A stretch of DNA of 64,000 nucleotides from Gemmata palustris. Lineage in GTDB: Bacteria > Planctomycetota > Planctomycetia > Gemmatales > Gemmataceae. Numbering within the stretch: the stretch's first letter is position 1; every line of letters starts with the position of its first letter. The DNA lies in the NCBI RefSeq assembly GCF_017939745.1, contig NZ_JAGKQQ010000001.1, positions 5,208,001 through 5,272,000 of the forward strand, in the 5' to 3' direction. The translations under genes and the position numbers were made by a program. This document shows positions 1 to 64,000 of the stretch, in pieces. Below the pieces are notes generated by a model that made no database searches, was not told the DNA's origin, and saw only the letters and a list, made by a program, of their open reading frames with translations.

Positions 1-1826
1 AGCGCGAGGACCGCGTGCGTGTCGAGGGGCGCGGCGGAACCGGGGCGCGCGCCCGCGGTGTCGGGGCTCCCGAACCGGGCCACGAATTGTTCCCGGTCCA
101 GGTCCACGAACCGCGCGCGGCGCGACGGCGGGTGCCCGGGAGCCGGAAACGAGGTCGGGGCACTTGGCCTGTTCACGGGAGCCGGTCGCGCGACCGGCCC
201 GGCCATCAGGTCCGGGGCCGCGGCGGCGAGGACCCGGCGATCCGCGCGCACCCGCTCGGCGTCCTCGGCCCGGCCCGCGGTATCGAGCGCCCCGATCAGG
301 GCCGCGGCGCTGGCGCGGTCGAACGGGTCGTGGACGACCGCGAACCGCAAGTGCTCCACCGCTTCTTCCGGTTTGTCGGCGCGCACGAGCGCCGCTCCCA
401 GGGCCGCGCGCAGGTGCGCCTGTTCGGGACAGCACGCGACCGCGGTCGCGTGGTCCTCCGCGGTTCCGGTGCATGCCGCGATGAGTTCCAGGGTCCGCCC
501 GCGCACCAGTCGGGCCTGCTCCCGACGGGCGGCGCCCGGATCGTCGGGGTGCTCGAACCCGGCCCGGTCCCAGCCCACGCGCACCCAATCGAACCGGGCC
601 GGGTACGGCACGCTGTCGGCTTCCGCCGCCGTGAATTCCGGGTTCGCGTCCAGCTCGGCCACGAGCGACCGGCCCGCCGCGAGTGCTTCTGCCGTGCGCC
701 CCAGTTCGGCCAGTGCGAGCGCCCGGCCCAGGGCCGAAACCCGGTTCCCCGCGGCGGCCGCGGCCGCGAGGTGCAGTTCCGCCCCGGCCGGGTCGCGCGC
801 GAGCACCCCGAGCGCGTGGGACTCCCCCGCGGCGCTCAACTCGGCAACCAGTTCCGGGTCCGCGTCCGGCCCACCCCGGGCCGCGCGCTGCCACACGCGC
901 CCCGAACGCGACAGGGGAGTTGGGCGCGCCGCGCGCTGCCGGGCCCGCTCCCGGACCTCGTCCCAGCCCGGCCCGCCGACCGCGAGCGCGGCTTCGATCA
1001 GGGCCTCGAACGTGAACCCGCGCGCCCGCGCCCGCGCCGCCGCGGCGATCGCGCGGCGTTTGTCAGCATCGGCGAGCAGATCGGCCACGACCGTTTCAAA
1101 GTTGGTGTCCGTGTAGGGCACGAACTCGGTGCCCGGCTCCAAGTAGCTCGGCACCTCGGCGTTGTCGGCCTCCTGGAGCAGGACCGCGCCGGACGCCGCG
1201 GCCTCGAGTGCGCGCAGGTTGCACTCCCCGCGCACGGACCGGTTGAACGCGAGCTTCGCGCGCCGCAGCAGGGCCCGGTACTCGGCCCCGAACACGCCCG
1301 CGGCGATGTGGACCCGGAACCGCGCGCCGAGTGCGGCCAGGCGCCCGAGCCACGGGAGCCGGTCCCCCTGCACGGTCGGGCTCACGTTCCCCGCGAACAC
1401 CACGTCCAGGTCGCGTTCCGCTTCGGGCGCGTCGAGCCCGGCCGCGAAGTGCCGGTCCAGCCCGTACAGGTTCGCGGCCCGCACGTGTTCGAGGCCCGCG
1501 CGCCGCAGTTTCTCGGCCGCGGGGGCGTCGGTGAGCACCAGGTCGGCGTGCGGGAGCCGGTGCCGGTACCCGGACCAGAGCAGGTTAGGGTCCGCGGCCA
1601 GGGCTACGACCGGGACCGGCGCGGCCCACGCCCACGCGGGCACCGAGGCGTAGCTGGGCCACACGAGCAGCGCGTCGGGCGGCTCACCGCCCAGTTGCCC
1701 CGCGGCGGCCTCCCACGAGCGGCACCGGGTTCCGAACGGGGCCCAGCGCCCGGCCGCGAGCGGGGCGCCCACGAACTGGTCGATCCACACGGGGTCGTCA
1801 CACGGACCCAGGAGCACGCGCGCCAT
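1..1826 (-). CDS. CgeB-like glycosyltransferase with TPR-like C-terminal part (partial, runs off left edge)
   Basis: The reverse strand is open from an ATG at 1826 to the window edge (608 codons seen). The N-terminal ~290 residues read like a GT-B glycosyltransferase of the CgeB/DUF3880 type. They include the stretch DVVFAGNVSPTVQGDRLPWL and the motif FNRSVRGECNLRALEAAASG, where the conserved glutamate region of such enzymes lies, followed by FVPYTDTNFETVVADLLAD. The remainder is alanine-rich helical repeat sequence (for example HLRAALGAALVRADKPEEAV), consistent with tetratricopeptide repeats. The family transfers sugars to proteins or glycans; the substrate here is unknown. It lies 47 nt downstream of another glycosyltransferase on the same strand, so the two probably form an operon. 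The C terminus is outside the window. The call rests on motifs only. Confidence 0.7.
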   Translation of the reverse strand, partial: MARVLLGPCDDPVWIDQFVGAPLAAGRWAPFGTRCRSWEAAAGQLGGEPPDALLVWPSYASVPAWAWAAPVPVVALAADPNLLWSGYRHRLPHADLVLTDAPAAEKLRRAGLEHVRAANLYGLDRHFAAGLDAPEAERDLDVVFAGNVSPTVQGDRLPWLGRLAALGARFRVHIAAGVFGAEYRALLRRAKLAFNRSVRGECNLRALEAAASGAVLLQEADNAEVPSYLEPGTEFVPYTDTNFETVVADLLADADKRRAIAAAARARARGFTFEALIEAALAVGGPGWDEVRERARQRAARPTPLSRSGRVWQRAARGGPDADPELVAELSAAGESHALGVLARDPAGAELHLAAAAAAGNRVSALGRALALAELGRTAEALAAGRSLVAELDANPEFTAAEADSVPYPARFDWVRVGWDRAGFEHPDDPGAARREQARLVRGRTLELIAACTGTAEDHATAVACCPEQAHLRAALGAALVRADKPEEAVEHLRFAVVHDPFDRASAAALIGALDTAGRAEDAERVRADRRVLAAAAPDLMAGPVARPAPVNRPSAPTSFPAPGHPPSRRARFVDLDREQFVARFGSPDTAGARPGSAAPLDTHAVLA

Positions 1827-1873
1827 GTCGCACCGGGCGGGGGATAAGGGGATCGGAACGAGAACCACCGACG

Positions 1874-2839
1874 CTACGGTTCGCCCAGGAGCCCGCGCCA
1901 GCACCGCACGATGTCGGCTTCCTCGCGGGCCACCGAGTAGTGCTCGCGCACGTACGCGGCCCCGGCCGCGCACCGGGCCCGGAGCGCCCCGGGCGCGGTC
2001 GCGCGGAGCCGGACCACGTCCTCGACGGCCCGCGCGAACCCGACCACGTCCCCGAACTCGACCGGGTGGCAGAACTCGGGGCGGAAGTACTCGCGGCCCC
2101 CGCGCCCGTGGTACCCGACCAGCGCGCACCCGCACGCCAGGGCCTCGAGCGGGGGCAGCGGGCACCCCTCGGGGTGCCCGAAACTGAGGAACACCGCGCA
2201 CGAACCGAGCAGCTCGGCCACCTCGGACTCGGGGCGCCCGTCGATCGCGACCAGCTCGTACCCGCGCAGCGCGCCGCGGTGCGTGAGCAGGTTCAGCACC
2301 TGGGTCACGTCGTGAGCGTTCTTGCGCGGCATGTACGCGACCCGGGGCTCCTTCTCGGCCCGGTACGCGAACAGGGCGGTGTCGATCCCGTAGTGGAGCC
2401 GGACCAGGCGCGCGGCCGGGAACGCGTACGCCAGGTACTCGCGGTTGTCCTCGGAGATCACGAGCGTGGCGCGCACCTCGGGATGCGTGTACGGGGTGTT
2501 GAGGTCCACCGGGTCGAGCGCGTAACCGCGGAACGTGAGGTACGCGTTCTGGTTGAACACGACCTTGGGGACGCCCGGGTACAGGGCCGCGAGGTCCGGG
2601 CCGTACACCTCGGGGATGACCACCACGTCGGCCGGGTCCGGGCGGACGTCGGCCCGGCACCGCACGGGGGTGGCGCCGGCGAACCAGGCGCACCGGAACC
2701 CCGGGGCCTCGTGGACGACGGCCGCGGGGATCCCGTGGGCGTTGAGCACGTCCACGTGCCGGTACAACTTGCGGATCCCGCCCGCGGGCGGCGCGTGGTC
2801 CGGACACAGCACGAAAACCGTGGGCACATCACTCCCCAT
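1874..2839 (-). CDS. GT4-like glycosyltransferase, group 1 family
   Basis: This 321-residue protein starts at the ATG at 2839 (MGSDVPTVFVLCPDHAPPAGG). A longer upstream extension in the same frame is low-complexity and was not used. The N-terminal half has the loop APPAGGIRKLYRHVDVLNAHG expected of the acceptor-side Rossmann fold. The C-terminal half carries EGCPLPPLEALACGCALVGY, the E-x7-E signature that contacts the nucleotide-sugar in GT-B group 1 enzymes, then GREYFRPEFCHPVEFGD. It is somewhat shorter than typical 350-400-residue GT4 enzymes. It is the first gene of a likely two-gene operon with the CgeB-like gene. A role in glycan or surface-protein glycosylation is probable; the donor and acceptor cannot be told. 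Confidence 0.75.
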   Translation of the reverse strand: MGSDVPTVFVLCPDHAPPAGGIRKLYRHVDVLNAHGIPAAVVHEAPGFRCAWFAGATPVRCRADVRPDPADVVVIPEVYGPDLAALYPGVPKVVFNQNAYLTFRGYALDPVDLNTPYTHPEVRATLVISEDNREYLAYAFPAARLVRLHYGIDTALFAYRAEKEPRVAYMPRKNAHDVTQVLNLLTHRGALRGYELVAIDGRPESEVAELLGSCAVFLSFGHPEGCPLPPLEALACGCALVGYHGRGGREYFRPEFCHPVEFGDVVGFARAVEDVVRLRATAPGALRARCAAGAAYVREHYSVAREEADIVRCWRGLLGEP

Positions 2840-3339
2840 GAAAGGGCCGCCTAGTGCCCGCACCGGGAGGGGCGGCACACGAGCCGGGCACGAAAAGACG
2901 GTTCCGGGGGAGCCGTCCCTGCGTTCTCCGGCTACTCGCTCCGCTCCAGCCGCGGTGCCGGCCCACCGATTCCCCTCGACACAAAATACACGACCGCGGC
3001 CAAAAAGAAGCGAATGCGGGCACCATCCGGTGGCCCGCCGGATCACCGGACGCTTCGGCGGGCCGCCCCGGGTCCGGGGCGGCCCGAACAGGTCGAACGT
3101 GTCGGCCCAGTCTAAGCGGGGAGCGACCGGATCGGAAAGCCCTCGTGTGCAATTTTGTACGGCCCCGCGATAAAAATTCTGGTCCCGCCGTGTTTACGCT
3201 TGACGGGCATTCGTGAAACGGGTGAAATCTCTCGAGTCAGTATTAAACACAAGCTCGTGCGTCTCGTCATGAGCTCGATTCGTGCGCCCGCTCGGCCCGA
3301 GCGGAGCGGCTCCCGGTCCTTTCTTCTCCCGGATTGCCC
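2840..3339. other. Divergent intergenic region between glycosyltransferase operon and giant RHS gene
   Basis: About 500 bases without a convincing gene separate two divergent transcription units. The half next to the RHS gene (about 3140-3270) is noticeably AT-richer than the rest and should hold its promoter. Several overlapping open frames here are high-GC artefacts. Confidence 0.6.
3200..3228 (+). promoter_or_regulatory. Possible sigma-70-type promoter for the RHS gene
   Basis: TTGACG (3200-3205) is followed after 17 bases by TGAAAT (3223-3228), about 110 bases before the RHS start codon, in the AT-richer part of the gap. The -35 match is good and the -10 match is only fair; this is a pattern match only. 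Confidence 0.3.
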
Positions 3340-6300
3340 ATGCCGCGCCGCCTGCGCCTGTGGATCGACCCGTTCGCCGCGCTCCAGGACCTGCGCGCGT
3401 TCGTCACCGCCCGGTGCCGGGCCGCGTGGCGGCGCCTGGCGACCGCCCCCGGACCGGATCACCGGGTCCAACCGTTCAAGCTCGAACTGCACCCGATGGA
3501 CTGGCGCAACCCGCCCTCGGAGACCATCGGGGGGACCGTGCTGCCGCTCGCGGCGACCGCGGCAGCGGCCGCCGCCGCGGTGTACTTCGCGACCACGTTC
3601 GAGGCCCGGGCGGCGCACGCCGGGGCCGGCGCGGCGGGTCCCGGGACGGACCCGCTGGGGTACGACACGAGCCCGGCACTCGTGCTCCCGGTCGCGCTCG
3701 AACCGGACCCCGGCGCGCCGGGCCCGTCGAGCACTGGGCCCGGCCCGGCGCCCGACGGCGCGGGCAGCACGCTGCGCGCGGACCCGGAGGAACCCGACCC
3801 GAAGGACGCGCCCGGTGAACCCGGTGCGAGCGGCACGCCCGAAACCGACGGGGGCACGTTCGCCGGGATCGGGGGCGGGGGCGCCACCGCGGGCGGAACC
3901 GGCTCGAGCGCGCCGGGCGGGACCGACGGGTCCGCTCCGGTCGGCGGGTTCGACGGCGGATCGGGGCTCGGAGGGGCCGGCACCCCGAACTTTTATCCCC
4001 GGTCGGTCGGCGTCTCCGGTGGGACCGGGGGCGCGGGTACCGGGACGAGCAACACGACTGCGGCGGACCCCGCGGCGCCCGGAGCCGCGGGGGCCGCCGA
4101 CGGGACCGGGGCCGGCGGGGCGGGCCAGTCAGCCGTGGACGGGGGCCCGCCGTCCGGAGTACCCGCGGGGCGGGCCGGCGCGGCCCTGAAGTTCGACACC
4201 TCGACCCAGCCCGTGCGGTTCGTGCGGAACGCGGGCCAGTGGGCCGACGGGCTCGATTTCGTGGCCCGCGGGGCCGGGTACCAGGTCGCGGTCGCGCGCG
4301 ATTCGGCCACGGTCGCGCTGGCCCGGACCGCGACCGACGCCGAGCGCGAGCGGTTCGGGGGCGGGACCGTGTTCGACGCCCTGCGCCTCGAGTGGGCCGG
4401 CGCGAGCCCCGACACACAGGCGCGGGGCGAGGGGCAACTGGACTCGGTCTCGAACTACCTGATCGGGTCCGACTCGAAGGGCTGGCACACCGGGGTCGCG
4501 GAGTACGCCGCGGTCCGGTACGCGGACCTGTGGGCCGGGGTCGACCTGGTGTACCGCGGGGCCGGGACCAAGCAGATCGAGTACGACCTGGTGGTGAAGC
4601 CGGGCGCCGCCCCGGACGAGCCCGGCTTCACCGTGCGCGGGGCCGACGCGCGCGTGGACGAGAAGGGGCAACTGGTGCTCACCACGGCCGCGGGCACGGA
4701 ACTGGTCCAGTCCGCCCCGGTCGTGTACCAGACCGCCGGTGACGGGGCGCGCGAACCCGTGACCGGTGCGTACCGGCTCCGCGCGGACGGGTCGGTCGGG
4801 TTCGCGGTCGGCGCGTACGACCCGAGGCGCGAGCTGGTGATCGACCCGGTGCTCGTGTACACGACCAACTTCGGGGGCTCGGGGACCGACGTGGCGTACG
4901 GAGTCGCGTCCGACATATACGGCAGCACCGCGGCCGCGGTCGGGTACACCGAGTCCGCGGACTTCCCGACCACGGCCGCGTTCGACGCCACACTCGGGAG
5001 CACCCGGGACGCGTTCGTGACCCGGCTCGGACCCACGGGCACGCTCGTGTGGTCCACGTACCTCGGGGGCGGGGGGGCCGGGCCGGGCGGGTCCGACGAG
5101 GCCCACGGGGTCGCGTTCGGGGGCGGGTACGTGTACGTGACCGGGCAGACCGGGTCGACCAACTTCCCCGTCACCCCGGGCGCGTACCAGACGGCCCCCG
5201 CGTTCGCGTCGTTCAGCTACGACGCGTTCCTGACCGCGCTGATGTCCGACGGGTCGGGGCTCGTGTACTCGACGCACCTGGGGGGGACCGGGCCCGCGGT
5301 CGCGAACGGGGTCGCGGTGGACTGGACGGGCGAGGCGGTCGTCGTTGGGTACACGGGCAAGGGCCCGTTCGGGGCCGACTTCCCGACGCTGAACGCGGCG
5401 CAGGGGGCCCGGGGCGGGGTGCGGGACGCGTTCGTGACCCGGTTCAACGCGGCCGGGTCCGGGCTCGTGTTCTCGACGTTCCTGGGCGGGTCCGCGAGTT
5501 CGCTGGAAACCGCGTACGGGGTCGGGATCGAGACGAACGGGGCCATCAACGTGGTCGGGGTCACCGACTCCTCGGACTTCCCGGTCCCGATCTCCGGGTA
5601 CGACCGGACGTTCTCGGGCGGGTCCGACGCGTTCGTGATGCGGTACACCGCGTCGGGCGCGATCAGCACCGGGACCCTGTTCGGCGGGTCCGGGGGCGAG
5701 ACCGGGTACGCGCTCGGGTTGGACAACCAGGACCGGGTGTACGTGACGGGCTCGACGACCTCGACCGACCTGCCCACGCGGAACCCGGTGCAGGCCGCCT
5801 CGGGCGGGGGCCAGGACGCGTTCGTGGCCAAGTTCACGAGCCTGACGTACGCGCCCGACTTCGCCACGTACCAGGGGGGGGGCGGGACCGACGCGGGGTA
5901 CGGGATCGAGGCCGACACGGACTGGCGCGCGGTCGTGACCGGGACCGGCGGGGCCGTGGTGCGGTACAATCGGGCCGGAACCGCGATCGAGTTCACCGGC
6001 ACCGGGAGCGGGCTCACGACCGGGTACGCGGTGGCCACAGGGGGGAACGAGATGTACGCCGCCGGGGCGGGCCCGTTCGCGAACGCGGTGGTGGTCCGGT
6101 TCGGGGACATCCCGGCCCCGGTGATCACCGGGTTCGCCGACGACACGGGCTCGTCGAACACGGACCGGCTCACGTACGACACGACCCCCACGATCAACGG
6201 GATCGGGCCCTCGGGGGCCACGATCTCGGTGTACCGGCGCCGGACCGTCGACGCGCTCCCGGCCCTGCTGGGCACGACCACGGCCACGGTCGGGGGGCTG

Positions 6301-9300
6301 TGGACCTACACGTACTCGAACGGGTCGGTCAACGGGGCGTACGTGCTCACGGCCACGGCCACCTCCGGGGGCCTGACGTCCGTGCCCTCGAACCCGCTCA
6401 CGTTCACCCTGGACACCACCCCCCCGGCGGTCGCGGTGGCGGTCGCGACCCAGACGTACGACCGGCGCCCGCCGGTCGCGGTGACCGCGTCGGACCTGTA
6501 CGGGCTGTCGGCCGCGGGGACCGTGGTGCTGGACGTGGACCTGAACGGGGACAACGACTATCTGGACGCGGGCGAGGCGAACTTTGCGAGCGGGGTCCTG
6601 ACGAACGGGGCCGTCACGTTCGATTCGTACGCGACGTACCTGACCGTGGGGGTGACCGCGCACGTGCGGGCCCGGGCACTGGACCTGGCCGGGAACGAGG
6701 GCACGTCGGCGCCGCAGTCGGTGCTCGTGAGCGCGTCGCCCGCGACCTGGGCCGCGGTCAGTGCGACGCCCGCGCTGCGGAGCGGGTACGCCGGGGCGTA
6801 CGGGTGGACCACGGTCACGGACGCGCTCGTGTACGCGGGGAACGTGACCGCGTCGGTGGCCCTGGACCTGGACGTGAGTACGACCGCGTGCGGGTGCCAG
6901 GACCCGTACCTGGTGTACAACTCGCAGGAGGCGGCCCCGGCCCCGACGGTCCAGGTCCGGGTCCAGAGCGACAACGCGCTCGGGGTCCCGACCCAGGTCC
7001 TGGGCACCCTGACCTGGGACGGGGTCGCGATCGGGACCGTGGCGTACGACCTGAGCGCCGTGTCGCCCGGGGGCGAGTGGGTGTTCGGGATGGCCCCGGC
7101 CACGAACCTGGGGACCGGGCGCCACACGTACGCCCTGGACCTGTTCGTGGACTTCCCGGGCACAATCAACGACGTGTCCCGGAGCGTGACCGGGCAGACG
7201 TTCCTGGTGGACCGGTCCGGGAGCGCGTACGGGGCCGGGTGGAGCTTCTCGAACACGGATGCGCTGGTTCCGGTCGCGGCCTCGGGCGCGTACCCGGCGG
7301 GGCTGTTGCGCCTGTACGGCAAGGGCGGGTGGGCGTTCTACGCGTCGGCCGGGGGGAGCGCGTACACGTCGCCCCCGGGCGACGCGGGCACCCTGGCCGC
7401 GGTCGCCGGCGGGTGGCGGTACACGGGCTGGGACGGGAAGGTGCTCGCGTTCGATTCGTCGGGCCGGATGACCACGTGGACCTCGGCCGACGGGACCGAG
7501 ACCATGACGTACACGTACGACGGGGCCGGGGCGGGGACCGCGATGCGGGTGGCGACGATGGCCGGGCCGGACGGCGGGGTCGCGACGTTCTCGTACACCG
7601 GGGGGCTCGCGTCGTCGGTGCTCGCACCGGGGGCGCGGACGACGACATTCACGCTCTCGGGCTCGGACCTGGTGACGGTCACGGACCCGGGCGCGAAGAC
7701 CCACACGTTCGTGTACACGGCGCACCGCCTCGCCACCGAGACGGAGAACGGCGCGGCCACGGCCTACAGTTACTCCAACGGGCTCGCGCGGACGGTGAGC
7801 GCCACGGTGGGCTGGGGGACGATCACCGCGGCCCTTGCGACCGGGGTGGGGAAGGCGGGAACCGTGACCGGCGGGGGCGTCCGCGGGGACTACACGGACG
7901 CGCGCGGGAACGCGACCGTGACCGCGTTCAACACGTTCGGGCAACCGCTCCAGCGTGTCGCGCCGGACGGGGGCACGGAGGCGTACGCCCGGGACGCGAA
8001 CGGGTACGTGACCGGGTACACGGACCAACTGAACCGGGTCACGGCGTACACGGTCAACGCCAGGGGGCAGGTCACCCAAACCGTGCGCCCGGACCTGACG
8101 GTGGCGACGGTCGCGTACGGCGGGGCGAACGGGGCCCTGTCGGCGTACACGGACCCGCGGGGCGGGCTGTGGACCTACACGAGCGACGTGTACGGGCGCC
8201 AGACCGCGGCCAAGGACCCGCTGGGCCGGGTCACGACGTACACGTACGCCGCGGGCCTGTTGCAGACCGCGGTGGACCCGCTCGGGAACGTGACCACGTA
8301 CCTGTACGACGCGGCGCGCCGGCCGGTCGGCGCCCTGGTGGGCGGGGCGGTGACCGGGACGATCGGGTACGACGCGGCCGGGAACGCGGTCACCTGGACC
8401 GACGCGCTGGGCAAGGCCACGACCACGGGGTACGACGGCGCGGGCCGGGTGACGGGCGTGACCGACGCGCTGGGGAAGACCACGACGAGCACGTACGCGG
8501 CGTCCGGGCAGTTGCTCTCGACGACGGACCCGCTCGGGAACGTGACCAGTTACGTGTACGACGTGCCGGGGAACGTCATCGCGGTAATCGAGGGGTACGG
8601 GACCGGGCTCGCGCGCCGGACCACGTCCGTGTACGACGCGGCCGGGAACCGAATCGCGAGCATCGACCCACTCGGGCACCGGACCACGACCGTGCTCGAC
8701 GCCCTAAACCGGGCGGTCGCGATCATCGACGCGATGGGGAACGTGTCGACCACGGTGTACGACCTGTCGGGGCAGGTCGTAGCGACGGTCGACGCGCTGG
8801 GCCGGGTGACCCGCCCCGGGTACGACGCGCTGGGCCAGCAGGTCACGATCACGGACGCGATGGGGAACGTGTCGACCACGGTGTACGACGCGGATTCGCA
8901 CGTGATCGCGACCGTGGACCCGCTCGGGCACCGGAGCACGAGCACATATGACGGCGCAGGGCAAATGATCGCGAGCGTGGACCCGCTCGGGAAGGCGACG
9001 AGCTACGGGTACGACGGCGCGGGGCGCCGGGTCACGGCGACGGACCCGCGCGGGAACGTCACCACGACGCAGTACGACGCGCGGGGCCGGGCCGAGGCCA
9101 CGATCGACGCCCTGGGTAAGCGCACCACCTCGGTGTACGACCCGGCCGACCGTGTCACCGCGACCGTGGACCCGCTCGGGAACCGCACGAGTTACGCGTA
9201 CGATGCCGCGGGCCGGGTTTTCGAGACCAAGGACGCTTTGGGGAAAGTCACCACGACCGTGTACGACGCTGCCGGGCACGTGATCGCGACCGTCGACCCG

Positions 9301-12300
9301 CTCGGGAACCGGACCACTACGGTTTACGACGCCCTGAACCGGGTGGTCGCGACCCAGGACGCGCTCGGGAAGTACGCGACGACCGTGTACGACGCGGCCG
9401 ATCGCGTCCTGGCCACGGTCGACGCGCTCGGGAACCGCACGACGTACATGTACGACGACCTGAACCGGGTGACGACGACCCAGGATCCGCTCGGGAACCA
9501 GAACTCGACCCGCTTCGACGCGGTCGGGAACGTGGTGCGCACGTTCGACGCGAGCGGCCGCGCCCCGACGATGACGTACGACGGACTCGACCGGTTGATC
9601 ACGACCACGGACCCACTGGGCGCGGTTTCGACGGTGAGTTACGACGCCGCCGGACACCAGGTCGCGGCGACGGACCCGTTGGGGCGGGTGACGACCGCGA
9701 CGTACGACGACGCGGACCGCGTAACCGAGGTAATTGACGCGCTGGGGAACCGGACGACCACAGTGTACGACGCGGCGGGTAACGTGATCGCGACCGTCGA
9801 CGCTCTCGGCCGGCGCGCGACGAGCACGTTCGACGTGCTCAACCGGGTCGTGACGGTTCAGAACGCTCTGAATCAGGTGTCGACGGTCGTCTATGACGCC
9901 GCTGGCAATGTGATCTCAGTAACTGATGCGCTGAATCATACGACGACGAGCACCTTTGACGCGCTCAACCGGATCTCAGTGGTGACGGACGCGCGCGGCA
10001 AGAGCACCACGACGTCGTACGACGCGGCGGGCAACGTGATTTCAGTGACGGACCCCCTAAACCATACGACGACTTGGTTGTACGATCGCCTTAATCGGGC
10101 CTCAGTGGTGACGGACGCGCGCGGCAAGAGCACCACGACGTCGTACGACGCGGTGGGCAACGTGATTTCAGTGACGGACCCCCTAAACCGGGTTACGACG
10201 TTCGGGTACGACGCACGGAACCTTCCAGTGATGCGAACCGATCCGGCCGGAAACGTTTGGACCACGCAGTACGACGGACTGGGCCGGGGATGGCGCCAGA
10301 TCGACCCTTTGGGTCACGATACGCGTATCTTCTTTGATGCGGCCGGGCGCGCGGTTGAGAGCTACGATGCGGCCGGAGGGCGGCGCACCACGGTGCTCGA
10401 CGGGGCGGGCAACGCGATCGCTTCGGTCGACCCCTTGGGGAACCGGACCACGGTCTCGTTCGACGCGCTCGACCGTCCGGTGGGAACGCAAGACGCGCTG
10501 GGTTTCAGGTCGACGAGCCTGTACGACGCGGTAGGCAATGTGACGGTCACGGTGGACGCCCTGAACCGGCGCACGACGACCGCGTTTGACGCATTGAACC
10601 GCGTCATGACAGTGAAAGACGCCCGGAACGGCGTTTCCTCGACGACGTACGACGCGGCCGGGAACGTCGCGACCCGGACCGACCCGCTCGGTCATACCAC
10701 CAGTTACGGGTACGACACGGTGAACCGGGTGGTGATAACCACAAACGCGCTCGGGAAGGTCGTGACCACAGCGTACGACGATGTAGGGAATCTGATCTCG
10801 TCAACGGATCCGCTGAGCCACACAACGACCTGGGTTTACGACCAAGTCAATCGGAGGGTCGAAACCATTGACCCACTCAATAACCGGACCACAAGCGTGT
10901 ACGACGCGGCCGGGCAGCCGAGTGCCTGGGTGGACGAACTCGGGAATCGTACGAGCTACGTCTACGATCCGCGTGGTTTGGTCCAGACAGTCACTGATCC
11001 GTTCGGAAAAGTGACCACATCGGTCTACGATGCCGCCGGGAACCGGACCGCGGTCATCAACGCGCGCGGGTACGTGACGACTTCGACCTACGACGCGCTA
11101 AACCGGGTGATTGCGACGACCGATGCTCTCGGCAACAGGACGACGAGAGTGTACGACGCCGCGGGCAACGCGGTCGCGATGATTGACCCACTCGGGTACC
11201 GAGCGACGAACGTGTACGACCAATTGAACCAAGTGATCGCCACTGTCAATGCGCTCGGGAACCGCGCGACAACCGGGTACGACGCGGTCGGAAACATAGC
11301 GACCCGAACCGACGGGTTGAACCGGGCCACCAGTTACGGGTACGATGAACTGAACCGTGCGATCACCGAAACGGACCCGCGGGGCTTCACGACCACAATT
11401 GCCTACGACGCGGTCGGGAACCAAGTGGGCCTCATTGATGCAGTCGGGAATCGCACCACCTGGGCGTACGACGCGGACGACCGGGTCACCTCGGAGATCA
11501 ACCCTTTCGGTGCGAGCAAAACTTACGCGTATGACGCGGCCGGGCGGCAAACTTCCCAAATGGATCGACTGGGCCAGCGCCGCGATTACGCGTTCGACGA
11601 CACGAACCGGGTCCTGACGGAGAAGTGGTACGCGGTTGGTGGGGCGCTCACCCAGACACAGACGTGGACCTACGACGGGGCCGGAAACATGCTGACCGCC
11701 CTCGACCCGGACGGCGCCTACACACTGACATACGACGCACTGAATCGGGTAACCACCGTCCGGGAGCCGTTCAGTCTGACCCTGACAATGGGGTACGACG
11801 CAGTGGGCAACCGGACCTCGGTTCAAGATTCCAAGAACGGGTATACTACGGTCACATTCGACGCGCTAAACCGGCAAACCAGTGAACAGACCGCGGGAAC
11901 GGGCATCTCAGCGATACGGTTCGATTACGCTTACACGGCCCGCGGCGAAGTGGCGAGCTTCACCCGGTACTCGAACCTGCCCGGTACAACCGTGGTCGGA
12001 ACCACAACCCATGACTACGACGCGGCCGGGCGCGAAACGCACCTCAAGAGCACTAACGGGGCGGGTACAGTGCTCGCAAATTACACCTACACTTACGATG
12101 CGGCCGGTCAGGTAACCACAAAGCAGGAGAACGGAACCACTACGATCTACAGTTACGATGCCACTGCCCAGTTGACGGCCGATGGGGCAGCGACTTACGG
12201 GTACGACGAGACCGGGAACCGGACGAATGCGGGGTATGTTGCTGGTTCCGGGAACCGGATGACGAGTGATGGGATTTGGACATATACGTACGACGCCAAC

Positions 12301-14073
12301 GGGAACGTGATCAAACGCAGCAAGGGAGTAGTTAGTGACACTTGGGCGTACGGGTTCGATAACCGGAACCAGATGACGAGTGCGGCGTACAGTGCGACCG
12401 ACGGTGGGATCGTGACTCAGCGCGTAACTTACGTGTACGACGCGTTGGGGAACCGGATCGAGCGCGACGCATGGAACGGGACGACAAGCGTCGAGCGTTA
12501 CGCGATGGACGGCTGGGATCCGGCCAAGCTTAACCCGCTGGGAACCGAAAATTTTGATACCTGGGCGGACCTGGACAACGCGAACGCGCTTACCATGCGC
12601 CGGGCATTTGGCACCGGGTTCGATGAATTAATCGCCCGTCAGGCTTCAGATGGCACGGTAATGTGGTACCTGGCGGACAACCAACAATCGGTGCGTCAGT
12701 TGATTAATAACGTCGGTGGCATTGCTGGCACCCTTACGTACTCGGCATTCGGCCAAACGACGGTTTCAAGCGGTACGAGTGACCGTTACGAGTATACCGG
12801 GCAAGAGATCGATTCGACGCTAAATCTGTATTTATATAATGCTCGCATTTATGATCATCTCTCCGGCCGTTTCTTCCAAGAGGATCCACTTGGTTTCGCA
12901 GCAGGGGATGCCAATCTCTTTCGCTATGTTAAGAATAGCTCAACGAATGCTACTGACCCAAGCGGTCTCCAGCCAACAAGGTATTATCCACAAAATAGTC
13001 CGCTTTTGAAAGATGCTGCAGAGAAATTGCTCATTACGCAGCCGCGCGTTGTTGGAGTCGACATCACTGACGACGGAAAATTTAAGCTCAGGTATCCTGG
13101 TTTTGGAGGCGGGATTTACGCAGTTATCGGAGAATTCGAGATTATTGACTATCCAGAAGCGCTCCGGCGTATTTCCAAGGCAAAGGCTCCGCAAGGGAAA
13201 ATGCCAATTGGTCAGAACCCTCCTTTTGGCGGTGGCTACGGAGGTTCCGGTGGCGGAATTGGCAATGGCACAACTTTTCCTGGTATTGACCGAGTATCGC
13301 CTCCTCCATCCGGAAAAGGTACCTTGCTTGTCCCCCCCTCCTTTCCCGGCGCCTTTGACCAAAAATACCCTGCGGGATCTGATGCGGTGGCAGCGGCTTT
13401 CAATACGATCAAGAACGGAATTAAAATCGACGGAGATAAGTATCCGCTCTGGGTTCATATTATGGAGCATTTTCTTCAGACCTATCGTACTGGAGGAGAA
13501 TTGCGGTCAAATCCGTACATATTACCAGATAAATATAAAAGGGAAATGGAACTGCACTCTCGCCCTGTAATTTATAAAATACTTAAAGATGCTTATGACA
13601 AAGGCGGCATCTCTAGTAAGGTTGGATCGGGATTCAGTGTCCCTGAGCAAAAGGTGCGATGGTATTCGAGTGCGTGGGATTTGAATAACGAAAGGCTTGT
13701 CAAGTTCAAAGAGAAATTTACCGATACCGACGAGAATTTGTTTCGATCCCATGGAGGGGCGTGGATAACGATCGATGCACTAGGTAGTCAGGTGACCGGT
13801 AAGTCAACGGATCCGGATGGGACTGTCACCCTCAGACTGAAAGCGCAGGTGACTGTTCTTGATGCGGCTGACTTCTCAGATAAAGATTCGTGGTTTTCTC
13901 GTAGGCTTCGTCAAAATTGGCCAGGGTGGTTAGGTGACATCTATCGCGCCGCTGCTGTGCTCCAAGAGATAAACCCTAAGTCAGTATACTGGCATAAAAT
14001 TACCTTTATAAGTGAATATGCAGTTACTATAGGTTGCGTTCCTCCTGGAACTGTCGCGCCCGGGGGGCGTTAG
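3340..14073 (+). CDS. Giant SBBP / Ig-like / YD-repeat (RHS) surface protein with variable C-terminal tip
   Basis: This is a 3,577-residue protein. The ATG at 3340 (MPRRLRLWIDPF) was chosen over an in-frame TTG six bases upstream. In order it has an Ala-rich hydrophobic segment near residues 66-88 that may be a membrane anchor, a Gly/Pro/Ala linker to about 285, a domain opening VRFVRNAGQWADGLDF, SBBP beta-propeller repeats (for example DAFVTRLGPTGTLVWSTYLG) to about 870, Ig-like domains starting PAPVITGFADDTGSSNTDRL, then some 80 YD repeats of about 21 residues (TTVYDAAGNVIATVDPLGN) from about 1380 to 3080. It ends in the RHS core (LNLYLYNARIYDHLSGRFFQ, EDPLGFAAGDANLFRYVKNS) near 3165-3205. 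The last ~370 residues are unrelated to the repeats and match no family I recognise. In this family such tips are often toxins released from the YD shell. No immunity gene is recognisable immediately downstream. Confidence 0.9.
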   Translation: MPRRLRLWIDPFAALQDLRAFVTARCRAAWRRLATAPGPDHRVQPFKLELHPMDWRNPPSETIGGTVLPLAATAAAAAAAVYFATTFEARAAHAGAGAAGPGTDPLGYDTSPALVLPVALEPDPGAPGPSSTGPGPAPDGAGSTLRADPEEPDPKDAPGEPGASGTPETDGGTFAGIGGGGATAGGTGSSAPGGTDGSAPVGGFDGGSGLGGAGTPNFYPRSVGVSGGTGGAGTGTSNTTAADPAAPGAAGAADGTGAGGAGQSAVDGGPPSGVPAGRAGAALKFDTSTQPVRFVRNAGQWADGLDFVARGAGYQVAVARDSATVALARTATDAERERFGGGTVFDALRLEWAGASPDTQARGEGQLDSVSNYLIGSDSKGWHTGVAEYAAVRYADLWAGVDLVYRGAGTKQIEYDLVVKPGAAPDEPGFTVRGADARVDEKGQLVLTTAAGTELVQSAPVVYQTAGDGAREPVTGAYRLRADGSVGFAVGAYDPRRELVIDPVLVYTTNFGGSGTDVAYGVASDIYGSTAAAVGYTESADFPTTAAFDATLGSTRDAFVTRLGPTGTLVWSTYLGGGGAGPGGSDEAHGVAFGGGYVYVTGQTGSTNFPVTPGAYQTAPAFASFSYDAFLTALMSDGSGLVYSTHLGGTGPAVANGVAVDWTGEAVVVGYTGKGPFGADFPTLNAAQGARGGVRDAFVTRFNAAGSGLVFSTFLGGSASSLETAYGVGIETNGAINVVGVTDSSDFPVPISGYDRTFSGGSDAFVMRYTASGAISTGTLFGGSGGETGYALGLDNQDRVYVTGSTTSTDLPTRNPVQAASGGGQDAFVAKFTSLTYAPDFATYQGGGGTDAGYGIEADTDWRAVVTGTGGAVVRYNRAGTAIEFTGTGSGLTTGYAVATGGNEMYAAGAGPFANAVVVRFGDIPAPVITGFADDTGSSNTDRLTYDTTPTINGIGPSGATISVYRRRTVDALPALLGTTTATVGGLWTYTYSNGSVNGAYVLTATATSGGLTSVPSNPLTFTLDTTPPAVAVAVATQTYDRRPPVAVTASDLYGLSAAGTVVLDVDLNGDNDYLDAGEANFASGVLTNGAVTFDSYATYLTVGVTAHVRARALDLAGNEGTSAPQSVLVSASPATWAAVSATPALRSGYAGAYGWTTVTDALVYAGNVTASVALDLDVSTTACGCQDPYLVYNSQEAAPAPTVQVRVQSDNALGVPTQVLGTLTWDGVAIGTVAYDLSAVSPGGEWVFGMAPATNLGTGRHTYALDLFVDFPGTINDVSRSVTGQTFLVDRSGSAYGAGWSFSNTDALVPVAASGAYPAGLLRLYGKGGWAFYASAGGSAYTSPPGDAGTLAAVAGGWRYTGWDGKVLAFDSSGRMTTWTSADGTETMTYTYDGAGAGTAMRVATMAGPDGGVATFSYTGGLASSVLAPGARTTTFTLSGSDLVTVTDPGAKTHTFVYTAHRLATETENGAATAYSYSNGLARTVSATVGWGTITAALATGVGKAGTVTGGGVRGDYTDARGNATVTAFNTFGQPLQRVAPDGGTEAYARDANGYVTGYTDQLNRVTAYTVNARGQVTQTVRPDLTVATVAYGGANGALSAYTDPRGGLWTYTSDVYGRQTAAKDPLGRVTTYTYAAGLLQTAVDPLGNVTTYLYDAARRPVGALVGGAVTGTIGYDAAGNAVTWTDALGKATTTGYDGAGRVTGVTDALGKTTTSTYAASGQLLSTTDPLGNVTSYVYDVPGNVIAVIEGYGTGLARRTTSVYDAAGNRIASIDPLGHRTTTVLDALNRAVAIIDAMGNVSTTVYDLSGQVVATVDALGRVTRPGYDALGQQVTITDAMGNVSTTVYDADSHVIATVDPLGHRSTSTYDGAGQMIASVDPLGKATSYGYDGAGRRVTATDPRGNVTTTQYDARGRAEATIDALGKRTTSVYDPADRVTATVDPLGNRTSYAYDAAGRVFETKDALGKVTTTVYDAAGHVIATVDPLGNRTTTVYDALNRVVATQDALGKYATTVYDAADRVLATVDALGNRTTYMYDDLNRVTTTQDPLGNQNSTRFDAVGNVVRTFDASGRAPTMTYDGLDRLITTTDPLGAVSTVSYDAAGHQVAATDPLGRVTTATYDDADRVTEVIDALGNRTTTVYDAAGNVIATVDALGRRATSTFDVLNRVVTVQNALNQVSTVVYDAAGNVISVTDALNHTTTSTFDALNRISVVTDARGKSTTTSYDAAGNVISVTDPLNHTTTWLYDRLNRASVVTDARGKSTTTSYDAVGNVISVTDPLNRVTTFGYDARNLPVMRTDPAGNVWTTQYDGLGRGWRQIDPLGHDTRIFFDAAGRAVESYDAAGGRRTTVLDGAGNAIASVDPLGNRTTVSFDALDRPVGTQDALGFRSTSLYDAVGNVTVTVDALNRRTTTAFDALNRVMTVKDARNGVSSTTYDAAGNVATRTDPLGHTTSYGYDTVNRVVITTNALGKVVTTAYDDVGNLISSTDPLSHTTTWVYDQVNRRVETIDPLNNRTTSVYDAAGQPSAWVDELGNRTSYVYDPRGLVQTVTDPFGKVTTSVYDAAGNRTAVINARGYVTTSTYDALNRVIATTDALGNRTTRVYDAAGNAVAMIDPLGYRATNVYDQLNQVIATVNALGNRATTGYDAVGNIATRTDGLNRATSYGYDELNRAITETDPRGFTTTIAYDAVGNQVGLIDAVGNRTTWAYDADDRVTSEINPFGASKTYAYDAAGRQTSQMDRLGQRRDYAFDDTNRVLTEKWYAVGGALTQTQTWTYDGAGNMLTALDPDGAYTLTYDALNRVTTVREPFSLTLTMGYDAVGNRTSVQDSKNGYTTVTFDALNRQTSEQTAGTGISAIRFDYAYTARGEVASFTRYSNLPGTTVVGTTTHDYDAAGRETHLKSTNGAGTVLANYTYTYDAAGQVTTKQENGTTTIYSYDATAQLTADGAATYGYDETGNRTNAGYVAGSGNRMTSDGIWTYTYDANGNVIKRSKGVVSDTWAYGFDNRNQMTSAAYSATDGGIVTQRVTYVYDALGNRIERDAWNGTTSVERYAMDGWDPAKLNPLGTENFDTWADLDNANALTMRRAFGTGFDELIARQASDGTVMWYLADNQQSVRQLINNVGGIAGTLTYSAFGQTTVSSGTSDRYEYTGQEIDSTLNLYLYNARIYDHLSGRFFQEDPLGFAAGDANLFRYVKNSSTNATDPSGLQPTRYYPQNSPLLKDAAEKLLITQPRVVGVDITDDGKFKLRYPGFGGGIYAVIGEFEIIDYPEALRRISKAKAPQGKMPIGQNPPFGGGYGGSGGGIGNGTTFPGIDRVSPPPSGKGTLLVPPSFPGAFDQKYPAGSDAVAAAFNTIKNGIKIDGDKYPLWVHIMEHFLQTYRTGGELRSNPYILPDKYKREMELHSRPVIYKILKDAYDKGGISSKVGSGFSVPEQKVRWYSSAWDLNNERLVKFKEKFTDTDENLFRSHGGAWITIDALGSQVTGKSTDPDGTVTLRLKAQVTVLDAADFSDKDSWFSRRLRQNWPGWLGDIYRAAAVLQEINPKSVYWHKITFISEYAVTIGCVPPGTVAPGGR
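12970..14073 (+). other. RHS C-terminal tip (candidate toxin or effector domain)
   Basis: This is the region after the conserved DPSG that closes the RHS core. It has a Gly-rich linker (GGGYGGSGGGIGNGTTFPG) and then a globular part with HIMEHFLQTYRTGGELRSNP and RWYSSAWDLNNERLVKFKEK. Base composition shifts from very GC-rich, GC3-biased sequence to mixed AT-rich codon use starting just before the core, around 12,800. I do not recognise the fold. A catalytic role is inferred only from its position in the RHS architecture. Confidence 0.5.
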
Positions 14074-14457
14074 GCATGGGGTGGGCTTTGGCTGCCATGG
14101 CCTGGAGATTAAAAAGCTTGCGAATTAAAGATCAGATGTTTTTTATAAGCCCTGGCGAAACCCCGAAATCGCCTTGATAACGGCCCTGATTAGGGGCTTC
14201 GCCAGAACTTGTTAGCTGATATTTCGTATTATTTTATTAGTTATTTTCTGAATTGATTGTTATATACAAGCGTATTATTTGCCAATACTATATTTTATTT
14301 TTAAGTGGTTATTCTGTAGCTTGGATACTCAGCAGGGCGTCGTGCAAGCTGTAAGTGAAACGGCGAATGGGATAGGCTTGCCATGCCCGGTGTTCACATA
14401 ATGATCTATTGCGAATCGATTAAATGCTTCTATTTTGACTAAGAAGGGTGTTGTATT
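14074..14457. other. AT-rich intergenic region after the RHS gene
   Basis: About 380 bases of AT-rich sequence with no supported gene. It contains an imperfect inverted repeat, CTGGCGAAACCCC (14152-14164) and GGGGCTTCGCCAG (14193-14205), 12 of 13 positions pairing with a 28-base spacer. This could be a transcription terminator or a mobile-element scar. Confidence 0.45.
14152..14205. terminator. Imperfect inverted repeat, possible terminator of RHS gene
   Basis: A 13-base stem with one mismatch begins about 80 bases after the RHS stop codon. The long 28-base loop and the lack of a U-tract directly after the stem make intrinsic termination only a possibility. Confidence 0.25.
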
Positions 14458-15327
14458 ATGTGCATAAATCGGCCGCTACCTCTCTGGTTTCCCAGTGCCG
14501 TTTTCTTAGCGGTGCTTGGACCAGCCTTTCCGGGTTGCGGGTCGACGGTCAGCGGCGAGCCGGAAGACTTAGCAATCCGGGACGTGGAGCAAGCGGGTGG
14601 TATGTGTTACCGCGTCTCGGACCTAAGAGGTGACGCGGAACCCGAGTACGTGCACGAAGTGTTAGGTAATCCCGTCGTCAAAGTAGATTTGTGCTGTGGA
14701 GCTGTCGTGACTGATCGAGACGCTCCTCGAGTCCGCAACCATGTCACGGATGCGGTACTGAGCAAGTTTCATCTCCTTACGGAGGTCCGGGAACTATCCC
14801 TCAGTGACACCGGTGTCACTGACGTGGGCTTGAAGCAACTTACCGAGTTGCGCCGACTGAAGCGACTTCACTTGGTAAAGACCCGCGTGACAGACGCTGG
14901 GCTGAAGGAACTTGGCGCCTTTAATGAACTTTGGGAGCTTGACCTAGGAACAACTGCTGTCACGGACGCGGGCATGAAGAATGTAGCCAAACTGCGTTCG
15001 CTAACCCAACTTAGTCTTTATAGGACGGCAGTTGGCGACACTGGCCTGGCGGAACTGGTAGCCCTCCCGGAACTCCGTACTTTGGGTCTCAGTTATACTC
15101 CAGTTACCGACATAGGTGCTGTACACCTGAGTCGCATCAAAACCCTGACCTCACTCAACCTTGAAGAGACTGTTATCAGCGACGTTGGCGTGAAGGATCT
15201 GGCCAAACTTCCCTGCCTACACTTTCTGTCGCTGCCCATGGCGAACGTAACGCTGCTGTCTGCCAAAGAATTGAAGCGGCGCCACCCTGATTGTGGTGTC
15301 TATCTCGGTGGTATTTACATCGAGTAG
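14458..15327 (+). CDS. Leucine-rich-repeat protein with probable lipoprotein signal
   Basis: A 289-residue protein. The N terminus has a hydrophobic stretch ending in AFPGCGS, which resembles a lipobox with Cys near residue 27, so a lipid-anchored exported protein is likely. Residues about 95-270 are LRRs of about 24 residues in the form LxxLxxLxLxxTxVTDAGLKEL, for example LKRLHLVKTRVTDAGLKEL, followed by a capping segment. Such LRR proteins are abundant in Gemmata-type planctomycetes and are presumed to mediate protein-protein contacts; no partner is apparent. Codon use is less GC-biased than in the RHS repeats upstream. The Shine-Dalgarno sequence is weak (AAGGG), so the start is somewhat uncertain. 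Confidence 0.75.
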   Translation: MCINRPLPLWFPSAVFLAVLGPAFPGCGSTVSGEPEDLAIRDVEQAGGMCYRVSDLRGDAEPEYVHEVLGNPVVKVDLCCGAVVTDRDAPRVRNHVTDAVLSKFHLLTEVRELSLSDTGVTDVGLKQLTELRRLKRLHLVKTRVTDAGLKELGAFNELWELDLGTTAVTDAGMKNVAKLRSLTQLSLYRTAVGDTGLAELVALPELRTLGLSYTPVTDIGAVHLSRIKTLTSLNLEETVISDVGVKDLAKLPCLHFLSLPMANVTLLSAKELKRRHPDCGVYLGGIYIE

Positions 15328-16545
15328 CCGCGCCGTGTCGAAATGAGAATTTGGAGCGGTACTTCATTCTACCGGATAGGTGACGCGTCCTGCTTTTCGT
15401 AGTCGCCGTCCCTAACTTCTTCCGTCATTCACTTCCTCTACGTCTTGTTTATCGCGTGCAAGCTGGTGAGGACGTAACTAGACTCCGGCATTCTGTTCGA
15501 CTTGAGATTCTCCATCTGTCATTCAGCTACGCGCGACGCCCTTACTATCTTTGAGGAGTGCCCTGATTCGGCCCGTTTTCAAGTGGTTTCGGAAGTTTTG
15601 TCGGAGTTTGTTATGTTAGATGGTTGGTTCTGCGCTTTGGGTCGAGCGGATACAATTATCCCACTTTCAGGAGTGAGTAATGGCCCTTGTCACCTTTCCG
15701 TTGAAGGAGTTCGCCCCACGGCCAACGCGTACTCGGGAAGACTGAAATATCAGAGTTTTGGACGATTGATCGCTGAAAAGTGGGTCAAAAACTTGGGATC
15801 ATATCGCAGACACTCTTGATTTCCAGGGCAATTAATAAGCGTTGGCCCTGGAGTTCGTCCTGGGCGTGTTCCCCGATGGTAGGGGATAAAAGCAGTGGCC
15901 TTGGTACGCCTTTGATGAGATGGAGCCGTGTTGGCGCTTTGGCCTCCTGCTCCTCTGCTTCTGGCCTGTTTACCATGGCCTATCTACTAATGCACTGGGA
16001 GACGGCCGTGAGCGTCTCATCTGTCCCTCGCGCCGCGACCGATTCCTCTGGATGTGGTAGTTGCGCTCACAACCGGCCTTTTGGCGACGCAACTCTCCAA
16101 AATGACCTGACAGTGGTTTGATCGGCCATCTGGCCAGTAGCCCACCGATGTGAACACTGGTCAGGGGTGTCATACTGTTCGCGGAGTCCATTTTCGTGTC
16201 GGTCCAGTTGTGGCAGACCGGCGGCCGATCCATCAGTTCAATATTGGCCACAATGAAATCGAACTGTGGAGTGCCACTGGATTTCATTTCTACTCTGGAA
16301 CTGCGATTAGCCCTGCAACCGTACCTGTTGGGGATCATTTCGCTTGTCACGTAGTATTGCCGGGGATTATTTCGTTTCGGGGCCGGCGTAGAGTTTATGG
16401 AACAATAGGCTTTTGAACTGATATAGCTGCGGGGCTATCCGAATCCAAGTTACAAGCACAAGAGTGACTCGAAAGTCTCAACCAAGTCGCTTGCCCGCTG
16501 CATCCTCGCCTAGCAACGACCATCCGTTCGTAATTAGGAGTAGCA
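15328..16545. other. 1.2-kb region without a supported gene
   Basis: Only short open frames are present (up to about 125 codons), on both strands, with irregular composition and no recognisable family. I see no inverted repeats or transposase motifs. It may be decayed coding DNA between two LRR genes. Confidence 0.5.
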
Positions 16546-17292
16546 ATGTTTAGAATATTATATTTTATTCAAATTGTATTCTTCGCGTGTGCAATGTTCA
16601 CACTACGTGCCGACGATACTAAGGATAAAGCTTTGGTGACAGTCAAAAATCTCGGTGGGAAAATTACGCACGACGAGAATTCACTCGATAAACCGATCGT
16701 CGCACTTGATTTGAGTGAAACGCAGGTAACGGATGCGATTCTCAAGGACTTGGCCCCGCTCAAGAACCTCGCCACGCTTAATCTGTTCGGTACGCAGGTA
16801 ACGGACGCGGGTCTCAAGGAGTTGGCCCCGCTCAAGGGCCTCACCATACTCAACTTGAGCCGAACACAGGTAACGGACGCGGGTCTCAAGGAGTTGGCCC
16901 CGCTCAAGAACCTCGCCACGCTTAATCTGTTCGGTACGCAGGTAACGGACGCGGGTCTCAAGGAGTTGGCCCCGCTCAAGAACCTCGCCACGCTTAATCT
17001 GTTCGGTACGCAGGTAACGGACGCGGGTCTCAAGGAGTTGGCCTCGCTCAAGAGCCTCACCGAGCTTTCCTTGGGTGACACGCAGGTAACGGACGCGGGT
17101 CTCAAGGAGTTGGCCCCGCTCAAGAACCTCGCCACGCTTAATCTGTTCGGTACGCAGGTAACGGACGCGGGTCTCAAGGAGTTGGCCTCGCTCAAGGGCC
17201 TCACCGAGCTTTCCTTGGTCGACACGAAAGTGACCGACGTGGGGCTCAAGGAACTCAAATCGGCTCTGCCGAAATGTGAAATCTTGAAGTGA
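16546..17292 (+). CDS. Secreted leucine-rich-repeat protein with near-identical tandem repeats
   Basis: A 248-residue protein preceded by TAGGAG. The N-terminal signal peptide is MFRILYFIQIVFFACAMFTL with likely cleavage after RAD. A short KDKALVTVKNLGGKITHDE segment shared with the LRR protein at 23538 follows. Residues about 55-235 are LRRs of 24 residues, core QVTDAGLKELAPLKNLATLN. The underlying 72-base DNA units are almost identical, indicating recent tandem duplication or gene conversion. It probably acts outside the cytoplasmic membrane as a binding scaffold, like its two paralogues in this window (14458 and 23538). Function is unknown. Confidence 0.8.
   Translation: MFRILYFIQIVFFACAMFTLRADDTKDKALVTVKNLGGKITHDENSLDKPIVALDLSETQVTDAILKDLAPLKNLATLNLFGTQVTDAGLKELAPLKGLTILNLSRTQVTDAGLKELAPLKNLATLNLFGTQVTDAGLKELAPLKNLATLNLFGTQVTDAGLKELASLKSLTELSLGDTQVTDAGLKELAPLKNLATLNLFGTQVTDAGLKELASLKGLTELSLVDTKVTDVGLKELKSALPKCEILK
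16790..17220 (+). repeat. 72-bp tandem DNA repeats inside the LRR gene
   Basis: Units starting at CAGGTAACGGACGCGGGTCT recur every 72 bases (about 16795, 16867, 16939, 17011, 17083, 17155) with only a handful of substitutions. They encode the 24-residue LRRs. This homogeneity is far higher than in the other two LRR genes of the window. Confidence 0.85.
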
Positions 17293-17666
17293 CGGGCAAG
17301 GAGAGCTCGGAGAACCTTTTGCTCCCACGAAATAGCTCGATGGGTGCGCGTTCTTTGGGTCCACGCGGCGGTCTCGACCGCCACGACGGTTACTGCGAAA
17401 CCGAGTTTCTTGAGCCGTTGGACCAGTTTGTCTTTGAGGCGGTGGTGTCGGTCGGGCGGTAGTTGTGCCGGACCGAATTGTGATCGCAGTTTTTCCCGAA
17501 TTCCGACCGTACGGATGGGGACTGGTTTCGGCCCCGATTCCCGAATTGTTGGGAATTCTGGAGGGGGTTCGGGAACGAACGCGCTCGACCCCGCTCCCTC
17601 GGAGCCGAGCACGTGTGACGTGGGTAGCTGTCCCGAACCAAATTGTGGTCGCATTTGTGACCGAAT
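17293..17666. other. Gene-poor stretch between LRR gene and IS, possible transposase remnant
   Basis: No complete gene is supported. The reverse strand around 17300-17480 has a protein-like stretch (HHRLKDKLVQRLKKLGFAVT) without a start, which may be the C-terminal end of a decayed gene. A motif close to CCGAATTGTGATCGCAG at 17474 recurs in varied form (CCAAATTGTGGTCGCAT) at 17638, just before the IS. Confidence 0.35.
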
Positions 17667-19148
17667 CTGTACTTTCCGCGAACTTATAGCGTTTAAGCAG
17701 CCAGATCCAGGCACCGGTGCGCGAGGGCGCGGATTCTCGCGGGGTCGTGGTGCTCGCCCACAACGGCCTGAATTTCCTCGGCCAGCAGCTCCCGTTGCCA
17801 GGCCCGGCGCTTGTCCGCGTGGCTCGGGCGCCGGTTCGGATCGTCCCACGGGGAGGCCGCCCGATGGGCCACCAGTTCATCCGCCTTCTGGTTCCAGGCC
17901 CACACCTCGGTGAGCGTGAGGGACCACGCACACAGGTGGAAGCATCCCACGTTCGACGCGACCCCGCGTACCTGCTGGTGACCGGCGCCCGCGACCTGTT
18001 TGAGATCTCGAAAACAGGTTTCCAACGAGAACCGGTCCGCGATCAGGCCCAGGATGTCGGCCACGGAGGCCGTGGGGTCCGTGCAGAAGAACGCGACCCA
18101 CCCCTTGGGTTCGTCCACCAGGACGACCCGGATCGTGCCCCCGGCCGGCCGCCACGTGGCCTCGAACGTCTTGTACCGCTTCTCCACGGGCTTCCCATAC
18201 AGGGTGAACGTGCCCGTGGTCCACCCGCCCTTGTGCCCGGCCCGCTTGGCGAGCGACACCCGCTGCTCCCCGTACACGCGGGGCCGCCCGCGGGCGCTCG
18301 GATCGCGGGCCGGGGGCACCGTCCACAGGGCCGCGTCCTTGCGGAGCCGGCTCACCATGGTCACCCGGAGCGCGAGTAGGGCCTTGAGCACCGGGGCCTT
18401 GGCGTACGCCCCGTCGGCCACCACCCACACGGCCCGGCCCCACGTCTTCAGCCACCCGTGGGCCCACCGGACCAGGTCCACGGCCATCACCAACTTGGTT
18501 GCGAACTCGGGCCGGTCCGGCCCGGGGATGGCCCCGAGATCTTTGCGGCGGATGTACAGGCGGGCCAACAGGGGGAGGGCCACAATCCCCCCGAGGGGGT
18601 GTCCCACCAACAACCCGAGGACCACCCACACGTGCCCGTACACGAACGGGCCCCCGGCCGGCCCGGGTGTCGGGTTGTGGTGCGCCCCGGCCCCTCGAAC
18701 CTTGGGCCCGTACCGCTCCGTCGGGGTGTCGTCGAGGGCCAGCACCACCCGAGGCGCACCGGCCACCATGGGCTTGAGAACCTCGACCAACAACCGCATG
18801 GCGATACGCTCGGTGCGGCGCCCCACGGCCGCGGCCGTGGCGTAGCACCGGCGGTACTGGGGCGACAGCCCGGCGGCCCGGATCCAACCCGCGAGGGTGC
18901 GGCGCCCGCGGGTCAGGATGATCCCGAGGAACAGGACCGCGAGCCGCCGCCCGGACCGCGGGTCCAGAGCCTTGGCCAGGGTTGAAAACCAGTGGCACCG
19001 AGGGGCCGGAGTATGCGAAGATGGCATGGCCGCGTCCGTTCGGGTCGGGAGGTCGTGTGGTAACGCCATCCTCCCGGACGGGCCGGCACTCGTCTACTCC
19101 CGACCCCACAACTTACGCCAACCGCCTATAACTTCGCGGAAAGTACAG
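17667..19148 (-). mobile_element. Intact insertion sequence with ~25-bp inverted repeats and 8-bp target duplication
   Basis: The left end CTGTACTTTCCGCGAACTTA (from 17667) and the right end (complement of 19123-19148, reading CTGTACTTTCCGCGAAGTTA) are imperfect inverted repeats. They are flanked directly by identical GACCGAAT at 17659-17666 and 19149-19156, a clean 8-bp target-site duplication. The 1,482-bp element carries one transposase gene on the reverse strand. The exact duplication implies a recent insertion without later rearrangement. Confidence 0.85.
17693..19069 (-). CDS. DDE transposase (IS701/IS4-like superfamily)
   Basis: A 458-residue protein filling the IS. It has LALDDTPTERYGPKVRGAGA (first acidic motif after a beta strand), VWVVADGAYAKAPVLKALLA (second acidic residue), and a C-terminal helical region RFSLETCFRDLKQVAGAG carrying the glutamate of the DDE triad. 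It catalyses cut-and-paste DNA transposition through the matching inverted repeats at 17667 and 19148. The reading frame is intact, so the element may be active. Family assignment between IS701-like and IS4-like DDE groups needs a database comparison. The start at 19069 is the first in-frame ATG; a start at 19027 is also possible. Confidence 0.8.
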   Translation of the reverse strand: MALPHDLPTRTDAAMPSSHTPAPRCHWFSTLAKALDPRSGRRLAVLFLGIILTRGRRTLAGWIRAAGLSPQYRRCYATAAAVGRRTERIAMRLLVEVLKPMVAGAPRVVLALDDTPTERYGPKVRGAGAHHNPTPGPAGGPFVYGHVWVVLGLLVGHPLGGIVALPLLARLYIRRKDLGAIPGPDRPEFATKLVMAVDLVRWAHGWLKTWGRAVWVVADGAYAKAPVLKALLALRVTMVSRLRKDAALWTVPPARDPSARGRPRVYGEQRVSLAKRAGHKGGWTTGTFTLYGKPVEKRYKTFEATWRPAGGTIRVVLVDEPKGWVAFFCTDPTASVADILGLIADRFSLETCFRDLKQVAGAGHQQVRGVASNVGCFHLCAWSLTLTEVWAWNQKADELVAHRAASPWDDPNRRPSHADKRRAWQRELLAEEIQAVVGEHHDPARIRALAHRCLDLAA

Positions 19149-19156
19149 GACCGAAT

Positions 19157-20677
19157 GTAAGCGTTCGGCGAAACTTTCGATTACCCACAACTCTGGGTGC
19201 CCAAGGTCGGTGTTCGGCGTAGCCTCATCCTCAGAGGGGCGATCCTGTGAGGCTGGCATTCCGGGGGAGCATCGACATGGACGCCTGGGTACAACAGGAG
19301 CTGAACGCGGGCGTGTACCCGGACCGACGACTCCAGAGCCGTCTCGGTCAGTTGCTCGGGGATCTCGGGCGGCGGTTCGGGGACACGATCCCGCTGGCCA
19401 CCCAGGATTGGGCCGGGGCCAAGGCCGCATATCGTTTCCTCAGCAACCCGCGGGTGGACGAGGAGTGCATCCTGTCCGGGCACCTCGCGGCCACCCGCGC
19501 CCGGTTCGACGCCCGTCCCGGCACCGTCCTGGTGCTCCACGACACCACCGAGTTCAGCTTCCAGCGGCGGGATCCGGCCGGGTTCGGGCGGCTCAAACTC
19601 ATCAAGGGCCGGCACGCCACCCACACCGTGTGCGGGATCCTCATGCACTCCAGCCTCGTCGTCACGACCGACGGGCTCCCGCTCGGGCTGGCCGCGGTCA
19701 AGTTCTGGACTCGCAAGAAGTTCAAAGGGACCAACGCCCTCCGCGGGAAAGTGAACGCGACCCGCCTCCCGATCGAGCAGAAGGAGAGCGTCCGCTGGGT
19801 GGAGAACGTGAGCCACGCGACCGAGGAACTGGGCGATTCATCCCGGTGCGTGCACGTCGGGGACCGGGAGGCGGACATCTACGAACTGTTCTGTGCGGCC
19901 CACGACGCCCGGACCCACTTCCTGATCCGCACGTGCGTGGATCGGTTCGCCGGACGAGGGGACACGACGGTGTCCGCGCGGATGGCCCGCGAGCCGGTTC
20001 GGGGTGAGCACGCAGTGGAAGTCCGGGACGACCACGGGCGGGTCTCGACGGCCACCCTCCGGGTCCGGTTCTGCCGAATGACTGTCCACCCGCCGGTGGC
20101 CAAGCGGAAGCGGTACCCGTCGCTGTCCCTCACGGTCCTCCACGCCGATGAGCCGGGGGCGCCCGCGGGGCGGGACGCGATCCACTGGCAGTTGCTCACC
20201 GACCTCCCGGTAGACGACCTGGCGTCCGCCGTCGAGAAACTGGACTGGTATGCGATGCGGTGGAAGATCGAGACCTTTCACAAGGTTCTGAAGTCGGGCG
20301 GCCGGGCCGAGGAATCCCGGCTCCGGACGGCCGAGCGGCTGACCAACCTGTTGGCCGTCCTATGCGTCGTCGGGTGGCGCGTGTTCTGGCTCACCATGCT
20401 CAACCGGGCGGCCCCCGACGAACCGGCCGAGACGGCGTTCACCCCGGCCGAGGTCGGGGTTCTGGACCGGCTCACCGGGCGCTCCCCGACCCGGCGGACG
20501 GTGGCCCACTACGTCCTGGCGGTGGCGAAATTGGGCGGGTACTTGGCACGCGCGAAAGATCCGCCACCGGGCAACGAGGTCATCTGGCGCGGCCTCTCCC
20601 GGCTCGCCGACATCAGCCTCGGGGCTGAACTCATGGACCAAAGTTGTGGGTAATCGAAAGCTTCGCCGAACGCTTAC
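19157..20677 (+). mobile_element. Tn5/IS4-like insertion sequence with 36-bp inverted repeats
   Basis: GTAAGCGTTCGGCGAA... (19157-19192) and the complement of 20642-20677 match at 35 of 36 positions. The right inverted repeat overlaps the 3' end of the transposase gene. I found no convincing target duplication; the left flank has been altered by insertion of the neighbouring IS only 8 bp away. Confidence 0.85.
19277..20653 (+). CDS. IS4-family (Tn5-like) transposase
   Basis: A 458-residue protein starting at the ATG at 19277 (MDAWVQQELNAGVYPDRRLQ), preceded by GGGGGAG; a GTG 30 bases upstream is in frame but lacks a good ribosome site. The N-terminal DNA-binding segment (LGDLGRRFGDTIPLATQDWA, GAKAAYRFLSNPRVDEECIL) is of the Tn5 transposase type. 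DDE motifs are VLVLHDTTEFSFQRR (D), CVHVGDREADIYELFCAAHD (D), and the YREK-like WYAMRWKIETFHKVLKSG with the catalytic E. It is intact within its inverted repeats, so potentially active. Confidence 0.9.
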   Translation: MDAWVQQELNAGVYPDRRLQSRLGQLLGDLGRRFGDTIPLATQDWAGAKAAYRFLSNPRVDEECILSGHLAATRARFDARPGTVLVLHDTTEFSFQRRDPAGFGRLKLIKGRHATHTVCGILMHSSLVVTTDGLPLGLAAVKFWTRKKFKGTNALRGKVNATRLPIEQKESVRWVENVSHATEELGDSSRCVHVGDREADIYELFCAAHDARTHFLIRTCVDRFAGRGDTTVSARMAREPVRGEHAVEVRDDHGRVSTATLRVRFCRMTVHPPVAKRKRYPSLSLTVLHADEPGAPAGRDAIHWQLLTDLPVDDLASAVEKLDWYAMRWKIETFHKVLKSGGRAEESRLRTAERLTNLLAVLCVVGWRVFWLTMLNRAAPDEPAETAFTPAEVGVLDRLTGRSPTRRTVAHYVLAVAKLGGYLARAKDPPPGNEVIWRGLSRLADISLGAELMDQSCG

Positions 20678-20765
20678 GTACCGGGAGCAAGAAGCGCGGG
20701 GTAGAGCGAGGTCCGATCGAGATCAGGAGAGGGAAGAAACGGGGATCTCCCATCGAGAAGAACCG

Positions 20766-22240
20766 TCAGAATCGGAACCCGGAGGTTCCCGAAATCGCGG
20801 TGTAATCCTCCGTCCGCGCTTCGGATGCCAATTCGGCAACAATCGCCCAAAAATGCGACCGGAGCGAGGGAAAGCACAATTTGGCGCGCACCCTCGCACG
20901 GAGCAACGCCAGACCCGCGCGCCCGTACATCGACCGCTTGATGGTTTTCAACCGGTTCACCTGACCTTCGACCGGCCCGTTACTCCACGACGTGGAGAGC
21001 TCGGCCTGCACCGCCGCTGCATCGGTTCTCAGTGCCTCCGCGAACGACTGCACCAACCGGCTCCCACGCGCCTCGGCGCGAACCAGCCAATCGGACAACG
21101 GCGCCTTCGACGACCCGCGCGTCATCTCCAACAATTCGCTCGCCAGTTTCAAAGAATCACCCAACTCCGGGATCGCGGTCACGGTCGCCATCCGCTCGGT
21201 CTCCTCAGCGGAGCGCGTCCCCGCGCGGCGCACGAACTCGAACGACAACGCGCGAGCTGGGGGCGACGTGGACGCGGTGGCCCGCGACTCGAGCCCGCCG
21301 GCGCGATCCCGGCCGCGCGCAGCCGGCGCCCCAGGAACCGGAGGACCGCGCAGTACGACGATGCGCACCCCTGACCCTGGAGCCGGCGGTGCAGCACGGT
21401 CGCGGTTCGCCCGCCCTCGCGTATAAACGCCTCGACCGCGGACTAGAATCGGTCCAGGCGCGTCGCGCGAGGTGCGCCGAGATTCCAGTCGGGGCACTGT
21501 GTACTTCGCGCGTACCGGAGCACCGTTTTCGAGGAGATCCGCAAGGCTCGGGCGATCTGGCGGATGCTCTGTCCCTCGCGACGCAGTCGGCGCACGTCAT
21601 CGAAGCGGTCCTGTCGCCGTTGCTGACCATGCGATCGCACCGGCGGTGCAACTGTCGCGAGCTCCGGGAGGGTATTGGGGTTACCGGCTGTGGTCACCGA
21701 CGGTGGCGTGGTGGGTACTTGTTCGCTCGAAATTACAGGGGTTGATGCGGTTTCGAGGCGCGATTCGGCATCTGCGGTCGGTGGCGATTCCAGCGCCGTA
21801 TCGAGTGCGGACCCATGTTGCTCGAAGAGACGCTCCACGAGTTCGCGGATGTTACCGACGAGGTGGAACCGGTCCGCGACCTGTGTAGCCTGTGGCGCTC
21901 CAACCGTGCAGGCGTTGGCGTACGCGGCCCAGAGGTCCCGGGTGATGACCTCGATGCCCGGATGGGTCTTCAACCACGCCGCGACCGGCGCGCCGTCCCG
22001 CCCGTCGAACAGGTCGATCCCGCGCCCGCGCTGGAGATCGACCAGGATCGTGCCGTAGGTGTGCCCCTTGCGGAGCGCGAAGTCGTCGATCCCAACGAAT
22101 CGGTAGCTCGTCTCGTGTTCGGCGGGCACGGCCTTCACGCGCCGCAGGATCGTGTCGCCGCTGATCGGCACGGCGAGTTCCGCAGCCAGTCGCGAGCCGG
22201 GTTCGCCACCGAGGGCGAACAGCACACATGCTCGACCTTC
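20766..22240 (-). pseudogene. Degenerate ISL3-family transposase
   Basis: Reverse-strand fragments read FALGGEPGSRLAAELAVPIS, YRFVGIDDFALRKGHTYGTI (D), VITRDLWAAYANACTVGAP (D) and VADRFHLVGNIRELVERLFE. These are followed by a DNA-binding insert (RREGQSIRQIARALRISSKT), and further on by TSWSNGPVEGQVNRLKTIKR with the catalytic E. Order and motifs are those of ISL3 transposases. An in-frame TAG at 21443-21445 (after TRLDRF) and a frameshift near 21260 break the gene. The N-terminal zinc-binding part is missing, replaced by IS66-derived DNA upstream. It cannot make an active transposase. Confidence 0.8.
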
Positions 22241-22260
22241 TCCGGACCGTACAGTTGCTC

Positions 22261-22374
22261 CTACTGGGCCGGCGCGTCGGCCTGGAGGTAACCGGTGTAA
22301 CCGTCGAAGAACGCGCGCGGCCCGTCGGCCGTGTAACCGGTCGTGAAGTCGAACACGACGTACGGGTAAACCAC
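22261..22374 (-). pseudogene. IS66-family transposase fragment
   Basis: The reverse strand reads YVVFDFTTGYTADGPRAFF and then DGYTGYLQADAPAQ before a TAG. This is the signature around the second part of the IS66 (TnpC) catalytic core. Nothing else of IS66 remains; the fragment joins directly to the truncated ISL3 gene, marking a recombination junction near 22240. Confidence 0.7.
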
Positions 22375-22639
22375 CACTGTGCGACATCGTCGACTTAGTG
22401 GACCGGCGTGCGAATCGGGGATAACCGGTCGATCACACCAACGTGAACCCCTCCCTTATCCGCTCCTGTTAAAAAATCTCCCGCGTCGCGTCGGGGACTT
22501 TCGCGACCGGCTTTCTGCCCGACACATGCGAAATCCACTTCGTTTCTCGGACGCGACGTTACCCACCCCGAGTGGCCGTGAACAATGCGGACGTGCTGCT
22601 CGATAGTGCGATTCGGGCGCACGCGAGTGCACCGGGGAG

Positions 22640-22885
22640 CTACTCTCCGAGCGCCGGGTCGCGAAGTGTGTCGAACGTGAGCAGTTCCGCGGGTGCGACC
22701 CCGAGCCCCTCGGCGATCAGGCAGATGTTTTCGAGGCTCACGTTGCGCTCGCCGCGTTCGATGCTGCCGAAGTAGCTGCGGTCGATCTGGATCTGGTGGG
22801 CGAACGCCTCCTGGGACACGCCCTTGGCCTTGCGGAGTTGGCGCACCCGGCGCCCGAAGAGCACTTTCACGTCGGCGGCTGTCAT
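22640..22885 (-). CDS. XRE-family helix-turn-helix regulator
   Basis: An 81-residue protein that is essentially one HTH domain: VRQLRKAKGVSQEAFAHQIQ, then IDRSYFGSIERGERNVSLEN and ICLIAEGLGVAPAELLTF. This is a textbook Cro/C1 fold in which the recognition helix covers about residues 34-44. It is likely a transcriptional repressor acting as a dimer. It is divergent from the small secreted-protein gene at 22990, and the 104-bp gap between them is a plausible operator. Stand-alone XRE proteins like this often regulate mobile or toxin-antitoxin genes, but no partner is evident. Confidence 0.85.
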   Translation of the reverse strand: MTAADVKVLFGRRVRQLRKAKGVSQEAFAHQIQIDRSYFGSIERGERNVSLENICLIAEGLGVAPAELLTFDTLRDPALGE

Positions 22886-22989
22886 TCCGTGACAGTGGCG
22901 TCTTGCGTCCTATCTATCCACGGTTTATAACAACACGGCTTTTATCTCTCATGGCGTGACGGTGGTCTTTCGCCGTCGGAGGACGATCG

Positions 22990-23451
22990 GTGGTCAAGAC
23001 ACTGAGCTTGTTGGCGTGCGTGGCGTTCCTCTCCTCAGGCGGGACGCCGAGGGTGTGGGGTGCTGATCCGGTCAAAGTAGTCCCCAAGCCCGTGTCCTCG
23101 GCATGCGCAGGGGACGACTTCCCGATCTCGATTACGCAGATCAAGAAGGAACTCGGCACACCGACGGACAGCGACGACGACTTCGTGGACTACCGGGACA
23201 AACTCAACCTGCGAGTGTCGTTACTGGGCCATCTGGAGGTGCTGGCGATGACCAACCGGGCCGGAACGGACCTCGCCACGAAGTTCTTCACGAGCAAGCT
23301 GTTCAAGGATGAAGAGGGGAAGGCGATTCTCGAACTGGTGAAGGCAAAGGGCGGCGAGAAGAAGGTCGGCCGGTTCGAGATCACCGCGAAGGAGTCCACG
23401 GTCGTCAACGGCATGGTCATCTTGAAGATCACGCCGCTGCCCAAGAAGTAG
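22990..23451 (+). CDS. Small secreted protein of unknown function
   Basis: A 153-residue protein starting at GTG 22990, with a strong GGAGG at 22978-22982. The N-terminal 25 residues (MVKTLSLLACVAFLSSGGTP...VWGAD) form a signal peptide with an Ala-rich cleavage site. The mature part (DFPISITQIKKELGTPTDSD, FTSKLFKDEEGKAILELVKA) is charged and soluble and matches no family I recognise. It lies between the divergent XRE gene and an LRR gene in the same direction 86 bp downstream, so it may be co-transcribed with the latter. Confidence 0.65.
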   Translation: MVKTLSLLACVAFLSSGGTPRVWGADPVKVVPKPVSSACAGDDFPISITQIKKELGTPTDSDDDFVDYRDKLNLRVSLLGHLEVLAMTNRAGTDLATKFFTSKLFKDEEGKAILELVKAKGGEKKVGRFEITAKESTVVNGMVILKITPLPKK

Positions 23452-23537
23452 CTCGCTCACCGCCTCCCCAGAGTGACGGGTCGTGGAAGGGCTTGCGAGA
23501 GACAACGAGGTAAAGACTTACACAATGCGAGGGAATC

Positions 23538-24434
23538 ATGTCGTGTTTGACGCTGTGCGGTGTCTTGTCGTGGCTAATCCTGGTTTCGCCCGCTCTCGGT
23601 CGAGCGGACGAAGCCGAAGAGAAGGCCGTCGCTTTCGTCGAGAAACTCGGCGGGAAGGTCACACGCGACGAGAAGTTACCCGGTAAGCCTGTCATCGAAG
23701 TGGACCTGTTCCTCACCGCGATGACGGACGCGGGCGTCAAGGAACTGACCGCATTCAAAAGCCTCTCGACACTTAACCTGAGTGCCACAAAGGTGACGGA
23801 CGCGGGCGTCAAGGAGTTGGCCGCGTTCAAAACCCTCACCCACCTCAACTTGGGTGCCACGAAGGTGACGGATGAAGGCCTGAAAGAACTTGCCGGACTC
23901 AAAAAACTCGCCCACCTGACCCTCCTCGGCACCAAGATCACGAATGCGGGGGTGAAAGAACTCGTCGTCCTCAAATGTCTCACCCACCTGGATCTGGGCG
24001 TGACCGCGGTCACGCCGGTGGGTTTAAAGGAACTCGTACCGCTCGACAAACTGACTCACCTCGGCCTGAAGAAAATCGAGTTTGTGACGTACGGGGGTAT
24101 CAAGGAACTGGCACCGCTCACAAGCCTGACGCACCTCGACCTGGAGCAAACCGCCGTGATCGGGATGAGTTTGAAGCTACTCGCCCCGCTAAAAAAACTC
24201 ACGCACCTCAGCCTGGCACACACCGAGGTGACGGACGAGGATTTGAAAGAACTGGTACCGTTTAAGAATCTTACTTCGCTCGTGCTGAGCGGCTGCAAGG
24301 TGACGGACAAGGGGCTGAAGGAACTCGCCGCCTACAAGAGCCTGACCGCACTCGACCTATTCGTCACCAAGGTGACGGATGCGGGGGTGAAGGAATTGGA
24401 GCAGGCACTGCCGGAGTGCAAGATCCGCAAATGA
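23538..24434 (+). CDS. Secreted leucine-rich-repeat protein
   Basis: A 298-residue protein with GAGGG before the ATG at 23538. The signal peptide MSCLTLCGVLSWLILVSPAL ends near GRADEAEEK. This is followed by a KAVAFVEKLGGKVTRDEKLP linker shared with the LRR protein at 16546, and then ten or so LRRs of about 24 residues (SLSTLNLSATKVTDAGVKEL). Unlike that paralogue its repeats have diverged at the DNA level. It is likely an exported binding scaffold of unknown partner. Confidence 0.8.
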   Translation: MSCLTLCGVLSWLILVSPALGRADEAEEKAVAFVEKLGGKVTRDEKLPGKPVIEVDLFLTAMTDAGVKELTAFKSLSTLNLSATKVTDAGVKELAAFKTLTHLNLGATKVTDEGLKELAGLKKLAHLTLLGTKITNAGVKELVVLKCLTHLDLGVTAVTPVGLKELVPLDKLTHLGLKKIEFVTYGGIKELAPLTSLTHLDLEQTAVIGMSLKLLAPLKKLTHLSLAHTEVTDEDLKELVPFKNLTSLVLSGCKVTDKGLKELAAYKSLTALDLFVTKVTDAGVKELEQALPECKIRK

Positions 24435-24534
24435 CCGTGCGTCGAGTAGCCGCCATTACTTGGGCGGAAATTGGCTGATATATAAGAGAATGATTATCGT
24501 CGATGAAAAGGCGAATGACATACTGCACGCACGG

Positions 24535-24571
24535 CCGCACCGCGATCCCGTTAACGGGTAACGCGGTGCGG
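24535..24571. terminator. Cruciform-like hairpin between convergent genes
   Basis: CCGCACCGCG (24535-24544) pairs perfectly with CGCGGTGCGG (24562-24571), and the loop itself contains the palindrome CCCGTTAACGGG (24547-24558). It lies between the LRR gene (ends 24434) and the convergent small gene (ends 24583), a position suited to a bidirectional terminator, although no U-tract follows. Confidence 0.45.
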
Positions 24572-24582
24572 ATCTTCGGCGA

Positions 24583-24777
24583 TCAGCGGCTCAGCGAGAC
24601 GCGGGCGGCGGCCAGTTCGGGGAACGCCTGAGTCGCCGCCCGGACGGTCGCCCGGAGCCGGTCCATGAAGTCGTCGCTGGCGAGCGTCTGCCGGATCTCC
24701 TCTCTCCGGGCGTCGGGCAGGTCGTGCGGGATGGAAACAGTCAGGTGCAACTCGTCGATGGTCACCGTTTTCGCCAC
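24583..24777 (-). CDS. Small conserved-type hypothetical protein
   Basis: A 64-residue protein starting at GTG 24777 with GGAGGAG upstream. The sequence MAKTVTIDELHLTVSIPHDL is followed by an amphipathic helical region (DARREEIRQTLASDDFMDRL, RATVRAATQAFPELAAARVS). I do not recognise a family. It is the last gene of a co-directional block of small genes extending back to 29879 that looks like phage or plasmid cargo. The clear ribosome site and regular codon use support it as real. Confidence 0.55.
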   Translation of the reverse strand: MAKTVTIDELHLTVSIPHDLPDARREEIRQTLASDDFMDRLRATVRAATQAFPELAAARVSLSR

Positions 24778-24906
24778 CGCGTCTCCTCCGTCCGATGGTT
24801 CTGGTTCATGGGTGACTCACCACACCAGAAGTGAGATCAGGATAGCGGCGATCAGGTACAACATGTCGAACTCCAAAGGGGTTGGCGGGAAGGCGCGTGA
24901 GGAGCT

Positions 24907-25245
24907 TCATTTCGCGGTGGCGCTCAACACGCCCAGGACCACCACCCGCGTTACCACCGACCAGCCGGCCAGATAGCCGAACAGCACCGTGGCCCGGCCG
25001 CGGGGCACGTTCAGGAACCCGTACACGGCCCCGGCCCAGGCGATCAGGCCCGCGAAGTAGCCCACCAGCGCCGGGATGGAGCACGTCAGCGTGACGGCCG
25101 CGACGGCGCACGCGGCCACGGCCCCGTAGTTCGGGTCGGCGGTCACGTCGGGGCCGTCGGTGTAGGTGGACCGGTAGCACGCCACCGAGACGGACCACGT
25201 CGCAGCGGACAGCCCGACGAAGATCAACAGGGCAAGAAGGATCAC
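24907..25245 (-). CDS. Small membrane protein
   Basis: A 112-residue protein starting at GTG 25245 after GGAGT. Three or four hydrophobic segments are visible: ILLALLIFVGLSAATWSVSV, AVAACAVAAVTLTCSIPALV, GYFAGLIAWAGAVYGFLNV and LFGYLAGWSVVTRVVVLGVL. It is probably an integral inner-membrane protein. It sits in the 24583-29879 block, and upstream of it is the motif CCCGACCCGAACC also found before the gene ending at 25427. Function is unknown. Confidence 0.6.
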   Translation of the reverse strand: MILLALLIFVGLSAATWSVSVACYRSTYTDGPDVTADPNYGAVAACAVAAVTLTCSIPALVGYFAGLIAWAGAVYGFLNVPRGRATVLFGYLAGWSVVTRVVVLGVLSATAK

Positions 25246-25426
25246 GGGTCACTCCGGTTCGGGTCGGGAGTTAAAAAGCGAGGTGACGACGGCGGATCGG
25301 GTACGAGCGCGTGCAAGGGGCCAAACGAGAGACCGCACGGGCTGAAGCACCCGCCCGGGGCGGGTACCATGACCGGCCGGCTCCCTTTTCCCACCCCCAC
25401 GAGCGCATCTCATTCGCCGCACGAGA

Positions 25427-26020
25427 TCAGGTCACCAGCCCCAACCGGCGGGCCGCACGTTTGAGCCAGGCGCCGACCTGCACGGCGACCGTGGTGCACG
25501 CGGCACCGATCCCGGCGACGGCCGCGGACGCCGATTCCGGCACCTGGGAGCACACGAGCGCCACCACGAGCCCGACGCCGATGGCCACCGTCAGCGCCCG
25601 GCGCACCGGGAGCGCCTCGCCGGCCGCGGCACCCGCGGCGGAGACCGCACCGGTGACGGCCGCGATTTTGGTTGTGACGGCCGCCTTGGTCTTCGCCGCG
25701 AACCCGACCAAGGCGGCCCGAGTCGCGGCGACCCGGGCCTTGATGCGGGTCCAAAGGCCCGGTTTCTTCGGCTCGGGCGGGACCGCAGGAATCGGGGGCG
25801 GGGCCGGTACGGGCGCGGCTTGTGGGACGAGCAGGGCCCGCAGCTCGGGGTTGGTCAGGATCTCGACGATCGCGTCCTTCACCGCGAGCCGGGTGCCCTC
25901 GCGGCACGCGTCGGCCACGGCCCCGTTGAGGCCCTCGGCCAGGGCGTCGATGATCGAATCCAACCGGTCGAGCTGGTCCGCGAGGTGCTTGCGCGGCTTA
26001 CCGTTCAGGGTTGCGGTCAC
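25427..26020 (-). CDS. Hypothetical protein with C-terminal hydrophobic helices
   Basis: A 197-residue protein starting at GTG 26020 with GGAGG eight bases upstream; the longer frame upstream is proline-rich artefact. Residues 1-60 are helical and acidic (LADQLDRLDSIIDALAEGLN). A Pro-rich linker (PAPVPAPPPIPAVPPEPKKP) follows, then an Ala-rich helical part with a hydrophobic segment LTVAIGVGLVVALVCSQVPE and a basic tail. It may be membrane-associated. It resembles the N-terminal part of the next upstream product (26178-26732), which opens with a comparable helical LADALAELKGN segment, so the two may be paralogues. No known family. Confidence 0.55.
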   Translation of the reverse strand: MTATLNGKPRKHLADQLDRLDSIIDALAEGLNGAVADACREGTRLAVKDAIVEILTNPELRALLVPQAAPVPAPPPIPAVPPEPKKPGLWTRIKARVAATRAALVGFAAKTKAAVTTKIAAVTGAVSAAGAAAGEALPVRRALTVAIGVGLVVALVCSQVPESASAAVAGIGAACTTVAVQVGAWLKRAARRLGLVT

Positions 26021-26177
26021 GGGGCGTTCCTCCGTAGGGGGTGGTTCGGGTCGGGTAAAATCGGTTCGGAGACAAGGCACTCCGCGCTCCGGGTACACGA
26101 TGTTCCCACCGGCGCGGGCGTGGCACGCCGGGCGTGGTGACGGGTTGCACAGTGGAAACGGGAGCGACGGCGTGACG

Positions 26178-26732
26178 TCAGGCCGGATCGGTCCGGGCGA
26201 GGGCGGACTCGGCGACGAGGATGTCGGCGGCGGCGGCGAGTACGGCGAGAGCGGCACGCGCGACCGGACCGCCGGCCAGGCCCAGACCCGTGGCCAGCAC
26301 GCCGAAGCCGATGGCGGCGGGAACGCTGCCCTTCTTGGCCAGCCACCACCGGCCGACGTTCACGCCCACCGCGACCGCCGCGGCCGCGGGTACCGCGGGA
26401 GGGGTGCCCACGTCGTCCGGCTCCTCGGGTTCGTACCGCGACCGGAAGCGGTCGCGGGGCTCGTCGTCGGGGTCGGCCCACGGATCTTTCGATCCGCCCC
26501 AGCGGTCCTCATCTTCGTCGTCGCGCCAGCCCGCGGTGCCGGGTGGCGTGCGGACCGGAACCGACCGGGTCGGGGCGACCAGGCGGTCGACGAGGGCCGC
26601 CACCAGCACGTCGCGGACGGCGGTGCCGAGCGCCCCGGCCAGTTCGGTCGCCAGGGCCGCACGCACGTTGCCCTTCAGTTCCGCGAGCGCGTCGGCCAGG
26701 CGGTGGCACCGGGTCGTCAGGATGGCGCTCAC
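26178..26732 (-). CDS. Hypothetical protein with C-terminal membrane helices
   Basis: A 184-residue protein starting at GTG 26732 after GGGAGGGA. The start codon overlaps the TGA of the clamp-like gene upstream (GTGA), indicating translational coupling. The N-terminal helical region RCHRLADALAELKGNVRAAL is followed by an acidic, Asp/Arg-rich linker (WRDDEDEDRWGGSKDPWADP), then two hydrophobic Ala/Gly-rich segments (AAAAVAVGVNVGRWWLAKKG, FGVLATGLGLAGGPVARAAL). Function is unknown; coupling to the clamp-like gene suggests a related role. Confidence 0.55.
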   Translation of the reverse strand: MSAILTTRCHRLADALAELKGNVRAALATELAGALGTAVRDVLVAALVDRLVAPTRSVPVRTPPGTAGWRDDEDEDRWGGSKDPWADPDDEPRDRFRSRYEPEEPDDVGTPPAVPAAAAVAVGVNVGRWWLAKKGSVPAAIGFGVLATGLGLAGGPVARAALAVLAAAADILVAESALARTDPA

Positions 26733-28087
26733 GACGTCCCTCCCAGGTTGAGCTGCTTGAGGTTCGTCATCAGCGCCGACAGCACCTTCTTCTGCTTCGT
26801 GCCCTGGCGCAGAGCCGCGACGAGCCGGGCCGCTCGGCCCGCGGCCTCGGCCAGGGCGGCGCGCAGGTCCTCGGCCAGTTCCAGCGGGTCGGTCGGGTCG
26901 CCCCGGGGCGGGGCCGGGTCGTTGGGTTCGGGTTTCACGATCGGGCACCTTTCGGGAGGGGTGGGGGTCGAATTCGTTGGGGTTTCGTCCGCCCCGGGCG
27001 GGGCGCACAGGTCGGGGTCGAGCTGGGCCGCGACGAACGTGACGTCGTCCCCGGTGAAAACGACGGGCTTGTCGGGCGCCAGCCTCACGGTGCGGCACCC
27101 GAGTACCAGGGCCCGGGTCAGCACCCGGCGGTCCAGGGCGACGCGGACCGCGGGGCCGGTGGCGGTCGAGCGGGGAAGCGGCATTTCCTTCGTGTCCCCG
27201 ATCCGGGGGCCGCTTTCGGTTCGGCCGCGAACACGCACGCCCCGGTCCGCGTCGAGTGTCACCGGGCGGTTCTCGTCGTCCTTCCCCGGTAGGCCGGGCA
27301 GGACCGGGAGCAGGGCCGCCGCGTCGGACGGGTCGATCGCGACCGTGGTCGGGGCGCTCCGGGGGATCACGCCCGCAACGTCCGGGTACTTGGCCCGCGC
27401 GTCGGTCGGGAGCCACACCGACCACGGCCCCGCGGTCACGACCAGGTGCGTCGCGGTGCGCCCGAGTTTCACCTCCGTAACTCGGGAGAGCGGTTTGGAG
27501 CCGAAAACGGGGACCGCGGGCACGAGCACGTCGTCGGGGAACGGGAACGTGAAGCCCGCCCACAGGAGCGCGGCCCTACCGTCCGTGCCGACCACGCGCC
27601 CGTTCTTCCCCTGGACCTGGACCTTCGACAGCGCGTACCGGCCGCTCTCCTTCGCTGCGGTCCGGCCGCACTCGTGTAGGGCGGCAAGGACTTTTGCGGG
27701 GACGGCCGATAGTGCGGGCGGGGCGGTCCGTTCGTGCTGTTTGCCGGGCAGGATCAGCTCCACGGGCCGCGTCCGCGGTCCGGTGCCCCCGGGCCACCGG
27801 AGCACTCCCCGGAGCTTCGATTCGCGGTCCAGGGTCACGGCCCCGTCGGCCCCGCCCTCGACCTCCGCGAGGACCGACGCCGGCAGCACCAGTAGGTCGT
27901 CGGGCTCCTTCGGGGCCGTCGAAGCGTGGGTCAGTGTGACGCCCTCGGCCGTGGTCGCGGCCAGAGTGCGGACCGCGCCCGTGATCCGAACGACAACGGG
28001 CGGCGCCGGTCCCCGCGGGCGGCCCGCGACGCACCGGGCGAACAAGGTCCGGAAATCCCGCGCCAGCGCACGGGTGAACAGAATCAT
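26729..28087 (-). CDS. DNA sliding-clamp (DnaN)-like protein on a mobile block
   Basis: A 452-residue protein starting at ATG 28087, preceded by GGAGGGG. The architecture suggests repeated clamp domains. The segment RYALSKVQVQGKNGRVVGTD followed by GRAALLW corresponds to the domain-2 hallmark of bacterial beta clamps (R-x-x-L-x-G-V-x-x ... VATDGRRLA). Further clamp-like strands follow (TTVAIDPSDAAALLPVLPGL, PVTLDADRGVRVRGRT, PVVFTGDDVTFVAAQLDP). The C-terminal ~70 residues (LAEDLRAALAEAAGRAARLV) form a helical, basic extension not usual in DnaN. A clamp tethers polymerase or other partners to DNA. Carried with GP88-type and small membrane genes, it probably serves a phage- or plasmid-like replicon. 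The call is based on weak motif similarity; a structure prediction would settle it. Confidence 0.5.
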   Translation of the reverse strand: MILFTRALARDFRTLFARCVAGRPRGPAPPVVVRITGAVRTLAATTAEGVTLTHASTAPKEPDDLLVLPASVLAEVEGGADGAVTLDRESKLRGVLRWPGGTGPRTRPVELILPGKQHERTAPPALSAVPAKVLAALHECGRTAAKESGRYALSKVQVQGKNGRVVGTDGRAALLWAGFTFPFPDDVLVPAVPVFGSKPLSRVTEVKLGRTATHLVVTAGPWSVWLPTDARAKYPDVAGVIPRSAPTTVAIDPSDAAALLPVLPGLPGKDDENRPVTLDADRGVRVRGRTESGPRIGDTKEMPLPRSTATGPAVRVALDRRVLTRALVLGCRTVRLAPDKPVVFTGDDVTFVAAQLDPDLCAPPGADETPTNSTPTPPERCPIVKPEPNDPAPPRGDPTDPLELAEDLRAALAEAAGRAARLVAALRQGTKQKKVLSALMTNLKQLNLGGTS

Positions 28088-28223
28088 GAGCCCCTCCGGT
28101 TGGTGACCAGGATCGGATTCGGGGAAACACACCGCCGCACGAGCGACGGTGATCTTCGGCACCGGCGTGAGGCGTTCGCCTCTTCCGGCTCCTCAACCGA
28201 CCCGTCTTCGGGTACACGGCGGG

Positions 28224-28925
28224 TCAGCGCGTGGATTCGATCACCGGTAACGGGAACCGTCGGAGACGCGCCGGGTGCCAACACACCCCGCACCGGTCGC
28301 ACGTGACGGGCCGGTTCCGCGTGACCCCGTCCTCGCTCGGGCACACCGGCGGACCGCCGGGAGCAACGGGCCGGTGCCGGAGCCGGCGTATTCGGAACAC
28401 CAGATCGAGTCCGGCCGGGGGCACGTCGTCGTCCGAGGTCGCGAGCCAGGCGAGGCGCACGCGGGCCGGCACGCCCGGGGGCACGCCCGTGTCGCGGTCG
28501 CACGAGTACCAGGCGACACAGTTCGGGAGGGCCGCCATCTGCTCGATCACGGCCCGGATGGCCGGAACCCGCCAGGAGCGCGTGTAGAAGTAGAACGTGA
28601 CCCGCGGCGCGCGGCGCATGACGCGGAGCCACTTGCGGGCGTACCCGGGGCTGTAGAAATCGCCCCCGGTGTGAACGCGGACGACGGCGACCGCGTGGGC
28701 GATCAGGAACGCCCGCACCCGGACGACGAAATCGCGCCGGCGTGCGCGGGTCCGGTTGCGCCGGTACGCGGCGGCCGCGGTCGGCCGGTAGCGCTCGACG
28801 GCCGCGGCGTAGCAGTGCGCCCGACACGTGGCGGACATTCCGGGGCACACGTCGGGCGTGCCCGAGGGCAGGGCGAAGCCCCAGATCCTCCGGCCGCCGA
28901 GTTTGCGGTTACCGGGCGTGAGCAT
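28224..28925 (-). CDS. GP88-family (phage gene product 88-like) protein
   Basis: A 233-residue protein with GAGGAGAG before the ATG at 28925. Family features are NRKLGGRRIWGFALPSGTPD, the cysteine cluster CPGMSATCRAHCYAAA (three Cys in the first 40 residues), VRVHTGGDFYSPGYARKWLR, and FYFYTRSWRVPAIRAVIEQM. These match the conserved N-K-G / CP-C-CYA / GDFYS-Y--KW / YTRSW pattern of the GP88 family known from mycobacteriophages and plasmids, whose biochemical role is not established. A further cysteine group (CDRCGVC) near the C terminus could bind metal. It lies 136 bp upstream of the clamp-like gene in the same direction. Confidence 0.7.
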   Translation of the reverse strand: MLTPGNRKLGGRRIWGFALPSGTPDVCPGMSATCRAHCYAAAVERYRPTAAAAYRRNRTRARRRDFVVRVRAFLIAHAVAVVRVHTGGDFYSPGYARKWLRVMRRAPRVTFYFYTRSWRVPAIRAVIEQMAALPNCVAWYSCDRDTGVPPGVPARVRLAWLATSDDDVPPAGLDLVFRIRRLRHRPVAPGGPPVCPSEDGVTRNRPVTCDRCGVCWHPARLRRFPLPVIESTR

Positions 28926-29131
28926 GAACTCTCCTCATAAAAGGGTGAACGCGGGCCGTATGTGCCGAACGACGGACGGGCACGGCCGAGTGGGAGCGGG
29001 TGGGAATCGGTTGTCAGTAGGGGGCCGACAGATCAGGTCGTGGAGGTCGTCGGGGGAATCGGACGTGCGGGGCTAAACTGACCGTGAACTATGCGGGTGA
29101 ACCGGATCAGGAGGGTCGTCACGGAGTCGGG

Positions 29132-29419
29132 TCAGTCAATGCACCACCCGGCCGCGACCAACTCCTCCGCGGAGTCGAAGGTCTCGTGCGGCAGTGCCAG
29201 GAACGCCTCGAAGTTCGGTGGTAGGGCGAACAGGTTTGTGATGAAAACTGTTGCAGAGTATCCGGTCCGTCGCGCGGACCGGGCGTCGAACACCACGCCC
29301 AGTACTTCCGCCCCGCGACGGCGCCGCACGACCGGCAGGAACGGCCACGCGGGCCACAGGGCCGGGTTCGACAGGAACAGCACCGTGCGGTCCCGCGCGG
29401 GGCTCGCCGAACGCGCCAT
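29132..29419 (-). CDS. Small hypothetical protein
   Basis: A 95-residue protein starting at ATG 29419 with GGGAGGT just upstream; an in-frame extension to 29590 is unlikely. It contains RTVLFLSNPALWPAWPFLPV, TGYSATVFITNLFALPPN and FDSAEELVAAGWCID, a compact alpha/beta-looking protein I cannot assign. Its regular codon use and ribosome site make it a credible gene of the 24583-29879 block. Confidence 0.55.
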   Translation of the reverse strand: MARSASPARDRTVLFLSNPALWPAWPFLPVVRRRRGAEVLGVVFDARSARRTGYSATVFITNLFALPPNFEAFLALPHETFDSAEELVAAGWCID

Positions 29420-29501
29420 GGGTACCTCCCGGAAGGAACGATGAAATGAAACGGGCCGACCCACGGCGAATCGGCCGAGACGAAGACGCTTTGGATGAGA
29501 A

Positions 29502-29879
29502 TCAGGCGGGGACGGACGCGATCTGCTCGACCTTCTCGCGGAGTTCGCGTTCGGCATCGGCGACGGCGCGGTCCACTCGCTCGCGCTCACCGCTCAGATG
29601 CTCGGCGTAGGCGGTCAACTTGAACTACGTGGTGCGGATCTTCTCCGCGGCCCGGTCCAGCGTGTCGCCCCGGGTGTCGGTACCGAACTGGGCGACCGCG
29701 GCCCGGTGCTCGGCCACCACCGACGCCAGCCCGTCGGCCACGGCCGGGGTCACCGAGCGGTCCCCGTCCGCGGTGCCCGCCGGAACCGGGAACCGCAGGA
29801 GTCGGCCGCCCACACGGTCGAGAAGGTCCCGGATCTGGTCCACGATACGTCCGCGATCGGCAGGCCGGTGATCACGCAC
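29502..29879 (-). pseudogene. Hypothetical gene interrupted by an in-frame amber codon
   Basis: The reverse strand reads IVDQIRDLLDRVGGRLLRFP ... DTLDRAAEKIRTT, then TAG (29625-29627), then continues in the same frame with FKLTAYAEHLSGERERVDRA ... KVEQIASVPA to a TGA at 29502-29504. Composition and helical character continue smoothly across the stop, so this was one protein of at least 125 residues. Either a nonsense mutation has inactivated it or it makes a shortened product. Function is unknown. Confidence 0.5.
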
Positions 29880-30554
29880 CGGTTCTGCTGACGTCGCAGC
29901 AGGTACCGCCGGACGACAGAGCAGGGATCGTTCCCGCCGTTCTTCCCAGTAATCCGTCAGTCACGGATCGAGCGGACCGTTCGTCCCCTTAACCTGCTGG
30001 TGGCCGAGGGATGAGAAGCCTGTCCCAGTTCCGAGGAGGTTCCGCGCGAGAGACGGGGCCGGCTCGCAAGACCGACGGGCTTGATGGTCACCGTGGACGG
30101 CCCTTTGAGGAGGCCCCACGCACCCGCACGTCCGAGGACGTCCCCGCGTCAACAGCACTGCGGGGTTACAACTGACGATCCCATGCCGTTTGCTTTCGCT
30201 GACCCGCTCCCTCTTCCGGCGGCTCCCGGTCGTGGTGCTGTTCCACGACCGAGAGCGTTGTCCCTGGGCTCCCGACGTTGCCGCCGGCCAGGTGCCAGAC
30301 ACTCCGGTGACAGGAGGACCGTCAATGGTTGTGGGCCATCGCCGGTAGCAATCCCCTCAGCTTCGTGAGCTATGCCTCCTTGTGAGTCGGGGTCGTGAAA
30401 CCCCAAGGGTTCGCGATAGCTATCTGGTCGCGATCAAGTATTGTGACGCGCCTCGGACCTTTCTTTAGGTGTCAGCCGGAGGCCTTTGAACGGAGACCGC
30501 GTGCAGGTTCCGTCCGGTGAAGAATCGACCGGGTTCAGGCATCTCGATTCGGGG

Positions 30555-30664
30555 GTGGTGAATGTGGTGAATAGATTTGCCCTCAAGGGCCAATGGGATC
30601 AGCGGCCCGGTCGATACAAATGCCGTTGCGACGCAGCGCTCGACCTATTCACCACATTCACCAC
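30555..30664. repeat. Perfect 20-bp inverted repeat with 70-bp spacer
   Basis: GTGGTGAATGTGGTGAATAG (30555-30574) is the exact complement of CTATTCACCACATTCACCAC (30645-30664). The arms are internally repetitive (GGTGAAT/GTGGTGAAT). It could fold into a long hairpin, or mark binding sites of a replication or regulatory protein. Confidence 0.8.
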
Positions 30665-30704
30665 CTCTACCACCTCTACCACCTCTACCACCTCTACCAC
30701 CTCT
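30661..30704. repeat. Tandem 9-bp repeat CCACCTCTA, about 4.9 copies
   Basis: Four exact copies of CCACCTCTA from 30661 to 30696 plus a partial copy CCACCTCT to 30704. It begins inside the right arm of the 20-bp inverted repeat. The period is a multiple of three and it would encode a Thr-Thr-Ser repeat in one frame. Confidence 0.85.
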
Positions 30705-31092
30705 GTGGAGGGTGAGGTAGAGATCGCTCCGGTCTAGCGCGGGAGATCCCAAAAGGCGACAGGAATTCTCGTGACGTGAGTCGCGGCGACCCCTCACAGG
30801 TCGCGCTTTAGATACCATCGCACGAGCCGCGTTCACTGCCGCGTCCCCACCACAGTTTTCGAGCGCCTCGGGTGCGAATCCGAGTGGCAGTTTGCAGCAC
30901 TGTCACTCGCGCTCGTCAGCAGGCTATCTTTTCCAGTCGTTACAGATACCCCATCGTGTTCTGTCGGTCGCGTCCTCACGTTGATCCTTCCGTCGGAAGG
31001 CAAGGATTATCGCCTCCAAACGGCAATGTGCCGATAGAAGTTTCGGCTTTTAAACACCCATTCCCGTCGATCGTCACCACCCGGACATTCTC

Positions 31093-31203
31093 ATGGCATA
31101 TCGGGTAAGGGAACTGTTTTACACGCTGCAGGGTGAAGGACGACATACCGGCCGGGCCGCTGTGTTCTGTCGCTTTACGGGGTGTAACCTGTGGTCCGGG
31201 CGG
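31093..31203 (+). pseudogene. queE: 5' fragment of queE (7-carboxy-7-deazaguanine synthase)
   Basis: From ATG 31093 the frame reads [20 protein letters not shown] and then [17 protein letters not shown], the conserved start of QueE, a radical SAM enzyme of the queuosine / 7-deazaguanine pathway that makes CDG. After SGR (about 31203) similarity ends abruptly; the CxxxCxxC cluster that should follow is missing, and an unrelated tail stops at 31290. The gene is therefore a truncated remnant, probably cut by arrival of the downstream array or another rearrangement. The rest of queE is not in this window. Confidence 0.7.
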
Positions 31204-31330
31204 TCCGTGCGCATGGCACATTCCGGTCACTCGTTGCTTGATTGCGCAGCGTCTCTTTACCCTGGCCGGCATTTTTTGTCACACCTGTAGGCGTTGCGGC
31301 CAATGGACGGGTAGTCATTGAGGAGGCCGT

Positions 31331-31867
31331 ATGCCGGATGTCGCTACGCCTGCGACCACCGCTCCGCCGGTCGATCCGGTGTGGGCCGCTCTCGCCGACC
31401 CAGAGGTCGGTGCGCGTCTGCTCGCCCTCGCCCGGTCCGTCCTCCGCCGTCCCGAGGTGGACCACGAAGGCCTGGTGCAGAGTGCCGTCGAACGGGCGCT
31501 CGCCAACAGCCACAAGTTCGACCCCGAAGCCGGGTCCGTGACGGCGTGGCTGACCGGGTTCGTGCGGAACGTCGCCCGCGAACAGCTCAAGCGGCAGTCC
31601 GCGGCCCCCAAAACCGATGGCGAACTGGATCGCTTGCCAGCCCGGCAATCGGACGAGACGGGCGCGGACGACCTCCGCGCCGCCCTGCGTCGGCACCTCG
31701 CCGCCTTGCCCGAACTGCTCCGCATGGCGGTTGAACTACGACACCTCGAACAACTCGACTACCCCGCGATCGCTGCCGCCGTTGGCACCACCGAAGCGAC
31801 TGCACGGCAGCGGGTGTGCCGCGGGTTGCTCTTGCTCCGCGCCCTCGCCACCAAGGAGGCGTCATGA
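31331..31867 (+). CDS. ECF-type RNA polymerase sigma factor
   Basis: A 178-residue protein with GAGGAGG five bases before ATG 31331. The sigma2 region covers about residues 25-90 (HEGLVQSAVERALANSHKFD, SVTAWLTGFVRNVAREQLKR). The sigma4 region covers about 115-172 (LAALPELLRMAVELRHLEQL, DYPAIAAAVGTTEATARQRV, the -35-binding helix-turn-helix). As the first gene of a ten-gene co-directional array with 4-bp overlaps, it probably drives its own operon and sets when the system is expressed. No anti-sigma factor is recognisable unless the next small protein fills that role. Confidence 0.8.
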   Translation: MPDVATPATTAPPVDPVWAALADPEVGARLLALARSVLRRPEVDHEGLVQSAVERALANSHKFDPEAGSVTAWLTGFVRNVAREQLKRQSAAPKTDGELDRLPARQSDETGADDLRAALRRHLAALPELLRMAVELRHLEQLDYPAIAAAVGTTEATARQRVCRGLLLLRALATKEAS

Positions 31868-32406
31868 ACCCTGCTGACCGCCTCCTGTGGCTGGACACAC
31901 AGGCCGCCCACTACCTGGCCGCCGTCGAGGCCGACGACTTCGACCGCCAGGACGCGTTGTGGGCCCTGGCCGCCCACGACCACGAACTGGAGGAGGCGCT
32001 GCACGCCGTTCACGCCGGGCTGGCTGAGGAAGCCGTTACAGGGATGGCCGCCGCCGTCGCCGCGGCGGTGGGGCAGTTCCTGCCGTCCGCCGGATTGATC
32101 CACCCGACCGGCGGGCCGGTGACGGTCGGCATGGTGGCCGACGAGCTGTTCCGCCACACGCCCGGCCGCCTGCCGCCCGCCGCCCACGCTCTGAACGAGA
32201 CGCTCCGGCGGGCGACCGACGAGCTACCGGCCGACCTGGGGTTGCCGGAACTCACCGACTGGATGGTGGCGAAGTTCGGCCCGGTGCCGACGGAATACCT
32301 GAAGGCGTTCCGGCACGCGGCGACCAAGGTGCGCATGCGGGCCAGCCCGGAGGCGGAGTATCAGTTGGCCGCCCGGCGAGCCAAACCGGCGGGAGGGCCG
32401 TCGTGA
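31864..32406 (+). CDS. Unknown protein between sigma factor and metalloprotease
   Basis: A 180-residue protein; its start ATGA overlaps the sigma-factor stop by 4 bp and its own stop overlaps the next start (GTGA), so it is translationally coupled on both sides. It is soluble and helix-rich (LWLDTQAAHYLAAVEADDFD, WALAAHDHELEEALHAVHAG, AAVAAAVGQFLPSAGLIHPT) with no transmembrane segment or recognisable motif. By position it could modulate the sigma factor or be a substrate of the ImmA-like protease; both are guesses. Confidence 0.65.
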   Translation: MNPADRLLWLDTQAAHYLAAVEADDFDRQDALWALAAHDHELEEALHAVHAGLAEEAVTGMAAAVAAAVGQFLPSAGLIHPTGGPVTVGMVADELFRHTPGRLPPAAHALNETLRRATDELPADLGLPELTDWMVAKFGPVPTEYLKAFRHAATKVRMRASPEAEYQLAARRAKPAGGPS

Positions 32407-33014
32407 GCCACGTCTCCGCTGCCGTTGCCAGCATCTACCGAAAGGCCCGTCGGGTTGTCGACCCCGTCCGCCGCGGGCCAGTGCCGCTGGCCGACCTGTT
32501 CGACGCGGCCGGCGTCTCGCACGTGGCCTTGCCGGCCCTATCGCTGTCGGCGGTGGCAGAACACCTGCTCGCTGAGCGATATGTGACCGAACCGCGCCTG
32601 GTGGCCGACTTGTTGGACGACCGGCAGCCGCTGGCCGGGCTGATATTCCGGCTGGGGGGCGACGGGCTGGCGTTCGTGAGCGCCGACGACATCCTCGCCC
32701 GCCGGCGGTTCACCGCGGCCCACGAGTTGGGGCACTTCCTGCTGCACCGCGACCGGATGACCGGGTTCATCGCCGACGTGACCATCAGTGAAACGGACGA
32801 AGGGGCCGGCGACCTGGAGCCGGAAGCCAACCGCTTCGCCGCTGAGTTGCTCATGCCGGAAGAGGTGATCCGGGCGCGGGCGACCGAGTTGCAGAGGGAA
32901 CACCAGGCGTGCCCGCGGCTGGTGCTGGCCTACCGGTTGGCGTCCGAACTGCTCGTCAGCCGCGAGGCGATGCGATACCGGCTCAAAACCCTGGGGGTGG
33001 GCGATGACGACTGA
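32403..33014 (+). CDS. ImmA/IrrE-family metallo-endopeptidase
   Basis: A 203-residue protein starting with GTG 32403 overlapping the previous stop. The zinc-protease motif FTAAHELGHFLLHRDRMTGF (HExxH near residue 110) and the downstream LEPEANRFAAELLMPEEVI, supplying the third ligand, are the IrrE/ImmA hallmarks. A C-terminal helical region ACPRLVLAYRLASELLVSRE-AMRYRL resembles the usual HTH-like tail. Known members cleave XRE-type repressors to switch on phage, ICE or stress genes. Here it lies beside a sigma factor, suggesting a proteolytic signal that derepresses the array; its target is not obvious. Confidence 0.85.
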   Translation: MSHVSAAVASIYRKARRVVDPVRRGPVPLADLFDAAGVSHVALPALSLSAVAEHLLAERYVTEPRLVADLLDDRQPLAGLIFRLGGDGLAFVSADDILARRRFTAAHELGHFLLHRDRMTGFIADVTISETDEGAGDLEPEANRFAAELLMPEEVIRARATELQREHQACPRLVLAYRLASELLVSREAMRYRLKTLGVGDDD

Positions 33015-34137
33015 CCGCGACATCCCGGCTTGGTTCCTCCGCAAGCACGGGGCGGCGACCGTCGGCGCGACACCCGTTCAACCGGCAGTGCTGCCGGAGG
33101 AAGGGGGCGAGGACGAGCCGTCCGAAACGGTGGACCGTACGGTCGAGTGCGCGGAGCACGAGTGGGAGACGAAAACGGTGTCCGAACAGCCCGCGCGATC
33201 GGGTGAGTTCCCAGAGCGGTTCATCGACGGGTCGCAGGCCGGGCGGCCGGTACTGTGCCTGCGTTCCCCAAACGGCTGGCCGATTCCGATGGTGTTGAGC
33301 GAGGTGGGGGCGGTGGCGATGAGGAGCGTGGGCCGGCGGTTCGAACGGGAGTTCGTGATCGTTGAGCGGGTGCTGAGCTTCGTCGCCGACCCCTTCCCGT
33401 GGGAGGAAGTGGAGGCGTTCGCGTCGGCCATCCTGAACAAGCCCGAACTGAAGCTCCGCCTGCTGCCCGCGAACATGCCGGACCTGAAGAAGCACTCGCC
33501 GTTCGATTACGAGGTGATGCGGCATCAGGCGACGAACCGGGCGCAGCAGGAAATGACCACTCTGGAGCGGTACGCCCTCACCCTCAACCCGTCGGTTGCG
33601 ACTCTGGTTGACGGTCAGATCGGCCGCGTGTCCGGCAACCCGAAGCCGTCCGACCCGCTGCTCATCGGGGTAACGAAATCGCACTCGAAAAACTACCTGC
33701 ACGACCGCGGCTGGCGGACCCTGCTGAGTCTGGAAGCGGACGGTCTGGAGAAGAAGGCACAACGGACGCCCGTGTTTCGCATCAGTGGTACGGGCAAAGC
33801 CTGTCTGGATCGCACCCCTGTCGCCTCGTGGTACGTCAAACTGGCCGGCGGGCCGCGGCTGGCTCCGAACTGGGGGTACGTGCGGGTGGAGATCCCGTGG
33901 GGCCAGTTCGCCCGACGGGTGAAGATGGACGACAAGAAAGACTTCGGGTTCGTGGACCGCCTCTCCCGCTGGCTGATCGACGCCCGCTGCCGCGCCGCCA
34001 GCTACGCCCGCATGCCCGTCTCCCTCGACCCGATCGTACGGGCCGAGGACGCTCTCAAGCCGCTGTTCACGCCCACCGCTGTGCTGGTGAACCGCCTGTA
34101 CCGCACGGCCGGCCTGTTCCGGGGGAACGAAGGATGA
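33004..34137 (+). CDS. NurA-like nuclease, partner of the HerA-like ATPase
   Basis: A 377-residue protein. The N-terminal FPERFIDGSQAGRPVLCLRS (near residue 70) resembles the DGS strand that supplies metal-binding Asp in NurA nucleases. Later features consistent with the fold are TLERYALTLNPSVATLVDGQ (a second acidic DG strand near 200), GVTKSHSKNYL (about 220) and WYVKLAGGPRLAPNWGYVRV with EIPWG. It overlaps the HerA-like gene (ATGA), the arrangement typical of nurA-herA pairs, in which NurA resects DNA ends driven by the HerA hexamer. The first ~60 residues are a variable acidic extension. Sequence similarity is remote, so context weighs heavily in the call. Confidence 0.6.
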   Translation: MTTDRDIPAWFLRKHGAATVGATPVQPAVLPEEGGEDEPSETVDRTVECAEHEWETKTVSEQPARSGEFPERFIDGSQAGRPVLCLRSPNGWPIPMVLSEVGAVAMRSVGRRFEREFVIVERVLSFVADPFPWEEVEAFASAILNKPELKLRLLPANMPDLKKHSPFDYEVMRHQATNRAQQEMTTLERYALTLNPSVATLVDGQIGRVSGNPKPSDPLLIGVTKSHSKNYLHDRGWRTLLSLEADGLEKKAQRTPVFRISGTGKACLDRTPVASWYVKLAGGPRLAPNWGYVRVEIPWGQFARRVKMDDKKDFGFVDRLSRWLIDARCRAASYARMPVSLDPIVRAEDALKPLFTPTAVLVNRLYRTAGLFRGNEG

Positions 34138-35885
34138 CCGACTCTCGCCCTATCCTCGGCCGCGTGGCCGCCCCGCCCGAGCACGAGTCCACCAGCGGGG
34201 TGTTTTACTTCTGGGTGGATAAAGACTGCGGGGTCGAGCGGACGCAGATCGTCACCACCACGTCGAAGGTGGGCGACCGCGAGGTGAAGTTCGTCGGCAT
34301 CGTGCAGGAGGTGTACCGCCGCAGCCGGCAGAAGGACATCGGAGAGGAGGCAGCGCGGTTCGACGGCCGCTCCGGCGAGAAGCCGCCGCCTTTCGACTCC
34401 GAGGGCATCACCTACGCCGAGGTGGCCATCCTCCGCACGACGCCGGTCGCCCACACCCCGCCGACGGAGGAGAGCGAGGTGTACCTCGCCACCCCGCAGG
34501 AGGCGCGGGAAGGGTATGGGGTGGACAGAATGGAGCACAAGCTGCCCGTCGGGTTGCTGAAGAACGGCGGGGAGCAGACCGTCGGGGCGGCCTTCATCGA
34601 CCTGGACTTCCTGCTCGGGGCGAACGGCGGGCACCTAAACGTGAACGGCATCGCCGGGGTCGGCACCAAGTCGACGTTCCTACTGCTGGTGAACTGGCTG
34701 CTCATTGAGGAGGCGAAGCGGCAGGCCCGCGAGGCCGTCAGCCGGCCCGGTAACCTCCAGGTGGTGCCGGTCGTGTTCAACGTGAAGAACTTTGACCTGT
34801 TCTTCATCGACCGCTGGAACCGCAAGTACCGGGCGAAAGAGGACCAGCATCGAAGCGAGTGGGCCGAGATGGGTTACCCGGCCCCGGCCCCGTTCGACTT
34901 GCCCACCTTCCGGGCGCCGCAGTTGAAGGGCGAACGGGTGGCCATCCGCACGGGCAACCGTACCCCGGCGGAGGTGAAACCGTACAGCTGGTCCCTGTCA
35001 GACATCATCGAGATGGGGCTGTTCAAGTACCTGTTCAGCGAGGACGACATCAGCACCGCCAACCTGGGCGGGCTGGTGAACGACGTGGAGGAGTGGCTGA
35101 CGAGCGGCCCGCCCGACGCCCCCAAACTTCGGACGGCCGACAACGCACCGCAGACCTTTCAGGAGGCGCTCGACTGGTTCAAGTCGAACAAAGAGGACAA
35201 GAAATTCTTCGGGGACTACCAGGGGAGCACCAAGAGCAGCTTCTTCCGCCGACTGAAGTACATCGTGATGGAAGGGGACGGGGTGTTGCGGCGGTACGAC
35301 ACCCAGGGCAACCCGCTACTGATTCCCGAGAAGGGGCAGACGGCCCCGTGGGTGATCGACCTGTACGGCTTGCAACGGACGCCGAGCTTGCAGCGGTTCG
35401 TGGTAGCGGCGGTGTTCCACCAGATCCAGGCCATCCAGTCGAAGCCGGGGCACGGGGCGCTCAAGTACCTCATCACCCTCGACGAGCTGAACCGCTTCGC
35501 CCCAAAAGACAGCCATGACCCGATCACGCAGAAGCTGGAGACCGTCGCCAGCGAGGGCCGCAGTCAGGGCATCATCCTGCTCGGCGCGCAGCAGCAGGCC
35601 AGCCTGGTGAAGCCTCGCGTGATCGAGAACGCGGCCGTGCGGGCGGTAGGCCGGAGCGGCACGCTCGAACTGGGGGCGGAGGTGTGGAGGTTCCTCGGGC
35701 CGAGCGCCCGCAGCGCCGCCGCCCAGCTCCAGCCGGACGAGAAGCTACTGTACCTGCCCAGCTTCCGCGAGCCGATGCTGGCGAAGATCCCGTTCCCCCC
35801 GTTCGCCCTGAGCGAAAGCGATGCCGAGCTGCCCGACGCCCCGCCCGGCCGCTCGTCCGGACCGAGAGAGCAGGACATGTTTTGA
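34134..35885 (+). CDS. HerA-like DNA-translocating ATPase
   Basis: A 583-residue protein starting at ATG 34134 overlapping the NurA-like stop. The N-terminal HAS-barrel-like region (GVFYFWVDKDCGVERTQIVT, EVKFVGIVQEVYRR) precedes a P-loop LNVNGIAGVGTKSTFLLLVN near residue 173. The loop has Thr inserted before the Lys compared with canonical GxGKS. Walker B is KYLITLDELNRFAPKDSHDP near 446, followed by EGRSQGIILLGAQQQASLVK, a typical HerA sensor region. HerA proteins form hexameric rings that pump DNA and feed NurA. The 63-nt gap to SbcD still fits one operon. Confidence 0.75.
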   Translation: MTDSRPILGRVAAPPEHESTSGVFYFWVDKDCGVERTQIVTTTSKVGDREVKFVGIVQEVYRRSRQKDIGEEAARFDGRSGEKPPPFDSEGITYAEVAILRTTPVAHTPPTEESEVYLATPQEAREGYGVDRMEHKLPVGLLKNGGEQTVGAAFIDLDFLLGANGGHLNVNGIAGVGTKSTFLLLVNWLLIEEAKRQAREAVSRPGNLQVVPVVFNVKNFDLFFIDRWNRKYRAKEDQHRSEWAEMGYPAPAPFDLPTFRAPQLKGERVAIRTGNRTPAEVKPYSWSLSDIIEMGLFKYLFSEDDISTANLGGLVNDVEEWLTSGPPDAPKLRTADNAPQTFQEALDWFKSNKEDKKFFGDYQGSTKSSFFRRLKYIVMEGDGVLRRYDTQGNPLLIPEKGQTAPWVIDLYGLQRTPSLQRFVVAAVFHQIQAIQSKPGHGALKYLITLDELNRFAPKDSHDPITQKLETVASEGRSQGIILLGAQQQASLVKPRVIENAAVRAVGRSGTLELGAEVWRFLGPSARSAAAQLQPDEKLLYLPSFREPMLAKIPFPPFALSESDAELPDAPPGRSSGPREQDMF

Positions 35886-35948
35886 CATTTTCCGGTCACA
35901 CCCGCCCGCGACTCGCCAACAGAAGTGTGCCCCCCAACGGAGACCGTC

Positions 35949-37163
35949 ATGCGGATCGTCCACACGGCTGACTGGCACCTGTGCGACCGGCTCGGCCGGC
36001 TCGATCGAACAGACGACCTGAAACGGCGGGTGGAGGCGGTGGCGAGGCTGTGCGAGGAGAACGCCGCCGACGTGCTACTGATCGCCGGCGATCTGTTCAG
36101 CGAGCAGGCGTCGGTTGACGACGTGACGGCGTCGCTCATGCACCTGCGGCAGTCGTTCCTGCCGTTTTTCGAGCGAAAGGGAACCGTCCTGGCGGTGACG
36201 GGCAACCACGATCGCAACGGCCGCATAGACATAGTGCGGGCGGGCATGGGCCTGGCCGTGCCCGACGCGGGGAGGGGCGGGCGGCTTTCACCGGGACGCA
36301 TGTACTTGGCGAACAACCCGGCGGTCGTGCGGCTGGCCGACCCCGCCGGGCACGTCGTACAGTTTGTGCTCCTGCCGTACCCGTTCCCCAGCCGGTACGC
36401 TGTGGCCGCCGACAGCTACGCGAGCAAGGAGGAGGAGAACCGCCTGGTCCGCGCGAGTGTGGCCGACTGGTTGCAGCGCAAGACAGCCGATGCCGCTTTC
36501 GAGCAAACGGTGCCGACGGTCCTGGTTGCCCACCTGCACGTGCGGGGGAGCGAATTGACCACCGCGTACAAGATGAGCGACCGCGACGACGTGCTGTTCG
36601 ACGTGGGCGAGCTGCACCCGGACTGGCGGTACGTCGCCCTCGGCCACATCCACCAGCCGCAGTGCCTGGGTGGGTCGGAAACGGTCCGCTACCCCGGCAG
36701 CCTCGACCGCCTGGACTTCGGCGAGACGCACGACACCCACGGGGTCGTGCTGTTCGACGTGGTCGGTGCGGAGCCGGTGAAGCCGGTCTCGCTACCGATC
36801 CCGGCGACGCAGTTTCACACCATCACCCTCACCGACCCAGACGCAGAGCTGCCGACCGTTCACGAGAAGTACCCGGACCACGCCACCGCCGTCGTGAGGC
36901 TGCGGGTTCACCCGCCAACCGCCACCGACCGCGAGGAGGTGAGCCGACACTTGAAGAAGATGTTCCCCCGCTGGCACTCGCTCGACTGGGTGGGGCCGAC
37001 GAGCGCGGTCACGGGCAACGAGGTAAAGTTCTCCCCGCGGGCCGGGTTCGCCGACACCGTCCGCGCCTACCTGACCGAACAACTCGACCGCGAGAACGAC
37101 CCGGACAAGGATCTCGTCCTCGCCCTCGCTGACACCTTCCTCAAGCCCGGAGGTCCGTCGTGA
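35949..37163 (+). CDS. sbcD: SbcD/Mre11-family exonuclease subunit
   Basis: A 404-residue protein starting at ATG 35949, with GGAGA upstream. The calcineurin-like phosphoesterase motifs are complete: VHTADWHLCD (DxH), VLLIAGDLFSE (GD), VLAVTGNHDRNG (GNHD), VLVAHLHVRG and VALGHIHQPQ (final GHxH). A C-terminal capping region follows (PTATDREEVSRHLKKMFPRW). Mre11/SbcD trims DNA ends and hairpins together with the SMC-like SbcC. The gene overlaps the SbcC gene by 4 bp. In this context it is probably a dedicated copy rather than the housekeeping pair. Confidence 0.9.
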   Translation: MRIVHTADWHLCDRLGRLDRTDDLKRRVEAVARLCEENAADVLLIAGDLFSEQASVDDVTASLMHLRQSFLPFFERKGTVLAVTGNHDRNGRIDIVRAGMGLAVPDAGRGGRLSPGRMYLANNPAVVRLADPAGHVVQFVLLPYPFPSRYAVAADSYASKEEENRLVRASVADWLQRKTADAAFEQTVPTVLVAHLHVRGSELTTAYKMSDRDDVLFDVGELHPDWRYVALGHIHQPQCLGGSETVRYPGSLDRLDFGETHDTHGVVLFDVVGAEPVKPVSLPIPATQFHTITLTDPDAELPTVHEKYPDHATAVVRLRVHPPTATDREEVSRHLKKMFPRWHSLDWVGPTSAVTGNEVKFSPRAGFADTVRAYLTEQLDRENDPDKDLVLALADTFLKPGGPS

Positions 37164-39793
37164 TCCCCAAGCGCGTCACGCTCGAAAATTTCCTCAGCTA
37201 CGGGCCGAAAACGGAGATCGCCTTCGCCGCCGACGAGCCCCTGTGGGTGGTCGGCGGGCCGAACGGGGTGGGCAAGAGCGCGGTGTTCGACGCCATGACA
37301 TACTGCCTTTACGCCGAGCACCGCGGCGGCGGGCGGGGGCACGAGCAACTCATCCGCCACGGCGCGGACGGGTTCAAGGCGGCATTCGAGTTCCAGTTCG
37401 TCGGCATCGACTACCGCATCACCCGCACCCGCCAGCGGCGGGGGCGGACGACGCAGGCAGTGGAGCGGCTGGACGGCGGGTGCTGGGCGCGGGTGCCCGA
37501 CGTGGACGGGGCCGAGGCCGTCACCGAGTGGGTGCGGTCCACCCTCGGGCTGCCGTTCGAGGCATTCTGCGCGTCCGTACTGCTCCGGCAGGGGCGGGCC
37601 GACGACATCCTCGACGCCGCCCCGGCCAGGCGGCTGGAGACGCTCAAGAAGATCATTGGGGTGGAGCGGTACGAGGAGCTGAGTGGGCGGGTGAACGAGG
37701 CCGGCAAAGAGCGGGCGCGGGAGTTGGAGCGGTTGCGGCGTCAGCGGGCGGGCATCGAGGACGTGACCCAGGCCGACCTCGAAAGCGAGCAAGAGGCGGT
37801 GAATCGCACTGCCGCCGCCCGCGAACTGGCCGACGCCACCCGCACCCGCGCCGTGGCCGCCGTGCCTCAGGCCGAGCAGTGGGCTCGGCTGACCGCCGAG
37901 GGCGCCGACCTGACCCGCAAACTGGCCGAAGCGGACGGACGGAGCCGGGACGAAGCTGCCATCCGCCACGACCACGCCCGGTACGTCGAGCTGTCCGCCG
38001 TCGTCCCTGTCCTGGAAGAACTCGGTCGACTGCGGGCGACGGTGGCCGACGCAGAAACGCGGTACACCGCCGCCACCCGCCGCCGCGACGAGTTGCGGGC
38101 GAAGCACGATGCCGACCGCCAACGGGCGGAGGGGCTGCGACTTGTCGTCAGCGACCAGCGGCGAGCAGCTGCCGACCTGTCGAACGAGGCAGACGTGGCG
38201 ACGAAAGACAGCGAGCGGCTGAGCGGGCTGCTCACCATCGCCGACGAGTTGGCGACGGCCGACCGCGGGGCCGATGCCTTTCCCGATACGCTCGACGCCG
38301 AGTTGGCGGCCGCGAGGGTTGCGAAGGTGAGCGTGGCGGAGGCCGAACGGACCGCCCGTGACGCCGAGGCGGAAATCGCCGGATTATTGAAGGAGGCCAA
38401 GAAGCAACAGAAGGCGTTCGCCGACGTGACAGTCGGTATCACGTGTTCGCAGTGCGGTCAGGAGGTGACGGCGAAGCATGCGGAGGACGAGCGTAACCGA
38501 CTGGCCGACCGCGTGGCTGCGCACACCGCCGCGGCGACTGAGGCGAAGGCGAAATCGGCCGACGCCACCTCGGACCGTGAAGCGGCCGACGCTCGACTGA
38601 AGACGCTGACCGACGACATCGCCGAGCGGAACCACCTGCGGCAGCGGCGGTCCGACCTGGAACGCAGCTTGACCGCGCTGGGCTCGGCGACCGACCCGGC
38701 CGCCGTGCGGGAAGAAATCGCCCGGCTGGCCGAGCGGCTGACCGACCTGCAAGCCGAGCATTCCGCCGCGCGCGGTCGTCAGCACGAGGCCGAGCGGGAG
38801 TTGAAGGAATTGGACCCGGTAGTCAAACGGCAGGAGGGCGACCTACAGCGCGTCGAGACGGAGGCAACCCAACTCGCCACCGCTCTGGCCCGCGACACAG
38901 CCGCCTGCGACGGTCTGCTCGCCCGCCTGCCCGACGGGTGGAGGGACTCCAATGACGCCACCGCTCCGGCGGCCGACCTACGGCGACTGGCGGCCGACGG
39001 CATCGAGCCGCGGTTCCGGCAGTTGGAAGCCGACGCCACCCTCCGCCGCGAGTGGGAGGAGCGGCAGAGGAAGGTGGTTCAGGAAATGGGCGCCGTGCCG
39101 GCCGATGCCCGCATCGCGGTGGCCGACGCCCGGCAGGCCCAGCGGTCGGCCGAGCAGGTGTTCGCCTTGTGCGACACGGCCCACCGCGACGCCGTCAGCA
39201 GGATGGATGAGCTCACCCGTCGCCAGGAGCAACTGGCGACGTTGACCACCGCCGCCGCCGCCGCCGAGACGGACGCCCGCGTTCACGCCAAGCTCGACAA
39301 GCTGCTCGGGAAGGAGAAACTGCAACGCGAACTGATCCGCGAGGCGGAAGCGGCGATCGTCCGGCTGACTCAGCAGACGCTCGCCAACCTGTCCGGGGGC
39401 GACCTGTCCGTCCGGCTGGCGGATGCCGACGGGGACGATAAGGCGTTCGACCTGCTCGTGTTCCGTGGCGACGACCCGAACCCTATCCCGGTGAAGATGC
39501 TGTCCGGGTCGCAGAAGTTCCGGGTGGCAGTGTCGGTCGCTCTGGCCGTCGGCCGGTTCGCCACCGGGCAGGCCCGCCCGCTGGAGTGTGTGATTATCGA
39601 CGAGGGGTTCGGCAGCCTGGACCGTGACGGCCTACGGGCGGCGGCCGACGAACTCAACCGGCTGAAGGACCACTTGCGGCGGATCATCGTGGTGTCCCAC
39701 CAGGAGGAGTTCACCGACCAGTTCCCGGTGGTTATCCGCCTGAGCAAGGGTGACGCCGGCACCACCGCCGAGGCCGTCCGCCAGCAGCGGTGA
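37160..39793 (+). CDS. sbcC: SbcC/Rad50-family SMC-like ATPase
   Basis: An 877-residue protein starting at GTG 37160. Walker A is VVGGPNGVGKSAVFDAMTYC near residue 33. Two long coiled-coil arms surround a zinc hook VGITCSQCGQEVTAKHAEDE (CxxC near 430). The ABC signature is VKMLSGSQKFRVAVSVALAV near 780, and Walker B is ECVIIDEGFGSLDRDGLR near 810. Length is on the short side for SbcC (about 1000) but within the Rad50-like range. With SbcD it forms a DNA-end tethering and processing complex. The catalytic motifs are intact. Confidence 0.9.
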   Translation: MIPKRVTLENFLSYGPKTEIAFAADEPLWVVGGPNGVGKSAVFDAMTYCLYAEHRGGGRGHEQLIRHGADGFKAAFEFQFVGIDYRITRTRQRRGRTTQAVERLDGGCWARVPDVDGAEAVTEWVRSTLGLPFEAFCASVLLRQGRADDILDAAPARRLETLKKIIGVERYEELSGRVNEAGKERARELERLRRQRAGIEDVTQADLESEQEAVNRTAAARELADATRTRAVAAVPQAEQWARLTAEGADLTRKLAEADGRSRDEAAIRHDHARYVELSAVVPVLEELGRLRATVADAETRYTAATRRRDELRAKHDADRQRAEGLRLVVSDQRRAAADLSNEADVATKDSERLSGLLTIADELATADRGADAFPDTLDAELAAARVAKVSVAEAERTARDAEAEIAGLLKEAKKQQKAFADVTVGITCSQCGQEVTAKHAEDERNRLADRVAAHTAAATEAKAKSADATSDREAADARLKTLTDDIAERNHLRQRRSDLERSLTALGSATDPAAVREEIARLAERLTDLQAEHSAARGRQHEAERELKELDPVVKRQEGDLQRVETEATQLATALARDTAACDGLLARLPDGWRDSNDATAPAADLRRLAADGIEPRFRQLEADATLRREWEERQRKVVQEMGAVPADARIAVADARQAQRSAEQVFALCDTAHRDAVSRMDELTRRQEQLATLTTAAAAAETDARVHAKLDKLLGKEKLQRELIREAEAAIVRLTQQTLANLSGGDLSVRLADADGDDKAFDLLVFRGDDPNPIPVKMLSGSQKFRVAVSVALAVGRFATGQARPLECVIIDEGFGSLDRDGLRAAADELNRLKDHLRRIIVVSHQEEFTDQFPVVIRLSKGDAGTTAEAVRQQR

Positions 39794-40460
39794 GTTCGGC
39801 CGGTCGGCCTGTCATTCCTCCCGACCCTGGTTTCCGATGGCGAAACCGAGGCGAATCATGGTCCCGCCGGATGCGGATCTTCGCTGAAGCTCATTTGGCC
39901 GGTTCGAGTTCGAGATGATGCCAAAACGCACCGAACCGCTGCCGCGACAACTGCCCAGGCGCCTGACGGGCGGCCAGCTGTGGTTTGGTTGGTCGGGTTT
40001 CCGACAGGAGGAACACCTTGACCGGTACGGCACCCGGCGGCTCGGTGCCTGTTCCTCCCCGAGCACGCCTGACCAGCCTCGCCAGCAGACACGTTTCGGC
40101 ACCCAGCCTTCATCTCGACCCTGCGATAAAAGGGGAGCGGACGCCATTGATCAGAAATCCGAAGGCGATGGAGGTGAGTTTCGAGCGGCTCTCCGGTCCG
40201 GTGTGCGTAACCCGCGGGGTGACAGCAACCTGGTACGAGGGGGCCACATGCCACACGCACGCCGATCGATATGACGTTGTACGTGGTTTCAAAATGCAGA
40301 CCACAATGCACGGGCAACTGGCAACAGAATCTATCCTGACAATAGTTCATCTTGAAGAATCTGCCGACTGGCAGTGCGTTCGCGACCCCGGACTTGAGCT
40401 TCCGTTACACTCGGGCGGTCCGTCGGAACAGATTTCGGGAACATAAGATCGGAGCGCGCC
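39794..40460. other. 667-bp gap inside the array
   Basis: The only sizeable non-coding gap in the array. Open frames here (up to about 160 codons on either strand) have irregular composition and no recognisable family. It may carry a second promoter for the three large downstream genes, or a decayed gene. Confidence 0.45.
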
Positions 40461-43400
40461 ATGCCCAAAGCCCTTGCCCTTGAGTCTAACCCGTTCGGGC
40501 GGATTAACGAACTCCGTTCGCTCCTGTCGGACCGCTACTCCCGGACCGCCATCCTGAAGGAGTGGCTGCAGAACGCTGACGACGCAGGGGCGACGGCCGT
40601 CCTCGTCGCGTCCGTCGTGACCCCGTCCGGCTGTGCCCACGAACTGTTGAAGGCGGGTTCGTCGGCGGTGGTCGTGCTGAATGACGGCAAGTTCGACGCC
40701 ACGGACTCGGCCGCCATCCGCCAGTTCGGGCTGAATAACAAGTCCGGCGACGGGGCGGCCATTGGCAAGTTCGGTTTGGGGCTGAAGAGCGTGTTCCATC
40801 TGTGCGAAGCGTTCTTCTTCCTCTCGCCGACGCCTACCGCAGGCGACCCGGGTGGCGAATTCAACAATTTGGTTAGCCCGTGGTCCGGCACCGCCCACCA
40901 CGCCCACTGGGGGGACGTGGACCCGGCCGACCTGGATCGATTGAAGGCGCACCTCGCGCCGGCCTGCCGCCGGTTGGGAGAGCGATGGTTCGCCCTCTGG
41001 CTGCCCCTCCGCCGCCGTGATTACACCCACACCGCCCGCATCTTAAACGAGCCGCACGACCGTCCGCCGAGCGAGCTATTGGCCCCACCGGACGTAATTC
41101 ACCTCGCCCCCGCCGGGGCGTTGCTCAAGCAACTGAGTCGCGTGGAACTGTGGGACGGGATGCCCGCTGACGACGACCGGCCGGCGCAACGGTGGGAGTT
41201 GCTCACGCCGGGTGGCCGCACCCACTACCGGGCGTGGGCACCGCCGAACGCGCCGCCCGCGACGACGCTGGCGACTCAGGCCGGCGAGTGCGATGACGGG
41301 GACGGGCGGGCGAGTTATGCGCTGGTGGAAGCGTGGCGAAATGAGAAGTGGGCGAACGATGCACAACGGCATTCCGGGTGGCCGTCACGGTTCGACCTGG
41401 AAGGCCGCCCTCAACCGGACAAGGCCCAGCCCCACGCGGCAGTCGTCCTCACCCGCCGGCACGGGCGGGAGGGCGGCCTGTTGCACGACGCGCCGGCCGT
41501 GTTCCTGCCGCTCACGGACGGGGCGTCGTGCAACAGGCCGCCGGCGGACGTGGAGTTCCTGCTCCTCCGCCACGGCTGCTTCTTCGTCGACTCCGGGCGC
41601 GGCGGTGTGTACGCCGGCGACGGGGTGCGGGGCATGTGGAACAAGGAGCTGATGCGGGACGGCGTCCTCCCTCTCGTCGTTCCGGCGGTCGCCGAACTCG
41701 CGGGGGTGTGCGACCCCGCAGCGAAGCAGCGGCTGACCGCAGCCGTTCAGAACTGGATGAAGGACAACGACCGCACTGACGTGTGCCGTGACGCCGGCTG
41801 GGGTTACCGCTGGCGGCCTGACGGCTCTTGCTGGGGGTTGATTCCGAACAACGTTCGGGTACTCGAAATCCCTGCGTTCGCCGACGAGGCCCTGCCAGCG
41901 CGGGTGCTGCCGGGGCTCGCTGAGCTGGCCGACGACTACGCCCTGATCCCGGCGACCGAGCCGCGTTTGCTCGCTCGCGACCCGGAGCCGTGGCCGGACG
42001 ACGTGCTCGGGCAGGTGCTGGCGGTCCCGGAGGCCCGCCAACTTCTCGACGGGGACGCGCTCGGTTACCTTGTTGAATTCGTGGCCGTCAACCGTCGCCA
42101 GTTCGGCGAGTCCGCCCGGCAGTCGCTCGCCGACGCCCTCCGTCGGGTGTTCGCCGTGGCGAGCAACGGCGAACTGGCGGAACATAAGGACCGCCTCGTC
42201 CGGCTCGTCGGCGAAATCCCGCCCGACCGCCGCCGCCGCCTCTCCCTCGGCGGCAACTGGCCGGCGAAAACCCGGCAAGCCGTCTGCGGCGTCTCCGCCG
42301 TTCTGATCGTGCCCGACGGATTCGACCCCGCACACGCGCCGGGCGTCGGCCTGTTCGCCACCCCCGACGCCGTGGGGGTGCTGAAACTACTGGCGGTGGA
42401 CATGTCGGTGGGCCGGAACACCAACCCGGCCGCCGAGGTGATCGACGCCTTGGCCGAACCCGCGGCCATGCGCGACGCCACGGCCGATTTGACCCTGTGG
42501 AAGGTGCAGTGCCCCGAGCCGGACGAGAAGCGAGATACGGACGAACTGCGGTCACTGGCAGACCTGCGAAGCGCCCTGAACTCCCAGAGCCTGTTCGTCG
42601 GCCCGCTGAACGACGAACTCCGGGAACTGGCCGCGGCGGTGCGAACCCGGCTGGCCGTCCTCGCCGGGGACACGGCCTGCACGCTCTTCACCCAAACGCT
42701 CCCACCCCGCGGCGACGCAGGTGGGATACTCGTTCATCTGGAGACCGCCCCCGACCTCCGGGTTCCAGAAGCCCGGGTGCCCCTCCTCAGCCGAATGATG
42801 CGCGCGACCGGAGACGAGTCCTTCAGCACCCACCGGCGGTGGGCGGTCCGTTACCTGCTCCACGCCAACCGCGAGTTGCCCGCAAAGGACGACCTGTACC
42901 TACCGGCCGCCCTACCGGCTGGTGAGGCAGCGGTGATCGGGCGCTTGGCGGAGGCCGTGTTGGCACGGCGGAATCGCGCGGATCATGTACTCCGATCAGC
43001 AGAGCTTGCCAAATCGCTCACCGAGCTACAGCGCGGCGAGTACGGCTTGGTGACGCTCGACTGGGAAGGCCTCGCGCGACTGTTGAAAGACGAACAAATC
43101 ACGCCAGACCTGGCGTTCGACGATGCGGAGCGGGACGCGCTGCTGGACGGGCTGCGTAATCACAAACATGCAATCCGGCTGCTGCCGCTCCACGACCGCG
43201 TGGGCGGCGGGCGTGTGAGCTTGGCCGACAACTGCTTCTGGAACGTCGATAAGCGCGTCGAACTCGGCACGCTGAGAGATGTTGTTACGCTGTTGAACCC
43301 ACACCAAACAAAACCCGCTCTCGCTACCATCCAGCTCGAAGCGGGCGGGAAAAAGCTGACACACCGCGACGTGGTGGACCTGGCGACCACGAACGACGCG

Positions 43401-46400
43401 GCCAAGCACTGGGACACGCTGCTGACGGCGATGGCCTCCGTCGGAACGCTCGGCGGAGAGCAAGTGAAGCAGTTGGCCGCTCGCCCGTGGCTGCCCCTCG
43501 CCCTCGCTGAAGGTCGGTTCGTCCAGCCGGACCATGTGCTCCACGACGAGCACCTCGACAGCGAGATCGCCGCAGCGGTCAAGCGGGTGGCGCTGGCGGC
43601 CGACGGTCCAGTCCCGGTGGGGCGCCTCGACCCGGAGGTCCGCCAACACCGCGGCTTTGCCGAGTGCGCCCGGCAGCTTTTCCCCAACCGCGCACAGATA
43701 CTGTCGAAGCTCGGCGGGTTGCTCGGCCGCGACCCCCAATTCCAGGTCGGCCGCATCGACGACCTCTCGGAATGGTGCGAGGCGTTCCGCACCGCGTCGC
43801 CGCAGGTCATGGCTGCGGCCCCGCTTTTGGCCCAGGCCAAGCGGCACGCACTGGACGAGTGCCGGTCCCGCCTCCTACCGAGTCTGGACCGGACGCCGCC
43901 AATCGCCCGTCTCGAAGAAATCCTGGCCCACCTCCGCAAACGGTTCGGGCAGACCGATGGCGGCGAGCGCCGGGTAGTCGAGCGTGTCCACAACGGCTAC
44001 CTCCGGCTGCTCGCGGCCCAGCCCGATGAGGCGCGGGCGGTACTGCAGCGGCTGAAGTTGCTGAACCAGAATGGTGCGTGGGTGGAGGCAACCAAGTTGT
44101 GCATCGCCGCCGGCATCGACCAGGCGGATGCCCTGGATGCGATCCAGGCCGCCATCCTCGTCGGGGTGGCCAGGCGGCAAGCACCGAAGTCCAAGCTCAA
44201 AGCCACCCAAGAGGACTCCCCCAAGGAGGTGAAGTCCCGGCTCGAAGTCGAGTTCGTGAATTCGGCCGAAGCGTTGCGGAAATTCTTCGACCCGTGGCGG
44301 AAGGCCGACGAGCAACTCGCCCAGTGGGTCGGGGCGTTCGTCGCCCTCCTGGGCAGTTGCGACCTGTACAAGGAATACGGCGAGAAGTGCCTGGGCGATC
44401 AGAAGAAGTCGGTCGAGAAGATCTGGCACGAGACCGGGATGACCGCCGACGCCCGGCGGATGAGCCGCCAGCGGTTCCTGATCGAGTTGACTGCAGTGAA
44501 GGGCAACGTGCCGGTCGTGAATCTGCTCGGTGAGCCGTTCTCGGCCCGCGCGGCGACGGACGTGTCGCACTTCCTGTTCGGGTATGAGATCGAACCATTC
44601 GCGACAAAGCTCGCAGACTGGGATGTTCATCACCTTCACCTGCGTGTGGTCGACCCAATGCGGGCAACGAACCCGGACGAGTTGGGGAGGCTGCGGCGGC
44701 TGCTCGAAGGCACGGCCGAGCGCATCCTGAGTGAGGTGTACAGCGAGCGGAATGCCTCGCTCAAGCCAGTCCTGGACACGCTCACCCAGGGCGATCTGGC
44801 GGACGTGAGGATCGCCCAGGCTGAGTTGCTCGACGCCGCCGGCCATTACCTCCGCACGCTCGGGCTCATCCCCGAGTTGAAGCCGGTGCTCGACAAGTAC
44901 CAGGAGGCAGCTCGGCGGCGGGCTGAAGAGAGTGAGGCCGGACAGGGGAACCGGAAGCTGGAGGGCGCGTCGGCGGACGAACTCGCGAGAGACGCGCACA
45001 AGGCCCTCCGCGATGTGCTCACGACCGACGGTCTGGCTCGCGGAAAAATCCTTGCCGGTCTTCGGGTGCGTTTGCGTGAGAAGGGTTACCGGCCGGGGTC
45101 GGTGCTGTTCGAACTCTTCCAGAACGCCGACGACGCGTACTCCGAACTCGGGGGCGCCACATCCGCCCGGTTCGGGGTGAGCTGTGCCGCCGGCGTCCTC
45201 GCGGTCGCGCACGCCGGCCGGCGGATCAACCACACCGTCACCCCCGGCCGCGGGCAGGACCGTGACCTGAGCAAGATGTTGGCCCTCCACCATTCGGACA
45301 AGGGTGCAGAGGCGGCCGTAACAGGACGGTTCGGGCTGGGGTTTAAGAGCGTGTTCCTGGCGTCCGACCAGCCACGGGTCGTGAGCGGGCGGCTGGCGTT
45401 CGAGGTTCTTGGCGGTGTCTTCCCCAAGTCGCTGCCACAAATCGACACTGTTCCCCTGCGGGACCGGACGGGGGAACACGGCCTGCCGGCCGCGAACGCC
45501 ACCGTGTTCGAACTAAATTTGGTCGACGGAGTCGAAGGCGAGGTGCTAGGCCCCTTCCGCCGCCTGGCCCACCTGCTGCTCGTGTTCGCCCGCCGCATCA
45601 GGGAGGTTCGTGCGGACGGGCAGGTTATCACCTGGGTCGAGCGTGAGGTCGTTGCCACCCCGGCGGGGCGGGTGGTGGTCGGCCGGCTGGACACCGACAC
45701 GGGTCCGCGGCGGGCGGTGGTCGTCCGCTGCGGCGAGCGGGGCGACGTGCTGTTCGGGCTGAGCGACGACGGGTTCGTGGCGATGCCAGACGACGTTCCG
45801 AGCGTGTGGGTAACGGCCCCGACCGCCGAGGAACACCGCCTCGGCTATCTGGCGAACGCGCGCGCCCTGCCCATCGACATCGGGCGGAGCCAGGTCGCCT
45901 GGGCGCACCCCGACACCGGGCAGGCGCTACATGAGCTGGCGGAAGTGGTGGGAGAAGCCCTCGTCGCGCTTTTCGACGCCGGGGTGGCGAGTCTGGAGGT
46001 GTCCGCCGACGCGGAGGTAGTGTGGCGGTCGTTCTGGGGGGTGGCAAGAGCGAAGGGTGTGCGTGGGGATCTGCGGGACGGGCTGATGTGGGCTCCGCAC
46101 GGGGCCGCCCGCCGTCTGTTCTCTGACAGGAAGACGCTGCCGACCGGGCTGGACGCGACAGTCTACAGCGACCTGACAAGCCTGACCGCCGTCCGCGGGG
46201 TCGTGGCTGGCGTCATGGATCAGCAGACGGACGTGTTTCGCATGGTGGCCGGGTGGGAGACTTTTCGGGCCACTCACCCGCCGGGGTCTCTGGTCGCAGC
46301 CTCGCAGATGGGCGACCTCCTGCCGGAGTTGCCCCGCATCGACCTTGCTACGGCCACAGGGCTGGAGATGGCAACGCCGTTCGTTGAACCGTCCCTCGCG

Positions 46401-47798
46401 GCGACGTTGGGGCGAGTCCTCAGCCGGGATCGGCTGAACAAGTTGTCCGACCGCGGCGGCGAGATCGAACGGGTTAAGGAATCACTGAAAGTCGCCCAGT
46501 TCCGCAATGCGGCCGGCGCGTGGGTGTTCTCCACCGAACTCGTCGCAGTCGGGGCGAAGAGCGAGGAGGGGCTGCGGGCCGGATTCGCCCCGCCCGACCG
46601 CGTGCTCTCCGCGGACTACACCGGCCCAGCCGTGGAGTTCTTCCAAGCGTGCCGCGGCGACATGCAGGCCGGCGTGGAGGTGCTGGAAGGATGGGTACAC
46701 AAGGCCGACACGGAGGAGAGACGGAGTGCTGCCCTGCGTTACCTGGCCCAGGGCGAACTGCGCCAGCAGCTCCTGTTGCGATTGCGAAACTCCCGCTCTA
46801 ATTGGACGTGGCTGAAAGCACTCTCCCGCGAGCAGATGCAGGCCGCCGGGCTGAACGAACTCGAACAGGCGCAACTGACGGCCGCGACCAACTCGTCGAC
46901 CACCTCTGTCGTGCCCACGCGACCCCAGCCGCCCGCGGCCAGCCGAGTGTTGGAACGGATTGCCTCGTGGTGGGAGAAGAATCAAACCACTGAACTAAAG
47001 GACTACTACGGCCGCATCTACCCCGGTGGTAGTCGCCCGGCGATCACCGCCGATGGCTTGCTGAACGACGCGGCCGTCCGCAAGGAGTGGCTGAAGCTGT
47101 TCATCACCGGGGCCGTCCAGACCATCGGCCGCGTGAAGCCGGAGCAGAACCGCGCCTTCCTCCGCCTGTGCGAGCGGGAGGAGTGGCTGCGGGTGCTGGG
47201 CGATCCGCGTGGCGGGCCGAAGGAGTGGCTGATGACAGTAGAGCGATACGTGGACAACCCCAAGAATCACACGAACAGCATCCGGTACTTCCACTGGTTG
47301 CGGCACTTCGTCGGCGTCGACACCATCGCCCGGCACCTGGACGCCTACGCGACCTCGTTCCTGAGCGTCGGCCGATTCAAGACGAAGTTCACGCCGCATA
47401 AGGTGTTGACCAGCCGCGGCAGCACCGAGTTCCAGTTCGGCGGCCCGGACGCCCCGACGCTCGCGCCGATCCTCGGCATCGGCGCCAGCTTCGTCCTCCG
47501 CGAGCTGGTGCGGTCGAACGTGGTGACAAGGGCCGACGTTTACCCGTACTGCTTCCCGCCCACGCGGGCTTTGCGATGGCGTCTAGAGGCGCTGGGTTGG
47601 CTGGACGACGCCAAGGCACCTCCGGCTGACCGCTCGCGGTCCATCCACGAGTTCCTCGAAGAACATCACCCGACGGACACGGCTTTCGGTGGGGCCTTCG
47701 ACATCCCGCTGCTGACTTGTCCCGAAGAATTGTTCTATCCGTCGTCCACGACCGGCGTGAGTACGACGCCCTCGCTATTCCCCGGAGGTAGCAAGTGA
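40461..47798 (+). CDS. Very large protein with two sacsin-type GHKL ATPase modules
   Basis: A 2,445-residue protein. Module 1 at residues about 10-130 has ILKEWLQNADDAGATAVLVA (N box), VLNDGKFDATDSAAIRQFG (G1-like) and AIGKFGLGLKSVFHLCEAFF (G2). This is the HSP90-like fold seen in sacsin and related bacterial proteins. Module 2 near residues 1530-1650 repeats the set: GSVLFELFQNADDAYSELGG and TGRFGLGFKSVFLASDQPRV. Between and after them lie long helical regions without a family I can name; the end has VDNPKNHTNSIRYFHWLRHF. GHKL modules use ATP to drive clamp-like conformational change. Double-module bacterial proteins of this size next to a SNF2 helicase suggest a DNA- or infection-sensing component. 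The stop overlaps the helicase start (GTGA). Confidence 0.75.
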   Translation: MPKALALESNPFGRINELRSLLSDRYSRTAILKEWLQNADDAGATAVLVASVVTPSGCAHELLKAGSSAVVVLNDGKFDATDSAAIRQFGLNNKSGDGAAIGKFGLGLKSVFHLCEAFFFLSPTPTAGDPGGEFNNLVSPWSGTAHHAHWGDVDPADLDRLKAHLAPACRRLGERWFALWLPLRRRDYTHTARILNEPHDRPPSELLAPPDVIHLAPAGALLKQLSRVELWDGMPADDDRPAQRWELLTPGGRTHYRAWAPPNAPPATTLATQAGECDDGDGRASYALVEAWRNEKWANDAQRHSGWPSRFDLEGRPQPDKAQPHAAVVLTRRHGREGGLLHDAPAVFLPLTDGASCNRPPADVEFLLLRHGCFFVDSGRGGVYAGDGVRGMWNKELMRDGVLPLVVPAVAELAGVCDPAAKQRLTAAVQNWMKDNDRTDVCRDAGWGYRWRPDGSCWGLIPNNVRVLEIPAFADEALPARVLPGLAELADDYALIPATEPRLLARDPEPWPDDVLGQVLAVPEARQLLDGDALGYLVEFVAVNRRQFGESARQSLADALRRVFAVASNGELAEHKDRLVRLVGEIPPDRRRRLSLGGNWPAKTRQAVCGVSAVLIVPDGFDPAHAPGVGLFATPDAVGVLKLLAVDMSVGRNTNPAAEVIDALAEPAAMRDATADLTLWKVQCPEPDEKRDTDELRSLADLRSALNSQSLFVGPLNDELRELAAAVRTRLAVLAGDTACTLFTQTLPPRGDAGGILVHLETAPDLRVPEARVPLLSRMMRATGDESFSTHRRWAVRYLLHANRELPAKDDLYLPAALPAGEAAVIGRLAEAVLARRNRADHVLRSAELAKSLTELQRGEYGLVTLDWEGLARLLKDEQITPDLAFDDAERDALLDGLRNHKHAIRLLPLHDRVGGGRVSLADNCFWNVDKRVELGTLRDVVTLLNPHQTKPALATIQLEAGGKKLTHRDVVDLATTNDAAKHWDTLLTAMASVGTLGGEQVKQLAARPWLPLALAEGRFVQPDHVLHDEHLDSEIAAAVKRVALAADGPVPVGRLDPEVRQHRGFAECARQLFPNRAQILSKLGGLLGRDPQFQVGRIDDLSEWCEAFRTASPQVMAAAPLLAQAKRHALDECRSRLLPSLDRTPPIARLEEILAHLRKRFGQTDGGERRVVERVHNGYLRLLAAQPDEARAVLQRLKLLNQNGAWVEATKLCIAAGIDQADALDAIQAAILVGVARRQAPKSKLKATQEDSPKEVKSRLEVEFVNSAEALRKFFDPWRKADEQLAQWVGAFVALLGSCDLYKEYGEKCLGDQKKSVEKIWHETGMTADARRMSRQRFLIELTAVKGNVPVVNLLGEPFSARAATDVSHFLFGYEIEPFATKLADWDVHHLHLRVVDPMRATNPDELGRLRRLLEGTAERILSEVYSERNASLKPVLDTLTQGDLADVRIAQAELLDAAGHYLRTLGLIPELKPVLDKYQEAARRRAEESEAGQGNRKLEGASADELARDAHKALRDVLTTDGLARGKILAGLRVRLREKGYRPGSVLFELFQNADDAYSELGGATSARFGVSCAAGVLAVAHAGRRINHTVTPGRGQDRDLSKMLALHHSDKGAEAAVTGRFGLGFKSVFLASDQPRVVSGRLAFEVLGGVFPKSLPQIDTVPLRDRTGEHGLPAANATVFELNLVDGVEGEVLGPFRRLAHLLLVFARRIREVRADGQVITWVEREVVATPAGRVVVGRLDTDTGPRRAVVVRCGERGDVLFGLSDDGFVAMPDDVPSVWVTAPTAEEHRLGYLANARALPIDIGRSQVAWAHPDTGQALHELAEVVGEALVALFDAGVASLEVSADAEVVWRSFWGVARAKGVRGDLRDGLMWAPHGAARRLFSDRKTLPTGLDATVYSDLTSLTAVRGVVAGVMDQQTDVFRMVAGWETFRATHPPGSLVAASQMGDLLPELPRIDLATATGLEMATPFVEPSLAATLGRVLSRDRLNKLSDRGGEIERVKESLKVAQFRNAAGAWVFSTELVAVGAKSEEGLRAGFAPPDRVLSADYTGPAVEFFQACRGDMQAGVEVLEGWVHKADTEERRSAALRYLAQGELRQQLLLRLRNSRSNWTWLKALSREQMQAAGLNELEQAQLTAATNSSTTSVVPTRPQPPAASRVLERIASWWEKNQTTELKDYYGRIYPGGSRPAITADGLLNDAAVRKEWLKLFITGAVQTIGRVKPEQNRAFLRLCEREEWLRVLGDPRGGPKEWLMTVERYVDNPKNHTNSIRYFHWLRHFVGVDTIARHLDAYATSFLSVGRFKTKFTPHKVLTSRGSTEFQFGGPDAPTLAPILGIGASFVLRELVRSNVVTRADVYPYCFPPTRALRWRLEALGWLDDAKAPPADRSRSIHEFLEEHHPTDTAFGGAFDIPLLTCPEELFYPSSTTGVSTTPSLFPGGSK

Positions 47799-50497
47799 GC
47801 GATTCATTCACCCGCGGCGACCGTGTCCACCACCCCAAGTTCGGCATCGGAGAGGTGCGGTTCGACGACCGCGAAACGGTAGGGGTCCGGTTCGAGCACG
47901 GGCTGGAAGAGTGCCCCGCCGCACAACTCCAGCGGCTCGACTCGTTCGCCGCCGCCCTCGCCCGCCCGGACCTCGACCCGCCGGCGGAGGTGATCGTCCG
48001 CGCGCTCGGTGACGCCGTGCGGTCGGTGAACGACGCCTGGGGGGTGTTCTCACGCTCGCGGATCGCGCTGCTGCCGCACCAGCTGTGGGTCTGCCGGCAG
48101 GTGAACCGCGACCGCCCGGCCCGCTGGCTGGTGGCCGACGACGTGGGCCTGGGCAAGACCATTGAGGCCGGACTGATCCTGATGCCTCTGCTGTCGTCCG
48201 GCGAGGTGCGACGGCTGCTCGTGCTCTGCCCGGCGAGCCTCGTTGGGCAGTGGCAGTACCGGCTGCGGACCATGTTCGACATCCGGCTGACGGCCTACTC
48301 GCCGGACGCCGACACCCCGAAGGCCGACTTCTGGAACACCCAGAACCAGGTTGTGGCGTCGGTGCAGACCCTCCGCGCCGACAAGGACGGAAAGCACGGG
48401 CGGCACAAGCGGTTGCAGGAGGCCGAGCCGTGGGACATGGTGGTGGTAGACGAGGCCCACCACCTGAACGCCGACGCGGACGCCGGCCCCACACTCGGGT
48501 ACACGTTGGTCGAGAAGCTGTCCGCCGCCGGCCGCATCAAGTCGATGGTGTTCTTCTCCGGCACCCCACACCGCGGCAAGGACTTCGGCTTCCTCGCCCT
48601 GCTCAAGCTGCTCCGCCCCGACCTGTTCGACACCCGCCGCCCTCTGAGCGAGCAGCTCGGCCACCTGCCGCGGGTGATGATCCGCAACAACAAGCAGCAG
48701 GTGACCGACCTGGCCGGCGACCGCCTGTTCCAGGAGCCGCTGGTCCGCTCCGAGACGTACGCGTACTCGCCCACCGAGACCGCCTTCTACCACATGTTGA
48801 GCGAGTTCATCCTTACCGGGAAGGCGTACGCCGGCACGCTCGGCCAGGGCGAGGGGCGGGCGGTGATGCTGGTGCTGATCGCCATGCAGAAGCTGGCGTC
48901 CAGCTCGGTGGCGGCCATCCGGCGGGCGGTCCGCGGGCGGCTGGAGAGGACGACCGGCGGGCGGGAGGCGCTCCGGGAGATCCAGGACCAGTTGGCCAAA
49001 CTCCGCGGCGAGATGGACGCGGACGACGACGAGGTAAACGCCCTGGAGGAGCAGGCGGTGGCCGTGTCCACCCAACTGCGCCTGATGGACGACGAACTGC
49101 CGCGACTGAGGGAGTTGCTCGCAGCGGCCGACGCCGTTACCGACGAGACCAAAATCAACAAGATCCTTGAACTGGTCGATGGCCCGTTCGGCGGCCGATC
49201 AGTCCTGTTCTTCACCGAGTACAAGGCGACCCAATCCCTGCTGCTGTCGCGGCTGCTGCGGCGGTTCGGTCCCGACTCGGCCACCTTCATCAACGGCGAC
49301 GAGCGGGCGGACGAGGTGGACGACGGCACCGGCCCCCGCACCCTGGTCGAACCCCGCGAGCGGGCGGCCGAGCGGTTCACAGGCGGGCAGGTACGGTTCC
49401 TTGTCTCCACCGAGGCCGGGGGCGAGGGGATCGACCTCCAGGCCAACTGCTCCAGCTTGATCCACGTCGACCTCCCGTGGAACCCGATGCGGCTCCACCA
49501 ACGGGTCGGGCGGCTGAACCGCTACGGGCAGACCCGCCGGGTGGAGGTGTTCACGGTCCGCAACCCGGACACCGTCGAGGCCCGCATCTGGGACCACCTG
49601 AACGCCAAAATCGAGCGGATCAGCACCGCCCTGCGGCAGGTGATGGCCGACCCGGAGGACGTGCTCCAACTGGTCCTCGGCATGGCCTCCCCCGCCCTGT
49701 TCCGCGACCTGTTCGCCTCGGCCGCCGAGGTGAAGCCGGAATCGCTCGGCGACTGGTTCGACACCCGCACGGCGACGTTCGGCGGCCAGGACGCGCTCAC
49801 CGCCGCCCGCGGGCTGGGCATGCACGTGGCGCGGTTCGACTTCCGGCGGGCGTCCGCACTCGTGCCCCGGATCGACCTGCCGGCCCTGAAGCCGTTCTTC
49901 AAGCTGATGCTCCAATTGAACCAGCGCAAAGTGAAGGACGATGAGACCGGCCTGTCGTTCCTCACCCCGGACAAGTGGCAGACCGAACCGGGGGTCGCAC
50001 GCGAGTACGCCGGTATGCTGTTCGACCGCTCGGCGGGCACGAGGGAATCGACCCTCGGCGTGGGGCACAAGCTGGTGGACCAGGCCGTCGCCCAGGCCCG
50101 CGGGCAGACCGCGAGCGTCGGGCCGGTGCTCGCCGAGTTGCTCCCCCACCCGCTGGCGGTGTTCCGCATCACCGACCGGGTCACCGGCGGGGGCGGGGTG
50201 GTGCGGGCGGTGACGGCGGCGGTGGACGTGACGGCCGACGGGTTCGTTCTCGTTCGCGATTGGGAACTGGTGGTCCGGCTGAACGCGATCATCACCGACC
50301 GTGACCCGCGGCGATTCCGATTACAAGCGATGACAGACCCCGCGGAGACGGCCGTTCGGGCCGAGGCGGCGCGGGTGTGGCTGAACGCTCACCTGACCGA
50401 CCTCGACCCGCCGTTCCAGGTGCCGGAGGTTACGCTGACGTGCCTCCTGCTACCCGGCGTCCGCACCGCCTCGGACGCTCCGACCACTGACGAGTAA
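47795..50497 (+). CDS. SNF2/RapA-like superfamily 2 helicase
   Basis: A 900-residue protein starting at GTG 47795. A small N-terminal beta-rich domain (RGDRVHHPKFGIGEVRFDDR) of the kind that precedes some helicases is followed by the ATPase core. Motif I is LVADDVGLGKTIEAGLILMP near 111, motif Ia VLCPASLVGQWQYRLRTMF, motif II VVVDEAHHLN (DEAH) near 218, motif III FFSGTPHRGKDFGFLALL, and motif VI LHQRVGRLNRYGQTRRVEVF near 570. These enzymes translocate on double-stranded DNA. The arrangement is similar to the SNF2-type helicases of phage-defence systems such as DISARM and Dpd, but no methylase or 7-deazaguanine insertase accompanies it. It is coupled to the GHKL giant by a 4-bp overlap. Confidence 0.85.
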   Translation: MSDSFTRGDRVHHPKFGIGEVRFDDRETVGVRFEHGLEECPAAQLQRLDSFAAALARPDLDPPAEVIVRALGDAVRSVNDAWGVFSRSRIALLPHQLWVCRQVNRDRPARWLVADDVGLGKTIEAGLILMPLLSSGEVRRLLVLCPASLVGQWQYRLRTMFDIRLTAYSPDADTPKADFWNTQNQVVASVQTLRADKDGKHGRHKRLQEAEPWDMVVVDEAHHLNADADAGPTLGYTLVEKLSAAGRIKSMVFFSGTPHRGKDFGFLALLKLLRPDLFDTRRPLSEQLGHLPRVMIRNNKQQVTDLAGDRLFQEPLVRSETYAYSPTETAFYHMLSEFILTGKAYAGTLGQGEGRAVMLVLIAMQKLASSSVAAIRRAVRGRLERTTGGREALREIQDQLAKLRGEMDADDDEVNALEEQAVAVSTQLRLMDDELPRLRELLAAADAVTDETKINKILELVDGPFGGRSVLFFTEYKATQSLLLSRLLRRFGPDSATFINGDERADEVDDGTGPRTLVEPRERAAERFTGGQVRFLVSTEAGGEGIDLQANCSSLIHVDLPWNPMRLHQRVGRLNRYGQTRRVEVFTVRNPDTVEARIWDHLNAKIERISTALRQVMADPEDVLQLVLGMASPALFRDLFASAAEVKPESLGDWFDTRTATFGGQDALTAARGLGMHVARFDFRRASALVPRIDLPALKPFFKLMLQLNQRKVKDDETGLSFLTPDKWQTEPGVAREYAGMLFDRSAGTRESTLGVGHKLVDQAVAQARGQTASVGPVLAELLPHPLAVFRITDRVTGGGGVVRAVTAAVDVTADGFVLVRDWELVVRLNAIITDRDPRRFRLQAMTDPAETAVRAEAARVWLNAHLTDLDPPFQVPEVTLTCLLLPGVRTASDAPTTDE

Positions 50498-50517
50498 ACC
50501 TCACCAACGAGTGCCCC

Positions 50518-53500
50518 ATGCCCCCGAGCGCCCCCGCCGTCGCCGCCCCGATCCGCCACCTGTCGATCCGCGTGCCCTGGCACGACGCCGGCTGGGCCGG
50601 CACCGTGTGCGACGACCCGACCGCCAACACCGCCTGCCTGGTGCTCAAGCGGATCGGGGCGGAGCGGGACGACGCGGCCGAGCAGACCGCCCGCGGCAAG
50701 CCCCTGACCGTGCTGTCGGAACAGGATTTGCCGTGCTGCGCCAGCGAGCGGGGGTTCTTCATGGCACCGTTCGAACTGACTCGGACGAAGACCCACCCTT
50801 ACGCCGAATGGTCGGACCAGCACGCACACTTCCGCCCGACCCCGTTCCGCCACCCGCCGTACTCGGCCGACGTGGTGCCGTTCCGCTGGATGTTCAAGCC
50901 CGAGCGGTGGACGGACCCGAAGAAGCCGAACGAGCCGGACTTCCGCGATTACCTGCGACTCGACCTCGACCCGGTCCGTGAGCCGGAATTGAAGATGAAA
51001 TCGGACATCTGGATGCAGCAGCGGGACAATCACCTGGCCTCGCTCGACGCCTTCTTTGCCCCGGTCCGCCCGGATCAGTCGCTCTGCTTCTTCTACGCCA
51101 AGCGGACGCCGCTCTCGGACGACCCGCGGCGAGTGATCGTCGGCGTCGGGCGGGTGAAGCACGTCGGCGATGCCCACGAGTACGCCTACGGCGTGCCGGC
51201 GGCCAAGGCCCCGCTGCGGTCCATGCTGTGGGAGCGGATGGTGCAGCACACCATCCGCCCGCGGGGGAAGGACGGGGCAGACGGGTTCGACGGCGGGTTC
51301 CTCCTGCCCTACCACCAGGCCCTCGCACACGCGGCGGCGCACCCGGAATTCGACCCGGCGGCGGTGCTGGCGTTCGCCCCCGACGACCGGCGGGACGAGT
51401 TCAGCTACGTGAGCGAGCAGGTGTCGCACGACGCCGCCATCGGCGGGCTGCTCGCCTGTGCCGCCGCACTGCGGGAGGCGGCGAAACACTTGCCGGGGCC
51501 GTGGGACCGCTACCAGAAGTGGATCGACTTCGAGCTGGCCCGGCTGTGGACCCTCCGCGGCCCGTGCCCCGGTCTGGGGGCGGCGTTGACCGCGTTCGGC
51601 ATCGAACTGGGCACGCTGGTCGCCCACGCCCTGGCCCCGCAGGTCGGCGACAACGTCGATCCGTGGCCGGTGGTGGAGAAGATGTTCGACTCCCCGACCA
51701 AACTGCTCCCTGCCCCGCTCGCCAAGCAGATCGACAAGGACACGCGGGCGGAGTGGAAGGGGTTACCGGCCGACCGACGCGGCCTGCTCAAACTGCTCAG
51801 CCGGTTCGAGTTGTCGCCGGAGCAGGCGGCAGTGCTGTACGAACCGTCCGAGCGGCATCCGGCGGGGATCGACTGCACCGACGCCGACATCCTTGACAAC
51901 CCGTACCGGCTGTTCGAGGCCACCCGACTGACCGCCCGCCCGATCAGTCTGTCCACCGTGGACCGCGGGGTGTTCCCCGATCCGGTGGTGGCCGACAAGC
52001 ACCCGCTGCCCGAGCGGACCCGCCTGGACACCGGCACCGACGTCCGGCGGGTGCGGGCGTGGGTGGTGCAGACGCTCGAAGAGGCGGCCGGCAACGGCGA
52101 CACGCTGTTGCCGCGAGACGAGATCATCGCTGCCGTCCGCGGCCGCGAGTTGCGGCCGGGCTGCCAGGTCACCACCGACCGCATGACCCTGGCCGAGAAG
52201 TCGTTCGCCCCGGAGGTGGACGTGGCGCCGCTGCACGACGGACAGGCGGCGTTTCAGCTTCGCCGCATGAAGGAGTGCGGAGCGGTCATCCGCACGGCGG
52301 TCGAGAAGCGGACGAAGGGGAAACCGCACGCCGTCGCGGCCGACTGGCCGGCCGTTCTTGCAACCGCCCTCGGCCCGGTGAACCCGGGCGACGCACGTGA
52401 CGTTCGGGCTCGGCAGGAGAAAGCGGCGGCGCTCGGTGTGCTGGCGACCGCCCGGTTCGCCGTCCTCATCGGTCCGGCCGGCACCGGCAAGACCACCCTA
52501 CTCGCCGCCCTGTGCGGGCAACCGGACGTGGCTGACGGCGGGGTGCTGCTGCTCGCCCCCACCGGCAAGGCACGGGTGCGGATGCAGCAGGCGGCCAAGC
52601 AGAAGAACCTGAATCTGTCCGGGCAAACGGTGGCCGGGTTCCTACTCGACTCAGGGCGATACTACCCGGACACCGGGCGTTATCGGCTACTCGGCAAAAC
52701 CGGCTCGGCGGTGGCGGACACGGTGATCGTGGACGAAGCCTCCATGCTCACCGAGGAGATGCTGGCGGCGGTGCTGGAGGCGGTGGGCGGGGCGAAGCGG
52801 GTGATCCTGGTGGGCGACCACCGCCAACTCCCGCCCATCGGGGCCGGGCGGCCGTTCGCCGACATCGTGGTACGGTTGGCCCCGGCAGGGGTAGAGTTCG
52901 CCTTTCCGCGGGTCGGGCCGGGGTACGCGGAACTGACGGTGCGGATGCGGCAACAGGACAAGACCGGCAGGGCGGCGGCGGACGTGCGTCTGGCCGGCTG
53001 GTTTGCCGGCGGCGACCCAGGCCCCGGCGAGGACGACCTGTTCGCCCAGTTGAACACGTTCGGCCCGACGGACCGGCTCCAAGTGTTCTCCTGGCGGACG
53101 CCGGACGAATGTCACCAACTCCTGATGACGGTGCTCCAGGCCGAACTGAAGCTGACCGGACCGGACGACCAACTCGCCTTCGACAAGTCGCTCGGCGGGG
53201 CCGAGTCGGGCGGGCTGTGTTACTTCAACCGCTCGTGGGAGAGGGACGAAAAGAAGGGCGGGGTGTGGGACGCGGCTGAGCGGTGGCAGGTGCTCAGCCC
53301 GGTGCGGGGGCAGCCGCACGGGGTGGCCGGGCTGAACCGACTCATCCACGACGCCCTCCGCCGGCGGAACGTGGAGTTCGCCCGCCAACGGTTCCGCAAA
53401 ACACCCGAGCCGCTCGGCCCGGAGAACATCGTCTACGGGGACAAGGTGATTCAGGTGCGGAACCAGCGGCGGTACTGGGAAGTGTACCCGGACGAGGGGT

Positions 53501-54486
53501 GCTTGAAGTACGTAGCGAACGGAGAGATCGGGCTGGCCGTCGGGCAGTTCAAGGGCCCCCAGGCGAAGTACAAGGGGTTCCCGTGGAAACTGGAGGTGGA
53601 GTTCACCTCGCAGCCGGGGTTCACCTACGGGTACACCGACCGCGACTTCGGCGAAGAGGGAGAAGCCCCGATCGAGCTGGCCTACGCGCTCACCGTGCAC
53701 AAGGCGCAGGGGAGCGAGTTCGGCACGGTGATCGTGGTACTACCCGACCCGTGCCGGGTCCTCTCCCGCGAGCTGCTGTACACCGCCCTCACCCGCCAGA
53801 AGGACCGCGTGGTGCTGCTGGTCCAGGGCGACCCGGCCTTCCTCCGCCGGTACGCCGCCGCCGAACACTCGGCAACCGCTCGGCGGCTGACCAACCTCTT
53901 CGCCCCGCCCGCCCCGGTGGTGGTCCGCCAGGTGCGGTTCGACGACCGGCACATCCACCGCACCGCCCGCGGCGAACTGGTCATGTCCAAGTCGGAGGTG
54001 ATCATCGCCAACGAACTTCTCCGGCTGAAGGTCGAGTACGCCTACGAGAAACCGCTGCGGTTCGGGAGCGCGGAGCGGTTCCCGGACTTCACCATCGACG
54101 ACCCGGTGAGCGGAGTGACGGTGTACTGGGAACACTGCGGGATGCTGGCCGACGACGGCTACCGGGAGCGTTGGGAGGCGAAACAGAAGTGGTATCGGGC
54201 GAACGGCGTCCTGCCCATTGAGGAAGGCGGTGGACCGAACGGCACGCTTGTGGTGACCGATGACGACCCGAAAACCGGATTCGATTCGACACGGGTCACC
54301 GAGATCGTCACGCGACTCGGCTTAGTGACTGTCCCATATGCCTCGAAATCGCCGTATTTTCGAGTTGTCACCCACGATTTCTCAGGCTTTTTCGCACATA
54401 TGGGACAGTCACTTAACACTTTAAATTGTGTCGAGGGTCATGTGGACTCAGACCCACGTGCTGGACAAGGCTGGAGGCTGGCTTAG
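50518..54486 (+). CDS. RecD-like helicase with C-terminal PD-(D/E)XK-like domain
   Basis: A 1,322-residue protein 20 bp after the SNF2 gene. Residues 1-560 are an uncharacterised N-terminal region. The superfamily 1 core has VLIGPAGTGKTTLLAALCGQ near 651, TVIVDEASMLTEEMLAAVLE near 736, ILVGDHRQLPPIGAGRPFA, and ELAYALTVHKAQGSEFGTVI near 1060. The C-terminal part has LVMSKSEVIIANELLRLKVE, then FPDFTIDD and VYWEHCGMLADDGY (about 1155-1215), the E ... PD ... (D/E)xx pattern of restriction-like nucleases. A combined unwinding and cutting role is likely. The last ~55 residues are encoded by a 97-bp palindromic repeat, and the stop lies within its second copy, so the native C terminus has been replaced. 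Confidence 0.85.
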   Translation: MPPSAPAVAAPIRHLSIRVPWHDAGWAGTVCDDPTANTACLVLKRIGAERDDAAEQTARGKPLTVLSEQDLPCCASERGFFMAPFELTRTKTHPYAEWSDQHAHFRPTPFRHPPYSADVVPFRWMFKPERWTDPKKPNEPDFRDYLRLDLDPVREPELKMKSDIWMQQRDNHLASLDAFFAPVRPDQSLCFFYAKRTPLSDDPRRVIVGVGRVKHVGDAHEYAYGVPAAKAPLRSMLWERMVQHTIRPRGKDGADGFDGGFLLPYHQALAHAAAHPEFDPAAVLAFAPDDRRDEFSYVSEQVSHDAAIGGLLACAAALREAAKHLPGPWDRYQKWIDFELARLWTLRGPCPGLGAALTAFGIELGTLVAHALAPQVGDNVDPWPVVEKMFDSPTKLLPAPLAKQIDKDTRAEWKGLPADRRGLLKLLSRFELSPEQAAVLYEPSERHPAGIDCTDADILDNPYRLFEATRLTARPISLSTVDRGVFPDPVVADKHPLPERTRLDTGTDVRRVRAWVVQTLEEAAGNGDTLLPRDEIIAAVRGRELRPGCQVTTDRMTLAEKSFAPEVDVAPLHDGQAAFQLRRMKECGAVIRTAVEKRTKGKPHAVAADWPAVLATALGPVNPGDARDVRARQEKAAALGVLATARFAVLIGPAGTGKTTLLAALCGQPDVADGGVLLLAPTGKARVRMQQAAKQKNLNLSGQTVAGFLLDSGRYYPDTGRYRLLGKTGSAVADTVIVDEASMLTEEMLAAVLEAVGGAKRVILVGDHRQLPPIGAGRPFADIVVRLAPAGVEFAFPRVGPGYAELTVRMRQQDKTGRAAADVRLAGWFAGGDPGPGEDDLFAQLNTFGPTDRLQVFSWRTPDECHQLLMTVLQAELKLTGPDDQLAFDKSLGGAESGGLCYFNRSWERDEKKGGVWDAAERWQVLSPVRGQPHGVAGLNRLIHDALRRRNVEFARQRFRKTPEPLGPENIVYGDKVIQVRNQRRYWEVYPDEGCLKYVANGEIGLAVGQFKGPQAKYKGFPWKLEVEFTSQPGFTYGYTDRDFGEEGEAPIELAYALTVHKAQGSEFGTVIVVLPDPCRVLSRELLYTALTRQKDRVVLLVQGDPAFLRRYAAAEHSATARRLTNLFAPPAPVVVRQVRFDDRHIHRTARGELVMSKSEVIIANELLRLKVEYAYEKPLRFGSAERFPDFTIDDPVSGVTVYWEHCGMLADDGYRERWEAKQKWYRANGVLPIEEGGGPNGTLVVTDDDPKTGFDSTRVTEIVTRLGLVTVPYASKSPYFRVVTHDFSGFFAHMGQSLNTLNCVEGHVDSDPRAGQGWRLA
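54319..54415. repeat. 97-bp palindromic element, copy 1 (MITE-like)
   Basis: The ends AGTGACTGTCCCATATG (54324-54340) and CATATGGGACAGTCACT (54397-54413) are perfect 17-bp inverted repeats around a non-coding centre. The copy lies inside the helicase coding frame and reads through without a stop. It is identical to copy 2 at 54480. Confidence 0.85.
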
Positions 54487-54576
54487 TGACTGTCCCATAT
54501 GCCTCGAAATCGCCGTATTTTCGAGTTGTCACCCACGATTTCTCAGGCTTTTTCGCACATATGGGACAGTCACTTA
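54480..54576. repeat. 97-bp palindromic element, copy 2 (MITE-like)
   Basis: An exact direct repeat of 54319-54415, offset 161 bp, separated from it by 64 bp. The TAG that ends the helicase frame (54484-54486) is inside this copy. Confidence 0.85.
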
Positions 54577-54647
54577 GTCGGAAGTTCGCAGATAACATCA
54601 GACACGTTGTGATCGTAGGCCGGGACTGAGCTGAATAGGGAGCTATT

Positions 54648-55856
54648 GTGGCAACACTTCTCTTCGTCCACGGTACCGGAGTCCGGAAGAACACGTACGC
54701 CCGATCACTCGCGTTCGTCGAGAAGCAAGTCGCGGCGTGGCTACCGGGGGTCCGGGTCGCCACCTGCCTTTGGGGCGAGGAGTGCGGGGCGAAGCTGCGA
54801 TCAGACGGTGCGTCCGTCCCGAACTATCGGCGGACGCTGGCCGTGGATGCGGTTTCCAACGATGACCGCGAACTTGCACTCTGGGTCCTCCTTTACCAGG
54901 ACCCGTTATTCGAACTGCGGGCGATCGCGACGGGGAGTGCCGCATCCTCCGGGTTCATGCCTAACAGGCAGTCGCCCGGAGCAGATCTCGCCGACGCATG
55001 CCGAAAGGTCGACCCTGAGGAACACCCGGATCTAGCCGCGGCGCTGGTCGATCTCGGCTTTGGAGAACTCGAGTTCTCCACGGCGCGCACGGCCATCCTG
55101 GATGCGGGGGCGTGCCGTGAGTGCCTAGCAAAGGTCCAGGCAACGCTGGAACCACAGAGAACCGCGCTAGCGCGTGCGATCATCGCCCGGATGGTCGCCG
55201 ACAGTCGCGACCGCGAAGAGGATGCGGGCTGCTTGAACGCGGAGGCGCGAGACTTAGCCGTCAAAGCACTGGCCGACCTCCTCGCCCCCGGCCACCTCGG
55301 GCTTGGCGCGTGGGTCGGAACGCAACTGCTCGGGCTGGCCGCGAAAGTTGCCTCGTACCCGATCCAAAGGAAGCGCGGGGCTCTGACCAATGCGACGTTC
55401 CCGGCAGCGGGCGACGTACTGAGGTATCAGGCCCGCGGCGGCGAGTTCCACGCGTACATCCGCGCACGGCTCAACGAAATCCAGGATGATACTATCATCC
55501 TTGCTCACAGCCTAGGGGGTATAGCGTCATTCGAGTTACTCGCGACGGAACCCTTTCCAAACGTGAAACTCCTCGCCACAGTGGGTTCGCAGGCGCCGTT
55601 TCTGTACGAGATCGACGCACTGGCGGGCCTGCGGCACGGTCAGTCGTTACCGGAGTTCTTCCCAAAGTGGGTGAACGTCTATGATCCGAAAGACCTCCTT
55701 GCCTACGTTGGAGAGGGCGTCTTCCATGGTCGGGTCAAGGACGAGGAGGTCTACAACCGGCAGCCGTTCCCGGAAGCCCACAGTGCATACTGGTCAAACC
55801 CCCGGACGTGGAAGGTCGTGGCCGAGCACTGGCGAGCCGCCACAGGAGTTCCGTAA
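54648..55856 (+). CDS. Alpha/beta hydrolase-like protein
   Basis: A 402-residue protein starting at GTG 54648 with GGGAGC upstream. The N-terminal ATLLFVHGTGVRKNTYARSL is the first strand and oxyanion-region HG of an alpha/beta hydrolase. The nucleophile elbow is TIILAHSLGGIASFELLATE (Ser near residue 287). An Asp near VNVYDPKDLLAYVGEGVFHG and a His in the C-terminal part (EAHSAYW) could complete the triad. The ~200-residue insert between strand 1 and the elbow is helical. Substrate is unknown (lipid or peptide ester). The TAATG junction couples it to the caspase-like gene, suggesting that they function together in the conflict module at 54648-59550. Confidence 0.75.
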   Translation: MATLLFVHGTGVRKNTYARSLAFVEKQVAAWLPGVRVATCLWGEECGAKLRSDGASVPNYRRTLAVDAVSNDDRELALWVLLYQDPLFELRAIATGSAASSGFMPNRQSPGADLADACRKVDPEEHPDLAAALVDLGFGELEFSTARTAILDAGACRECLAKVQATLEPQRTALARAIIARMVADSRDREEDAGCLNAEARDLAVKALADLLAPGHLGLGAWVGTQLLGLAAKVASYPIQRKRGALTNATFPAAGDVLRYQARGGEFHAYIRARLNEIQDDTIILAHSLGGIASFELLATEPFPNVKLLATVGSQAPFLYEIDALAGLRHGQSLPEFFPKWVNVYDPKDLLAYVGEGVFHGRVKDEEVYNRQPFPEAHSAYWSNPRTWKVVAEHWRAATGVP

Positions 55857-56820
55857 TGTCCGCCCAAGTTGATCCAAAGAAGGTCTACGCGGTCGTTGTC
55901 GGGATCGAGAAGTACGACGAGGAACCGTCTTGGAATGTCCCCGGCCCTTCGACCGCCGCACGCCGCTTCACGAAACTCCTCCGCGACCGCGGGGTTCCGG
56001 CCGAAAACATTCGCCTCTATCTCGCTCCGATTGACGATAACATGGTTCCCGAATCCGACGTGACGCCGATGCGGCCGAGCATGCGATCGAAGACACGTTT
56101 TCCACAGAACTACCGTTGCGAGCGGGGGAGTTGTTATTCGTTTATTGGTCGGGCCACGGGTTTCTTGCACCGGACGGGCGACGACGGCTCTTCTACTCGA
56201 ACGCAAAGCCTCGAAACCTCCGGAACTTGGATCTTATGGACCTCCTCCTGAAACTACGTTGTGAGGAGTACCTGCCTTTCACCAGACAAGTCGTACTTGT
56301 GGACGCATGCGCCAACATCGTTGCCCGCGCCGGCGAGCCCGCGTTAGTGCCTACCGAGCAGTGGGCGAAAGGGGAGGTCGTCGCAGGGCAGTTACAGTAC
56401 ACGCTGTGCGCCGCGAGCGATGGGCAGTTCGCAATCCCCTACGAGGAGCATCGCCACGGGGGGTTCAGCCGCGAGCTGTTCGACGCACTGGAGGCCGCAC
56501 CGGCCATCTTTCCACCCGAGATGGACGAACTCTATTTGACACTCGCCACCCGCTTCGACACGTTGGTGCGGGCGGGAAAAACGAAACAGACTCCGACCCG
56601 CATCTACCACCGTGATTGGGGCGGCACGGAAAACGATTACTCACCCCGCGACCCGCGGCAGACGCTGGAAGAGGCTATGGCAGCGTACAAGCGGACGATC
56701 GACGTGGCATGGCGCGGGGGGCGTGACGAGTCTGGAAACCCTCTGTGTGATGAACACGGCCGCCCCCGTGGAAAGTGGATCGAAGTCGAAACTCACCCCG
56801 ACTTCCGAGATGACTCGTAG
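55856..56820 (+). pseudogene. Caspase-like (peptidase C14) gene with a one-base frameshift
   Basis: From ATG 55856 the frame reads KKVYAVVVGIEKYDEEPSWN, the first strand of the caspase fold. The catalytic His is in ELLFVYWSGHGFLAPDGRRR and the Cys in VVLVDACANIVARAGEPALV, but these lie in another frame. The switch falls near 56055-56075 (VPESDVTP in one frame, ADAAEHAIEDTFSTEL in the other). The full span of 965 nt is one short of a multiple of three, consistent with loss of a single base from a 321-residue gene. Either it is a recent pseudogene, a sequencing error, or it needs frameshifting. Intact homologues are proteases activated by NACHT or other STAND proteins and cause cell death in several conflict systems. 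Confidence 0.75.
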
Positions 56821-57195
56821 TCTGAAATCCGACCGCCGTGCCGGTCTCCTGGTCGGTCAACCGCTGTGGGTGGCCGACCAGGCAGCGAGCGACAAGGATG
56901 AGTTGTGGGACCGGGTGCTGGACGAACTGGTCGAGGTCAAGTTCCGGCCCGACCTGCTCTTGGGGTTCGGTTCGTCCGCCAGATCGGCCTGCCGGGCGTC
57001 TCCCTCGCCGCCTGAGTAAGTGCGGTAGCCGGCGGTACGAGTAGGCTTGGCCGACTTCCGGCCCTTCTCTCGAGCCTGTTGCTCCCGGCAGTCAGGGGGG
57101 CGGACGAACATCCGTGGCTTGTTCATCCCGCCAGGGTACGACATCGGTCGGATTCGCAGACAGTCAGCATCGAGCCCTTACTAGGGCGGAGCAGA
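56821..57195. other. 375-bp gap between convergent genes, gene debris
   Basis: No complete gene. A forward frame contains RAGLLVGQPLWVADQAASDK and DELWDRVLDELVEVKFRPDL, a protein-like fragment without identifiable family. The reverse strand near 57140-57040 reads MNKPRMFVRPPDCREQQARE, slightly reminiscent of an IS630-type transposase start. Probably decayed mobile DNA. Confidence 0.35.
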
Positions 57196-59550
57196 TCATT
57201 CTCCCTGTTGATTGGCGATCTGATCCGCGGCCAGCCGGAACCCAATTGTCATGTACGCTCCGGAAGCTTCGTCCTTGTTCCGGCCAGCCGACCGGGTGTC
57301 CCTCGGAAGGTCGTTCCAGCACCCCCCGCGGCACACGCGAACTCGTGACTGAGGCGAAGCCGTGTCGCACCATTCGTAAACATTACCATGCATGTCGTAC
57401 AGGCCATACATATTGGCTTTGAGCCCACCCACCGGGTGTGTCGAGCCGCTGTGGGACTCGCCAAACCACGCGTAGTCTCGCAGCGTGCGGGGGTCGTTTC
57501 CGCAGCACCACAGGTCGGTCGACCCAGCCCGGCAGGCGTACTCCCACTCCAGTTCCATCGGGAGGCGGTACCCGCACCATGCGGCAAAACACCAGGAATC
57601 GTACCAAGTGACATTGACCACCGGGCAGCGGTCATCGAGGTTCTTTCCCCTCAACGCCAGGGCATGCTTCAGACGGGTGAAGCAGCCCCACTCGTCCAGC
57701 TCCCCCCACCGCATCGCCCGGTGTTCTGGGTCGAAGGTCTCGTACATCTCGTTCGTCACCGCGTACTGATGTATCTGAAATGCCCTAACGCGTCTCTCCC
57801 CGACGGCTTTCACTCGCGGGCCCGCGGCGGAAGGGCACACGCCAGCGGGTATGTCCCGGAACCCATGTTCGATCTCGCGGTGAATCCGCTGCTCGCTTTT
57901 CGAGGCCCGCGATAGGGCCTCGAACGATTCCCGCCACCGATCGATTACGGCGGGAAACCGGTTACGCATATGCCGGAAGCTGAGGTAGATCATCCGGCGG
58001 TGCCACTGTACCCACTCGTGCTTACCCGTGACCTTCTGTGGGGGCGTGTAACACGGTGCAAGGGTGGCGTGCCAGGTGTCCCTATCCACGACCGCGTCCG
58101 GCAACTCCGCCACGAAGGTCCAGAACTCGTCGAAGTCGCTCAGTCGCTCCCCCTCGTCCCCGACGACCCATCGCTCCATCTGTTTGCGGTCTCCCACGGT
58201 CGCGAAATTCACAGCCCAGTATGCGGCGAAGAAAGCCTGCACCGTGCGGTCGTGCCAAATGATCCCCTTATTTCCGACTTCGCGGAACAGCAGGAAGTCG
58301 AGTGCATGGGTGTTCATCTGCATCAGGAGGTCGAAGTCATTCTGGTAATCTGCCCGCGACCCCAGTCCCGCTGTGACGAGCCGCCTGCCAACCGCCTCCT
58401 GGAAATGTGGCAGTTCCACCTCCGTGACTCCCACCGTGTTCGGTGCCGGCGGTCCGTCGTGCGATTTGGCACAGAACATCTCAAACGCGATCGCCCCCAG
58501 CAGCGCGGCCACCCGGCGGACCCGGGCCTGGTAATTCCCGCGGCCCGGCTTTTCCCCGTCACGTAGCCCGATTCGCTCGGCCGCTCCGACCAGCCCTGAT
58601 GCGATCAATCCCCGGCGGTTCGTCCGGTCGTCGGCACCTGGCACGAGTGCCTTGGGATCCACGTACTCGCCCGGTTCAAAGTAAGCTAACGTGTACACAT
58701 CGGCTGCCGTCTGCAGCCCAAGCTCGAGGATGGCCTCCAGCGGCTCCCGCTCCTTCGACCGGGCTGTGTCTACCGCCCTCTGGAGCAGCCCAGCCACCAG
58801 CCGAAGCTGACGCGGAACGGTGAGCAGCCCGCGCCCCCCAGAGGGAATAGCGTGGTACCAGTCGCCGCCGGCCTGCAGAGTTAGGTAAGTCCGAATGTCC
58901 GCTGGGTCCAGCGGCTCGACGCGCAGGAATCTCCACTCTGGTGACCCAAACAGTTCCCAGGAGGTGTCGAATGCGTGCGGCCGACCAGCCACCCACACTG
59001 GGCAGCCACGCCACCCAGCGGACTTGAGCAGCGCATCCAGCACGGATGGAATTCCAGGACGGGAGAAGGCGTGATCGAGCCCATCAATTAATAACGTGAC
59101 CCGGCTCGCTGCCTGAAGCCGTTCGACTTCCCGCCGGTACGCGGCGGGGGGGTGGCCGCCGACAGACCGGCTTATCGCGGACGAGATGTAGTCCAGGATC
59201 GCCCCCGGAGCGTCGTACTCTCGTTCAAGCAGATCTAGGCCGCCGGGAGTATCGAGACGGATAAGGACGGGGAGTTGGCTCGATCCTCTGCTCACGCCAA
59301 GGTGAGCTTCGACCCACTGGAGGTTGGTCGTCTTCCCCAGCCCCGCATCGCAGACGAGTGCGACCCGCAGGGGTGGATCGGCACCTGCCGATCGGTCGAG
59401 AACTGCACGACGCGTAATAGCACCCCACCAACTTTCTGTTGGGGCACCGCAGACGGCTCGCTGGCGATCCTCGGGATGCGTTTCGGTGTCGAGCTCTGAC
59501 AGTCGTTGACCGAGAAGAAACGGTAGTGGCTTCGTCGTGGGCGAATTCAT
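57196..59550 (-). CDS. NACHT-type STAND ATPase fused to an FGE-sulfatase-like domain
   Basis: A 784-residue protein. ATG 59550 was chosen because GAGGT lies just upstream; an in-frame GTG at 59574 is possible. The P-loop is RVALVCDAGLGKTTNLQWVE (GLGKTT at residues 70-75), Walker B is SRVTLLIDGLDHAFSRPGIP near 160, and a winged-helix/ARC-like helical region follows to about 540. Residues about 570-780 form a formylglycine-generating-enzyme-like fold: IHQYAVTNEMYETFDPEHRA, CPVVNVTWYDSWCFAAWCGY, RLPMELEWEYACRAG, GLYDMHGNVYEWCDTASPQS and CRGGCWNDLPRDTRSAGRNK. STAND ATPases are switches that assemble on sensing a threat; FGE-like tails in such proteins are thought to act in recognition rather than catalysis. 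The gene is convergent with the hydrolase-caspase pair. Confidence 0.85.
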   Translation of the reverse strand: MNSPTTKPLPFLLGQRLSELDTETHPEDRQRAVCGAPTESWWGAITRRAVLDRSAGADPPLRVALVCDAGLGKTTNLQWVEAHLGVSRGSSQLPVLIRLDTPGGLDLLEREYDAPGAILDYISSAISRSVGGHPPAAYRREVERLQAASRVTLLIDGLDHAFSRPGIPSVLDALLKSAGWRGCPVWVAGRPHAFDTSWELFGSPEWRFLRVEPLDPADIRTYLTLQAGGDWYHAIPSGGRGLLTVPRQLRLVAGLLQRAVDTARSKEREPLEAILELGLQTAADVYTLAYFEPGEYVDPKALVPGADDRTNRRGLIASGLVGAAERIGLRDGEKPGRGNYQARVRRVAALLGAIAFEMFCAKSHDGPPAPNTVGVTEVELPHFQEAVGRRLVTAGLGSRADYQNDFDLLMQMNTHALDFLLFREVGNKGIIWHDRTVQAFFAAYWAVNFATVGDRKQMERWVVGDEGERLSDFDEFWTFVAELPDAVVDRDTWHATLAPCYTPPQKVTGKHEWVQWHRRMIYLSFRHMRNRFPAVIDRWRESFEALSRASKSEQRIHREIEHGFRDIPAGVCPSAAGPRVKAVGERRVRAFQIHQYAVTNEMYETFDPEHRAMRWGELDEWGCFTRLKHALALRGKNLDDRCPVVNVTWYDSWCFAAWCGYRLPMELEWEYACRAGSTDLWCCGNDPRTLRDYAWFGESHSGSTHPVGGLKANMYGLYDMHGNVYEWCDTASPQSRVRVCRGGCWNDLPRDTRSAGRNKDEASGAYMTIGFRLAADQIANQQGE

Positions 59551-59805
59551 GCCGACCTCGTGTTTACTGGCCACCTACGGACACGCCCTGTCAAGCATGC
59601 GTGCATGGCGAGTGCGGTCGTCATCTCTGGGAGACTTCGCCTCGTGGTCGTGTATTGGGTTGTACTGGATCTGTACTGGCTTTCGTCGTGCGGTACTGCG
59701 AAAACATGCTCCGAATTGCGCTGATTTGCGCGCCTTGCTTCGGTGCCCACTGTGTGGTAAACTGCTTCAATTCTAAGGCGATTCAGGTAGATCGGCGCGA
59801 CGGGT

Positions 59806-59857
59806 CGGGTTGCTTCGGGACCAAGAGGTCGTAGGTTCAAATCCTATCAACCCGACT
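59806..59857 (+). pseudogene. tRNA-Pro(CGG) remnant lacking the D arm; likely attachment site
   Basis: CGGGTTG (59806-59812) pairs with CAACCCG (59848-59854) as an acceptor stem. In between, TTCGGGACCAAG is a proline anticodon loop (anticodon CGG) with the 3' stem, and GTAGGTTCAAATCCTAT is a complete T arm. The roughly 27 bases that should hold positions 8-31 (D arm and 5' anticodon stem) are missing. It sits about 100 bp before an integrase gene, and tyrosine integrases commonly use tRNA 3' ends, so this is a probable att site scarred by integration or excision. Confidence 0.6.
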
Positions 59858-59959
59858 GGTTTTTCTGCTGCAAGTGCCTGTGACTTGCAGCAAAAGTTGC
59901 AGCAACCCGAGGCATGAACTTTCGGAAACCCGCGTTCCTGGGTAGCCGGAGGGCATTTC

Positions 59960-60640
59960 ATGCCTCGTAAGCCTTTCATTCGCGCGTTCGACGGGTGGTG
60001 GTACGCCCAAATTTCCGTCGGCAGCAAGCGCAAGCAGGTCAAACTCGTCAAAGGGAAAGAAAACGAACGGGAGGCGTACCGCACCTTCTGTCCCCTCGTC
60101 GCCGACGAGGGCCAAGTCAACCCAGCCACAGCAAATCAGTCCGTCGCAACTGTCTGTGATTTCTTCCTCGATGCCAGCCGGCGGGCGCACAAACCGGATA
60201 CGTTCGAGTGGCACCGGTATTACCTCCAGAGCTTTTGCGACCGCTTCGGGCGCCTGATGACGGCCGATGTGAAGTCGTACCACGTCACCAAATGGCTCGA
60301 CGCGCACCCCGACTGGAAGAACTCCCGGCGCCACGCCATCGGGGTTCTGAAGCGGGCGTTCAATTGGGCCGAGGAGCAGGGGTACATCACCGCCAACCCG
60401 ATCCGCGGGGTGAAGAAGCCCCGGGGCGGGAAGCGACAGCGGATTCTGGCCCCCGAGGAGCGTCAGCAGATTCTCGACGCGATCCCCGACGAATCGTTCC
60501 GCCAGTTCGTGTTCGCGATGCAGGAGACCGGGTGCCGTCCGGGTGAGGTGGCGGCGGTCACGGTCGGGCAAGTGACCCAACGGTTTGGCCCCGCCTCGTC
60601 CTCAGCCCGTGTGAAGGACGAGGCGGGGCCAAACCGTTGA
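59960..60640 (+). pseudogene. Truncated tyrosine recombinase (integrase)
   Basis: From ATG 59960 (GGAGGG upstream). The N-terminal Arm-like domain is FIRAFDGWWYAQISVGSKRK. The core-binding SAM-like domain is about residues 55-145 (SVATVCDFFLDASRRAHKPD, HAIGVLKRAFNWAEEQGYIT). The catalytic domain opens RILAPEERQQILDAIPDESF with the first active-site Arg in MQETGCRPGEVAAVTVGQV. Right after this the frame enters a 62-bp palindrome and stops at 60640. The remaining catalytic residues (HxxR, H/W, nucleophilic Tyr) are missing, so the protein cannot recombine DNA. It would have served the tRNA-Pro att site immediately upstream. Confidence 0.8.
60578..60639. repeat. Perfect 25-bp inverted repeat interrupting the integrase gene
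   Basis: The arm 60578-60602 (starting CAACGGTTTGGCCCCGCCTC) is exactly complementary to 60615-60639, with a 12-base loop. In both orientations it encodes a similar RFGPASS...DEAGPNR peptide. It is probably a mobile palindromic (REP- or MITE-like) element or a strong transcription terminator. Confidence 0.85.
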
Positions 60641-60902
60641 GAGCAGACGAGGCCGGACGAACCCCACCGGCCCTTCACATCGTGGATCGACTTCCGTCGC
60701 CCTACTCCCAGACGGATCCTCGAATAAACTGTCATCCCAATCCAGCGCTGCACGTTTACTCCGCCGAGCGCTGCGCTTTTACTCCGCCATCAGCAATCGA
60801 TTCCGGGTTCGCGATACGGGCAGTGGCCAACATCCTCAACCATTAACAGTACAGCGCAGGTTTTGCGGCGTTCCGTAAGTTAATCATCGGGGAGGACTAC
60901 CG

Positions 60903-62202
60903 ATGACCGAGCAGGAGATCGTCGCGCTCGGCCCGGCGTTCGCTGCGTACCTTCGACGGTTCCGAGGGCATTTCGGCCAAGAGCGAACGGCCGAGCACTT
61001 CAACGCCTATTGCCGCGGGCTCCTGTCCGACCTGCCCCGCAAGAGTGTTGAACCGATCGCCTTGGCCGCGGGGACCGCGGTGCGGACCCTTCAGGCGTTC
61101 CTGGCCACCGCCCGGTGGGACCATGGCGCCGCCCGCGACAACCTCCAGAAGCACATCGGGGCGGTCATTGCGGACCTGCCGACCGAACCTATGGGCACGG
61201 TCGGGGTGATCGACGAGACCAGTTGCCGCAAGTGGGGCGACCACACGCCGGGTGTCCAGCGCCAGTACCTGGGGTGCGTGGGCAAGGTCGATAATGGCAT
61301 CGTGACGGTCCACATCGGAGTCACGAAAGGAACGTTCCAGGCCCTGCTGGACGCCGACCTGTTCGTCCCCGAGTCGTGGGACGCGGATCGGGATCGGTGT
61401 GAACAGGCGGGCATCCCCGATGATGTCGGGCACCAGACCAAGTGGCGGCTGGCGGTGGACCAGTGGCTCCGCGCGACCGGTAACGGGGTAGCGTTCGACT
61501 GGCTGACGTTCGACGAGGGGTACGGCGCCGCGGTCCCGTTCCTCCGGTTCCTGAGCCTGGTGAATCAACAGTTCGTGGCCGAGGTGCCGGTGAGCTTCGC
61601 TGTTCGAGACAAGGCCGGCGATCCGGCCCGCCGAGCGGACGCCCGGTTGACCGAGGCGCTCGCCCGGAACGGCAAGCGGCATCGCATCGCCCACCGAACC
61701 GTGCGCGCGTCGTTCTGGCGGGCGGTGACCGCGTCCGTGTGGGTCGCCGACCGAGAGCACACATTGGTCGCGACAATAAACGAAGCGACCGGAGAGACCA
61801 AGTACTTCCTGACCAACGCGACGACGGCATCTGTGGCGCGCGTCCTGGCTGTGGCGTTCCGCCGGTGGACCGTGGAGCACGGGTTCCGCCTGGGCAAGCA
61901 AGAAGCCGGGCTCCTGGACTACGAGGGCCGGGACTACACCGGGTTGGTTCGGCACCTGACCCTGGCCCTGCTCGTCCTGGGGTTCGTCGCCACCTGCACG
62001 GAGCGGCTGCGGGGGGAAAAACCCCGAGGTTACGGCGGAACAGGTGTGCCGGGCGCTGAACCAGCGGTGCGCGGTCATGTTCCGTCGGCGGCGGGGCGTG
62101 CCCGACGTACGACACACCAGCAACGTCATCTGCTACCACCAGACGCGCAACGCCCGAGCCGCCAAGTCCCACAAGAAGCAGCGGCATAGGCGGGTCGTCT
62201 GA
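60903..62202 (+). pseudogene. IS701-family transposase with a frameshift at a G6A5 run
   Basis: It starts at ATG 60903 after GGGGAGG. It reads EQEIVALGPAFAAYLRRFRG, LSDLPRKSVEPIALAAGTAV, GTVGVIDETSCRKWGDHTPG (first D), FDWLTFDEGYGAAVPFLRFL (second D), and AFRRWTVEHGFRLGKQEAGL (E), the IS701 layout. Near residue 373 a run GGGGGGAAAAA (62011-62021) shifts the frame. The expected C terminus (NPEVTAEQVCRALNQRCAVM ... SHKKQRHRRVV) is in the +1 frame and ends at 62202; the unshifted frame ends at 62189 with low-complexity sequence. One extra base in the run explains this. All catalytic residues are upstream of the shift, so slippage could still yield full-length enzyme. Confidence 0.8.
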
Positions 62203-62231
62203 GCCGGTGACTCGGCGGAGGTGAGGGACAT

Positions 62232-62702
62232 ATGGAGGACGTCGCGAGCCTGCTCGCTCGGATGCAGGAGTTGGAACCGGAGGTACACGTCTACGGGCCA
62301 GCCAGCGAGGAGCCGATCGGTCAACTGGAGGCCGCGTTCGGATGCCCGATGCCACCGAGCTATCGGGCGTTCTTGGCGCAGTTCGGTGGGTTCAGCATTA
62401 TCGACTCGTCGTACTCGGGGATCATCCGGGGCAGGACCGACGCCTGCCGGGGGTGGGCATGGACCGATACCCTGTACGCCCGAAATTGGTGCCAACTCCC
62501 GACCCATTACTTGGTCGTGCAGCCGGACGAGGACGGCTTCAAGTGCCTGGACTTCAGCCGCACCACGCCGGACGGTGAGCACCCAGTGGTCTACCACATG
62601 CCGTTCCGCGAGACACCATTCAACGAGATGGCTCCAAGCTACGTGGCGTGGCTCATCGAGGACTTGCAGGCCATGATCGACGCCTGGACTGAGGACGTAT
62701 GA
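62232..62702 (+). CDS. SMI1/KNR4 (SUKH) family protein
   Basis: A 156-residue protein starting at ATG 62232 with a strong GGAGGTGAGGG. IGQLEAAFGCPMPPSYRAFL, then AQFGGFSIID, is the defining SUKH motif (LP..Y..FL...GG). Later conserved-type segments are HYLVVQPDEDGFKCLDFSRT and YVAWLIEDLQAMIDAW. SUKH proteins are best known as immunity proteins that neutralise polymorphic toxins. The gene begins 29 bp after the transposase and ends just before the right inverted repeat, so it is carried by the IS. No matching toxin is adjacent, which fits an orphan immunity gene; other roles are possible. Confidence 0.8.
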   Translation: MEDVASLLARMQELEPEVHVYGPASEEPIGQLEAAFGCPMPPSYRAFLAQFGGFSIIDSSYSGIIRGRTDACRGWAWTDTLYARNWCQLPTHYLVVQPDEDGFKCLDFSRTTPDGEHPVVYHMPFRETPFNEMAPSYVAWLIEDLQAMIDAWTEDV

Positions 62703-62739
62703 CGATCTCTCTCAACGGAAACCGGCGCTGTACTGTTAA

Positions 62740-63093
62740 CCACTTCCTGAAAGGCAGAGATAATAATCACAATTATTTACATATTATAAATAATTGTTAA
62801 TAATTAATTGATAATTATATAATAATAATATACAATATGCCAATTGTCGATGCGGCAGATTTGGGTAGCATCCGCCATTCGCTCACCCTGCGATCATCCC
62901 TGCGGCTGGGCCACTACTGGCGATTTCGCAGCGACTCTATTATTTCGTTGATGTCTCGCTGATCAGAGTCTACCATACTCATTTATCTTAACGGATTCCG
63001 CCATGGTCAACAACGCTAGGCTAATTTTTTGACTTGCATTAACTATGGCCAATAATACCCTGGGTTGTTCAAGTAAATCGGAGGATCCGTGGG
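62740..63093. other. AT-rich intergenic region
   Basis: About 350 bases without a gene. 62755-62840 is an extreme A/T tract made of TAAT/ATTATT-type runs, in sharp contrast to the surrounding GC-rich DNA, starting right after the IS701-type element. It may contain the promoter of the membrane-protein gene. Confidence 0.6.
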
Positions 63094-64000
63094 ATGTGGA
63101 CAAAGACGAAAGCCCTATTGCCCACTGCGGCCTCGATTTTCTTCATCGAGGCCCCGTTTCTTACGCTCCTGTCCTTGGTCATGCTGCTCATTACCCTCGG
63201 GGTCGTCGATCTCGAATTGGGATTGTTTCACGTCGTGTGGTGGCCGTCGGTCCGCTGGCCGGAGCTCGAGGTCTTCCTGAACGGGGTCGGGGTGGCACTG
63301 CTGTTCGCGACCCTGGCGTACCTCGGCTACCTGATCCGGGCGCGGCGCGACCCGGAGGTCGTGCGGGATCGGGCGGGGTTGTGCTTACTCCTCGTCCTCC
63401 CGTTCATCCTCCTGTCGATGCTGCCCCTGCTGCCGGCCAGTTCCCTCGGGTTGTTCGTGACGCTGCCGGACACCCTTCCCGCCGAGGGCATCGGCGTGCG
63501 GTATTTGTTCGGCCTGGGGTTGGTCGCGGGCCTCGTAGGTTTCTGGGGCTTGGTCGTGGCAGTGTCCGTCAACTCACCGGACCAGCAATTCGACGTTTAC
63601 CTGTTCCGGGGGACGAAAGCCATCGTGGTGACGTTCGCCGAGGAAGCCCCGTCCAAGGAAGCCGAGTTCGGCCCCGACAAACTCGTGTCGTTGTCGAACT
63701 GGAAAGGGGAGCCGTTCACCGAGATCGACGACGTCGAGAGGATTTCCGGCACACAGTTCAAGATCATCTTCAAACAAGAAGTCGGTGCGGAGGGATTGTA
63801 CCAGTTCACGGTGAAAGCATGCCTGCCGCCGGTGGTGCTCCCCGCCGCGGTCACGCGGACGTTGCGCAGGCACCAGATGACGTTCACCGTGTTCTTCACG
63901 ACACCGCCGGCTGCCTTCCACAAGGAGAACATCGCCGGCATTTGGCCGGAGGACGGTGGCGGGATGGTAGCAGTCGAGCGAGTGTCGCGGCTCCCGAACG
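63094..64000 (+). CDS. Membrane protein with C-terminal soluble domain (partial, runs off right edge)
   Basis: The frame is open from ATG 63094 (GGAGG at 63080-63084) to the window edge, 302 codons. About four hydrophobic segments are visible: FLTLLSLVMLLITLGVVDLE, GVGVALLFATLAYLGYLIRA, LCLLLVLPFILLSMLPLLPA and YLFGLGLVAGLVGFWGLVVA. From about residue 160 a soluble, beta-rich domain follows (FDVYLFRGTKAIVVTFAEEA, EVGAEGLYQFTVKACLPPVV) that probably faces the periplasm. No known family is recognised. Confidence 0.6.
   Translation, partial: MWTKTKALLPTAASIFFIEAPFLTLLSLVMLLITLGVVDLELGLFHVVWWPSVRWPELEVFLNGVGVALLFATLAYLGYLIRARRDPEVVRDRAGLCLLLVLPFILLSMLPLLPASSLGLFVTLPDTLPAEGIGVRYLFGLGLVAGLVGFWGLVVAVSVNSPDQQFDVYLFRGTKAIVVTFAEEAPSKEAEFGPDKLVSLSNWKGEPFTEIDDVERISGTQFKIIFKQEVGAEGLYQFTVKACLPPVVLPAAVTRTLRRHQMTFTVFFTTPPAAFHKENIAGIWPEDGGGMVAVERVSRLPN

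What the first reader, a model, noticed from the sequence alone, without database searches (positions are those of the whole stretch)
31331..54486. Candidate undescribed multi-gene system: sigma factor, ImmA protease, NurA-HerA, SbcCD, double-GHKL giant, SNF2 and RecD-nuclease
Seen: ten co-directional genes over 23 kb, mostly with 4-bp stop/start overlaps. Known: HerA-NurA and Mre11-Rad50 together process DNA ends, mainly in archaea, and SNF2 helicases recur in anti-phage systems. Inference: combining both end-processing complexes with a double-GHKL ATPase, two helicases and a dedicated sigma factor/protease pair looks like a regulated anti-mobile-element machine. I can match it to no named system (it is not DISARM, BREX, Dpd, Zorya or Druantia by content).
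Basis: partly seen in the sequence, partly recalled or inferred. Interest (0 to 1): 0.88.

Follow-up and report, generated by a model that had tools for sequence, protein, structure and literature searches.

The report
Portable self-regulated DNA-end-processing gene cassette
What looked like one ten-gene machine is at least two separate portable gene sets lying side by side; one of them, seven genes that pair a built-in on-switch with two DNA-cutting engines known best from heat-loving archaea, recurs in the same order in several bacterial phyla and probably acts against invading DNA.

Summary
The ten co-directional genes are there, but they are not one system. Genes 1-7 (ECF sigma factor, unknown protein X, ImmA protease, NurA, HerA, Mre11, Rad50) form a cassette: 23 of 44 loci compared, the window included, have all seven, all 23 in the same order, in Planctomycetota, Cyanobacteriota, Chloroflexota, Armatimonadota and Acidobacteriota, twice on plasmids. 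No other cassette locus shows the GHKL giant or the RecD-nuclease; one has an SNF2-type protein 3.6 kb away. GHKL+SNF2 is a separate pair on Deinococcus plasmids and, on other contigs, in two Gemmataceae that also carry the cassette. The RecD-nuclease matches the single-gene defence candidate PDC-S68. The cassette is patchy (20 of 95 family genomes), sometimes interrupted or recombined, and adjoins type I-G CRISPR-Cas genes in four loci. PADLOC has no model for the window's sigma, X, NurA, HerA or Mre11. Most likely an inducible anti-invader cassette in which ImmA inactivates X and frees the sigma factor (inferred). Main rival: inducible double-strand-break repair. New variant of a known kind.

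The parts
31331..31867 (+). ECF-type sigma factor (178 aa), cassette gene 1
   Evidence: Pfam Sigma70_r2 and r4_2; TIGR02937 1.3e-16; upstream GTCAC element at -53
31864..32406 (+). X, unknown all-helical protein (180 aa), cassette gene 2; proposed sigma-binding protein and protease substrate (inferred)
   Evidence: no Pfam/NCBIfam hit; AlphaFold2 pLDDT 83, pTM 0.49, no Foldseek match at E <= 0.001; with sigma and ImmA in 25 of 25 cassette loci that have it
32403..33014 (+). ImmA/IrrE-type zinc protease (203 aa), cassette gene 3
   Evidence: Peptidase_M78 1.6e-19; HELGH present
33004..34137 (+). NurA nuclease (377 aa), cassette gene 4
   Evidence: AF2 model pLDDT 89 matches solved NurA structures; D75 (FIDG) and D203 invariant in 30 rows
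34134..35885 (+). HerA DNA translocase (583 aa), cassette gene 5
   Evidence: phmmer to D. radiodurans HerA 2.5e-47; alignment A1
35925..37163 (+). Mre11/SbcD nuclease (412 aa from GTG), cassette gene 6
   Evidence: Metallophos, TIGR00619 9e-26; motif patterns present
37160..39793 (+). Rad50/SbcC ATPase (877 aa), cassette gene 7
   Evidence: TIGR00618 6e-48; GPNGVGKS, CSQC, DEGFGSLD
39794..40460 (.). 667-bp gap that separates the cassette from the next unit
40461..47798 (+). 2,445-aa protein with two sacsin-type GHKL ATPase stretches; second unit, gene a
   Evidence: SACS two stretches; TmtA models match parts; paired with SNF2 elsewhere
47795..50497 (+). SNF2 helicase-like protein (900 aa); second unit, gene b
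   Evidence: PADLOC DrmD model PDLC02634 1022 bits but NCBIfam DrmD 273 bits, under its cut-off of 610
50518..54486 (+). RecD-type helicase of candidate family PDC-S68 (1,322-aa ORF)
   Evidence: PADLOC PDC-S68 1570.7 bits over residues 11-1267; homologues standing alone

Best explanation
The 23 kb is a stretch of defence-type island holding at least two portable units and a third gene. The core is a seven-gene cassette. Shown: its genes, order, intact catalytic motifs, spread over phyla, patchiness, and CRISPR-Cas neighbours in some loci. Inferred mechanism: X holds the ECF sigma factor inactive; ImmA, switched on by a signal of invasion or DNA damage (zinc release is the precedent in IrrE), inactivates X by cleavage; the freed sigma factor transcribes the cassette from its own GT(A/C)A(C/G) promoter (positive feedback); Mre11-Rad50 opens or trims DNA ends and the HerA ring pumps the DNA into NurA, which degrades it. 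Broken or linear invader DNA is the likely target, so the outcome is inducible clearance of foreign DNA. The neighbouring GHKL-SNF2 pair and RecD-nuclease are separate defence-type units that happen to lie beside it here.
For: All seven genes in 23 of 44 loci, same order in 23 of 23; 20 of 28 with enough flank. Distances co-vary (NurA-HerA 0.77, HerA-Mre11 0.83, X-NurA 0.74; 19 loci). X comes with sigma and ImmA in 25 of 25 cassette loci. In L070/L071, without adjacent sigma or X, ImmA has lost the HExxH glutamate (HALGH, HTLGH). GT(A/C)A(C/G) at -80 to -41 before sigma in 18 of 24 loci, against a mean of 2.1 and a highest count of 8 in 2000 draws of random 40-mers from the same loci. Patchy: 20 of 95 family genomes, 4 of the 18 other genomes of the genus. 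Plasmid-borne. Recombinant: Aulosira X/ImmA/NurA 98/100/99% identical to Chlorogloeopsis, HerA/Mre11/Rad50 48/32/28%. Type I-G cas genes follow the last cassette gene within about 0.1-1.6 kb in L104, L073, L063, L110, arrays in the first three; no such match in 12 control stretches. In G479 a sigma gene and the start of X run into a type I restriction system. The genome has another SbcD.
Against: No phage or plasmid challenge exists. NurA-HerA and Mre11-Rad50 are best known as repair enzymes. X shows no recognised anti-sigma fold; its binding and cleavage are guesses. Sigma distances correlate weakly with the rest (0.23-0.37). Only 4 of 44 loci show type I-G neighbours (several are too short to tell; other Cas types were searched for only by arrays). 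The sigma-X-ImmA triad also stands without NurA-HerA (L174-L176), and an X-like fragment without a matching ImmA occurs in L177, so the switch is not exclusive to this job. L062/L088 has an intact HExxH but no sigma or X found in 4.8 kb upstream. Three loci with room to see it show NurA-HerA without Mre11-Rad50 (L086, L098, L104), and L100, L109, L113 lack all three switch genes. The promoter pattern was chosen after reading the same sequences.
Confidence: 0.5

Rival explanations
1. Inducible DNA-repair cassette: the same switch (sigma, X, ImmA) senses DNA damage and turns on end resection of the host's own double-strand breaks, as IrrE/DdrO induces repair genes in Deinococcus.
For: NurA-HerA with Mre11-Rad50 resects ends in archaea (PMC9960219 passages); IrrE cleaves DdrO on damage via zinc (PMC7907104 abstract); closest solved HerA and NurA are Deinococcus ones; a Thermus HerA mutant is UV and heat sensitive (PMC5448004 abstract).
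Against: Patchy, plasmid-borne, split by insertions in two loci and recombined in one; the genome keeps another SbcD; PMC9960219 passages say nurA or herA deletion in D. radiodurans or Thermus gave modest or improved resistance to radiation and mitomycin C.
Confidence: 0.28
2. Spacer-acquisition helper: the cassette makes DNA fragments for Cas4-Cas1-Cas2 of neighbouring type I-G CRISPR systems.
For: Type I-G genes directly downstream in four loci of two phyla; nurA-csm6-herA beside CRISPR arrays in Pyrobaculum, proposed to act in adaptation (PMC3396285 passages).
Against: 40 of 44 loci show no type I-G match directly downstream, though several end too soon and only type I-G-like queries and exact-repeat arrays were used; no such cas match in the window.
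Confidence: 0.1
3. Element-borne function: a plasmid or island module for its own replication, transfer or competition.
For: Whole on plasmids of Chlorohelix and Aulosira, as a four-gene form on plasmids of Sphaerospermopsis and Streptomyces.
Against: The Limnoglobus copy is in a record titled chromosome (L086); I saw no constant transfer or replication partner in the neighbourhoods listed.
Confidence: 0.08
4. One reading: all ten genes are one regulated machine.
For: Co-directional and close together here; RecD, GHKL and SNF2 also together on one Sphingomonas plasmid.
Against: Cassette and other units occur apart elsewhere; 667-bp gap.
Confidence: 0.04

Closest known systems
Archaeal herA-rad50-mre11-nurA cluster (Constantinesco 2004; seen only as a title in the reference list of PMC3396285)
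   Same: Same four enzymes in one gene cluster
   Different: Bacterial, order nurA-herA-mre11-rad50, plus sigma factor, X and ImmA; patchy, sometimes plasmid-borne. The archaeal gene order is recalled, not checked
Deinococcus radiodurans NurA-HerA (7f6d; PMC9960219 passages)
   Same: HerA by sequence, NurA by fold
   Different: The passages read mention no sigma factor or ImmA; its gene neighbourhood was not examined here
IrrE/DdrO and ImmA/ImmR switches (PMC7907104 abstract; PMC10233336 search listing)
   Same: HExxH zinc protease next to a small regulator
   Different: Here the partner is X beside an ECF sigma factor; no Pfam HTH in X
HerA-nuclease defence systems (HerA-DUF4297, search listing; HerA/FtsK capture systems, PMC10853773 passages)
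   Same: HerA-type ring with a nuclease in an anti-invader role
   Different: NurA instead; no PADLOC hit for the window's HerA and weak hits (best 1.9e-5) among 11 relatives
PADLOC PDC-S68; DISARM DrmD; Tiamat TmtA (for genes 8-10)
   Same: RecD full-length match to PDC-S68; SNF2 full-length match to one PADLOC DrmD model; sacsin-type domain shared with TmtA
   Different: NCBIfam DrmD cut-off not reached; best TmtA stretch covers about 100 residues

Membership tests
NurA-HerA complex | HerA homologous to a solved HerA | tested here: met
   7f6d_B 2.5e-47
NurA-HerA complex | NurA fold with conserved acidic residues | tested here: met
   7f6d_G 1.4e-12, 1zup 7e-12, 2ygk 4.2e-07; D75, D203 invariant in 30 rows
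NurA-HerA complex | Physical complex and end resection | not testable with these tools
   one locus, L110, joins a shortened NurA to HerA in one open frame
Mre11-Rad50 (SbcCD) | Phosphodiesterase and ABC/hook motifs | tested here: met
   window shows all four Mre11 patterns and GPNGVGKS, CSQC, DEGFGSLD; NCBIfam SbcC cut-off itself is not reached
IrrE/ImmA protease | M78 domain with HExxH | tested here: met
IrrE/ImmA switch | Cleaves the neighbouring regulator | not testable with these tools
   inference only
sigma/anti-sigma pair | X has a known anti-sigma domain | tested here: inconclusive
   no Foldseek match at E <= 0.001; all Z under 5
DISARM | DrmD equivalog score | tested here: not met
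   NCBIfam 273 bits against cut-off 610, although PADLOC PDLC02634 gives 1022
DISARM | Other DISARM genes in the ten-gene set | tested here: inconclusive
   no DrmB or DrmC among the rows shown for nine proteins; ImmA was not in the call and the SNF2 and Rad50 lists were cut at 25 of 53 and 25 of 44
Tiamat (TmtA) | Match over the length of a TmtA model | tested here: not met
   two stretches at most; the best is residues 18-123 to positions 21-115 of 1370
PDC-S68 | Full-length match | tested here: met
   1570.7 bits, positions 4-1218 of 1221
Known defence system in PADLOC 2023 (genes 1-7) | sigma, X, NurA, HerA or Mre11 matched | tested here: not met
   0 hits for these five window proteins; NurA 0 of 32 rows; HerA weak hits to three models among 11 rows; ImmA not tested; X relatives not tested

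The most novel reading that the evidence does not exclude
An undescribed bacterial immune cassette in which an ImmA-type protease frees a dedicated ECF sigma factor from a new kind of helical anti-sigma protein on sensing invasion, and thereby deploys archaeal-type NurA-HerA plus Mre11-Rad50 to destroy foreign DNA, in some lineages feeding the fragments to an adjoining type I-G CRISPR system. The same sigma-X-ImmA switch would be a plug-in used with other effectors too.
Probability: 0.22. Interest if true: 0.85.

Novelty: new variant of a known kind. Interest (0 to 1): 0.6.

Why it matters
Bacterial NurA-HerA has no agreed role: one study says it is present in only a few bacteria, such as Deinococcus-Thermus, and calls its function controversial (PMC9960219 passages). 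A patchy, self-contained cassette carrying NurA-HerA with Mre11-Rad50 in five other phyla, next to CRISPR-Cas in some, gives that question a directly testable setting. If the sigma-X-ImmA chain is right, it would be a new way of switching on immunity. The separation into units also corrects a tempting but wrong ten-gene system.

Tried and rejected
One ten-gene system: rejected, see above. DISARM by DrmD score and Tiamat by coverage: not met. Viral carriage: 66 stretches matched the HerA patterns in viral contigs, none was confirmed. Fold of X: 0 Foldseek matches at E <= 0.001; a second look gave Z below 5 only, which tells nothing.

Flank genes: 104 ORFs drawn from 117 (window genes 8-10 and ORFs over 1400 aa left out) against 104 of 142 control ORFs (over 1400 aa left out) from arbitrary stretches of the same six genomes. 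PADLOC: 111 families hit against 35, but only 25 are listed for each and the top ones are cross-hits of the same kinases, so I do not lean on this. Pfam (25 of 91 and 25 of 137 families listed): Cas1, Cas3, GSU0053, GSU0054 and transposases are in the flank list, none of them in the control list. That is what led to the cas operons.

Promoter: first tried as GT(A/C)AC anywhere in 110 bp, 15 of 24 against a shuffle mean of 3.4 (highest count 9 in 300), but some of these lie in the ribosome-binding site, so the count used is the position-limited one. Sigma start codons were picked by me. The overlap script picks the start nearest a 4-bp overlap, so its counts lean that way. The genome-contig scan used two short patterns, so 37 loci is a lower bound. 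L056-L075 and L080-L116 overlap in origin; duplicates, L114 among them, were dropped before the census of 44. In the tree I labelled the window apart from Planctomycetota, which adds a change to that group. Two phylum-wide HerA tallies gave no answer. Print was searched only; no preprints are held.
Full report
WHAT IS THERE. Five of nine junctions are exact 4-bp overlaps, but a 667-bp gap (39794-40460) splits genes 1-7 from genes 8-10. Domain calls: ECF sigma, unknown X, Peptidase_M78 (ImmA/IrrE), NurA, HerA, SbcD/Mre11, SbcC/Rad50, double sacsin-type GHKL, SNF2, RecD-type helicase. HerA matches D. radiodurans HerA (2.5e-47). NurA has no sequence hit, but its AlphaFold2 model (pLDDT 89) matches three solved NurA proteins.

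IT IS NOT ONE SYSTEM. Homologues of gene 10 stand without genes 1-9 on Rhizobium, Embleya and Vibrio plasmids. Genes 8-9 form a two-gene unit on Deinococcus plasmids, twice on one of them, and with a split giant in Trichormus. A Sphingomonas plasmid groups RecD, a split GHKL and SNF2, so genes 8-10 can sit together, there without genes 1-7. Among 36 genomes that hold the cassette or its NurA-HerA core, the SNF2 subfamily occurs in 2 and RecD in 1 as a partial match. In those 2 the GHKL-SNF2 pair (GHKL 53 and 56%, SNF2 80 and 88% identical to the window's) lies on another contig, with no RecD and no cassette gene in the stretches fetched; one stretch is cut inside the giant, so its far side was not seen. 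In 392 Planctomycetota sampled, SNF2 matches at E <= 1e-60 were in 5 genomes, full-scale only in the window's own; RecD matches at E <= 1e-40 were in 14, several of them partial, and their neighbours were not examined.

THE REAL UNIT: SEVEN GENES. HerA searches found relatives in 20 of 95 genomes of the family, on plasmids of Candidatus Chlorohelix, Aulosira, Sphaerospermopsis and Streptomyces, and in 37 loci of an 84,980-species collection by two short patterns. After dropping duplicates I scored 44 loci with profiles: 23 have all seven genes, all 23 in the same order; of 28 with enough flank on both sides 20 have all seven, 21 sigma-X-ImmA, 28 NurA-HerA, 26 Mre11-Rad50. Phyla of complete cassettes by record title, many of them MAGs: Planctomycetota, Cyanobacteriota, Chloroflexota, Armatimonadota, Acidobacteriota. 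NurA-HerA without sigma and X, with room upstream to see them, occurs in L100 and L113 (Chloroflexi), L109 (Dormiibacterota) and L111 (Actinomycetota); in the Streptomyces plasmid NurA comes after Rad50. None of loci L056-L116 has a GHKL or RecD homologue; SNF2-type hits occur in L068/L087 (one locus, 3.6 kb past Rad50, not found by tblastn with the window's SNF2) and weakly in L078. Of the 43 other loci, 26 hold at least 7 kb beyond the HerA frame (lengths). Protein distances co-vary between genes (19 of the 22 complete loci in that script, near-identical cyanobacterial rows dropped), least for sigma (0.23-0.37).

THE SWITCH. In the 44 loci X is found with sigma and ImmA in 25 of 25; sigma and X overlap by 4 bp in 12 of 24 and lie within 30 bp in 24 of 24 (a script that leans to 4 bp). 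X is all-helical in two parts and matches no solved fold significantly. HExxH is kept in the ImmA rows of loci with sigma and X (L063 reads HEFAH); in L070/L071, which have no adjacent sigma or X, the glutamate is A or T. L062/L088 is an exception: intact HExxH, no sigma or X found. A GT(A/C)A(C/G) element lies at -80 to -41 before sigma in 18 of 24 loci (15 of 20 with four similar cyanobacterial rows left out), against a mean of 2.1 and a highest count of 8 in 2000 draws of random 40-mers from the same 24 loci. The pattern was chosen after looking. That ECF -35 elements have such a shape is recalled, not from a call. Outside the cassette, the triad stands without NurA-HerA in three genomes of one genus (L174-L176), and an X-like fragment with a stop lies beside an opposed sigma gene in L177.

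MOBILITY AND COMPANY. In the HerA tree Planctomycetota, Cyanobacteriota and Chloroflexota need 3, 3 and 4 changes; one of the first comes from my labelling the window apart. The Aulosira plasmid copy is a recombinant: X, ImmA, NurA 98-100% identical to Chlorogloeopsis, HerA, Mre11, Rad50 48, 32, 28%. Insertions split HerA in L073 and Rad50 in L063; the L063 insert has a DDE_3 transposase, the L073 insert ORF had no Pfam hit. Type I-G cas genes follow the last cassette gene after about 0.1, 0.2, 0.4 and 1.6 kb in L104, L073, L063 and L110 (Pfam-confirmed in the first three; tblastn only in L110), with arrays of 6, 142 and 56 repeats in the first three. L057 has weaker Cas-like matches and Sphaerospermopsis has cas genes about 13 kb from HerA. 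The 12 control stretches showed no such match and no array. In G479 a sigma gene and the start of X run into a type I restriction system. The window itself goes on into a NACHT-FGE-sulfatase protein and a transposase.

HOW IT MAY WORK. Shown: genes, order, motifs, spread. Inferred: X inhibits sigma; ImmA inactivates X on a signal; sigma drives the operon; Mre11-Rad50 and HerA-NurA process DNA ends. Precedents: IrrE is activated by zinc and cleaves DdrO (PMC7907104 abstract); NurA-HerA works with Mre11-Rad50 in archaeal resection (PMC9960219 passages); nurA-csm6-herA beside CRISPR arrays in Pyrobaculum (PMC3396285 passages). Defence is favoured over repair by patchiness, plasmid carriage, breakage, recombination and CRISPR company, and by a second SbcD elsewhere in the genome. 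None of this is proof, and the Thermus HerA abstract reports repair-type defects.

NOVELTY. No PADLOC model matches the window's sigma, X, NurA, HerA or Mre11 (ImmA was not in that call; Rad50 matches several ABC-ATPase models); NurA 0 of 32 rows; HerA weakly to three models among 11 rows. The listings of paper searches showed no title or abstract start describing this set. HerA/FtsK capture systems (PMC10853773 passages; PMC12839542 passages) differ; the word Mre11 is in neither text. The library holds no preprints and lacks most subscription journals. The enzymes are known, so: new variant of a known kind.

Noticed in passing
L077 (Aulosira plasmid) 14660-23978: Recombinant cassette: X/ImmA/NurA 98-100% identical to Chlorogloeopsis L094, HerA/Mre11/Rad50 28-48%.
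   Followed up: yes
L104, L073, L063/L064, L110: Type I-G CRISPR-Cas genes directly downstream of the cassette, arrays in three.
   Followed up: partly
L174 7164-9048, L175, L176: sigma-X-ImmA triad standing without NurA-HerA; the next gene has no Pfam hit in the two tested.
   Followed up: partly
L178 1876-10675: A sigma gene and the start of X run into a type I restriction-modification system.
   Followed up: yes
L110 2157-5147: A shortened NurA and HerA in one open frame; from a MAG, so assembly error is possible.
   Followed up: partly
window 31093-31239: A queE-like fragment (49 residues used) ends just upstream of the sigma gene; the short query found no other copy in this genome, while four of ten relatives gave matches in frames of 227-244 aa.
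   Followed up: partly
window 54402-54575: The 3' end of the RecD gene is partly duplicated, so the ORF reads about 60 residues further.
   Followed up: no
window 59780-59857 and 59960-60637: Copy of a tRNA-Pro 3' end (intact gene near 7758939) beside an ORF that looks like a cut-off integrase by eye (no Pfam hit).
   Followed up: partly
window 57199-59574: NACHT domain joined to an FGE-sulfatase domain; the ORFs at 54648-56817 beside it look like hydrolase and caspase-like parts by eye only.
   Followed up: no
window 16795-17167: A 20-base unit repeated 6 times at CRISPR-like spacing, probably coding repeats.
   Followed up: no
L029 and L030 (one Deinococcus plasmid): Two GHKL-SNF2 pairs on the same plasmid.
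   Followed up: no
L070/L071 (L095/L098): NurA-HerA with a protease lacking the HExxH glutamate, without adjacent sigma and X; L098 also shows no Mre11 or Rad50, while L095 ends too soon after HerA to tell.
   Followed up: partly
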